DNA of 40,436 nt. Source: Mortierella sp. BCC40632. Taxonomy: Eukaryota; Mortierellomycota; Mortierellomycetes; Mortierellales; Mortierellaceae. The notes below the pieces were generated by a model, which was given only the letters and a program-made list of their open reading frames with translations, was not told where the DNA came from and searched no databases. The stretch is from positions 1 through 40,436 of the forward strand of contig WAEK01000046.1 of the NCBI GenBank assembly GCA_011634665.1, read 5' to 3'. Shown in pieces: positions 1 through 40,436 of this stretch; within the stretch, counting starts at the first letter, position 1; each line of letters opens with the position of its first letter. A program made the translations under genes and the position numbers.

Positions 1-1
1 A

Positions 2-187
2 ATAATAATTACAGGGATTCTAAGTTATTCACAATATATAGCTTGTAAATTCAGATTGGTATATATTTATTCAATGAGATTCATTCATTTTACAGACGTA
101 CTTTCATCTGATTTAGATAAAGATAAATTATATTTAGAACAATGGAAATCAACAAACATCCACCCTCAAAAAATAAGATTTGACTAG
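2..187 (+). CDS. 3' end of an unidentified reading frame, cut by the window edge
   Basis: An open frame runs from base 2 to a TAG at 185-187, with no start inside the window. The peptide is mixed polar and hydrophobic and ends in a charged stretch (DKDKLYLEQWKS, then NIHPQKIRFD). I do not recognise a family. It may be the tail of an intron-encoded protein, because a cob group I intron follows at about 492, or a chance opening in AT-rich DNA. About 300 bases after it carry no gene that I can see, apart from an AACACCCCC motif at 272-280 like the ones that follow several genes here. Confidence 0.25.
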   Translation: MIITGILSYSQYIACKFRLVYIYSMRFIHFTDVLSSDLDKDKLYLEQWKSTNIHPQKIRFD

Positions 188-491
188 TACACATACTAGA
201 TTCTATAATTTATAAATATTACTGATTAAATTTATTATACTACTATAGTTATAATTTTTAAAACAATTAATAACACCCCCATCATTTTAAAGCATTTTAT
301 CATAGTCCTATCCTAAATTTATATTCACAAAAAGCAATTTTTAATAGATAGAATTCCCGATATGGGATTTAAAAACACAGAGAACTACAAAATTTTAAAG
401 ATATTGCAATTTTTAATACATAATATTATTTGCAAGAACAGATTAACACAATGAGTTTTAAAAAATAGTATATTTTATTCCCCATACTAAA

Positions 492-761
492 ATTAGCCGC
501 TTAAAAATAGCAATATTTTAATGAGAATAGGGTGAATAAAAAGACATCCACAAAATTATAGTTGGCGGACACCCAAAAGCGAAGCGCATATCGGGTGTTT
601 TATGGGCATACGAACGTTCAACGACCAATTGGTGAGCCACACCAGAGCACAACCGGACACGAGTGCCCCACAACCAACATAAGTACCCCATTAACATAGT
701 TCCAAAACCCAGAAAAACTATTGGAAAGATAAAACCAAACACTTTATCGATAATATAATTG
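492..761 (+). ncRNA. group I intron (cob), no ORF
   Basis: The order of short conserved blocks is that of a group I catalytic core: AATAGGGTGAAT near 526, AAGCGAAGCGC near 577, CGTTCAACGACC near 613 and GGAAAGATAAAACC near 723, then TTATCGATAATA before the exon. The same blocks recur in the cob intron ending near 17013 and the cox2 intron 35118-35397, so this is one intron family. The last intron base is taken as G761, because the cob codons for SYKAPR start at 762. The upstream exon is not clearly readable, so the 5' boundary is approximate. A minus-strand open frame across it is only a shadow of the conserved RNA. Confidence 0.75.
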
Positions 762-847
762 TCTTACAAAGCACCTAGAATAATGTTATGGTCAATTGCA
801 ATAACAATATTCTTATTTTTTAATTATTACAGGATTCTCTAGGTTTC
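762..847 (+). CDS. cob: cytochrome b internal exon (SYKAPR...)
   Basis: Translation from 762 gives SYKAPRIMLWSIAITIF, the segment of cytochrome b that precedes the YVLPYGQMSFWG motif. It belongs to the membrane-embedded core subunit of respiratory complex III. The reading frame breaks at a run of six T near 815-820. With one T fewer it would continue FLIITGFS, which aligns with the usual LMMATAFMG. So either one base is extra or the exon is decaying. The next recognisable cob exon starts only at 6403. Exons for the cytochrome b N-terminus are not seen upstream in the window. Confidence 0.75.
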
Positions 848-1029
848 TGAAAACCAGCCTAAAATTTGTTAAATATAAGCATTCAAAGCGAACCTTTTCT
901 TCACAGACCAGTTTTTTGCGGCATCAACTATTGTTCCTATTAGTTCTCAAAAATATTCTTCAAATAAAGAAGATAATAAATTGTTATTGGTTAAATCATT
1001 ATAATATTAAACCCGAATTAATTTTATGA

Positions 1030-1560
1030 ATCTCTTTTAAAGATGAAATAAAAAGAAAACATAAAATTGAAAAAAAAAGCTGGTATTTATGGTATTTTTT
1101 AATATTAAAACAGGTGATTTTTATATAGGTAGTGCAATACAAAAAAGTTTTATAGTAGATTTTATAAAACATTTAATTAAAGGAATCCAAGCAGTAAATA
1201 CGTTTTTAATTTTGTAAATAAATATGGTATTGAAAATTTTTGTTTTTGTAATCTTAGAATTTTTTCCCTGAAGAAGTTACTAAAAAAAATAATAAAGAAC
1301 TTATGAGTTTAGAAACTAAGTATCTTAAAAAATTTTAACCCTTCATTTAATATTTTACTTGAGGCCGGAAACATCTTTTGGATTTTAAACATACTGAGGA
1401 GTCTAAAAAAGAAAAGAAAAAAACCCAGAACAGAGAAACTCCCCTGGGGTTTTTGGGGAGGAAACTAAAAAAAAGAATGAGTGAAGCTCATAAAGAAAAT
1501 TTTCCATTATCACTAAATATAAAAAAAAAAAAAAAAGATTCTACCGTTTTTAATTTTTAA
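1030..1560 (+). pseudogene. decayed GIY-YIG homing endonuclease
   Basis: Broken frames show KAGIYGIF near 1078-1100 and FYIGSAI near 1119-1140, the two signature strands of the GIY-YIG nuclease fold. Further on come the KHTEES and RMSEAHKEN repeats (1385-1495) typical of the NUMOD3 DNA-binding region. Several stops and frameshifts separate these blocks, so no nuclease can be made. It sits in the same cob intron as the next three HEGs. A degenerate GC hairpin insertion lies inside the NUMOD3 part at 1435-1466. Confidence 0.7.
1435..1466 (+). repeat. degenerate double-hairpin GC element
   Basis: GAAACT is repeated at 1435-1440 and 1461-1466, flanking CCCCTGGGG, then GTTTT, then TGGGGAG. This is a shortened version of the target / hairpin / inverted target / hairpin / target layout seen at 5459, 15788 and 20656. 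It sits in the same NUMOD3 position (an E-T codon pair). Confidence 0.6.
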
Positions 1561-1570
1561 ATATAATAAT

Positions 1571-2700
1571 AATTAATTACATAATCAATTTTTTATTAGA
1601 ATATATTTTATAATTTAATTTTAAACAAAATGGCTCAAGTCTCAAGTTTTAAATTATAAACTAAATGATCCTTTTAAATCTAATTTAAATATTTAATAAA
1701 TAAAGGATTGTCAAACATATAAAAAAATTATGAAACGATGGCTTTTTTCAACAAATGCTAAAAAATATAGGTATATTATATTTAATTTTTGCATTATTTT
1801 TTGGTTATATTTGGAACTGGATTTTTAATGTTTAATTCATTAGAATTTTTTTGCTTCTTTTCTTATCCTCTTTTATTTTGGTTCTATGATTTTTATTATC
1901 TATTTTCGACCTGTAGTGATTATAATATTAATAATTATATTTCTATGGTAGACTTTAGATATGCTGTATGTCTTCCAGTCAAATTTTATCCTAATGCAGA
2001 CACTGATAAAACTAAAATTTTAAATGATAATAATTCTCTCGCAGGAATTTATAAATGGACCCATGAATCAACGGGTAGAATTTATATTGGCTCATCTTTT
2101 AATTTATCAAAAACGATTTTTTTCAATATTATTCTAAATCTCATTTTTACAACGAAACAAAACTATGTTCATTTGTAATGCACTTTCTATTTATGGTTAT
2201 GGGCAATTTTCTATTACTATTCTTGGAGACAATAAAATATATTGAATTTATCAAAAAAAGAAGCACGAAAATTAATTCTGGAGCGGGAACAATATTATCT
2301 TGATACTTTTTTGCCCTCAGTTTAATATTAGTTTAACAGCAGGTAGTACGCTAGGTTATACCATTTATTAGAAACCAAAGAAGCAATTAGTAAAAAAAAT
2401 ATGAAAGGAGTAGCAAAAAATCTAAGGAACACAAAGATGCGATGAAAATTGCAAAATAAAGGTGAAAAGAATCCAAATTTTGGTAAGACTCATTGCTAGA
2501 ATAAAAAATAGGGGTTGCTTTTAGGGATATCCTATTTTTGTATATTCAAGTGATGGGTTAACATTAATTGATAGTTTTTATTCTTAGAAAAGTGGCTGAA
2601 TCTCTTAATTGTTCTTATAAAACAATTCTTAGATATGCCTCAAGTGAAAAAATTATTTAGAAACAAATGGATCTTATCTACATCTAAAAAGAGATAGTTC
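1571..2700 (+). pseudogene. GIY-YIG cassette A with cox1-like leader and N-terminus
   Basis: The cassette starts with AATTAATTACATAATC. It then has an AT-rich leader with ATTTAATAAATAAAGGATTG near 1690, and an ATG at 1730 opening MKRWLFSTNAK, the N-terminus of cytochrome oxidase subunit 1. After a frameshift the cox1-like part continues as GTGFLMFNSLEF (1810-1845). It leads into the HEG pre-domain YPNADTDKTKIL, GIYKWTH and IYIGSS (1990-2100), LILEREQYYLDT, NUMOD3 remnants and a NUMOD1-like tail ending RNKWILST near 2690. Several frameshifts make it non-functional. Three further copies of the leader (4836, 10824, 14637) show that the cassette is dispersed. Confidence 0.7.
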
Positions 2701-3102
2701 TGTCTTTTAGACATTTTACAAAAAGCAAAAATTTTATAGATAGGAGTATAAACATATATTATTTTTTTGCTTAAAGCATTAAACCCCCTGCCTCCCATTA
2801 TGGATCTTTGAGACTAAGTGGATTAAAACTTATTCTCCATCATATAATATTTTTTATTAGAATCTTGTAACCCTGAAACATTTTATAGATAAAATTATTA
2901 TACTCCTACGAGAGATAATATTATCTATTTTTATTATTAAAGTGGCTATGTCCGGAATAAATAGAAGCAGGCTATATCCGAAATAAATGATAAAATCTTT
3001 TTTTTGTAAAAACTTTTTATTATTTAGCATGTTAACAAATTTTATTATTACAAAGTTTCGAGTTTTTTCAATCATCTCGAATGTTTTCAACTAACAAGAT
3101 TT
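2701..3102 (+). other. non-coding stretch with near-tandem GGCTATGTCCG repeat
   Basis: No gene is seen. GGCTATGTCCG followed by AATAAAT (2943-2961) is repeated as GGCTATATCCG followed by AATAAAT (2969-2987). A similar string, ATTAAAGTG plus a GTCCG core, occurs before the LAGLIDADG relic at about 33745 and before the cox2 5'-like fragment at about 35580. This may therefore be a copied leader element. Confidence 0.4.
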
Positions 3103-4326
3103 ATGCAACTAGATTGGAATCTTGTAGTCTTGTTCCTTATGGATCTAATCTTTTCATCTAATGTTGGATATCCAAGATTCACGAGATTTGTAAGTGATCA
3201 AATTTTTTTTTTTACCCCCGCATATAAGAGGTGTTGTAATAGGACTAATTCTATCGGATGGTTGGGTATCTTTTTTCTAGCGCAGGAAATAAAAATGCAA
3301 GATTAGGGTTTTAAACAAACTTTTTTCCTGCTAATTTTGAGTATTTTTGGTATACTTCTAATTTATTATCTCATTATAATAAAAGTTTACCTAATTTAAC
3401 TTCTTCTGTTAAAGACGGGTAAGATCTTATGGTTTACAAATGCAAACTAGAGCTTTTACCTTGTTTTACTGAATATATAATAATATATTTTATGTGAATG
3501 GAATTAAGATTATTCCTGACTTTGAAATAATTTATAATTTAATAACTCCTGAAGTTTTAGCTCATTTGATAGCAGGGACTCTTCATCAAAAATCTGTAAT
3601 TTTATGTACGGACTCTTTTTCTATACCAGATGTAGTTAAATTGATTAATGTATTAATTATTAAGTATGATATAGAGTGTACTCTTCCTATGCATAAAAAA
3701 GTTAAACCAAGAATACGAATTAGAGCAAGATCAATGCCTAAATTAGTTTCTATTGTAGTTTTTTTACATATGCCATGTTCCATGCGCTATAAATTAGATT
3801 ATCTTAATTTCGTGTCTTCTTTTTTACTTAAGGTGGACACCCCCTATCTTCAATCTAATCTATATAAAAAAATATTATATTCAATTATATTAGAAGGTTC
3901 TGCTATGAAAGGCATAGTTGATACTAGGCTAATAGGGGTAGCCTCTCGCTTTGGTAATTCTTTTTGGTTATAAACATAAAGAAGAAAACAAAAAAAAAAA
4001 TGAAAGAAAATTATTCTGATGAACGAAGAAATAAAGTTGCTTTTTTTATCAATAAAAAATAAAACCTCTTTCAGATCATACTAAATATTTAATGAGAGAA
4101 AGAGTTTTTAAATATGAGTAATGAAACTAAAAAAAAAATTAGTGTAACATTATCAAAATCAGTTACTCTTTATAATTTAGATTCATCAATCTATACCTCA
4201 TTCCCAGGATTATACGAAATGGCTAAATATTTTAAATGCGATACTAGAACTATTAATAAGGCTATAGAGAATAACAAATTATTTAAGAAACAGTGGTATG
4301 TTAAATTTAATAACCCTTCTAAATAA
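3103..4326 (+). pseudogene. LAGLIDADG endonuclease relic with NUMOD1-like tail
   Basis: The frames concatenate into a LAGLIDADG HEG of the class with SSNVGYPRFTRFVSDQI (about 3155-3205), a first helix region around LILSDGWLGI (3237-3275), and VNGIKIIPDFEIIYNLITPE with LAHLIAG (3494-3570). A second part follows with LCTDSFSIPDVVKLINVL, PRIRIRARSMPKLVS and HMPCSMRYKL (3600-3800). The usual second motif is altered at LIAGTLHQKS. From 4114 a 70-aa frame resembles a NUMOD1 tail (VTLYNLDSSIYTSFPGLYEMAKYF), which is more usual on GIY-YIG HEGs. This looks like two HEG remnants joined. Several frameshifts make it non-functional. Confidence 0.7.
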
Positions 4327-4572
4327 TAATACCTTTAATATTATCTTAAATAAGGTAATAGTAATAAATCAATGTTAATATTAACAATTTGAATTTATTT
4401 ATATTTAATTATAGTCCTATTCGGAGTATTATGTAATTTTCACAAAAAAATTCTACAGTAGAATAGAATGTCCTGACAGGGATATTGGAGAGATTAACTT
4501 AACAATATTTTAAATACAAGATATATTGTTCTTTATTTTATTTCAGGAGATTAATTTTGGTAGTACTATAAC

Positions 4573-4606
4573 GCCCGGCAGACCCGCAGCAGTGGCGCGG
4601 GCCGGG
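4573..4606 (+). repeat. GC palindrome cluster
   Basis: CCCGGC and GCCGGG form an outer stem, with an inner CCCGC / GCGGG pair, in an otherwise AT-rich non-coding stretch. Such GC clusters are common in fungal mtDNA. Nothing else is recognised between 4327 and 4835. Confidence 0.6.
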
Positions 4607-4835
4607 AATTTATTTAATAGTCAATTTTATAATTTAATAATAAATATTTGTATGTATTATACAGTAAATACTTATAATTTTGCTTTTGTAGTTTTATCCT
4701 TCACTAGACTAGACTTAACTAGACGACTAGATTATTTTTTGAAAAGGTTACCTGAACCACAGGTACTGAGTAAAAATTATTATAAGATAATCAAAAAAGA
4801 TTATACCATTTTTTTTATTTTTAAACATAATAATA

Positions 4836-4987
4836 ATTAATTACATACTCAATATTTTTAGGATTCTTTTTAGCAAAGTAACTATACCTAGGCGGCTCAA
4901 TTCTACCTTTATAGTTTTTCTTAAAAATGACCCCTTAAAATATAAATTTAAATATTTAATAAATAAAGGATTATCTAAACTAAAAAA
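4836..4987 (+). promoter_or_regulatory. cox1-type leader of HEG cassette B
   Basis: It begins with AATTAATTACATACTC and contains ATTTAATAAATAAAGGATT near 4953, shared with the leaders at 1571, 10824 and 14637. In the other three copies the leader is followed by a cox1-like N-terminus; here it leads directly to the intact HEG at 4988. It may supply translation-initiation signals (inference). Confidence 0.55.
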
Positions 4988-5944
4988 ATGGACATTAACA
5001 AAAAAATATTTTTCACACCAGTAATTACATATAATAATGTAGATACTGACAAATCCAAAATTTTATCAGATAACAGAGGTAAAACAGGAATTTACCTGTG
5101 GGAACATTTGAAATCTGAAAAAATTTATGTAGGTTCTTCAATCGATTTAAAAAATCGTTTATTAAAGTATTATAATATAGACTATTTAAAGCGTAATAAA
5201 ACTATGTATATATGTAATGCCCTTTTAGAGCATGGATTTGGAGCGTTTTCCTTATTTATCCTTGAATATTTCGATATTTCGAATTTATCAAAGGATGAGG
5301 CAAAAAAACTAATTCTAGAACGGGAACAACATTACTTAGATTCATTACGACCTGAATATAATATACTTAATAAAGCAGGTTCTTCGTTAGGTTATAAACA
5401 TACTGAAGAATCATTAATAAAAATTAGTCAAACTCATTTAGGTAAAACAGTTTCTACAGAAACTCCCTCCGGGGGTTTCCGCCCCGAAAGGGCAGAAACT
5501 ATAAAAAAACTTAGTGAAATTATGTCAGGAGAAAATCATCCTTTCTTTGGTAAAACCCATTCCACTGAAACTAAGGAGAAAATGAGAGTTGCTAATTTAG
5601 GTAAAAAACATTCTGATAAGACTAAAGCTTTAATTAGTGAAGCCCTTAAAGGTAAGAATCATCCTAATAAAGGTAAAAGTCATTCAGCTGAAACTAAAGC
5701 TTTACTGAGTAATATTAATAAGGGTAAATTTATTTTACCTGAGACTAAAGCAAAATTAAGTGAAATATTTGGTACTACTATATATATATATTCTCCTGAT
5801 AAGATAACATTAATTAATAGTTTTTCTTCCGCTAGAAAAGCTGCTGAGGAATTTAATGTTTCTAAGGATACAATTTTAAGATATGCAAAAAATGGTAAAT
5901 TATTTAAAGAACAATGGATCTTATCTACATCTTTAATTAATTAA
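4988..5944 (+). CDS. intact GIY-YIG homing endonuclease with NUMOD3/NUMOD1 tail
   Basis: A 318-residue uninterrupted protein, the best-preserved GIY-YIG HEG of the window. It has a pre-domain YNNVDTDKSKIL (15-26), GIY at 34-36, YVG at 47-49, a conserved Arg at 57 and the LEREQHYL glutamate region at about 110-117. NUMOD3-type repeats (HTEES, FFGKTHSTETK, NKGKSHSAETK) cover about 135-250, and a NUMOD1-like helix-turn-helix tail (FSSARKAAEEFNVSKDTILRYA) covers about 275-300. Family knowledge predicts a site-specific endonuclease that spreads its own cassette. Residues about 159-170 are encoded by a 36-bp GC hairpin insertion that keeps the frame. It lies within the cob intron whose core is at 6085-6225. 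Confidence 0.9.
   Translation: MDINKKIFFTPVITYNNVDTDKSKILSDNRGKTGIYLWEHLKSEKIYVGSSIDLKNRLLKYYNIDYLKRNKTMYICNALLEHGFGAFSLFILEYFDISNLSKDEAKKLILEREQHYLDSLRPEYNILNKAGSSLGYKHTEESLIKISQTHLGKTVSTETPSGGFRPERAETIKKLSEIMSGENHPFFGKTHSTETKEKMRVANLGKKHSDKTKALISEALKGKNHPNKGKSHSAETKALLSNINKGKFILPETKAKLSEIFGTTIYIYSPDKITLINSFSSARKAAEEFNVSKDTILRYAKNGKLFKEQWILSTSLIN
5459..5499 (+). repeat. double-hairpin element, 41 bp, in frame in a HEG
   Basis: Layout: GAAAC, hairpin arm TCCCTCCGGGG, GTTTC, arm CGCCCCGAAAGGGCA, GAAAC. CAGAAACT is directly repeated at 5457-5464 and 5493-5500, so the net insertion is 36 bp and adds twelve codons without breaking the ORF. The same 41 bases occur in reverse orientation at 15788-15828. 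Confidence 0.85.
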
Positions 5945-6084
5945 CCAAAAAGTTAACTCAGAACCTGAAGGGATAGAAGGGGACTATCCAATATGATACG
6001 TCATATTTTAACACCCAACTTTTGTTTTTCGCTTATATCTTTTATTTAATATTGGAGAGTATCATCGATCTCTCTGGCGACATT

Positions 6085-6225
6085 AGTGAAAACGGTTAAA
6101 AATTAATCTTCTTTTTTAAGACCGTCGGTTATGTGAATAATCGCTACAGACTGGGTCACTAATGGGTGTCTGATTTAGTTAATTAATTTTAATCTAAAAA
6201 TGATGCTTAATGTACAGTCGGAATT
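6085..6225 (+). ncRNA. group I intron core (cob), type 2
   Basis: GTGAAAACGGTTAA, then AAGACCGTCGGTT, AATCGCTACAGACTGG and AATGTACAGTCGGAA occur in order. This is the conserved pairing and active-site framework of a group I intron. The same blocks recur at 7240-7350 and 16070-16205, always downstream of a HEG and before a cob exon. The intron should end just before 6403. The 400 bases between the HEG and the exon hold only this RNA. Confidence 0.75.
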
Positions 6226-6402
6226 TCCAAAAATTATAAAGTCTAATTGCTTTTTAAAAGACTATATATATTTTTCACAAGGCCTTAAATGATACTTATT
6301 AGAAAGAGTTAAAACTTGGGGATTAATAAGTTGATAAGGTACAGGTAAATTGAACTAGAAGAAAATATATAAAACTATATTTATGTTTAATTTAGGAAAT
6401 TG

Positions 6403-6439
6403 GTATGTACTTCCATACGGGCAAATGAGCTTCTGGGGT
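6403..6439 (+). CDS. cob: cytochrome b exon YVLPYGQMSFWG
   Basis: The codons read YVLPYGQMSFWG, the highly conserved cytochrome b segment that contributes to the quinol-oxidation (Qo) side of complex III. The exon ends at T6439, matching the group I rule of U before the splice site. The intron's LAGLIDADG frame continues straight from it (GKFCAQDDLSF...). The upstream boundary is uncertain by a few bases: the glycine codon before YVLP is probably split by the intron. Confidence 0.8.
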
Positions 6440-7146
6440 AAATTTTGTGCCCAAGATGACTTAAGTTTTTTAAATACAAATCCAAACAATTTAATTTATA
6501 GTTCAATTTTACCTTTTATAGCTCCAAAAACAAAATCAGCGAATAGAATAGGTCCTCATGACTATAAGGTCCTTTCTATTTTGATTGGATCTTTATTAGG
6601 AGATGCCCATGCTGAAAAACATGGGAACGGTACTAGATTTTGCTTTCAACAAGAGCATTTACACAATTCTTATTTATTATGGTTTCATAATTATTTATGA
6701 ATTAGGATATTGTAATAGTACAATACCTAAAATAACTTCAAGAATAGGTAAACAAGGTAAATTAAGATATATTTCTAGATTTAAAACTTACACTTTTTCA
6801 AGTTTTAATTGGATCCATGAATCTTTCTATAAAGATGGTATTAAAGTAATACCTAATAATTTAGATGAATACTTATCACCTTTAGCTTTAGCAGTCTGGA
6901 TCCAAGATGATGGAGGAAAAGTATCCTCAGGCTTAAAAAAATAGCTACAAATAGTTATTACTTTATGATGAAGTTAATATTTTAGCTAAAAATATTAAGA
7001 GATAAATATAACTTAAAAGTATCTATTATAAAAGCTGGGGCTTTTAAATCAATATAATCTATATATCTCTAAATCGTCAATGAAAGATTTAGCAGAAATT
7101 ATAAAAACCTCATCTTCATCCATCGATGTACTATAAATTAAATGGT
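6440..7146 (+). pseudogene. cob-intron LAGLIDADG endonuclease, frameshifted
   Basis: Read in frame from the cob exon, the protein has NRIGPHDYKVLSILIGSLLGD (6541-6605, first LAGLIDADG helix). It shifts frame near 6690 and continues with FKTYTFSSFNWIHESFYKDGIKVIP and LALAVWIQDDGGK (6780-6920, second motif). It then breaks again near 6940. Its closest relative in the window is the intact HEG at 13880-14589. It probably once acted as endonuclease or maturase of its own cob intron. Confidence 0.8.
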
Positions 7147-7239
7147 TATATTTAAAAATTAAGTCATAGTTTTATCATTAGTAATTTTGCAATATATGAA
7201 TAGAAAAAATTATGTTTGATATGATAAAAGCAATATCAA

Positions 7240-7477
7240 TGAAAACGGTTAAAGAACAAAGTTTAAGACCGTCGGTTGTTCATACAATCGCTACAGACTG
7301 GCTCATTGGTAGGTGCCTGAAATGGTGCTTAATGTACAGTCGGAATCTTTATAATATTTTAATTAATATTATCACAAGGCTATCTAACGGTATTTTTACC
7401 TACTTAGCGTTATACACTAGGTTAGCATAGTACAGGAATAAATTTGTTTTTTGGTTAAAAAATTTATTAAAGATTAG
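7240..7477 (+). ncRNA. group I intron core and 3' end (cob), type 2
   Basis: GAAAACGGTTAAAG, AAGACCGTCGGTTG, AATCGCTACAGACTGG and AATGTACAGTCGGAA lie in order. The intron closes at G7477 before the GCA codon of the next exon. The intron is 6440-7477, with the HEG in its 5' part. Confidence 0.8.
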
Positions 7478-7648
7478 GCAACTGTAATTACAAACTTAAT
7501 GTCAGCAATACCGTGGATTGGTAATGATTTCGTAGAGTTTCTATGGGGAGGTTTCAGCGTAGGTAATCCTACTTTAAACAGATTCTTTAGTTTACATTAT
7601 TTATTACCATTCATATTAGCAGCTTTAGTAGTAATGCATTTTATAGCT
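7478..7648 (+). CDS. cob: cytochrome b exon ATVITNL...MHFIA
   Basis: This clean exon of 57 codons reads [18 protein letters not shown], then the [19 protein letters not shown] segment with the second haem-ligand histidine region, then [16 protein letters not shown]. Tryptophans are TGG. It starts right after G7477 and ends at T7648. The residues expected next (LHEHGS) are found only at 13864, so the intervening intron is about 6.2 kb. Confidence 0.9.
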
Positions 7649-7947
7649 CAAGTGTAGGGCCTTTATATTAGTAATAATATAATTAGCATCAAGCTATATG
7701 CTGGAATTTTCTAAAGCCTTAAATACCAAAATGTTAAATATTTGGTAAATATAAAGTACCTATATCTTAAACATTCGGTAAAAATTTTAAGGATAATATA
7801 ATGAATAATCAGCAGGTAACCGGTTTAAATGTATATTTATATACTAACAGGAACCTCAGAGACTACACGCTTGATATCCTATATGGAATAGATAGGATGA
7901 TGATATAGTCCAGTTTAATTTTGAAAAAAATTATTAGTTACTGTTCA
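7649..7947 (+). ncRNA. group I intron core (cob), type 3
   Basis: Starting at the exon, CAAGTGTAGGGCC, AAGCTATATGCTGGAA, AATCAGCAGGTAACC, CCTCAGAGACTACACG and GATGATATAGTCCAG are arranged as a compact group I core. It is closely similar to the cox2 intron 34846-35090. By that comparison the original intron would end near 7947 (ACTG), with the following 5.9 kb added later. No cob exon is clearly readable at that point. Confidence 0.75.
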
Positions 7948-8180
7948 TAACTCAACCGTATTTTCTTGACGGCATACGACTTTCAAAGTTGTTAAAAAAA
8001 TTCAGCTTTTTCGGAAGTAGGTGTATTTAGAAATAGATTAATATAAAGAAGAAAAGAAAAAATAAAGATATTTAATATAAATATGTTACTATTAGAAAAT
8101 TTAATTTTAGTAATGACGATACCACAAGCTTCTCTTTATTTATCAACAATCTTAATTCACAGATGTGCTTTTCTTATATT

Positions 8181-8240
8181 ATTTATTTATAATTATTTGA
8201 CATTTTTATTTATTTATAATTATTTGACATTTTTATTTAT
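8181..8240 (+). repeat. 27-bp tandem repeat
   Basis: Two exact 27-bp units (8181-8207, 8208-8234) and the start of a third. The unit is a multiple of three, so it encodes FIYNYLTFL twice. Confidence 0.9.
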
Positions 8241-8492
8241 TCAATATAACGGAAGGTTCTATCAACTATCAATTTATCATCAAAGTATGTTATTATTAGC
8301 GAAAAAGAAAGTAATTTTTACAAAATTATTAATTAATATTCTACTCAGTATTTTAGGGTATTATTTTATCCACCTTCTTCTAGAATATATTTTTTAGTAT
8401 CTTTAGATTACGATTGTCTTTTATCTGTTCTTCCAGTAATTGTTTATTCAAATGCTGAGACTGACAAATCAAGAATTTTATCAGATAACAGA

Positions 8493-8534
8493 GTAAAAGC
8501 TCCCTGGGGTTTTTACCCCCGGGGGAGGTAAAGC
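8493..8534 (+). repeat. double-hairpin element in a GKAGIY motif
   Basis: GTAAAAGC, C/G arm, TTTTTAC, C/G arm, GGTAAAGC. It interrupts the K-A codons before GIY in the HEG and shifts its frame. The same target is used at 15009. Confidence 0.75.
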
Positions 8535-8815
8535 AGGAATATACCAGTGGACTCATGAATCTGGTAAGATGTATATAGGCTCTGCTGTTGATATATCAAG
8601 ACGAATGTCACTTTATTTTTTATAAAAATATTTAGATTGAAATAAAAAGTATATTTGTAACGCATTAAAAGATTATAAATACTCAACATTTAGTCTTTCA
8701 ATTTTTGAATATATTGATATTACGAATTTATAGAAAGAAGAAGCACGTAAACTGATTCTTGAACGAGAGCAATATTATTTTAATTTTTTTCACCTAAATA
8801 TAATCTACTAAAACA

Positions 8816-8827
8816 GCGCGCAGCCGG
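8816..8827 (+). repeat. GCGCGCAGCCGG mini-insert
   Basis: It sits where intact HEGs have the Ala-Gly-Ser codons GCAGGTTC. The same 10-12 bases recur at 15412, 20514, 29655, 30167 and 35951. Confidence 0.8.
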
Positions 8828-9405
8828 TTCTTTTTATTAGGTTATAAACATACGGAAGAAACTATACAAAAAATTGAGAAAACCAAAATCTGATGAACAG
8901 AAAGCAAATATGAGCGGTTCTAAAAATCATTTTTGGTAAAACTCATTCCGCTGAATCTAAAGCAAAGATTAGTTTTGGGATGGGTACATCAATTTTTGTT
9001 TATTCTCGTGATGGTTCACTTGTTAATACTTTTTGTTCAGCTAGAAAAGCGGCTCTACATTTTAATGTAAGCAGAACTACAATATTAACTTAAAAATGGG
9101 AAATTATTTAGAAACGAGTGGCTCTTATCCATATCTGATAAATTTCCCTACTTTGAATAACACTGTTTTCAAAGAAGTATAACAATAGTAATTATATTAT
9201 AATATATTATAGATTGCTCAGTTGAAATTAGAGTTATTTTATCTACTGTAATCCTTCTCAGGTTTGAGAAATATTAATATTAGAAACACGTTAATGATAT
9301 AGAAAATTATTCAAATCTTTTTAACACCCACCCCGTTGCTGAAGGCCTTGTCAACCGCCAAACTTTTCCATACTAGCATAAGTAATTCGGTAAAAAAAAG
9401 ATTGA

Positions 9406-9449
9406 GTAAAGCTCTTTCGGGGATTTTTCCCCCCCCGGGGAGGTAAAGC
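9406..9449 (+). repeat. double-hairpin element in a NUMOD3 scrap
   Basis: GTAAAGC at both ends, with a degenerate inverted copy (GATTTTTC) between two C/G arms. It lies in a short NUMOD3-like scrap (RLSKAL) in the otherwise unassigned stretch 9141-9659. That stretch also has an AACACCCACCCC motif at 9323. Confidence 0.7.
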
Positions 9450-9659
9450 TGAAAGAGAAAATTATGAACTTGATGACTACTTTTACGTCAAGTATTAGTA
9501 GGTAATATACGGGAGGGTATAAAAAAATATTTATGAAAAATAAACAGGCTAAGACCGATTATTAAGAATTAACAGGAATTGATTAAAAGATAAGTTTAAT
9601 ACAAATCATGTCTTAATTGACATGATCTAGAAAGTTCAAATCTAATGTTCAAGTTTAAT

Positions 9660-10320
9660 AATTATATACGCAAGTTTTGTTAATAGATTATATAGTACTA
9701 AAAAGATTAACTAATGAAGAGAAGAATTTTTTTTCTGTTTCACCTCATTTACATGAAGTACTTATAGGTATTATTCTGGGCATGATGTTTCTGTTAAAAG
9801 AAAATCTACTATTCATAATACTTATTTATATTTTGAACAAGGGCTAATACATGAAGCATATATTCTACATTTATATGATTTGTTTAAGATTATTGTTCTT
9901 CAGGGCTCAATATAATGCCCGAAAACCTGATTTTTGGACGACGGTAAAAATATACACTAGAGTATATTTTATTACTAGATATTTACCTTGTTTCAATTAT
10001 TATTGTGATTTATTTTATGTAGATAAAGTTAAGAGAATTCCTTTTGAACATTGGTGAATTATTGACCCTGTAGGTTTAGCATATTGGGCAATGGACGATG
10101 GTAGTATAAAAATCATCTGGATTTTTATACTTTTGTACAGACTCTATACTTTAAGTGAAGTAGAATTATTGATTAAAGTATTGAAAGATAATTTTGATTT
10201 AAATTGTCCTATTCACAAAAGTGGAAATAATTATAGAATCTATATTAAGTCAGATTCGATGGATAAATTTAGATCTCTTTGTTACACCATATTTTCATGA
10301 ATCATTGATGTATAAACTTG
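9660..10320 (+). pseudogene. LAGLIDADG endonuclease relic
   Basis: The readable parts are HLHEVLIGIILGM (9745-9785, first motif region), a middle part with KIYTRVYF, then CFNYYCDLFYVDKVKRIPFEHW. AYWAMDDGS follows (10077-10107, second motif), then LSEVELLIKVLKDNFDLNCPIHKSGNNYRIYIKSDSMDKF. Stops and frame changes separate the blocks. It is clearly paralogous to the relic at 33860-34600 in the cox2 intron. It lies inside the cob intron that starts at 7649. Confidence 0.75.
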
Positions 10321-10379
10321 CAGTTTAATAATATCTTTTTTTTTTTTTTATTAATAAAATAAACACCCCTGTTGGGCCC

Positions 10380-10700
10380 CTCCCCCACATGAGAAGATTC
10401 TCCGAAAATTCTAACGTAAGAGTTATATTTAGACAAGGATCAACTAATGCATCTTATTTATTACATTTGTATGAATTATTTCAAAGATTTTGGTTAGTCC
10501 ACCTACTGTAACCAACATTTTAGATACAAAACAGGTAGAACTAGACATAATCTTAGTTTTTCTACTTTTTAGTTTTTCCATGTTTCAACAAATTATATGA
10601 TTCTTTTTTATGAAAAAAAAAAAAAAAATTCCAGATAATATTGTTGATCTCTTTAACGCCAGTAAGTTTAGCTTATTGATAATGTCCTAGAGAGATAAAT
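10380..10700 (+). pseudogene. second LAGLIDADG scrap
   Basis: NVRVIFRQGSTNASYLLHLY (10410-10470) and PDNIVDLFNASKFSL (10630-10675) match the middle of a LAGLIDADG HEG. No complete motif remains. It follows an AACACCCCTGTTGGGCCCC motif at 10362. Confidence 0.6.
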
Positions 10701-10823
10701 TTATATAGATATATTTGTCAGCAACATCACCCTTAGTACTTTTAAAATAATATAAAAATTGTTTTATAATATAAATAGCATTTATCTTACGTCAAATCGT
10801 CATTTTCTGAGAATAATAATTAT

Positions 10824-12117
10824 AATTAATTACATAATCTATTATATTTTTATCATTTTAATTAAATCATTTAATCCGGATTGTTCTTTTTTTTTTTTTT
10901 ATAAACCCTCGGCCCGCCCGGGGTTTTTTGATACTTGAGAATAAGATTTTTAAAAAAAAAATGATTCTAATATTCTAATTTAAACATTTAATAAATAAAG
11001 GATTGTCAAAAATAAAAAAAAAATTATGAAACGATTTTTTTTTTCAACAAATGCTAAAAGATATAGGTATGTTATATCTAAATTTAGTATTATTTTTTTC
11101 AGGCATGATTACTATTGTATTTTTATATTATAGTAATCCTTACTTTTCTGGCGAGTCTTTTCTATGGGGTAGAAGATGCTGTTTTAATCTCTTTTGTTCC
11201 TATTATTGTTTATTCTGATGTGAAGGCTAATAAGACAAAAATAATTTCTGACAATAAAAGTAAAGCAGGTATTTACCTCTGGACCCACATTAAGTCAAAA
11301 AAAATTTATATTGGTTCTGCAGTAGATTTATCAAAACGATTTAAGAACTACTTAAATGAAAGTCATTTAGAGGGATTTAAAACCGTATATATCTATAATT
11401 CACTACTTAGTCACTCTTATTCTGCATTTTCCTTAGCTATACTTGAATATATTGATATCTCGAGTTTATCTAAAGAAGAAGCACGAAAGTTGATTTTAGA
11501 ACGTGAGCAAATTTATTTGGATCAAATTTTTTCAGTAGATAAAACCCAATACTTATAATATTCTTAAAAAGAAGCAGGTTCTTCGTTAGGTTATAAAACA
11601 CACTGAGGAAACTATTGCCGCCATGAAGAATAGAATTCATAGTACTGAAACAAAGGTTTTACTGAGTGAGATTAATAAAGGTGAGAATAATCCAATGTTT
11701 AATAGATTGGCTGAAAATCATCCAATGTATGGTAAAACTCATTCGGCTGAATCTTTAATAAAAATGAGAGAAGCCAAAAAAGGGGTAGCTAAATCAGAAG
11801 AGCACAAACTAAAAATTAGTGAGCTTTTTGTCTGGTGAGACTAATCCTTTCTTTTGGTAAAAAAAGACATTCCGCAGAGACTCTAACAAAACTAAGTGTT
11901 GCAAAATGGAACTACTATTTATGTTTATGATAGTCAAGGTTCATTAGTAAACAGTTTTAGTTCAGCTAGAAAAGCTGCTGAATATTTTAATTCTACTCAT
12001 TCTACAATTATGAGATATATAAGAAATAATTCATTATTTCAGGATAAATGGTATTTATCTCGTTCCGAAGATTTTTTAATTAGTTCAAACATGGGTTCTT
12101 CAGATTGCGAGAAATAA
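10824..12117 (+). pseudogene. GIY-YIG cassette C with cox1-like leader and N-terminus
   Basis: The leader starts AATTAATTACATAATC (10824) and carries a GC palindrome (10903-10926) and ATTTAATAAATAAAGGATTG near 10988. An ATG at 11026 opens MKRFFFSTNAK followed, after a frameshift, by a cox1-like hydrophobic stretch. The HEG part is well preserved: VPIIVYSDVKANKTKIISDN, GIYLWTH and IYIGSAVDLSKRF (11195-11345), then LILEREQIYLD near 11505. A frameshift near 11525 precedes NUMOD3 repeats (11623-11838). Another near 11840 precedes a NUMOD1-like tail (FSSARKAAEYFNSTHSTIMRYI, 11950-12030). Two or three single-base events would account for its inactivity. Confidence 0.8.
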
Positions 12118-12139
12118 TAAGAATGAATTGTAAATTTTA

Positions 12140-12373
12140 CCTTAGCAGATTCCTACATACGTTTTGATGATGGAAGTTTTACAGGTAGTGGATTAAGAAT
12201 TTTTACAAATTCATTCAGTTCTAAGGATTTAGATTTATTAATAAATGCATTAGAGAAAATTTTTCTATTAAAGCTTTCAAGAAATATTCAGTATAAAGAT
12301 AGATCTCAATATACTTTATATATTACTAAAGCCCAATAACAGTACAGTAAAATATTCCCTGGTTAAAGATCAT
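12140..12373 (+). pseudogene. LAGLIDADG C-terminal half, 5' part of an interrupted relic
   Basis: FDDGSFTGSGLRIFTNSFSS (second LAGLIDADG motif, 12160-12220) is followed by KDLDLLINALEK and a TLYITKAQ strand (near 12310-12335). The frame then runs NSTVKYSLVKDH into 12373. The continuation of this same protein, HMHPDMLYKLG, is found 1.4 kb further on at 13805-13837. The relic is therefore split by an insertion flanked by an 18-bp direct repeat. Confidence 0.7.
12356..12373 (+). repeat. 18-bp direct repeat, left copy
   Basis: TCCCTGGTTAAAGATCAT here and at 13790-13807. The two copies flank a 1.4-kb segment with a GIY-YIG HEG, as expected for a target-site duplication. Confidence 0.85.
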
Positions 12374-12754
12374 TGAGATTTAGTAAATAATTATAAATAA
12401 TAAATTTATTTACTAAAGTTATATAAAAAATCATTCCTTAAATTAATGGCGGTCTTTTATTAAAGAGACTTGACTTAATAAGATACTAATGTTTATTTAA
12501 ATTTTAATTTTCTGCGCTAAAAATTTGACAAAAATATAAAATTTGATAAATATATTAAGAATTTATATTTATGAATTATATGCAAATAACTATTTTTAGT
12601 AAAAAGTTCGAGTCTTACAATAAATAATTTGTATATAATATAAATAAATTCTAACCATAAAGTGTGTCAAATAAATAAGTATATTATCGATTTTAGACGA
12701 AGATAAGTGATTAATAATCACATTGGGAACAAATAGTAATTTTATAAAATAAAC

Positions 12755-13651
12755 ATGAAAAATTCAATTATCTTATTTAATTTTGAAAGATCTGAACAAG
12801 CAGAAATAATTTTGATCTCTGCAATTGTTATTTATTCTAATGCTGAGACAGATAAAGCTTCAATTTTTAGGGAAAATAAAAATAAGACTGGAATATATCT
12901 ATGGACTCACGAATCAGGTAAAAAATATGTTGGTAGGCCATAAAGTAGACGATTATATAAGTATTATTCAGCATATAGTCTAAATAAAGAGAAAACTTAT
13001 ATATAGAGCAATTGGAGTACATGGTCATTCAGCATTTAGTTTATCAATTCTTGAATATATTGATATTTCTAATCTATCCAAAGATGAAATAAAAAAAATT
13101 AATACTTTCTAAAGAACAATATTATATTAATTTAATAAAACCCAAATTCAATTTATTAAATTATGCCGGAAATAATTTAGGATACAAACATAAAGAGGAA
13201 ACATTAGAAAAAATAAGTGGTGAAAATCATCATATGTTTGGAAGAATCGGAAAAGATCATCCTAGATATGGTAACCACATACAGAAGAAACACGATTAGT
13301 TCTTAGTAAAATTAATAAAGAAAGAATTTTCACAGAAGAGCAAAAAAAAAAAAATATAAGTTTAGCTTTTAAAAGGGGAAAAAAAATTGATTACAAGATT
13401 AGGGAGAAATAGCCCAATGTATGGTAAAAACTCATTCTCTAGAGACATTCAAAAATAATGAGTGAAATTAAGCTAAAAAAAAGTATTTGTGTATTCAAAA
13501 GATAATCTTTCTAATGTCTTATTGAAGTTTTCTTCCTATTCAGAGGTTGCTAAACATTTTAATTGTAATCAATCAACAATTTCTAGAAAATATTAATACT
13601 AATAAAATTTTTAAAAAAGAATTTATTCTATCCTCATTTCTTCTTTCTTAA
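12755..13651 (+). pseudogene. GIY-YIG endonuclease inside the 1.4-kb insertion
   Basis: From 12755 the frame gives AIVIYSNAETDKASIFRENKNKTGIYLWTHESGK (in pieces) and KYVGRP, where YVG-S is expected. Shifted frames follow with SAFSLSILEYIDISNLSKDE (13030-13090), LGYKHKEETLEKISGENHHMFG (13175-13245) and a NUMOD1-like end (VFVYSKDNLSN, EVAKHFNCNQSTIS) near 13485-13590. Many indels make it non-functional. About 380 bases before it (12374-12754) show no gene. The part after it ends in a GC-rich stem CTCAGTTCCTCCGGGCTCAG near 13684. Confidence 0.75.
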
Positions 13652-13789
13652 ATTATTATTTATAAGATTTTTTATATAACTTATCTCAGTTCCTCCGGGC
13701 TCAGAATAAGAAAATTTAGCAGGTTTCCAAGACAATCGGTTTAGTTAGCTAGTTAATTTAGTATATATATATGAAAAGTGAATTATAGA

Positions 13790-13855
13790 TCCCTGGTTAA
13801 AGATCATATGCATCCTGACATGTTATATAAACTAGGTCCTAGTTTAGATCAATAA
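13790..13855 (+). pseudogene. 3' end of the interrupted LAGLIDADG relic, with right 18-bp repeat
   Basis: After the right copy of TCCCTGGTTAAAGATCAT (13790-13807) the frame reads SLVKDHMHPDMLYKLGPSLDQ and stops at 13855. HPDMLYKL is the usual C-terminal signature of these HEGs, and it joins the part ending at 12373. Confidence 0.7.
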
Positions 13856-13863
13856 TATTTTTG

Positions 13864-13879
13864 CTACACGAACATGGAT
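13864..13879 (+). CDS. cob: 16-nt cytochrome b micro-exon LHEHG-S
   Basis: CTACACGAACATGGAT encodes LHEHG plus the first base of the next serine codon. Joined to CTAACAACCCACTT at 16336 it restores LHEHGSNNPLGI, a well conserved cytochrome b stretch. The intron before ends in G13863 and the exon ends in T, both as group I splicing requires. Confidence 0.85.
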
Positions 13880-14589
13880 CAAATTTAGGTCCAAAATTTA
13901 TTTTTAAAAATTATAAACATAAAATTAATAAAGATCAAAAAAAACGTGGACTTAAAACTTTATCATTAGCCTTTTCTAAACCTAATGTTAGAGCAATTAA
14001 TAGAATAGGGCCCCACAATGAAGAAATTATATCATTTTTTGTGGGTTCATTATTAGGTGATTGTTCAGGAGAAAGATTAATGAATGGTGGAGTTAGATTT
14101 AAATTCAAACAAAGTGTAGAACATAAAGAATATTTATTTTATTTACACGAATTCTTGTTAAAAAGAGGTTATACTAATAATAACCCTCCAAGATTAATAA
14201 AACAAAAATTAAATAATAATGAATTTGATGCTTATTATTTTAATACTTTCAGTTTTTCTAGTTTATTATGGTTGCATAAATCATTTTATAATAATAAAAG
14301 AAAAGTTATACCAGATAATATTTATGATTTATTAACTCCATTATCTTTAGCTATTTGGATTCAAGATGATGGTACTTGGAAAAATCCTGGGATTAAAATA
14401 GCAACACATAGTTTTACTTTACAAGAAGTTGAATTATTAATATCTGTATTAAAAAATAAATTTAATATTAAATGTACCTATCATACTGTTTATAAAATTA
14501 ATCAACATCAAATTTATATTCATAAAGAATCTGTTGATTTAATTAGAAAATTGACTTTACCTTATTTTCACGAATCTATGCTTTTATAA
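13880..14589 (+). CDS. intact LAGLIDADG homing endonuclease in a cob intron
   Basis: The frame is open from the cob micro-exon through to TAA at 14587-14589, about 240 residues counted from 13861. Translation therefore probably continues from the upstream exon, as is usual for group I intron ORFs. The two dodecapeptide motifs are FFVGSLLGDCSGE (about residues 59-71) and LAIWIQDDGTW (about 163-173), each with the metal-binding aspartates. The C-terminus HESMLL matches the family. Predicted role: cleavage of the intron-less cob allele at this site, possibly with maturase help. A degraded relative occupies the intron at 6440. Confidence 0.9.
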
Positions 14590-15008
14590 ATTAGGCTTCC
14601 CTCTTTAAAACATATAAATTATTACCCCGGGCCGGCCGGGGATTTAATTAATTACATATTCTATTTATCAGAATCATTTTTCTAAGAATTAAACTCAGAT
14701 ATTTGTTCGAGTTCTTCTTTTTAAAATGATTTTTTTAAATCTTATTTAAATATTTAATAAATAAAGGATTATCAAACATAAAAAAAAATATGGTACGATG
14801 GCTTTATTCAACAAAAACTAAGGATATAGAAACTCTATATCTAATTCTTGGATTATTCTCATTTATAATGGGATTATTCTTTACTTTATTCCTTTCTTTC
14901 CCCTCACAAAATCTAGGGGAAGTTTATAGTATTGGAATACTTTTTGTTCCTATAAAAGTTTATTCTAATGCTGAAACAGAGAAATCACGAATTTTGTTAG
15001 ATAATAAA

Positions 15009-15058
15009 GGTAAAGCTCCCCTGGGGGGCTTTACCCCCCCCCCGGGGGAGGTAAAGCT
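15009..15058 (+). repeat. double-hairpin element, 50 bp
   Basis: GGTAAAGCT (15009-15017), arm CCCCTGGGG, inverted GCTTTACC (15028-15035), arm CCCCCCCGGGGGA, GGTAAAGCT (15050-15058). The period of 41 bp shifts the HEG frame at the conserved G-K-A codons before GIY. Confidence 0.85.
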
Positions 15059-15188
15059 GGTATATATCAGTGGACTCATTTAGAAACAGGTAAAATTTAT
15101 GTTGGTTCTGCTGTTAATTTATTTATAAGACTGTTTCAATAATACTATTCTCCTTTACAATTGAAAACAGCAGACAACTATATTAGTA

Positions 15189-15238
15189 GAGCTCCCCAGG
15201 GGGGGGGGCACCCCCCGGGCGGAGCGCCCGGAGGGAGC
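15189..15238 (+). repeat. GC element, type with CGGAGCG loop
   Basis: GAGC at both ends, GCTCCC...GGGAGC outer pairing, an inner CCGGGC / GCCCGG hairpin. It shares about 30 bases with the element at 29915 and interrupts the HEG codons for SRALILHS. Confidence 0.8.
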
Positions 15239-15411
15239 ATTAATACTTCATTCTTATTCTTCATTTAGTTTATCTATTTTAGAGTATATTGATATTTCTA
15301 ATTTATCTAAAGAAGAAACACGTAAAAGAATTCTGGAATGTGAGCAGTCTTATCTTGATAAGATCTTTTAGGAAAATGAACCAAATACATATAATAATAC
15401 ACTTAAAAGAA

Positions 15412-15423
15412 GCGCGCAGCCGG
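15412..15423 (+). repeat. GCGCGCAGCCGG mini-insert
   Basis: Identical to the copy at 8816 and in the same Ala-Gly-Ser codon context of a GIY-YIG HEG. Confidence 0.8.
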
Positions 15424-15787
15424 TTCCTTGCTTGGATTTAATCACCAGAAGAAACTAAACCGAATTGAGTGAAATCAATTTGGTGATAATCATCCGAATT
15501 TTGGTAAAAAACTCGTTCAGCTGAAACTAAATTGAAAATTAGTGAAAGTCATAAAGGTAAAACTATTTCTGATTAAACTAGAGCGAAAATGAGTAAAACT
15601 AAAAAGGTGAAAATCATCCAATGTTTGGGAGAACTGGTGAAGATAATCCAATGTTTGGTAGAACTCTTTCAGCTGAAACTAAAGCTTTAATGAGTAAGGC
15701 TAGAAGAGGAAAAACACATTCTGCAGAAACCAAGGCTAAAATGAGTAAGAAAGTATTTGTTTTTCTAAAGATCTTATATCAAATAAA

Positions 15788-15828
15788 GTTTCTGCCCTTT
15801 CGGGGCGGAAACCCCCGGAGGGAGTTTC
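15788..15828 (+). repeat. double-hairpin element, 41 bp, inverted copy of 5459
   Basis: GTTTC, arm TGCCCTTTCGGGGCG, GAAAC, arm CCCCGGAGGGA, GTTTC. This is base for base the reverse complement of 5459-5499. Confidence 0.9.
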
Positions 15829-16069
15829 TCTATAAAATTTTTGAAAGTCGTATAGAAACTGCGAAATATTTTGATTGTAGCATAAAAACTTTATTATTTA
15901 GATAAAAATATATAATATAAAAATTTATGGTTTTTTCCACGATAATCTCAAACTTTAATGTTATTAGTCTTTTAGGTTTATAATTTATTACAATAAATAG
16001 TCGTAAAGGATAATATCCTTTTAAGATCATGACAATGATCTTTTTTAAATCGTAAGATTTATTAGGCAA

Positions 16070-16210
16070 TACTAGTGAAAACGGTTAATGGCTATTTAGC
16101 AGAAGACCGTCGGTATAACTCAGCCGGGAGGCTGAGGGAAATCGCTACAGACTGGGTCACTGGTAGGTAAAGTAGAACACTTTGCTTAATGTACAGTCGA
16201 AATAATTAAT
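16070..16210 (+). ncRNA. group I intron core (cob), type 2
   Basis: AGTGAAAACGGTTAA, AAGACCGTCGGT, a hairpin CTCAGCC/GGCTGAG, AATCGCTACAGACTGG and AATGTACAGTCG appear in order, as at 6085 and 7240. This core belongs to the intron 13880-16335, which also holds the intact LAGLIDADG ORF and cassette D. Confidence 0.8.
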
Positions 16211-16268
16211 TAAATTTTTAAGTTTCGTCAGGTTATTTTGGGATATAAATTATTTTATTAAAAATAAG

Positions 16269-16323
16269 AAAGGCCTGCCCCCCGGGCGGGCCCTTCCCTG
16301 CGGGAAAGGCCTGATAAGAATTT
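16269..16323 (+). repeat. double-hairpin element, 55 bp, near the intron 3' end
   Basis: AAAGGCCTG is directly repeated (16269-16277, 16315-16323). Between lie a GCCC/GGGC arm, a near-inverted GGGCCCTT and a CCC/GGG arm. It sits 12 bases before the splice site. Confidence 0.75.
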
Positions 16324-16335
16324 AATTATTATTTG

Positions 16336-16729
16336 CTAACAACCCACTTGGAATTACTTCAAATGTAGATAGAATTAGATTCCATCCATACTATAGTTTT
16401 AAAGATTTAGTAGGTGTTTTCGTTTTTTCTTATTTTGCATATTTTGTATTTTTTTAATCCAAATTTCTTTTGGAGAAAGTGATAATTACATTCCTGCAAA
16501 CCCCTCTAGTAACTCCTATTTCTATAGTACCAGAGTTCTATTTGCTTCCATTCTATGCAATTTTAAGATCAATTCCACATAAACTACTTGGTGTAATCGG
16601 TATGGTAGCAGCCATATTAATATTATTAATAGCTCCATTAACTGATACTTCTAGAATTAGATCTATGCAATTCAGACCAATTATGAAATTCTTCTACTGG
16701 TTATTTGTAGTAAATTTCTTAATCCTGGT
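16336..16729 (+). CDS. cob: cytochrome b exon NNPLGI...FLIL with two extra T bases
   Basis: The first part reads [20 protein letters not shown], then [19 protein letters not shown]. The last part, from about 16473, reads [20 protein letters not shown], then [20 protein letters not shown], then three hydrophobic helices ending NFLIL. Between them two single-base shifts are needed, one in the T7 run near 16449-16455 and one in the T4 run near 16468-16471. The joint would then read FFxPNFxGES as in other fungi. The strongly conserved flanks argue for a gene that is or was recently functional. The 3' splice position is set by similarity to the cox2 intron and may be off by a few bases. Confidence 0.85.
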
Positions 16730-17013
16730 TAAAAAGCCCCTTAAAACAGTAATGTTTTTAATGTAAATAGGGTGAATTAAAAAGAACAAGTTTATTAAAT
16801 AAACTCAATTTGCAGCGAAGCTTGATTTGGTATACATTGTTTATTAACAAATGAATCAAGAACGTAACGACTAACAACAGGTGAGTACTACCAACAATAA
16901 TCCTGACACGAGAAACCCTACAACCAGTTAAATTTTACTGGTTGATAACATAGTTCAAGCCCAATGGTGACATTGGGAAGATAGAGTTAAAATACTTTAT
17001 CGATAATAATACT
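16730..17013 (+). ncRNA. group I intron (cob), type 1, no ORF
   Basis: The start TAAAAAGCCCCTTAAAACAG and the blocks AATAGGGTGAATT, TTGCAGCGAAGC, CGTAACGACTAACAAC, ACATAGTTCAAGCC and GGAAGATAGAGTT, then TTATCGATAATAAT, match the cox2 intron at 35118 and the cob intron at 492. The boundary choice 16729/17014 gives the junction FLIL-V-WIGANHPEQP. Confidence 0.8.
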
Positions 17014-17161
17014 GTGGATCGGAGCTAATCATCCAGAACAACCCTTAGTACTGATAGGGCAAATCAGTACAGTTTTCTACTTTGCTTATTTCCTTGTTAT
17101 TTTACCAGGAGTAGGTATTTTAGAAAACACGTTATTCGATTTAGGTACAAAAACTAAATAG
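17014..17161 (+). CDS. cob: cytochrome b terminal exon (first copy of the 3' end)
   Basis: WIGANHPEQPLVLIGQISTV, then FYFAYFLVILPGVGIL and ENTLFDLGTKTK, then TAG at 17159-17161. This is the last transmembrane helix and tail of cytochrome b. AATAACACCCCCC follows at once. The part from LVLIGQ onward is repeated, with many synonymous and a few amino-acid differences, at 19137-19262 behind a LAGLIDADG HEG. Of the two 3' ends, this one is joined to the gene. Confidence 0.9.
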
Positions 17162-17162
17162 A

Positions 17163-17174
17163 ATAACACCCCCC
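17163..17174 (+). terminator. AATAACACCCCCC motif after cob
   Basis: A C-run motif directly behind the cob stop. The same AACACCCCC(C) string follows the second cob 3' end (19259), cox2 (35542) and several relics, so it may mark mRNA 3' processing (inference). Confidence 0.5.
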
Positions 17175-17250
17175 CTCACCTAGGGCCTCTAAGAAAAATA
17201 AATAAGACTATAAGTGACTTTTACAAATAAGACCATTATATGTATAATAA

Positions 17251-17320
17251 GCAGTTATAGGCTAATGGTAAACCAGTGCTTTAAGCAAAATTCCTTTTTC
17301 GATTAAAGGTAACTGCACCA
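17251..17320 (+). tRNA. tRNA-like sequence with apparent encoded CCA
   Basis: GCAGTTA at the 5' end pairs with TAACTGC at the 3' end. CCTTT-TTCGATT-AAAGG is a good T-arm, and the 3' end is followed by ACCA. The D and anticodon region (33 nt) is about six bases short. The best anticodon hairpin, around TGCTTTAAGCA, does not have a seven-base loop. The identity (Lys or Leu-like) cannot be decided. It may be a tRNA relic that gained or lost bases. Confidence 0.5.
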
Positions 17321-17351
17321 GCCTTAGATTATATATAATAATATAATCTTT

Positions 17352-17460
17352 TGGCAACTTTCGGTATATTAGATGATAAGTATGGTCTCTTACAACAAAA
17401 TAATGTTGTTGGTCTCACTATTTTACTATTTTGTGGCTCTTACCGAATAGGGTAACATTA
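17352..17460 (+). other. short conserved unidentified reading frame
   Basis: LATFGILDDKYGLLQQNNVV, continuing GLTILLFCGSYRIG, is open here. A similar peptide (LVTFNILDDEYG..KIFVGLT) is open on the minus strand at about 32490-32600. Conservation of the peptide at two places suggests a gene fragment, but I do not recognise it. Confidence 0.35.
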
Positions 17461-17549
17461 TCTATTTTTATATTCTATAAAGATATAAAAATTTTATTAA
17501 GTAAAATAAAATTGATTAATGGAGATAAAGAAATTAATAATAAATAAAG

Positions 17550-18899
17550 ATGCAAAATAATAAAATTTTATTAAACAATAATATAATCGAATCTTCTTCT
17601 AAAGATTTAAATATTCAAAAAGTAATTCAAAATTCAATAGAAAAAAAAATTAGAATTTTCAGAAATAGAAGCATGGCCAGGGTCAAAACCTTTTGAAAAT
17701 AAATCTTCAAATATTCTATATACTAGCCCATGTAAAAAAAAAGAAAATTTAACCATTTACCTGTTTCATCATGGCCAACTAATTTAATTGAATGGATAGT
17801 TGGATTCAGTGATGCTGAGGCAATGTTTTTAATTGATAACATGAAACATTCATCAGGAAGAATTCAAACTATTCTTTTATACCAAATAAAATTACATATA
17901 GATAACAAAGATCTGATTGAATGGAATAAAAAAAAAAAAATGTTTTTGGAGGAGGGTCAATAAGAATAGAAAAAGATTTAATAGCTTTAAAAATAAGGGA
18001 TACCTTAACTATTGAGGAAAAAATTATTCCTATCTTTAATAAATTTAATTTAAATACAAAAAAATACTTAGATTATAAAGATTGGTTATTAGGTCATTCT
18101 ATAGTTAAAAATAATTCTTATAAAACTATTGAAGGACAAAATCAAATTATCTCAATAAAAAATAGAATGAATTCTAAAAGAAAAGATTTTAATTTTCCAG
18201 ATACACATAAAATTACAATCACACCTTATTGGTTATTAGGTTTTGTTGAGGGAGATGGGAGTTTTACAAGCAGTAATAATAATAATATTGGGAGACCCCA
18301 ATTTGTAATAATTCAAAAAAATAATGATAATATATTAGAATCGATAAAATCCCTATCTTAATAATGGGAATATTGTAATAAACGATAAAAACGTTGGTTA
18401 TCTAAAAATTACTCAAATAGATGTATTATATAATAATATTTATTTTTATTTTAATAATTTGACGTTTTTTACATCTAAAGGTTTAGATTTTTATTATTGG
18501 TCTTATTTAGTTAGACTACACTATAAAGGTCTCTACATTCACGAAGAAGTTAAATTAGAAATTCAAAAATTATTATCTAATATGAATGCGAAAAGATTAT
18601 CTACGAATATTCTTAAAACAAACATAACCCCGTCTACTATTGATTTTGATAAATTAAAATTAATTTTAGAAATGCCAGCTATTTATACAGAAGAAAGTAG
18701 AAAAAATAAAATCAGAGGTATAATGGATTCTAAGATAATTTATGTTTATGATGAAAATTATAATCTTTTAAATAAATATTCATCAATTAGAAAAGCATCT
18801 TTAGCTTTAAACGTTCCTAAAACTAGTATTTTAAATAAATTAGATTCTTATAAACTTCATAAATCATACTATTTCTTTTCTAAGCTTTTAGATAATTAA
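17550..18899 (+). pseudogene. LAGLIDADG endonuclease with NUMOD1-like tail, behind cob
   Basis: The ATG at 17550 opens a frame that shifts at A-runs near 17640 and 17740, then reads WPTNLIEWIVGFSDAEAMFL (17770-17830, first motif). It breaks again at a 13-A run near 17928-17940. The second half gives YWLLGFVEGDGSF (18228-18266, second motif), breaks near 18360, and ends in FYYWSYLVRLHYKGLYIHEE and a NUMOD1-like tail (IYVYDENYNLLNKYSSIRKA, NVPKTSILNKL). All breaks are at homopolymers. The tail type and position (3' of a host-gene end, before a second copy of that end) match the LAGLIDADG HEG behind nad1. Confidence 0.8.
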
Positions 18900-19136
18900 T
18901 GGATTTTATTAATCAATAATTTATTGCAAGTATTAACTATTATAAAGTACTTTATTAAATTTATAATTTTTGGTCCTATAATCATCCCAATTATTAGAAT
19001 TTAATGAAAATTTATAATTTATTAACTATTTTTGTTTAGGGTTTATATAAACAAAATCTATAAGGATATTAATTGGCCAACAAGAAATTCTATTATAACA
19101 AATTATTTTATTTTATTTTAGAATTTATGTAAACTA

Positions 19137-19262
19137 TTTTTAGTACTAATAGGTCAAATTAGTACAGTTTTCTATTTCTCTTACTTCTTGGTAATCTTAC
19201 CAGCAGTAGGTATTTTAGAAAACACGTTATTCGATTTAGGTACAAAAACCCGAAAAGAATAA
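19137..19262 (+). pseudogene. cob: second copy of the cob 3' end
   Basis: LVLIGQISTVFYFSYFLVIL, then PAVGILENTLFDLGTKTRKE and TAA (19260-19262), followed again by AACACCCCCC. It lacks the rest of cob. Against 17041-17161 the last 50 bases are nearly identical while the first part differs mainly at third positions. This is the pattern expected when a HEG insertion brings its own gene end and displaces the resident one. Confidence 0.85.
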
Positions 19263-20019
19263 CACCCCCCTAATAAAATTTTATTATGTTACCACTTATA
19301 GAGGAATAACAATCCGTTTGGATTGCCTCTATTACCCAGTGCCTAGATTTGACTATAACAAATTGTCTTGACATTTTGTTATTCAATCTTGCTTATAATT
19401 TTAGTCATTTTGATTAATCCGCAACGGGGCTCGGAGAATTAAGATATGTCCCCATTGGCCCTAATATAGATTAACCTATAAAATGAAATATCGATCTCTT
19501 TTGATTATTTTTTATTTCAAAGATTTTTGTATTTTTTTAAAAATCTTATCTTTTGCACTAAAACATAGTGGAATTATGTAATTACTTATATGTTCCCGCT
19601 GAAGGTGATTAGTTTTTTTATAAGCGAAGCTTATTCGGAGAGAGCTTTTTTTGCGCTTTCTACCGGTTCTCAATAATTTTTGCATCATTGAAGAATTATA
19701 TGTTGTCACTTTTATTCCACTCCCCCGAGGGGCGCCCCCTGCCCCGCGTCCCCCCCGAGGGGGCTGTGGCAGTCTTGATATCGTTTTTCTATATGAACGG
19801 AAGGAGCTTTTGTGTAATTAATCACAATTTCATATATTTAAGCACATTAATATATTGAAACTGATTAATGATAGAGTTAGAAGTAAAACGACGATAAGTA
19901 TAGTTATAAGGGTTGACTAGACTAGGTTTGAAAAACCTTACCTTTTAAAAATGCAGGTTAAAATTTTTCAAAAAAAAAAAAAATTTAAATAAATAAAAAC
20001 GATGATATTCTTATTAAAC
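19263..20019 (+). other. unassigned stretch with GC clusters
   Basis: No gene is recognised. A C/G-rich block at about 19721-19765 contains CCCCCGAGGGG and CCCCCGAGGGGG palindromes. AGAGG...GCCTCT forms a stem near 19300-19333. A minus-strand open frame of 65 codons (19512-19709) has no recognisable similarity. Confidence 0.4.
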
Positions 20020-20513
20020 AAAAAAAAAATTTTAACCATTTCGCATTAACTAATTTTAATGCTGTTTCTAATGCCACTAGTCAGGTAGTACATTTTTCTA
20101 CTTCCCTTTCTTTTTTTGCCCTCTGGTATTCCAAATAATCAGGAATTAGATATTAAACTTAAACAATGGCTTATTGATAATAAAACCTGCAAAAATTTAT
20201 TTAAATAGTGCTGAATCTAAAAAATTTAGTATATGATGAAAATAATAGACGTACAGGTATTTATTTATGGTTTAATACTATTAATAAAAAATACTATGTA
20301 GGTTCTGCAGTAAATTTATCAAGAAGATTTTCTCAGTATAATAGTGAAAAATATTTAACTAATACTGGATTGTTAATACATAAAGCTCTCCTAAAAAATA
20401 AACATGAGAAATTTACCCTTTATATTTTAGAGTATTGTCATATTGATAATCTTATTGAAAGAGAGCAGTTTTATTTAGATTCTCTTAAACCTCCTTACAA
20501 TATATTAAAAATA

Positions 20514-20525
20514 GCGCGCAGCCGG
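20514..20525 (+). repeat. GCGCGCAGCCGG mini-insert
   Basis: Here it is directly responsible for the frameshift in an otherwise good GIY-YIG frame (KIA / RSRIYS instead of KIAGSTLG). Confidence 0.85.
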
Positions 20526-20655
20526 ATCTACTCTGGGATTTAAACATTCAGAAAAGTCTTTAGTCAAGTTAAGTCTTGCCAAAACTGGTGAAAATCATCC
20601 AATGTTTGGTATAACTGGTAAAGATCATCCTTCTTATGGTAAAATACATTCTGAG

Positions 20656-20696
20656 GAAACTCCCTCCGGGGGTTTCCCCCCTAGAAGGGGGGAAAC
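20656..20696 (+). repeat. double-hairpin element, 41 bp, in frame
   Basis: GAAAC, arm TCCCTCCGGGG, GTTTC, arm CCCCCCTAGAAGGGGGG, GAAAC. The left arm is identical to 5459; the right arm differs. It adds 12 codons in the E-T pair of a NUMOD3 repeat. Confidence 0.85.
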
Positions 20697-21002
20697 TCGA
20701 GTAAAAATTAGTGAAGCCTTATCAGGTGAGAATAATCCACGAGGAATGTTAGGTAAAACTCATTCTATTGAAACTCTAGCTAAAATTAGTGCTGCTAAAG
20801 GAACCACAATTTTTGTATATAATGTTCAAGGCATATTAGTAAAATACTTTTAATTCAGCTAATAAAGCGGCTGAATTTTTTGGTTGTTCACATCCTACAA
20901 TTGTTAAATATACAAAAAATAATAAGTTATTTCAAAGTAAATGGTAGTTATCTTTTTCTAAAGATTTTTTTAGTAAGTCCTAACAAAGGCTCTTCAGATA
21001 AT

Positions 21003-21113
21003 GATTAACTATTCATATATATGGAATTTTAGAAGTTTACTTGGTTTTGTATTAGTAATTCAAATTGCTACAGGTGTTACACTAGCAATGTATTATGAAT
21101 TTGATGCAGATTA
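21003..21113 (+). pseudogene. cob: cytochrome b 5'-end fragment, out of order
   Basis: [20 protein letters not shown], then [15 protein letters not shown], corresponds to the N-terminal region of cytochrome b (the usual NISYxWNFGSLL and QIxTGVxLAMHY). It lies downstream of all other cob exons and just after the HEG. After the last Asp the frame stops; a degenerate continuation (FNFYNIAI) may follow. It could be a displaced copy of the gene start, or, less likely, a separately encoded exon used in trans. Confidence 0.7.
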
Positions 21114-21249
21114 ATTTAATTTCTATAATATCGCTATATAATTTTTATAGTTAATTTAATCAATAGTAAATTGATCCATGAATCGTTCAGCTTTCTATGT
21201 AAACGTTACCCATGTTGTTATAGAAAAACTGAAACAATGAGTGAGATAA

Positions 21250-21308
21250 TATTACAACGTTCCATACATTATAGGTGATTTATCTGTAAAATCAGTTAAC
21301 ACCCCCCT
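21250..21308 (+). pseudogene. cox1: degenerate cox1 3' end
   Basis: The string ACGTTCCATACATT..., then GGTGATTTATCTGT and AAAATCAGTTAACACCCCCC, aligns base by base, with one deletion, to the minus-strand cox1 end at 30693-30760 (FHAFEGQLPVQS then GTTAACACCCCC). No intact frame remains. Confidence 0.55.
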
Positions 21309-21431
21309 CGCCCAACTATAAGGTAGTAGTTTACCTTATAATAAATAATAAGTTTATTACATTATAAAATGTTTCGTGCTTAAATTAATTAGTAAAAAGT
21401 TCGATTCTTTTATTGGATAATTATTATATTA

Positions 21432-21503
21432 GCTCTGATAGCTTAATTGGTTAAAGTAGAGGTTTGAAAACCTTTGACGGTTGTTCGATTCAACCTTAGG
21501 GCA
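21432..21503 (+). tRNA. tRNA-Phe-like (GAA)
   Basis: GCTCTGA pairs with TTAGGGC (one G-T and wobble pairs), the D-arm is GCTT/AAGT and the T-arm GGTTG-TTCGATT-CAACC is perfect. The anticodon arm GAGGT..ACCTT encloses TTGAAA, which offers GAA but has six rather than seven bases. Either one base is missing or the stem is one pair shorter. CCA is not encoded. Confidence 0.65.
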
Positions 21504-21514
21504 AAAATTTAAAA

Positions 21515-21558
21515 GGTAAGCTCCCTCTCGGGGCTTTACCCCCCTGGGGAGGTAAGCT
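21515..21558 (+). repeat. double-hairpin element in non-coding DNA
   Basis: GGTAAGCT at both ends (21515, 21551), with GCTTTACC between a CTCCCTCTCGGGG arm and a CCCCCTGGGGA arm. It lies 11 bases after the Phe-like tRNA. Confidence 0.75.
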
Positions 21559-21599
21559 TTCTTTTCATAAATATATTAAAAAATATATAATTTTCTGCA

Positions 21600-21830
21600 T
21601 TATAAAAATTAATAAAAAATTTCTAAAGCCTTGAGTAAAAAACGGAGGATTAATGTATTCTTTTTGATCCCGTTTCAAATGATAAACTATTTAAATCTTT
21701 TGATAGTTATAAAGTGTCTTTATACTTTAATTGTACCTACATTGTTTAATTATGTTGATAAAACAAGTTATTTAAAGAACAATGGATTTTATCAACAAAA
21801 AAGAATAGAGATTTTTGGAGGATAAAATAT
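21600..21830 (+). pseudogene. NUMOD1-like HEG tail scrap
   Basis: In shifting frames VFFLDPVSNDKLFKSFDSYK and KEQWILST-type residues are readable. The same scrap occurs at about 29985-30150 and 33310-33490, so a HEG 3' end is dispersed. Confidence 0.5.
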
Positions 21831-21945
21831 CGGGGTAGCCGGAGGGCTAGTTATTATTAATGTTAGGTTATTATCTTATCTAGTCAAAAATAGAAACACT
21901 TAATAAATTTTAACTTTTTACTTATTTAATTATTTTGTGTTGTCC

Positions 21946-21984
21946 CCGCGCCGGCCCGCATGATTGCGGACGGCCGGGGGCCAG
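21946..21984 (+). repeat. GC palindrome cluster
   Basis: CCCCGCGCCGGCC, CGCA-TGAT-TGCG and GGCCGGGGG form a nested hairpin in an AT-rich spacer. The remaining spacer 21831-22149 shows no gene. Confidence 0.65.
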
Positions 21985-22149
21985 GAATTAACATAAAATA
22001 CGTAATTTTATTTAGGGTAATAATTCAAATAATTTAATACCCCACAGGACCCGTCAAGGCCTCATATTGCGGTAGAGCTTAATGTTAAACTTTAGTTTTT
22101 CTATAAATTATGTTCAGGGCCAGCTCTATTAGGTAAAAAAAAAATAATA

Positions 22150-22225
22150 AGCACTTGTAACTTAATTGGAAAAAGTATAGGTCTTCTAAACCTAACAATA
22201 ATGGTTCAAATCCATTCGAGTGCTT
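22150..22225 (+). tRNA. trnR: tRNA-Arg (UCU)
   Basis: The acceptor AGCACTT/GAGTGCT, D-arm, anticodon arm TAGGT-CTTCTAA-ACCTA (anticodon TCT) and T-arm AATGG-TTCAAAT-CCATT are all well formed. Partial relatives are seen on the minus strand near 32870 and 33680. Confidence 0.9.
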
Positions 22226-22324
22226 TTATCCAGTTAAGCTAAATGAATTTTAGTAAAAAACTAGTCTTAGAGATTAGACCTTCAGTAGCCAGAATTAAAT
22301 CCCTCTATTCCTTTTTTTTTACTA

Positions 22325-22380
22325 AACTTAATGTCTGGCTTTCATGCGTTTGAAAGTCAATAACCTGTACAATAACATCG
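22325..22380 (+). pseudogene. cox1: cox1 3'-end relic
   Basis: SGFHAFESQ, a TAA where leucine is expected, then PVQ and TAA. This matches the C-terminus FHAFEGQLPVQS read on the minus strand at 30760-30698. Only the last dozen or so codons are present, between tRNA-Arg and tRNA-His. Confidence 0.6.
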
Positions 22381-22546
22381 ACAGGATCCCCTAATAAATT
22401 TTTAGTAATGGTAATATTAATAGCTTTCTTTCTCGTGGTAAGACATACAAGAAAAATTTTATCTCCAGCATGTATCTTAATAATTAATTACCTTTTTTCT
22501 AATGATTTTTAAAGAAAAAGGGCAATAATTAGTATATTATTAATAA

Positions 22547-22620
22547 GGCGATTATAGTTCAATTGGCAGAACGGTAGATTGTGGATCTATATACCAAGGT
22601 TCGAACCCTTGTTTTCGCCC
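22547..22620 (+). tRNA. trnH: tRNA-His (GUG)
   Basis: Anticodon arm TAGAT-TGTGGAT-CTATA with GTG; T-arm CAAGG-TTCGAAC-CCTTG; an extra 5' G pairs with the discriminator C, as in tRNA-His. Two T-T oppositions lie low in the acceptor stem. Confidence 0.9.
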
Positions 22621-22633
22621 AAATTAATTAAAA

Positions 22634-22745
22634 ATTTGGGGCTTTTTAAATTATAAAGGCTTTTTTAAGGGTTTATGAATTCATTACTGACTATTAACTA
22701 TAAAATATTCTTTTGATAAAGGTTTTATAAATTAGCCCCAAAAAA
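22634..22745 (+). other. long stem TTTGGGGCT / AGCCCCAAA
   Basis: A perfect nine-base inverted repeat encloses about 95 AT-rich bases just after tRNA-His. It is not a recognisable tRNA. The rest up to 23210 shows no gene, only a degenerate AT-rich sequence. Confidence 0.4.
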
Positions 22746-23214
22746 TCTTAATAAAAAATGAAATATAAATGTAATTAGCTAACCCCTCGGGTCTAATTAT
22801 TTAAACTTGTTATAGATTAATTAGTCTTTGGTAAGTTATAGATAATTTGTTATAGGAATTAAGGGGCCCAACGGAATTTTTTAATCAGGCTTTTTATCAG
22901 TCTGCATTGAAATAAACAATTCCACCATCTGGTAGATAAATAATTTTCGAGAGTATATTGCTAAAATTATGCTACGTCACAATTAACAGTAGGTAATAAA
23001 AAAATAAATTAAATCCCCGGTAGACCATTTACAATAAATTATTTATATCCTCCCATTTAAATTGTTCCTTGTCAAAAAACAGGCCTGAGGACCAAAGCTT
23101 TATTAGCCCTTTGTATCTTTTATTAATAAGCGAGAGGGGCCTGTAAAGTGTTAATATAAGAATCAAGTTCTAATGGAATGTAGCATAAAGTTAACTAATT
23201 ATTTATATAACTAG

Positions 23215-23625
23215 AGGTAAATTTCCATTTATTTAGATATAATCTATCAGTATCAAGACGTTTATTTATTGTATCGGTATGACATTAAAAGAATTCGCTT
23301 GCTTCTTTAATACTATTAAATATTATAAAACTATTATCAATATTACTAACTACCCGGGGGTCGCTCCCCTCGGTGTAGCTCCCGAAGGGAGCTATAATTT
23401 TTAACATTCTACCAGAGCGTAAAGGTTTATTAGATTTTATATGAACACGTTTTGAATCTACTAACTTTGGGAGGAGGGGGGTGTAAATATCAAAAGCCTT
23501 GATAATACACGGGATTAAAATTGAGAACGCAATAATTATAGGAAGCATATTACACCAGATTGCAGACATAAGTTGATCATATCTTAATCTCGGAAAACTT
23601 GCTCTAATCCAATGTGTTTATTTTC
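23215..23625 (-). pseudogene. nad1: third nad1 3' end fused to a HEG tail
   Basis: On the minus strand RASFPRLRYDQLMSAIWCNM, then LPIIIAFSILIPCIIKAFDI and YTP (23614-23489), is the C-terminus of NADH dehydrogenase subunit 1. It runs in frame into LVDSKRVHIKSNKPLRSGRM, the tail that follows the LAGLIDADG HEG behind the main nad1 (26310-26095). So this looks like a nad1-end-plus-HEG unit with the nuclease deleted. The frame crosses a GC element (23348-23394) and stops near 23285. The tail continues in pieces to NKWKFTS near 23220. Confidence 0.8.
23348..23394 (+). repeat. double-hairpin element at a site empty at 26220
   Basis: AACTA, a CCCGGGG-rich arm, TAGCT, arm CCCGAAGGG, AGCTA. The paralogous tail at 26161-26240 has a single AGCTA (26220-26224) at the same place, giving a direct empty-site comparison. 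Confidence 0.85.
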
Positions 23626-23712
23626 TATAAAGCTTGCTCATATCCAATGCGTAAACTATTTTCTAAGACTTTATATTCCCCTAAAGTCTTGTACCTAATC
23701 TTGAAGGAAATT

Positions 23713-24580
23713 CTATTCTTCAGAAGTATTATCTAATAAAGTACTTGATAATATATATTTTCCACGGAATGTATTGTTAGTATTAACATATTTAATTATG
23801 GTTTTAGTAGAAACCTTAAAAGCTTTAACAAATTCTTTTTGAGAATCATATTTAAATAATAATAATTTAGTATTAGCATCATATACGTATAAAGGTATAC
23901 TTTGTACTTTTTTTATTATAATTTTTACTTCCTCAGTACAAGGTTTACCCGCCATAGGATTATTCTTAGTCATACGTTCACTAAGAATTGTTTTATATTC
24001 TGCTGAATGAGATTTTCCATACATTGGATTTTTTTCTCCGATGTTGTTAATTCGCATTAATTCCTTAGAATCTTCATTATGTTTAGAACCTAAACGTGAA
24101 TAAGCCGTAGGGTTAATATTATAAGGAGGAGTTAGTAAGTCAATATAATATTGTTCTCTTAAAATTAAGTCTTTAATATCACAATACTCTAATATATAAA
24201 GAGAAAAGTTATTATGAGTATGATTCATAAGAGCTCTTTGTATTAAGAATTTATTTTTTTTAAGATATGCCGGACTAAAATAATAATAAAGACGATGTTT
24301 TAAGTTAATACTTGACCCTACATAATATTTTATTCCATTTATATTATTATACCATAAGTATACTCCCTGATTTACTACAATTTTCACTGTAAATTATATT
24401 TTTAGATTCAGCACTATTTAAATAAACTTTTGCAGGTTTATTATCGATAAGCCATGTTTTGAATTGAATATCCAATTTATAGTTATTCTCTGTAGAAAAG
24501 AAACAAACTTGCTCCGAAGGTGTAAATTTAGTTATGATACTTAAAGTTACAGTATTAAATTTGTTAAATAATTTTGCCAT
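23713..24580 (-). pseudogene. GIY-YIG endonuclease behind nad1, one frameshift
   Basis: The N-terminal frame (24580-24347) reads MAKLFNKFNTVTLSIITKFT and, further on, KTWLIDNKPAKVYLNSAESK. It shifts near 24375 into QGVYLWYNNINGIKYYVGSS, then LKHRLYYYF, LILREQYYIDLLTPPYNINP, short NUMOD3 repeats (NPMYGKSHSAEYK) and a NUMOD1-like tail ending at 23713. Everything after the single shift is intact. It shares its unusual N-terminal extension with the HEG at 20020, which lies behind a cob 3' end in the same arrangement. Confidence 0.85.
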
Positions 24581-24599
24581 TTTTTTGTATTATAATTGG

Positions 24600-25400
24600 A
24601 TCCTATTATCATAAGTTCGGGCTTTGAATCAAAGAATTCCCTAACTTATCTCCATGTCCCTCGGAATTTAGGGGCCCCCTAACATGGTTCTGCAGCATTG
24701 AGGAGGCTGTTTTCCAATAACTAATTACTAGCAAGAAAAAAATTATCTTCAAGAAGAAGGTTGGGGTATTAGCCGCCTTAACATTTTGTTGATAAATTTA
24801 ATCATAGAGTTACATCTCCTCCTATCTATTACTCCCGTATAGATAAAATGATCTACTAGGCCCAAAGGGCTCTCGTCGACCCTGATCGTTTTAAAGACCA
24901 GGAACAACTAAATATATTATTATTGGTCTCTAGGGAATATAATATTTATTAATAATTGTTTATTAGAGCAAAAAAGAGAAGCTAATGGTATCATCGGGCG
25001 ACACAAAAAATATTCGTATCTATGTGAGAGGTGAGAATAAAAATTGACCAAGGAAGAATATCAGAGGAGAGACTTGAACTCTCATTAGTATTACTACTAA
25101 CCCCATAATAATTATATGACCATTATGTTAATATTTTCCTAATTAAAAAAAATTAGATATTTTAGGTCACTAAATCAATAGTCTTTGCATACCCTTACCA
25201 GTATTAAAAAAAGACACTTGCTTAATAATCTTATGTTTCTAGGTTCTATTAGGGGACTGTTAACTTTTAAGGTACACTCTTATAGAGAGAAAAATTAAGA
25301 TTTACAGAAAGCCTTGGCCTGCTCTACCTTGCGGGACGGGCCGGGCATTAGCAATGGAATTAATTCTAGTTATCGCAAAATGGTTAAAATTTTTGTTAAA
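24600..25400 (-). other. non-coding stretch, possibly structured
   Basis: No protein gene. Palindromic pieces (CCTGGTC/GATCAGG near 24880-24902, AGGGGCCCCCT near 24672) and a T-arm-like GAGAG-TTCAAGT-CTCTC (minus, near 25070-25090) are present, but no complete tRNA folds. A GC block GCGGGACGGGCCGGGC is at about 25332. Confidence 0.35.
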
Positions 25401-25413
25401 GTATATCATCGTT

Positions 25414-25760
25414 TTATATAACTCGGGGGGTGTAAATATCAAAAGCTTTGATAATACACGGAATTAAAATTGAGAACGCAATAACGATAGGAAGCATGTT
25501 ACACCAAATAGCTGACATTAACTGATCGTATCGTAATCTCGGGAATGACGCACGTATCCAAATTATCAAGAATAACATGAATGAAGTTTTCAATCCAAGA
25601 GATAAACCAGTAAGTAGACCGTTTGATTCAATTCCAGGTACCAAATATCCACCCAAGAATAAAATTGAACTAAGAGTACTTAAAAAAATACAATACTACC
25701 GTACTGCAAGGAAGAAGAAGAATACAAAAGGGAAGGCAGAATATGATGGTGGGGTGTTTA
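25414..25760 (-). pseudogene. nad1: second nad1 3' end
   Basis: From 25656 down, GGYLVPGIESNGLLTGLSLG, then LKTSFMLFLIIWIRASFPRL, then RYDQLMSAIWCNMLPIVIAF and SILIPCIIKAFDIYTP are nearly identical to the main nad1. Upstream (25760-25657) the matching SAFPFVFFFLA and STLSSILFL segments are present, but indels at a T7 run and at the expected EYG break the frame. It ends PRVI-stop. It lies between the LAGLIDADG unit and the GIY-YIG HEG. Confidence 0.85.
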
Positions 25761-25799
25761 TTTTTAAGCTTTTTTTTCAAGGAATTTAAATATAAACCC

Positions 25800-26090
25800 T
25801 AACCCTATCTATAACACAAATGGGCTTATAGATATATTAGATATTTTAAGAATAACCCAATGATTAATCTTAATTGCAAGGTTGCATATAATAAAACTTA
25901 ATGCAAGGTTGCATATGACAAATATTATAAACCAAGCCCAGCGCTACGTGGGCAACTAAAGACTCTTTTCCCGAACTACCCAACCTCGGAGGTAGGATCG
26001 GATTTAGAGGGTAGGATTTTTACTTTGTAAGAACGATTATAACAGTATAATTTGGCGTACACATTATGATTAATATAACTAAATAGTGGT
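25800..26090 (-). other. spacer with paired ATGCAAGGTTGCATAT-like repeat
   Basis: TGCAAGGTTGCATAT occurs twice (about 25876 and 25903), each itself a short palindrome. No gene is seen. Confidence 0.45.
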
Positions 26091-26094
26091 GAAC

Positions 26095-27389
26095 TTCCAT
26101 TTATTTAGATACAACCCATCAGTGTTAATACGTCGACTTATTGTATCGGTATGACACTTAAAGAACTTGCTTGCTTCTTTAATACTATTAAATTCCATAG
26201 AACTATTATCAATATTTTTAGCTAGAATTTTTAGCATTCTACCTGAACGTAAAGGTTTATTAGATTTTATATGTACTGTTTTGAATCTACTAAATGATAT
26301 AAAGGTTCCAGAGATAAAACTTCATTAATCATTTTTTTGAGTAATTATTGGTTTATCATTTAGATTCTTATAAGTAGATAATCGATAATTATTCATATTC
26401 ATTTTCAAATCATTTATTAATTTTTCACCTTGAGGGTATAAATGAATACCAGAATAATATAACTTAACTATAATTGCCCAATCTTTATAGTCAAGTTGTT
26501 TTTTAGAATAAAATTCTAATGAGTCTAATAATGGTAAAAGTGTATTATGTAAAAAGATAATATCTTGACAAATTAATCTTACCATTGATTGCTCATCCTT
26601 ATATCGATTTGTTATTTTTTGTTCTTGTAATGTACCAGAACTAAAATATTCTGATATTTTTTTAAGAACAGCATAATCTTTTATTGATTGAGCTATACTT
26701 AAAAAGGGCATTGATTTAGTAGTTGTGAATGATCCATCACCTTCAATAAAACCTAAAAGCCATGAAGGTGTTATTCTAATAGAATGCTTAGACGGCATTT
26801 CATAGTTTGTTCTGGATCTATTCATCTTATTTTTTAAATTTAAAATTTGTAATTTTCCATTATCGGTTAAATGCTCTTTTCTCTGCATAATATCTAAAGT
26901 TTTTTTAAAATCAAGATAATTTAAATATTTTGTAGTATTGAGAGGAAATTCTTCCAATATTGGTACAATAATATTTATTAAATCACTTTGTTTATTAATA
27001 GTATATTGAGATATACTTTTACCTTTTGAGATAACACCACAACCTAATTTTGTATGTAGAATTTTCAATAAAGGTAATTCGTCTATATGTAAAACAATTT
27101 TTATCATTAAACGAAAAGTATTATCTTGTCTATAATTTATATAAAAACATCCCTCAGCATCTAAGAATCCAACAAACCATTGTTTAAATTCCGGAGTTTG
27201 GCCTTTTAAAATAGAATTGTAGTTAATTAAAGATTTTTGATCTTTTATATTTTCTGTAGAAAAACATAAAGCTTGTTTTAAAGTAAAAGAAGGAGTAACA
27301 AAAGGGCTATAAGCCATTTTATTTACTGCACCAGGTCCCAGAGAACCATTTGGAAGAAAAGTATTAAAATTATTAAATAAGTTTATCAT
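26095..27389 (-). CDS. LAGLIDADG homing endonuclease behind nad1
   Basis: A 354-residue frame (27389-26325) has an N-terminal extension, then WFVGFLDAEGCF (about 71-82) and WLLGFIEGDGSF (about 210-221). These are the two LAGLIDADG helices with their catalytic acidic residues and a normal spacing. The frame stops at a seven-A run. With one A fewer it would continue MINEVLSLEPLYHLVDSK into a 70-residue tail (KSNKPLRSGRMLKIL ... NSIKEASKFFKCHTDTISRRI), which also exists fused to the third nad1 end. The nuclease core itself is intact, so activity is plausible. It starts about 490 bases after the nad1 stop. Confidence 0.85.
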
Positions 27390-27798
27390 TTTTGTATATT
27401 ATAAAAATTTTATATTACCAAAATCATACTATGAAACAGGTTACTGGTCATAGATAATAAGGTATACCCTCTAACGAAGGTATATGTCAAATTATATAGT
27501 ATTTTTTACACCCGGTAAAAATTTATTTTATATAATAAGCAAAATAAGTTATTAATTTAAGGCAATTTATTGCCACCTCATATAATTATTATTAAATGAG
27601 TTTAATATTTAACTTGTAAGTACTTTAATCTATTATGAAAAATAATTAAGTATTTTTATTGGTTTAAATAAAAAAATTACGAAATATTCAACTTAATTAA
27701 AAAAAAATTAAAGAATTTAATAATATACAGATCTGTATACTATATTAAATAATATTACCTTAATATAAAGGTAGAAATTGAAATTAGTAAGAACAAGG

Positions 27799-27875
27799 AA
27801 GAATCGAACTTCCATTATACTCCATACCTGACAGAAAGCTTGCTTTCTGTTAAGTTATTGTTCTATTTATAAAAA
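27799..27875 (-). tRNA. tRNA-like sequence with palindrome instead of a normal middle
   Basis: On the minus strand AGAACAA pairs perfectly with TTGTTCT, and GGAAG-TTCGATT-CTTCC is a canonical T-arm. ACTT..AGGT could be a D-stem. But the space between holds the perfect hairpin ACAGAAAGC-AA-GCTTTCTGT, and only about 12 bases remain for an anticodon arm. No anticodon can be assigned. It may be a tRNA disrupted by a hairpin insertion and deletion. Confidence 0.5.
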
Positions 27876-27880
27876 AATAA

Positions 27881-28738
27881 TTATACTTTTCGTGGGTTTG
27901 GGGTGTAAATATCAAAAGCCTTGATAATACACGGAATTAAAATTGAGAACGCAATAACTATAGGAAGCATATTACACCAAATAGCTGACATTAACTGATC
28001 GTATCGTAATCTCGGAAATGACGCACGTATCCAAATTATAAGGAATAACATGAATGAAGTTTTCAATCCAAGAGATAGACCAGTCATTAAACCATTTGAT
28101 TCAACACCAGGTACTAAATAACCTCCTAAGAATAGTATAGAAGATAAAGTACTTAAGAACACAATACTACCATATTCAGCTAAGAAGAAGAACACGAATG
28201 GAAACGCACTGTATTCAGTCATGAACCCAGCTGTTAATTCTGATTCTGATTCTGGTAAATCAAAAGGTGCTCTATTACTTTCAGCTAATATAGCTATTAA
28301 GAACATTAATGCTATAGGGAATAATGGTACAATATACCAAATAGCTTTTTGAGATTCTATAATTGTAGTTAAATTAAATGAACCTACAAAAAATATCACT
28401 AATAAAATTATTAACCCAAAAACTACTTCATAACTTATTAATTGTGCTGTAGCTCTTAAAGAACCTATAAATGAATATTTATTGTTTGAGGCCCAACCCG
28501 CTAATATAATTCCATAAGCTGCTACTGAAGATATAGCTAAAATTGTTACAATACCTAAAGAAAAATCAGCAATTACTAAACCTTTTCCATACGGTATTAG
28601 AGTCCAAACTAATAAACCACAAACTAAAGAAATCATAGGCGCTAATACAAAAAGTATTTTATCTGTATTTGAAGGTAATACTAATTCTTTAACTAGTAAT
28701 TTTAAAGCATCTGCGAATGCTTGTAATAACCCATAGTA
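27881..28738 (-). CDS. nad1: NADH dehydrogenase subunit 1, main exon
   Basis: 285 codons starting YYGLLQAFADALKLLVKELV and ending FDIYTPNPRKV-stop. It is the membrane subunit of complex I next to the quinone site, with the conserved AESNRAPFDLPESESELTAG loop and RASFPRLRYDQLM. All tryptophans are TGG. The first 40-50 codons (up to RRxGPNxVG) are missing: the exon begins straight after G28739 at the end of a group I intron. No matching first exon is visible further up the minus strand. Two extra 3' ends lie downstream. Confidence 0.95.
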   Translation of the reverse strand, partial: YYGLLQAFADALKLLVKELVLPSNTDKILFVLAPMISLVCGLLVWTLIPYGKGLVIADFSLGIVTILAISSVAAYGIILAGWASNNKYSFIGSLRATAQLISYEVVFGLIILLVIFFVGSFNLTTIIESQKAIWYIVPLFPIALMFLIAILAESNRAPFDLPESESELTAGFMTEYSAFPFVFFFLAEYGSIVFLSTLSSILFLGGYLVPGVESNGLMTGLSLGLKTSFMLFLIIWIRASFPRLRYDQLMSAIWCNMLPIVIAFSILIPCIIKAFDIYTPNPRKV

Positions 28739-29110
28739 CAAATCTATCCTTCTAGTTATTTATTATTAAACATTATAAATATACCTAAGGATCCTTCTCC
28801 CTAAATAGTTAAACTATCCATTTAACGGATAATAAATTTATTATCCTGTAAAATTTTTCAAGTAGGGTCTGACTATATCTTTTAAGCTTGCGCCAACCAC
28901 CGTATAGTCGATGAACTGCACACCATTTTAAAAAATGGTGCTTTTTGGCTGCGGATTACCCATTTTCCTCTCGTACATCAATTTCGATTTTACTATACCA
29001 CGAGTCATTACCTGTGCCACAAGACATGTTACCATTCTTGTTTAGTTGAAATTGCTTTAGGGCGTTCCCGCAATTTGATGGTTTATAGCTAAAGGTTTAC
29101 TTTAACTTTA
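28739..29110 (-). ncRNA. group I intron core before the nad1 exon
   Basis: On the minus strand AAATTGCGGGAACGCCC, GGTAATCCGCAGCC, GTTCATCGACTATACG and AAGATATAGTCAGACCC follow each other. These are textbook P, Q, R and S blocks of a group IB-like intron. The 3' end is G28739. The 5' exon is not recognised, so the upstream limit is only the end of visible core similarity. Confidence 0.85.
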
Positions 29111-29654
29111 GGCCGAAGAAAAATAATTTTTTTTATTGACTTGAACTTATCACATAAAAAAAAAAATAATAATAATAAGCAATAAATATAAATTAATATA
29201 ATTATTAATTAATTTAATCTGATAAAACTCCTTTATCAAAAAAAAAGGAAGTAAAAATAAATAAGTAAAATCTCAAATAATAAAAATTTATAGTAATGCA
29301 TATACCGATAAATCAACTATTTTAACTGATAATAAAGGGAAAAAAGCGGAATATATATGTGGACTTATGAATCAGGTAAAAACATATATTGGTTCAGCAG
29401 TGGGATTTATCTAGATGATTAGGGCTATATTTTTCTAAAGCTTACCTTCAAAATGTAAGAGGAAAATTTTATATCTGTAGTGCTTTTTACAAGATCATGG
29501 ATTTGCAGTATTTTTTCTTACTATTATTGAATATATTGATATCTCGAATTTATTTTAGAAGATGCACGTAAATTGATTATTGAACGTGAGCAGAATTATC
29601 TTGATTTCATTTTTTCAGAGGTTAAAACCAAATACATATAATACACTTAAAGAA

Positions 29655-29664
29655 GCGCAGCCGG
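29655..29664 (+). repeat. GCGCAGCCGG mini-insert
   Basis: In the same Ala-Gly-Ser codon position as at 8816 and 15412. A further copy, TGCGCAGCCGG, is at 30167-30177. Confidence 0.75.
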
Positions 29665-29914
29665 TTCCTTTGCTTGGATTTAAACATTCAGAAAAAAACT
29701 CTTGCTAAAATGTTCAGAAAAATCATCCCATGTTTGGTCAAACAGATGAAAAGAATCCCTATGTACGGTCGAAATGAAAATCATCCTTTTTACGGTCGTA
29801 CCATACTGCTGAAACAAAAGCAAAAAAATGAGTGAAGCTAAATTAGGTGAGAATAATCCATGAGGAATGTTAGGGTCATACCATAGTGCTGAAACAAAAA
29901 GCATTAATTACTAA

Positions 29915-29960
29915 AGCTCCCCCTATGGGGGCACCCCGGGCGGAGCGCCCGGAGGGAGCT
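29915..29960 (+). repeat. GC element, type with CGGAGCG loop
   Basis: AGCT at both ends, hairpin CCCCC-TAT-GGGGG, hairpin CCGGGC-GGA-GCGCCCGG, outer GCTCCC/GGGAGC. Nearly the same core as 15189-15238. Confidence 0.85.
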
Positions 29961-30436
29961 TTGAATAAAAAAAAAAAAAATATTTGTGTATAGTTTTGAT
30001 TCTCTTCAAATGAAACTAGATTGTATAAAATTTTGATAATTATACAGAAAGTGTCTTTATACTTTTAATTGTAGTAACGTACATTATCTAATTATGTAGA
30101 TAAAAATAAGTTATACAAAAACAATGGATCTTATCAACATCTTTTAATTTCTAAAAAAAATAATAGTGCGCAGCCGGGTTATATACTATTAGACTCTGGT
30201 CAGACGATAATTTTTTTGTTTAGAGTAATCTAAACACCCTCCTTATTATTATGCCCATTATGAATATATTATAGTACAATAATATTTATTAACATGTCAA
30301 CTTGAAATTTTACTATTTACTGTAACTACATAAAAAGAAGATTAAAGCAAGTAGCAATAATTTTGTTACTATCAAAAAATTTTACTGGAGCTGCTCTATC
30401 TTTTTTATATTAAGAATTCAATAGGAGTTGGGTGTT

Positions 30437-30520
30437 TATTATTATTATTATATGTTATAGCAGAAATATGATAAGATCTAATTTGAAAAGTCCAATAGGA
30501 TTATGTTGACCCACACGATT
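30437..30520 (-). pseudogene. cob: cytochrome b relic (HGSTNPIG region), inverted
   Basis: Minus strand GGGTCAACA-T-AATCCTATTGGA reads GST-NPIG after removing one T. It is followed by SNLDLIIF in a shifted frame, matching [18 protein letters not shown] of the plus-strand cob. A TAA and AATAAACACCC follow. It is too short and broken to be functional. Confidence 0.5.
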
Positions 30521-30646
30521 ATTTTGAAATATTTACTTTTAATTTTGTTTTTTAATTAATCCTCCCTGTATACTGAACTCTAGGATTAATTGAATCTTAC
30601 AATGAAAGATAACCTTTACTATAGATTATAACTATAAAAAAATAAT

Positions 30647-30760
30647 TTAAGCCTTTGGAAAATAAAAGGTTTGAAAAGGGAGCCTGGGGGTGTTAACTGA
30701 TTGTACAGGTAATTGACCTTCAAATGCATGGAATGCTGGAGAAGACGTTATCGCCCACTC
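30647..30760 (-). CDS. cox1: cox1 terminal exon (3' end)
   Basis: Minus strand GEWAITSSPAFHAFEGQLPVQS (about 30766-30698) is the C-terminal tail of cytochrome oxidase subunit 1 (the usual LEWxxxSPPxxHxFxxLP). The frame continues through GTTAACACCCCC to a TAA at 30649-30647, where related copies show the C-run motif. No neighbouring cox1 exon is recognised upstream on this strand within the window. This may therefore be a displaced gene end rather than the working one. Confidence 0.65.
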   Translation of the reverse strand, partial: EWAITSSPAFHAFEGQLPVQSVNTPRLPFQTFYFPKA

Positions 30761-30769
30761 CCCCTAGCG

Positions 30770-31139
30770 TAGTTGCAGTTTTCGTAATACCAGCACCTTC
30801 AGGCTAGTAAAGAAAGCTGGAAACAAATTCCCTGAATAATTTGTTATTTGGCAGAAATTAAAACCAAATAGAAAATAACTTTAGGCTAAGTTTAACTATT
30901 CCTCCGAGCTAGTGCCCGGGTATGGAACTACCGGGATCAATTTATATATATTTTTGAAGAGTTCGTATTTATTACCGAAAACCCTTAGAGAAAGATATGA
31001 TATATTGTTTTTAAAATTTTTTACCACTTTTAGCATAAATTTAACACTGTTTCTCTTAGAAACGTTTAATCCCATAGCGGCTTTTAGAAGTTTGAAGGAA
31101 AACTATTAACCAGTAGTTTTATCTAAAAGAAAATAAAAA
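30770..31139. other. unassigned stretch
   Basis: No gene is recognised. A hairpin around CCCGGGTA..TACCGGG (30916-30936) stands out. If the cox1 exon is spliced, this may be intron sequence. Confidence 0.3.
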
Positions 31140-31800
31140 ATAGCAGCCCTCTCTTTCGCACCATCATTTTTTGCTTTTTAGTTTCTTTTCAGAAGGAAAT
31201 TTACCTAGCTTAGCTTCACTTTTTTTGCTTTTGTTTCAGCACTATGATTTTTTCCAAACATAGGATGATTTTCACCCATCCTTTTCGCCAATGATTCCGC
31301 TGAATGAGATTTACCTTCAAACATAGGTGATTTTCTCCCTTATTTAACTTACTGGTAAAGCTTTAGTCTCCCTCAGAATGTTTAAAACCCAGAGAAGAAC
31401 CGGGCAATTTTTGAATATTATATTCAGGTTTTAAGCTCATCAAAAATAAAACTGTTCCTCGAGAAATCAGTTTCTCCTCTTCACATATTGGAAATACTAT
31501 AAAAAATGAAATCTTGTAATTTGTATTTATTTATAGCTCTTTTGGAGTAAAAATATTTGATTTAGAACCAACAATATGGTCATTGAAACGAGAATATAAC
31601 CACTGAAGAACCAAATATAATTTACGCGTTGTTTTACAAAAAAATCCATAAATACCAGATTTATTTTTTTTATTTCTCTAATAATTGCTTTTTATGCTTT
31701 CTAAAAAACAATCCTTGAGAATAATCCCCTATAAAGTTAGAAAAATACTGTAAATTTTAATCAAATTTTTATCATTATTATTATTATTCATTCCCCGCTA
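31140..31800 (-). pseudogene. decayed GIY-YIG homing endonuclease
   Basis: Minus-strand frames show KSGIYGFF (near 31650), LKPEYNIQKLPGSSLGFKHSE (31430-31370) and GENHLCLKVNLI-type NUMOD3 remnants (31330-31250). The nuclease core is largely lost. It is the only HEG relic on this strand between cox1 and cox2. Confidence 0.6.
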
Positions 31801-33239
31801 TTTTTATTTTTTTTTTAATGCAGACTCTAATAACTTCTCAGAAGCAAATTTTTATTTAAGTTGAACATTTTATAATAATATAAATCCCATAATTACAGCT
31901 TTCTACCATGAAATAATTTTTTCCCAGAAAACTTCCCCAGTAGAAATTTTTATTAGAAAAACTGATTTACAAAAATTTTTATAATTTTTTCATGGGTTTT
32001 TGCACTTAACTTGATTATACGATTATAATTTTATAATCTTTTACCCGACAAACTCGTCCGGTTAATCAACCTTGATACTGGAATTGAACTACAATAAAAG
32101 AGCCTTAATAATATTATTATTGGGATATAATACAATATTTTATTCCATATTTAATGATCAGCAAGAGAAGGGGCCAAAGCTTTTATTATTACATGCTAAT
32201 GTAGATATGATACATTTCTCGAAGTCGGAAGTCCAAAATCTTAACTCTGGACTCCGCGATTGTTTTCGACGATCCCATTTACGTTCAGTGTAACGTAAGT
32301 TATAGAACCCAATAAAAAGGGTCCCATACAATTTCACGCTTTCTAAATAAATTATCATATTATTTTATTATTATTTCTTTATTCTATTGATCCCAATAAT
32401 CGTTTTACTTTTTATAGAATTCTCAGTTTTTTATATATAAAATTAGAGTCTATAAAATGTGGTTTGCTTTATAAGTTAAGAATAAAATAGTAAAACAAAG
32501 TGAGACCAACAAATATTTTGTTGCATCCATATTCATCATCTAATATATTGAAAGTTACCAGAAATTGTCAGTAATAGAATGAAAGAATTGGAACCATCAT
32601 TGTCTTATTGCACAAACATAATACCATAAAAAGTATTATTTCGGTTGTTATAATTTTTTCGGGGATAAAAAGGAGAAAAAGTCATATTTTAAAATGATTA
32701 TTGTTAATTTAAGAATTATTCTTAAGCTTCTCATTTGAAAGTTGTAAAGCTTACTAAAAGATAATAACTTTTATTATAAAAATGTTGGTCCCTCAATTTA
32801 TGGTTGTTTTATGTTTTCTTTATAAATGGGAAAAACGGAAAACACTTGAATGATTAAACCATTATTATTAAGTTTCGAAGAAATTCCATGATTTTAATAT
32901 ATTTATTTTGTCGTCTTTATCTACTTAAATAGAGCATTAAAAAAATTATTATATTATTAAATCCGGTTAAAATTAATAGTCAGGGATATAATTATTTTTA
33001 GTCAGTTCATCAGGTGTAAATCAAATAGTTTAAGTAAAACAGCGATCTCTTAGATATTTTAAAATATTTCCGAAAGCTGAGAGCTTCGGGTTAATTCTTT
33101 TTATCCCACCTCTACCCACCCAGATACGAGTTTTTCGCCCACAATATTTCTTGATTTTTATTCTTTGCTTTTTATAGATTTCTTGTTTATCGAATCTCAC
33201 ATTATTAAACCACTCGGTGCCTTTACACGACTACCAGGT
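31801..33239. other. AT-rich unassigned stretch with gene scraps
   Basis: The only recognisable items are a minus-strand peptide LVTFNILDDEYG (about 32600-32490), similar to the one at 17352, and a partial tRNA-Arg-like piece with CTTCGAAACTTAATAATAAT (minus, about 32890-32860). No complete gene is seen in 1.4 kb. Confidence 0.4.
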
Positions 33240-33530
33240 TAACCATTTTTATTGGCAACGGTCAAAAACATTCAGCTGAAAACTAAAAAATGAGTTTAGC
33301 AAAAATAAAAAAAAGAGTATTTGTTTCTTTCGGATTCTTCTAATAAAATTGGCATAAATCTTTGATAATTGAAAGAAGAAGTGACATTGTTGTCTTCCAT
33401 GCACATTATCTAGATATATAGATAAAACAAAATTATTTAGAAAAGAATGGATTTTATCTTACTTCCCACTTAAAGATAAATGGATTTTATCAACTTCCTT
33501 AATTTCTAAGAATACTAGTAGGGTTATAAT
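33240..33530 (+). pseudogene. NUMOD3/NUMOD1 tail scrap of a GIY-YIG HEG
   Basis: KHSAENxKMSLAKIKKRVFV and later KQNYLEKNGFYL and KINGFYQLP are readable in shifting frames. The tail appears twice in a row, suggesting a local duplication. It is followed by an AACACCCCC motif at 33578. Confidence 0.55.
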
Positions 33531-33639
33531 ATACTATACTCCACTATGCTAACGTTTAATCAAAAAATTCTTGATTAACACCCCCGTGCCTTCCCCGCGA
33601 ATGGGGGTTTTTAATATTAAATTATGAAATTCACTTTGA

Positions 33640-33712
33640 ATAGATTTGAACTATTATTATTAAGTTTCGAAGACTCACACTTCTTTCCAGTTGTTGTGCT
33701 TAATTAAAAATC
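33640..33712 (-). tRNA. tRNA-Arg-like relic (UCG)
   Basis: On the minus strand AGCACAAC, TGAGT-CTTCGAA-ACTTA and AATAG-TTCAAAT-CTATT align with tRNA-Arg(UCU) at 22150. The acceptor 3' strand CAAAGTG does not pair with the 5' strand, so it is probably a degraded copy. Confidence 0.45.
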
Positions 33713-33859
33713 GTTTGTCCTTCTATATTGTATTATTGATTAAAAGTGGCTATAACCGTTATGAATGAGAAATACAGAATTTGTGGTGTTAGCATGGTTA
33801 AACGAACAATTAAACTCCCCCTTAGTGAAGAGAACTATTAACTTTTAAGTACGTCTTCT

Positions 33860-34620
33860 ATTTTAATTAAATATTCAAAAACTCTAAAAAATTCTCTTCC
33901 TATTGATGAACCTAAAACCTCTTCAAAATTTTTATTAGATAGAAGTTATAGTTAACACGAAGATTAACTAAAATTGAAAAGAGATTCATTTTCTATACCT
34001 CAGCATTTACATGAAGTTATCATAGGTAATTGTTTAGGCGATCTTTATATTCGTAAAACATGCTAAGGGGATAAATGCTAATTTAATGTTTGAAACAAGG
34101 TATAATTCATGAAGCATATATCTTACATTTATATTCTTTTTTATTTAAAGATTATTGTAGTTCAGCAATCCAAATACAGTGAGTTTAAAACCCGATAAAC
34201 GTACAGGTAAAAGTATATACTAGAATTCAATTAAGTTCTTACGCCTTACCTTGTTTTAATTATTATCGGGAATTGTTTTATATTGATGGTGTTAAAACCA
34301 TTCCTTTTAAATATAGGGGAACTTTTAACACCTGTAAGTTTAGCATATTGGGCAATGGATGATGGTTTTTCACAAAGTTCAGGGTTTACATTGTCTATTT
34401 TGAATCTTATTCTTTTTAAAGAAATAGAATTATTGATTAAAGCTTTTTAAAAAGATAATTTTGATTTAAATTGTTTTATTCATAAAAGTAAAAATAGCTA
34501 TAGAATTTATATAAAATCGGATTTCATGGATAATTTTATATTCTTTTTGTTACACCTCATTTCTATGAATCAATGATGTATAAACTGTTACCTAACTATT
34601 TTTACTAATATTTAATTTAC
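33860..34620 (+). pseudogene. LAGLIDADG relic in a cox2 intron
   Basis: The pieces PQHLHEVIIGNCLGDLYI (34000-34050, first motif), GIIHEAYILHLYS, SIYTRIQLSSYALPCFNYY, LFYIDGVKTIPF and AYWAMDDG (34340-34365, second motif) lie in shifting frames, as does DLNCFIHKSKNSYRIYIKSD. It is a paralogue of 9660-10320. It directly precedes a cox2 exon and so is probably the ORF of the upstream cox2 intron. Confidence 0.75.
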
Positions 34621-34704
34621 TTTTTAATAAAAAACTTAAACTAATTATACTCCCCCCTTTTACTGTATTTTTTACAAAATTAAACATTCTAAAACCATAC
34701 CATG

Positions 34705-34845
34705 TTAGATTTATTTTAACTGGTAGCGATGTTATACATTCTTTTGCCGTTCCAGCTTTAGGTCTTAAATTAGATTCTATCCCAGGTCGGTTAAATCAAA
34801 CTTCTACGTTTATTAACCGAGAAGGGTTATTCTATGGTCAATGTT
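34705..34845 (+). CDS. cox2: cytochrome oxidase subunit 2 exon
   Basis: [20 protein letters not shown], then [20 protein letters not shown] and LFYGQCS. This is the copper-A domain of cox2, with the first His ligand in DVIHSF and the first Cys in GQCS. The exon probably starts after G34704 and ends at T34845, so that the Ser codon is split. Earlier exons (N-terminus and membrane helices) are not seen directly upstream. Confidence 0.9.
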
Positions 34846-35090
34846 CAAATTCTGGACCTTTTTATATTGGTAACAATATAATTTGTATTAAGCTATATGC
34901 TGGAACATCCTTAGAGCCTTAAGTACCATTTATTGTGAGTAAAGGTAAAAAATCTTAAGGATTGGACAATCAGCAGGGAAACCCATTCGGAACTCGGTGG
35001 AGATCCTCAGAGACCAGATGCTTAACATCCTTTTATGGAAAAGGATGATGATATAGTCCAGTTTTATTTTGAAATAAATTATTAATACTG
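34846..35090 (+). ncRNA. group I intron (cox2), type 3, no ORF
   Basis: AAGCTATATGCTGGAA, AATCAGCAGGGAAACC, CCTCAGAGACCAGATG and GATGATATAGTCCAG are in the same order as in the cob intron at 7649-7947. Start after T34845 and end at G35090 restore QCSELCG. Confidence 0.85.
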
Positions 35091-35117
35091 CAGAGTTATG
35101 TGGTGTAAATCATGGGT
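35091..35117 (+). CDS. cox2: 27-nt cox2 micro-exon (ELCGVNHG)
   Basis: CAGAGTTATGTGGTGTAAAT plus CATGGGT completes S and encodes ELCGVNHG, with the second Cys and the His of the copper-A site, then the first base of Phe. Both flanks are group I introns of different families. The bridging of CuA ligands makes exact splicing essential. Confidence 0.9.
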
Positions 35118-35397
35118 TAAATTAAAGCCCCTTAGAGTAGTAATACTTTAATGCAAATAGGGTGAATTGCAAAAACATCCTTTTCACAGAGGGATAATTT
35201 GCAGCGAAGCGTATATCAGTGTCTTTATAGGTATACGAACGTTCAACGACTAATCGGTGAGCAGCACTAGCAATAATCCGGACACGAGTGCCCCCACAAC
35301 CATTTACCATCAAGTATATTGGTTGATAACATAGTTCAAGCCAATAGGTAACTATTGGAAGATAGAGCCAAAAACACTTTATCGATAATAATTTCTG
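35118..35397 (+). ncRNA. group I intron (cox2), type 1, no ORF
   Basis: AATAGGGTGAATTGCA, AATTTGCAGCGAAGC, CGTTCAACGACTAATC, ACATAGTTCAAGCC and GGAAGATAGAGCC are the P/Q/R/S-like blocks. The intron begins TAAATTAAAGCCCC and ends G35397. It is the best-preserved member of the family also found at 492 and 16730. A 63-codon minus-strand frame in it is an antisense shadow. Confidence 0.9.
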
Positions 35398-35468
35398 TTA
35401 TGCCAATTGTTATCCAAGCTGTTTCTCTTGAGAAATATTTAGCTTGGTTAAATGAGCATTTAAGTTAG
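35398..35468 (+). CDS. cox2: cox2 terminal exon
   Basis: Completes F, then MPIVIQAVSLEKYLAWLNEH, LS and TAG (35466-35468). This is the C-terminal end of cox2 with the methionine ligand of copper A. Clean frame; an AAACACCCCCC motif follows at 35541. Confidence 0.92.
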
Positions 35469-35540
35469 AATGCTCCCGATTTCTGTCTATAATTAGGCAG
35501 TTCTCGAAAATTTTAGTTTAGCTTAACGAATACTTAAGCT

Positions 35541-35552
35541 AAACACCCCCCC
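35541..35552 (+). terminator. AAACACCCCCCC motif after cox2
   Basis: A C-run motif 72 bases behind the cox2 stop, the same string as behind both cob ends. It is followed by GGCTCCGCG and a spacer. Candidate 3' processing signal. Confidence 0.45.
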
Positions 35553-35657
35553 GGCTCCGCGTCTTAATAATATTAATTATTAAAGTGACCGTGTCCGATT
35601 CATATAATATAAATAATTAAATCTCATTTTTTGTATTAAATTAAAAATTTCTAATCA

Positions 35658-35793
35658 TGTTATTAAACTTTTTCAATTTTAATGTTACTCTTTGTGACAT
35701 GTTAATACCTTGGCGATTTTCTATTCAAGATAGGGCATTACCATCTTTTGATAGAATTATTAATCTTGATCAAATTATGTTCTGTGCTTTTTG
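35658..35793 (+). pseudogene. cox2: cox2 5'-end-like fragment
   Basis: MLLNFFNFNVTLCDMLIPWR, then FSIQDRALPSFDRIINLDQI and MFCAF-stop. This resembles the start of fungal cox2 (the usual D-x-PTPW-x-x-x-FQD-x-A-TP, EGIIxLHxxI), but with changes at several fixed positions and an early stop. It lies 190 bases after the cox2 stop and just before a LAGLIDADG relic. That suggests a HEG cassette that carries a cox2 start, in parallel with the cox1 start on the GIY-YIG cassettes. Confidence 0.6.
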
Positions 35794-35950
35794 ATATGTG
35801 ATTATTTAAATATGTCAATAATCTTAAATGAAGAAAGTTTATTGACTTTAAGCTTATCTACTTTAATAATAAATTATTCTAAGGATCGTAAAGAACCAAT
35901 TTTATTAAATGAACCTCAAGTTCCAATAAATATTTCTCCTTCGTTCATAA

Positions 35951-35961
35951 CGCGCAGCCGG
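35951..35961 (+). repeat. CGCGCAGCCGG mini-insert
   Basis: Splits the codons of the LAGLIDADG motif T-GFADAEG. This is the only copy in a LAGLIDADG gene. Confidence 0.8.
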
Positions 35962-36187
35962 TTTTGCTGATGCTGAAGGTTGTTTTGATTTTGCTATTAG
36001 TAAATCTAAAACCATTAATACAGGATTTAGTGTTAAACCTCGATTTAGAATTACTGCTCATGTGCGAGATATTGTATTATTACATATGATAAAAAAATAT
36101 TTCAATTGCGGTAATATTAGTAAAATAGATCTTAAAGATTGTTTAGATTTCACAGTATCAGATCAATATAGTATTAAAAATATTATA

Positions 36188-36227
36188 GTTCCTCCCACAC
36201 AGGGGGGGAACCGCCGGAGGCAGTTCC
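36188..36227 (+). repeat. double-hairpin element, 40 bp
   Basis: GTTCC, arm TCCCACACAGGGGG, GGAAC, arm CGCCGGAGGCA, GTTCC. Here target and inverted target differ completely from the GAAAC and GGTAAAGC elements, yet the layout is the same. Confidence 0.85.
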
Positions 36228-36348
36228 TTTTTTTAATAAATATCCTCTACGAGGGACTAAACACTTAGATTACCTTTTATTCATTGGGATCGTTTTCTTA
36301 AATTTAATTTGTTTTGCTTTTTTTATAACGCCACAGGCCGGATTTTCC

Positions 36349-37085
36349 ATGTTTTTCTTTTCTGTCAGCTTAGATACTATAGAAGCTTTTAATGTATTTA
36401 TATCATTATCTAGTACAGTGCCTATTAAAATATATCAAAATGCCGACCTTGATAAAGAAAGAATTATTCTAGAGAATAAAAATAAACCCGGTGTCTACCA
36501 ATTTATTAATTTATTAACTGGAAATTCTTATGTAGGAAGTTCTACTAACTTAAGTAGAAGATTTGCTCAATATTTTAATTATAATTATATTTCTAGTTCT
36601 GTTAATAGAAGAAGCGTTATATATTCTTCTATCATAAAATGGTTACTCTAATTTTAGTATTATTATTCTTGAGTATTGTGAAATTAAAGATACCATTAGT
36701 CAGGAACAATTCTACATTGATGTCATTAGGCCTACTATGAATATTCTTCAAAGGGCAGGTAATTCATTAGGTTATAATCATAGAGGAAGCTAAAGCAAAA
36801 ATGAGTATAGCTAAGTTTGGTGAGAATAATCCTATGGTTGGTATTGATAGAACAGGTGAGAAAAATCCAATGTTTGGAAAAACTCATTCTGTTAAAACTT
36901 TAGATAAAATGAGTATTGCTAAAGGAACTGCTATTTATGTATATGATACTCAAGGTTCACTAGCTTATATTTTTAGTTCAGCAAGGAAAGCTGCTGAACA
37001 TTTTGGTTGTTTTTATCCAACAATTATAAAATTCGCTAAAAATGGCAAATTGTTTCAAAAGGAATGGCTATTATCTACATCTTAG
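36349..37085 (+). pseudogene. GIY-YIG homing endonuclease, two frameshifts
   Basis: The frame from 36349 gives VPIKIYQNADLDKERIILEN, KPGVYQFINLLTGNSYVGSS and TNLSRRFAQYF. A one-base change near 36645 and another near 36782 are needed to join EYCEIKDTISQEQFYIDVIR, NNPM-type NUMOD3 repeats and the NUMOD1-like tail (SSARKAAEHFGCFYPTIIKF). The 3' frame is 36801-37085. It is closest to the GIY-YIG domain fused to nad4. Confidence 0.8.
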
Positions 37086-37099
37086 CATAGCTGAGGTAA

Positions 37100-37459
37100 A
37101 TCAGTAGGGGCCAAATATGCTGATTTGACTAAAAGTCGTAGATTATTTTTCGTTTATATATTAATAATTTATATGAACACCCCTCTTCTCGCAGACGGTA
37201 ACAAAGAGTTGTTTGTAGAAATACTCTGCTACTATTAATTATTTATAGAGATTTTATAATTCAAAAATTCAAAGCCCAAGCTTATAAGAATAGAATCTTA
37301 TATTCTTTAATAAAAATCTTAATTCTAATCCTTTCATTAATCAAATAAAAACTAAAATCAAATCATTTTTATTAAAATGTGGTAGAACAAATGTATTTAA
37401 ATCAGATGTAGCTACAATTCGATATATTACTGAAGTTTTCTCTCATGAGATCCTATATA
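37100..37459 (+). other. AT-rich spacer between convergent HEGs
   Basis: Apart from an AACACCCCTC motif at 37176, I see nothing recognisable. The plus-strand GIY-YIG HEG and the minus-strand LAGLIDADG relic converge here. Confidence 0.4.
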
Positions 37460-38171
37460 ACCTTTTAAACTAAAAAATTCCATAATTTTTAACAAAAGTG
37501 GTTCTTCTCTCTGATGTAGATGAATAATATAAGAAGCATACGCTCGATTTTCACTTATAGAAAATGAAAAACAACAATCACCTGTACTAAACTCACTAAT
37601 CTAATGAGGATTTAATTTTCCTTCACTAACTTTAAACTCTGGTCTAGTTAAAATTTTAACATTAGGGAAAGCAATTTTTAATTTATCAGGTAAACCTAAA
37701 TTAATAGCTCCTTTATTGCTATTATTTCCTCTAAGCTGAACAACGTTAATGATTTTTCTTGAATTTTTAAGTTTATACACTGTTTCCATAACTCATAATC
37801 TATTTTTAGCACTCTGTAGGATATTTATTAAAATGAGGTATTATTACATCTGTTATATACTTCATATCTTGAACAGAAAAATAAACTCCATCTATTATAA
37901 AATGAAATATTACCAACTCCAAAAAATGTATGGATTTCTTTTAATAAAGATAAATCTTTTGAATGTAGTTCAATTTTTAATATCGCATTAACCCCCCCCA
38001 ACCAATAAGATTTTTGTTTCTTTCTCTAATATTTATCATAAAACATCTCTCGGCATCAGTAAATCCGGCCTGTGGCGTTACAAAAAATGGATCTAATTTT
38101 TGTTTAGAATTCTCTGTTACTCCTAATAATGGGATTAAAGAAAGAATAGTTATCTCACTTAGGTCTAGGGG
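37460..38171 (-). pseudogene. LAGLIDADG relic fused to the second nad4 3' end
   Basis: It continues in frame from nad4 codons at 38172: DLSEITILSLIPLLGVTENS, FFVTPQAGFTDAERCFMINI (first motif, 38090-38035). It then shifts at a G7 run near 37991. Later pieces include FNKYP, GLPDKLKIAFPNVKILTRPE (37690-37630) and WISGFSTGDCCFSFSI (about 37600-37550, second motif, with STGDCC in place of xxGDGS). Inactive because of the shifts. Confidence 0.75.
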
Positions 38172-38375
38172 GGGGGTGTTCACACCAATTAGTAAAGAAC
38201 TTACACCTAAGTGTAAAGAATCTAATACTACATTTGGATAAACACCTAAAATGAAAGAAACAATGATTAATGGAAGAACTACAAAGAACTCTCTTCTATT
38301 AATATCCGGCATAGTACTCATATATCGAGAAGCAGCACCAAACGCCATTCGATTAAAATTATAAAGAATTACCAT
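38172..38375 (-). pseudogene. nad4: second nad4 3' end
   Basis: FNRMAFGAASRYMSTMPDIN, then RREFFVVLPLIIVSFILGVY, then PNVVLDSLHLGVSSLLIGVN and TP. It is nearly identical to nad4 codons at about 39500-39317, including long stretches of identical bases, but the rest of nad4 is missing upstream. It is fused downstream to a LAGLIDADG frame. Confidence 0.88.
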
Positions 38376-38500
38376 GTTGATATCTTATATGATCTTTTAT
38401 GCCCTACTCTGGAGGGGGCCCAACGGGGTGTTTATATATTTTTTTATATATATATAAAAGTACTAATATATTTATATACCCCCTATCAGAATAATCAAAG

Positions 38501-40436
38501 TTAATCATTTAAAAGTTTTATAGAGAGTATCCATTGATCTTTAAATAATGATCCATCTCTAGCATGTTTTAAAATTAATTTATGATTACTATTAAAATGT
38601 TCAGCAGCTTTTCTAGCCGAGCTAAAAGTATTAAGAAGTGTACTTTTATCTGCAGAATAAACATATATGGCAGTTCCTTTAGCAATACTCATTGCTAATT
38701 TAGTATTTTCAGGAAGTTGTTTACCCCAGAAAGGATTTTTTTCCCCAGATTGAGCTAAACTCATTAAAGCCCTAGTTTCTGTAGAATGAGTTTTACCAAA
38801 CATTCCATTTTTCTCCCCTTTTACCCCTAAGCTAATTTTAGCCCTAGTCTCTATACTTAATACACGACCTGCTGGACTGCCTGCTTCTGTAAGTATGTTA
38901 TAATAAGGTTTTAACAAGTCTAGATAATATTGTTCTCTAGCTAATAGAATTTTTTTATTATTCTCAGTCAATTCAATAATAATTAATTTAAACCCTTCCC
39001 ATTTGTGTTTAGCTATTCCTCTATATAATAAGGAAACATAAGTGTAATTCTCATTATTAGCTGTTCTTAAATGATATCGAATTCTTTCCCATAAATTTAT
39101 TGAAGAACCTACATAAGTTTTAGTAGGATCTTCTTTATTAATAAATTGATATATCCCACATTTCCCTTTAAGATCTTTTTGTATTTGAGATCTAGAACCG
39201 ATAATATCCTCATAAACATATAATGGGTTAATTGTATTAGATTCCTCTAAATTGGATCCTTCTTTATTTTTATTTAATAAAACAAAGGCTGGTATAAAGC
39301 TTAGAACAATCTCTAGGGGGGTGTTCACACCAATTAGTAAAGAACTTACACCTAAATGTAAAGAATCTAATACTATATTAGGGTAAACACCTAAAATGAA
39401 GCTAACAATAATAAGAGGTAATACTACGAAGAATTCTCTTCTTGAGATATCTGGCATAGTACTCATGTATCTAGAGGCAGACCCGAAAGAAACTTTATTA
39501 AATAACCAGATAGAGTATGCTGCAGACAAGAACATCCCTGTAGCCCCAAGTATAGTGATTACGGGATTTAATTGGAAAGCACCAGCATAAGACATAAATT
39601 CTCCAATAAAGTTACCTGAGAAAGGAGTACCGATATTAGCAAGAGTAGCAAAGAAGAAAATTAGAGATAAAATAGGCATTGTGGAAGCGATACCTCGATA
39701 ATATTTAATTATTCTTGTATGAGATCTTATATATAAGATTTCACCCACAATAATAAATAGTAAAGGAGATATAACACCATGCGCTAATCCTAATATTATT
39801 GAACCTTCAAGTCCTTGTAAATTATTTGAAAACAATCCGAGCACTACAACACCCATGTGAGAAACAGAAGAGTAAGCGATAATAGCTTTAACATCTATTA
39901 ATCTTAAACAAGTTAAAGACGCGTAGATAATACTGATTACTGCTAAAGTAAAAATTAAAGGAGTAAAGTATAAAGTAGCATCAGGGAAATATGGAATCAT
40001 AACCCGTAAGGCTAGGTATGTAGCTAATTTAAGAATTACACCAGCTAGTAATACAGATCCACCAATTGGAGCAGCAACGTGAGCGAAGCCCAACCAAATG
40101 TGCGCCGGAATTAATGGAGTTTTAACAATAAAAGCGATTAAAAATCCTATAAAAAGTAATTTTTGTACATCTGTACCAAAATCTATAGTAGATAAGATTT
40201 GAAAATCTGTTGTTCCTGTTAAAATTAAAATTGTTATTATAGATAATAACATAAATAAAGATCCGAATAATGTATATAAAAATAATAAGTACCCAGCTTT
40301 TTCCTTAGTCAACAAATCTCCAAAACTTATAATAATGAAGAATAATGGAATTAATATACTTTCAAAGAAGATATAAAATAATAATAAATCTAAAACTATG
40401 AAAGTTGCTATTAATAAACTTTCTAAAATTAAAAAT
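38501..40436 (-). CDS. nad4: NADH dehydrogenase subunit 4 fused in frame to a GIY-YIG endonuclease (partial)
   Basis: The frame is open from the window edge (ESLLIATFIVLDLLLFYIFF, continuing upstream) through the whole proton-channel region. That region includes FVKTPLIPAHIWL-like IVKTPLIPAHIWLGFAHVAA, the AYSSVSHMGVVVLG segment and GTPFSGNFIGE, to LGVSSLLIGVNTP at about 39317. With no stop it enters a linker (LEIVLSFIPAFVLLNKNK) and then a complete GIY-YIG HEG: KCGIYQFIN, KTYVGSSINLWERI, LLAREQYYLDLLKPYYNI, NUMOD3 repeats and a NUMOD1-like tail (FSSARKAAEHFNSNHKLILK), ending at 38501. The nad4 start lies beyond the window. The fused protein would need processing, or both parts tolerate fusion. 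Confidence 0.92.
   Translation of the reverse strand, partial: FLILESLLIATFIVLDLLLFYIFFESILIPLFFIIISFGDLLTKEKAGYLLFLYTLFGSLFMLLSIITILILTGTTDFQILSTIDFGTDVQKLLFIGFLIAFIVKTPLIPAHIWLGFAHVAAPIGGSVLLAGVILKLATYLALRVMIPYFPDATLYFTPLIFTLAVISIIYASLTCLRLIDVKAIIAYSSVSHMGVVVLGLFSNNLQGLEGSIILGLAHGVISPLLFIIVGEILYIRSHTRIIKYYRGIASTMPILSLIFFFATLANIGTPFSGNFIGEFMSYAGAFQLNPVITILGATGMFLSAAYSIWLFNKVSFGSASRYMSTMPDISRREFFVVLPLIIVSFILGVYPNIVLDSLHLGVSSLLIGVNTPLEIVLSFIPAFVLLNKNKEGSNLEESNTINPLYVYEDIIGSRSQIQKDLKGKCGIYQFINKEDPTKTYVGSSINLWERIRYHLRTANNENYTYVSLLYRGIAKHKWEGFKLIIIELTENNKKILLAREQYYLDLLKPYYNILTEAGSPAGRVLSIETRAKISLGVKGEKNGMFGKTHSTETRALMSLAQSGEKNPFWGKQLPENTKLAMSIAKGTAIYVYSADKSTLLNTFSSARKAAEHFNSNHKLILKHARDGSLFKDQWILSIKLLND

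Follow-up and report, generated by a model that had tools for sequence, protein, structure and literature searches.

What decides the sequence in the middle of a mobile GC-rich double hairpin? The question is raised by a 40,436-nucleotide stretch of DNA (hereafter the window), part of the ~169 kb circular mtDNA of a Mortierella-type soil fungus, where short elements contain an inverted copy of the word that flanks them. The circle has been assembled several times over, and contig overlaps are 94-98% identical over long stretches with the same elements in each. Such overlaps were considered as a source of empty sites and dropped; they carry no presence/absence information because they are apparently the same loci assembled again, with the elements in common. 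Other contigs of the same locus (C33 and C42 among them) were used to check noisy window readings: homopolymers are noisy in this assembly, and the majority or cleanest contig reading was taken for elements f, g, h, i, j, l, m and q (letters denote individual loci).

Eighteen loci, ten of them in the window (Table 1), read A-GnC-hairpin-Gn'C-hairpin-GnC-T, Gn'C being the reverse complement of GnC. By sequence, each short element consists of two adjacent GC-rich hairpins, enclosed by two copies of GnC (4 to 8 bases) and separated by the inverted Gn'C, with inserts of 32-52 bp. When four full elements were folded as single-stranded DNA, the best structure had two hairpins in a and m and a single long hairpin in g and q. 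The count leaves out element s, two relatives located on C33 (38716, 79035), the 12 loci of family D, in which n is empty, and C33:52410, C33:89650 and C40:16643, which have direct repeats of six and a weak or absent centre. The fit to the layout is imperfect for s, C33:38716 and C33:89650, and limited to a palindromic core for p. Each of the eleven places named in the first-pass annotation does hold a GC-rich element of this type, those at 5459, 15788, 20656, 15009 and 36188 being clean in the window. The layout is clearer in other contigs for those at 1435, 8493, 9406 and 21515; at 16269 only the GGCC core fits, and 23348 is imperfect.

Table 1. GC-rich double-hairpin elements in the window.
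Element	Position	Strand	Reading
f	1435..1465	+	Flanks GGAAAC, centre GGTTTCC in three other contigs (3/4 contigs); window middle noisy
a	5459..5499	+	GAAAC / hairpin / GTTTC (5475-5479) / hairpin / GAAAC; 36-bp in-frame insert in GIY-YIG ORF (4988-5944)
h	8493..8534	+	Target GGTAAAGC at GIY-YIG codon; window copy noisy; centre GCTTTACC in 3/4 contigs, both flanks GGTAAAGC in 2/4
i	9406..9449	+	Target GTAAAGC; centre GCTTTAC in 3/4 contigs; window centre noisy
g	15009..15057	+	GGTAAAGC / hairpin / GCTTTACC (15028-15035) / hairpin / GGTAAAGC; at GIY-YIG codon
family D	15190..15238	+	Related, larger; AGC repeats, n empty
c	15788..15828	-	Hairpins and target as in a, opposite strand
p	16270..16311	+	Flanks AAGGCC, centre GGCCCTT (16289-16295); exact for self-complementary core GGCC only
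d	20655..20696	+	GGAAAC / hairpin / GTTTCC (20672-20677) / hairpin / GGAAAC; 36-bp in-frame insert in GIY-YIG ORF (20602-20853)
j	21515..21557	+	Target GGTAAGC; window centre GCTTTACC, but GCTTACC in C33 and C42
s	23348..23394	-	Imperfect; flanks TAGCT/TAGTT, centre AGCTA (+ strand: flanks AACTA and AGCTA, centre TAGCT)
family D (second)	29915..29959	+	AGCT flanks
m	36188..36227	-	Target GGAAC (GTTCC on +); centre 36207-36211

In the chosen contig readings, 17 of the 18 loci have a centre that inverts the inner target exactly, over a length of 4 to 8 bases. An A precedes the left copy in 18/18 loci and a T follows the right copy in 17/18. The centre has a G before it in 16/17 and a C after it in 17/17, although word borders were placed where the match ends and these two bases may simply belong to the hairpin arms. 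The inversion is limited to GnC, with A and T adjoining at the flanks and G and C at the centre. A first reading, in which the whole AGnCT was inverted, was dropped for these differing borders, and the earlier claim that the flank is also present inverted between the arms holds for GnC but not for the whole repeated AGnCT. The word begins with G in 17/18 loci, and also in p if GGCC is taken as the word. For p, the three AAGGCC-type words agree in full in 0/3 contig versions, and the fit of its core says nothing about inversion because GGCC is self-complementary. In j, 2/3 contigs read the centre as GCTTACC, which matches the reverse complement of the flank GGTAAGC exactly. Furthermore, the insert opens with T at 18/18 loci, including h, which has A as its right neighbour, and at 12/12 loci of family D, among them three with a right-hand A. 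Only T plus a few C / G and A are common to the ends of the elements. Fixed terminal inverted repeats and a fixed duplication length, both expected of a DNA transposon or MITE, are lacking, as is the reverse transcriptase or ribozyme that a guide-paired retroelement (group II intron like) would carry inside; none is found in these 32-52 bp inserts.

Noisy homopolymers and the ease with which GC-rich arms pair leave some room for chance, selection for GC palindromes or assembly artefact, an account that we consider extremely improbable in view of matched controls. Flank-centre complementarity, the comparison proposed by the first-pass annotation, lies far above all three controls. In a scan of five contigs with 5-base arms and 60% GC spacers, which counts overlapping stretches repeatedly, reverse-complement centres numbered 29 against 3 direct, 0 reversed and 0 complemented; without the GC condition the figures were 302 against 248, 225 and 219. 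With the strict grammar, both strands of 169,205 non-redundant bases gave 25 reverse-complement matches against 4 direct, 0 reversed and 0 complemented, counts that take many loci twice; we read the 25 matches as 16 loci. Two of the four direct matches are self-complementary words; minus such words the result is 23 against 2, both of the latter being family D elements. In two mtDNA-like records from the plasmid set the layout is not in excess: one contains 3 reverse-complement, 5 direct, 0 reversed and 3 complemented centres, and the other contains no match. Moreover, 15 of the 19 candidate loci are present in two to four contigs, the 36-bp inserts are in frame, and a related protein lacks one of them.

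The centre also follows the individual target. Each of six clearly different non-palindromic targets is found complete in its own centre and in none of the others (1/720 arrangements), and adding two palindromic words gives 8/8 own-centre matches (1/40,320). A looser earlier test with ten targets found 0/200,000 permutations as good, the own centre being the single best for 5/10, equalled by others for 4 and surpassed for 1 (q); it was re-run with six and eight targets because some of the ten share a centre. Independent matches are fewer than 18, since several targets differ only at the GC edge and share one centre, namely GAAAC/GGAAAC, GGAAC/GAACC and GTAAAGC/GGTAAAGC. The inverted-target pattern is confirmed as real and beyond chance.

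Paralogous empty sites hold the target word once and filled sites hold it twice in their flanks, while a related protein lacks exactly the 12 residues that correspond to the 36-bp insert of element a. These two lines of evidence show the flanks to be a true target-site duplication, upholding the earlier claim that the flank is duplicated. At the known empty sites, the insert adds a hairpin, an inverted target, a second hairpin and a second target to the single pre-existing target; presence and absence at homologous sites is seen through paralogs and one related protein rather than strains. The paralog search covered 12 of the 19 candidate loci (a, b, c, d, e, g, m, n, o, p, r, s). Among the matches listed, it was usable for a, b, d, g and s, too weak for c, and returned filled sites only for e, m, n, o, p and r. 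For example, TAGCTA stands only once in a stretch paralogous to s (26101-26293), where no element is present. Among 120 of the 448 relatives of the protein encoded by element a's ORF, plus 17 others, a crude composition scan picked up no element-like insert, and searches for relatives in viral contigs, prokaryote genomes (the best 80 of 92 matches) and phages recognised no fungal mtDNA.

The elements are a variant of known mitochondrial hairpin elements. Like the double hairpins of Allomyces (Paquin et al. 2000, as described in PMC2800124) and Schizosaccharomyces (PMC10085805), they are short GC-rich hairpin pairs scattered in fungal mtDNA and presumed mobile. Those of Allomyces are reported, in the available text, without flanking duplications (PMC2800124), whereas in this mtDNA the duplication takes in a 4- to 8-base word and its borders, and the inverted word lies between the hairpins; the available account of the Schizosaccharomyces elements mentions neither duplication nor inverted centre (PMC10085805). 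Yeast GC clusters such as GC42 are likewise GC-rich and palindromic, with short AG or ACT direct repeats alongside, a single AG in many empty sites, and units that merge and shuffle, according to the available parts of that source (PMC4478555). Their AG-type flanking repeats recur here (A before the word in 18/18), but in the present elements the duplication runs between AG and CT half-sites whose spacing varies, and its inner part reappears inverted inside the element. The byps of Magnusiomyces are also short inserts at many places in mitochondrial genes (PMC5009743). A byp is skipped during translation; elements a and d are in frame. The ultra-short invasive elements of Podospora (Koll et al. 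1996) are alike by title, as ultra-short mitochondrial insertions (PMC7218506). Our literature searches found no description of the inverted-target rule.

How did the inverse get there? The first-pass annotation suggested that the target is copied three times. This view is partly supported: the centre does invert the target in 17/18 loci and tracks six non-palindromic words, but an element that brings a centre of its own and enters only matching sites would be expected to show the same. We put at about even the prospect that, in these mobile GC double hairpins of fungal mtDNA, the target dictates the middle sequence through copying. Somewhat short of even is a more specific version, in which each insertion would stamp the inverted target between two interchangeable hairpins, with no fixed core and a centre rewritten at every jump (two-ended break capture). 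A putative endonuclease would cut A-GnC-T to leave a 3' overhang GnC on both ends, the cut position being read from the edge of the inverted part. Each 3' end would gain a hairpin module, roughly T CCC-loop-GGG G, from other elements, as the shared modules hint. The hairpin would then fold back and be extended along its own overhang, giving Gn'C at one end and GnC at the opposite end and stopping at the duplex, and the complementary copies would anneal and be filled in to yield GnC-hairpin-Gn'C-hairpin-GnC. The sharp edge of the inversion, with G and C, suggests such an overhang-sized copy. If true, a sharp-edged inverted target copy inside a duplication would be a footprint of the strand cut site and of the part copied. 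DNA and RNA models for the movement of fungal mitochondrial GC hairpins both stand in the available texts (PMC2800124, PMC4478555), and the question would become directly testable by strain comparison.

Copying is favoured because some targets are found in one element only, the variant target at 21515 is matched in its centre, and the same modules occur with different targets. The targets GGTAAGC, GGGTAAAC, GTAC and GGTC are each used by one listed element only. Elements a and d have one hairpin in common and differ in the other, as do n and o; module CCCTCCGGG adjoins GAAAC/GGAAAC targets and also the AGC targets of family D, and module CCCCTGGGG adjoins GGTAAAGC, GGTAAGC and AGC. These private targets and reused modules weigh against the main rival, which we rate as rather unlikely: that the centre belongs to the element, its linker Gn'C pairing with a matching GnC (as RNA or single-stranded DNA) before repair duplicates the target, or its GnC sticky ends fitting only the same overhang, with new centres arising by mutation. 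A guide should tolerate some inner mismatches, and there are none in 17/18 loci. All 5/5 AGGTAAAGCT words in the circle lie within elements; three AGGTAAAGC words lie outside elements, though. An element-borne centre would, on the other hand, be expected to yield what is seen in a, b and c, where hairpins and target are identical at three loci; as g, h and k are also similar, some elements move or are duplicated as units. The centre GGTTTCC is common to six loci (a to f) and GGTTCC to m, n and o, and nearly all loci have a G.T wobble beside the centre, which would be compatible with pairing. Regarding target choice, the second and third commonest AGNNNCT words of the mtDNA, AGAAACT and AGAACCT, serve as targets four times and twice, yet no listed element sits at AGAATCT, the commonest.

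Another account, which we hold to be highly improbable, is loose targeting to A-G..C-T, with the centre corrected to the flank afterwards through hairpin-templated repair (quasipalindrome correction). In agreement with it, wherever the native gene sequence is known the flanks retain it and the centre fits them, but mismatches just outside GnC should vanish too and are kept in nearly all loci. The A..T versus G..C difference is unexplained by entry as a small closed dumbbell or minicircle [GnC-hairpin-Gn'C-hairpin] through one crossover in GnC, a miniature of the dogbone model of inverted triplication, which we judge improbable. The repeat unit can close, with GnC paired to Gn'C and hairpins capping the ends, and a crossover would give the observed layout; the large-scale model likewise yields a triplication with an inverted middle copy (PMC10766183). 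However, recombination over 4 to 8 bases would be required, and the large-scale assay, in the available text, caught linear inverted fragments and no circles (PMC10766183). Origin-dependent inverted repeat amplification shares the order T / inverted T / T, with hairpin-capped intermediates proposed there, but it concerns chromosomal segments with a replication origin and junctions at native inverted repeats, as far as that text describes it (PMC10766183), in contrast to the 4-8 bases, added GC modules and lack of an origin here.

Returning to copying from the target, one-ended events should leave half elements, and these are almost absent, which counts against it; an element-borne centre is better served, as the double form seems to move whole. 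Among half structures with at least 5 bases, 14/17 are part of full elements. We found no clear single-hairpin element obeying the same rule in this material; C40:42922 (TCTAG-CCCTCCGGG-TCTAG) is a candidate single-hairpin element.

Short GC-rich double-hairpin elements in this mtDNA share the layout A-GnC-hairpin-Gn'C-hairpin-GnC-T, in which a target word (GnC) stands on both flanks and its reverse complement (Gn'C) between the hairpins, as the first-pass annotation had proposed. We oriented 18 loci (designated by single letters) with their repeated word in the form GnC, picking readings among contig versions. The base preceding the left word is then A and the insert's first base T at all 18 loci, the base following the right word is T at 17 (A in h), and the insert's last base is A at 15, G at two (d, i) and either of these, depending on the contig, at l. 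The centre is exactly inverted at 17 of the 18 loci, the exception being p; it is preceded by G at 16 of 17 (C in n) and followed by C at all 17. These border bases indicate that AGnCT is the repeated part and GnC the inverted part, with the caveat that word borders were set at the match end, where a match-prolonging base cannot occur. The bordering G and C may belong to the hairpin arms. Target words comprise GAAAC, GGAAAC, GGTAAAGC, GTAAAGC, GGTAAGC, GGGTAAAC, GGAAC, GAACC, GTAC and GGTC, with GGCC for p; GTAC and GGCC are self-complementary and by themselves uninformative on inversion. At q, by reading of contig versions, a longer repeat, GCAGTACTAG, agrees with its centre in 8 of 10 bases.

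The sequence covered comprised contigs C33, C40, C46 (the window, 40,436 bases), C48 and C49 in full, whereas C36 and C42 were read in short stretches. A stricter score found 23 GC islands in the window, against a mean of 0.1 over ten shuffles, and a looser one 230 in the five full contigs (157 groups once repeats were removed). For arms of 5 bases and spacers of 60% GC, the inverted layout occurs 29 times in these five contigs, and control centres three times (direct) or never (reversed, complemented). Dropping the GC condition leaves only a slight excess (302 inverted versus 248 direct, 225 reversed and 219 complemented), hence the layout belongs to GC elements. Under a strict grammar, both strands of the mtDNA circle yielded 25 inverted centres (16 distinct loci by reading) versus 4, 0 and 0; self-complementary words account for two of the 25 and two of the four direct matches, the remaining two being larger AGC-repeat elements (family D). 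Across contig versions of 19 candidate loci, homopolymers are noisy and the layout mostly holds; at j, a variant centre fits its variant target in two of three contigs.

Empty sites for 12 loci were sought in paralogous frames. Among the matches listed, words like GCAGAAACTAAAG occur at several loci for a, AAAGGTAAAGCAGG at C33:21264 for g, and TTAGCTAGAA at C46:26101 for s (the same locus again in C33); those for b and d are less clean. Both a and d are 36-bp inserts whose host frames remain open, and from a related protein 76% identical to the a-bearing frame (P0241) precisely the insert's 12 residues are missing; another (P0244) also lacks 12. Where visible, the flanks are therefore a duplication of a once-single word. 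Loci g, h and k occupy the same codon in paralogous genes and may be a single insertion copied along with the gene.

Targets match their own centres over a mean of 5.83 bases, versus 2.47 for other elements' centres (18 loci). In a permutation test on ten targets, the observed sum was reached in none of 200,000 rounds; the own centre was sole best for five, tied for four and beaten for q, such ties arising because several targets have one centre in common. When each distinct centre was represented by a single target and whole words were compared, all six non-palindromic targets fit their own centre alone (1 of 720), and adding two palindromic targets gives 8/8 (1 of 40,320). Since this exact test holds on the reduced set, our estimate for target copying was kept despite fewer independent targets. 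We give about an even chance to a 3' overhang GnC being copied by folded-back ends, which then anneal, the steps beyond target duplication being those that we infer. Copying of the overhang by its own folded-back end would yield the observed inversion edge, and the complementary GnC and Gn'C would allow two such ends to anneal. The main alternative, which we consider less likely, is a centre that belongs to the element and locates targets or sticky ends matching it; this would account for the identical a, b and c. A minicircle crossover seems improbable.

Read inward, the hairpin consensus is about T CCC-loop-GGG G, and modules recur in different settings. Module CCCTCCGGG (15 places) adjoins the words GAAAC and GGAAAC, as well as AGC in family D; CCCCTGGGG (15 places) adjoins GGTAAAGC, GGTAAGC and AGC and, depending on contig version, also occurs in f. 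Loci a and d have one hairpin in common and the other different, as do n and o, whose common hairpin is unusual and which also have a word in common. Halves that lack a second hairpin are uncommon (3/17 of those with 5 or more bases, one being a noisy h copy). In family D the edges read A-GC-T, with nothing between G and C (12 loci). The last AGC is followed on its right by A in three of 12, and the insert's first base is nonetheless T in all 12, so this T belongs to the element.

Positions of double-hairpin loci in the window and of other features of this mtDNA
Feature	Position	Strand	Remark
Double-hairpin loci	window a 5459, c 15788, d 20655, f 1435, g 15009, h 8493, i 9406, j 21515, m 36188, p 16270, s 23348
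Family D	C33:43698, 47490, 51724, 81254, 84640, 85054; window 15190, 29915; C40:33333, 37309, 37578, 42441		larger elements; AGC repeats; terminal hairpin modules common with double-hairpin elements
TCTAG-CCCTCCGGG-TCTAG	C40:42922		commonest module by itself, flanked by two direct repeats; possible single-hairpin insertion
12-base word GCGCGCAGCCGG	window 8816, 15412, 20514; C40:20110		fixed; four groups of loci
Single hairpin around CCCGTTGGGCCCC	C33:39258, 39543, 83920, 86263 and others		sometimes adjoins TGTT; without target rule
nad4	window 38501-40315	-	3' end fused in frame to GIY-YIG/NUMOD3 gene; same fusion in proteins P0001, P0002
nad1 C-terminal pieces	window 23285-23569, 25414-25656, 27881-28741		repeated

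An inverted target between two hairpins was not found in the literature searched (titles, abstract openings and passages), and priority is not certain. In the passages seen, flanking duplications are reportedly absent from Allomyces elements (PMC2800124), yeast GC clusters carry AG or ACT repeats and shuffled units, a single AG being present at 25 of the 89 homologous positions (PMC4478555), fission yeast double-hairpin elements form conserved families (PMC10085805), Fusarium has AT palindromes (PMC7218506), and large-scale inverted triplication via dogbones or hairpins is already known (PMC10766183).

The eukaryote assembly comprises 62 contigs (49.9 Mb). One polymerase III subunit encoded there shares 97% identity with that of Mortierella alpina, 96% with that of Haplosporangium bisporale and 94% with that of Actinomortierella wolfii, which makes a Mortierellaceae host very probable. 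By reading of frames, the window holds cob, nad1 and nad4 exons; it also contains group I introns along with frames of the GIY-YIG and LAGLIDADG types. Repeated nad1 C-terminal pieces are expected of mobile genes that bring a new gene end. The assembly has 83 GIY-YIG matches (a redundant count), one of them on contig C9. Besides the window, mitochondrial genes were found on C33, C36, C40, C42, C48 and C49. One circle links C33, C46 and C40 through overlaps (non-redundant part 169,205 bases), and this ~169 kb mtDNA is present several times over among these seven contigs; that of a relative, Linnemannia amoeboidea, measures 49,702 bp (PMC8856043). Two unannotated bacterial 'plasmid' records, NZ_CP110133.1 and NZ_CP053901.1, carry a nad1-like stretch (~70% identity) and look like mitochondrial DNA recorded as plasmids.
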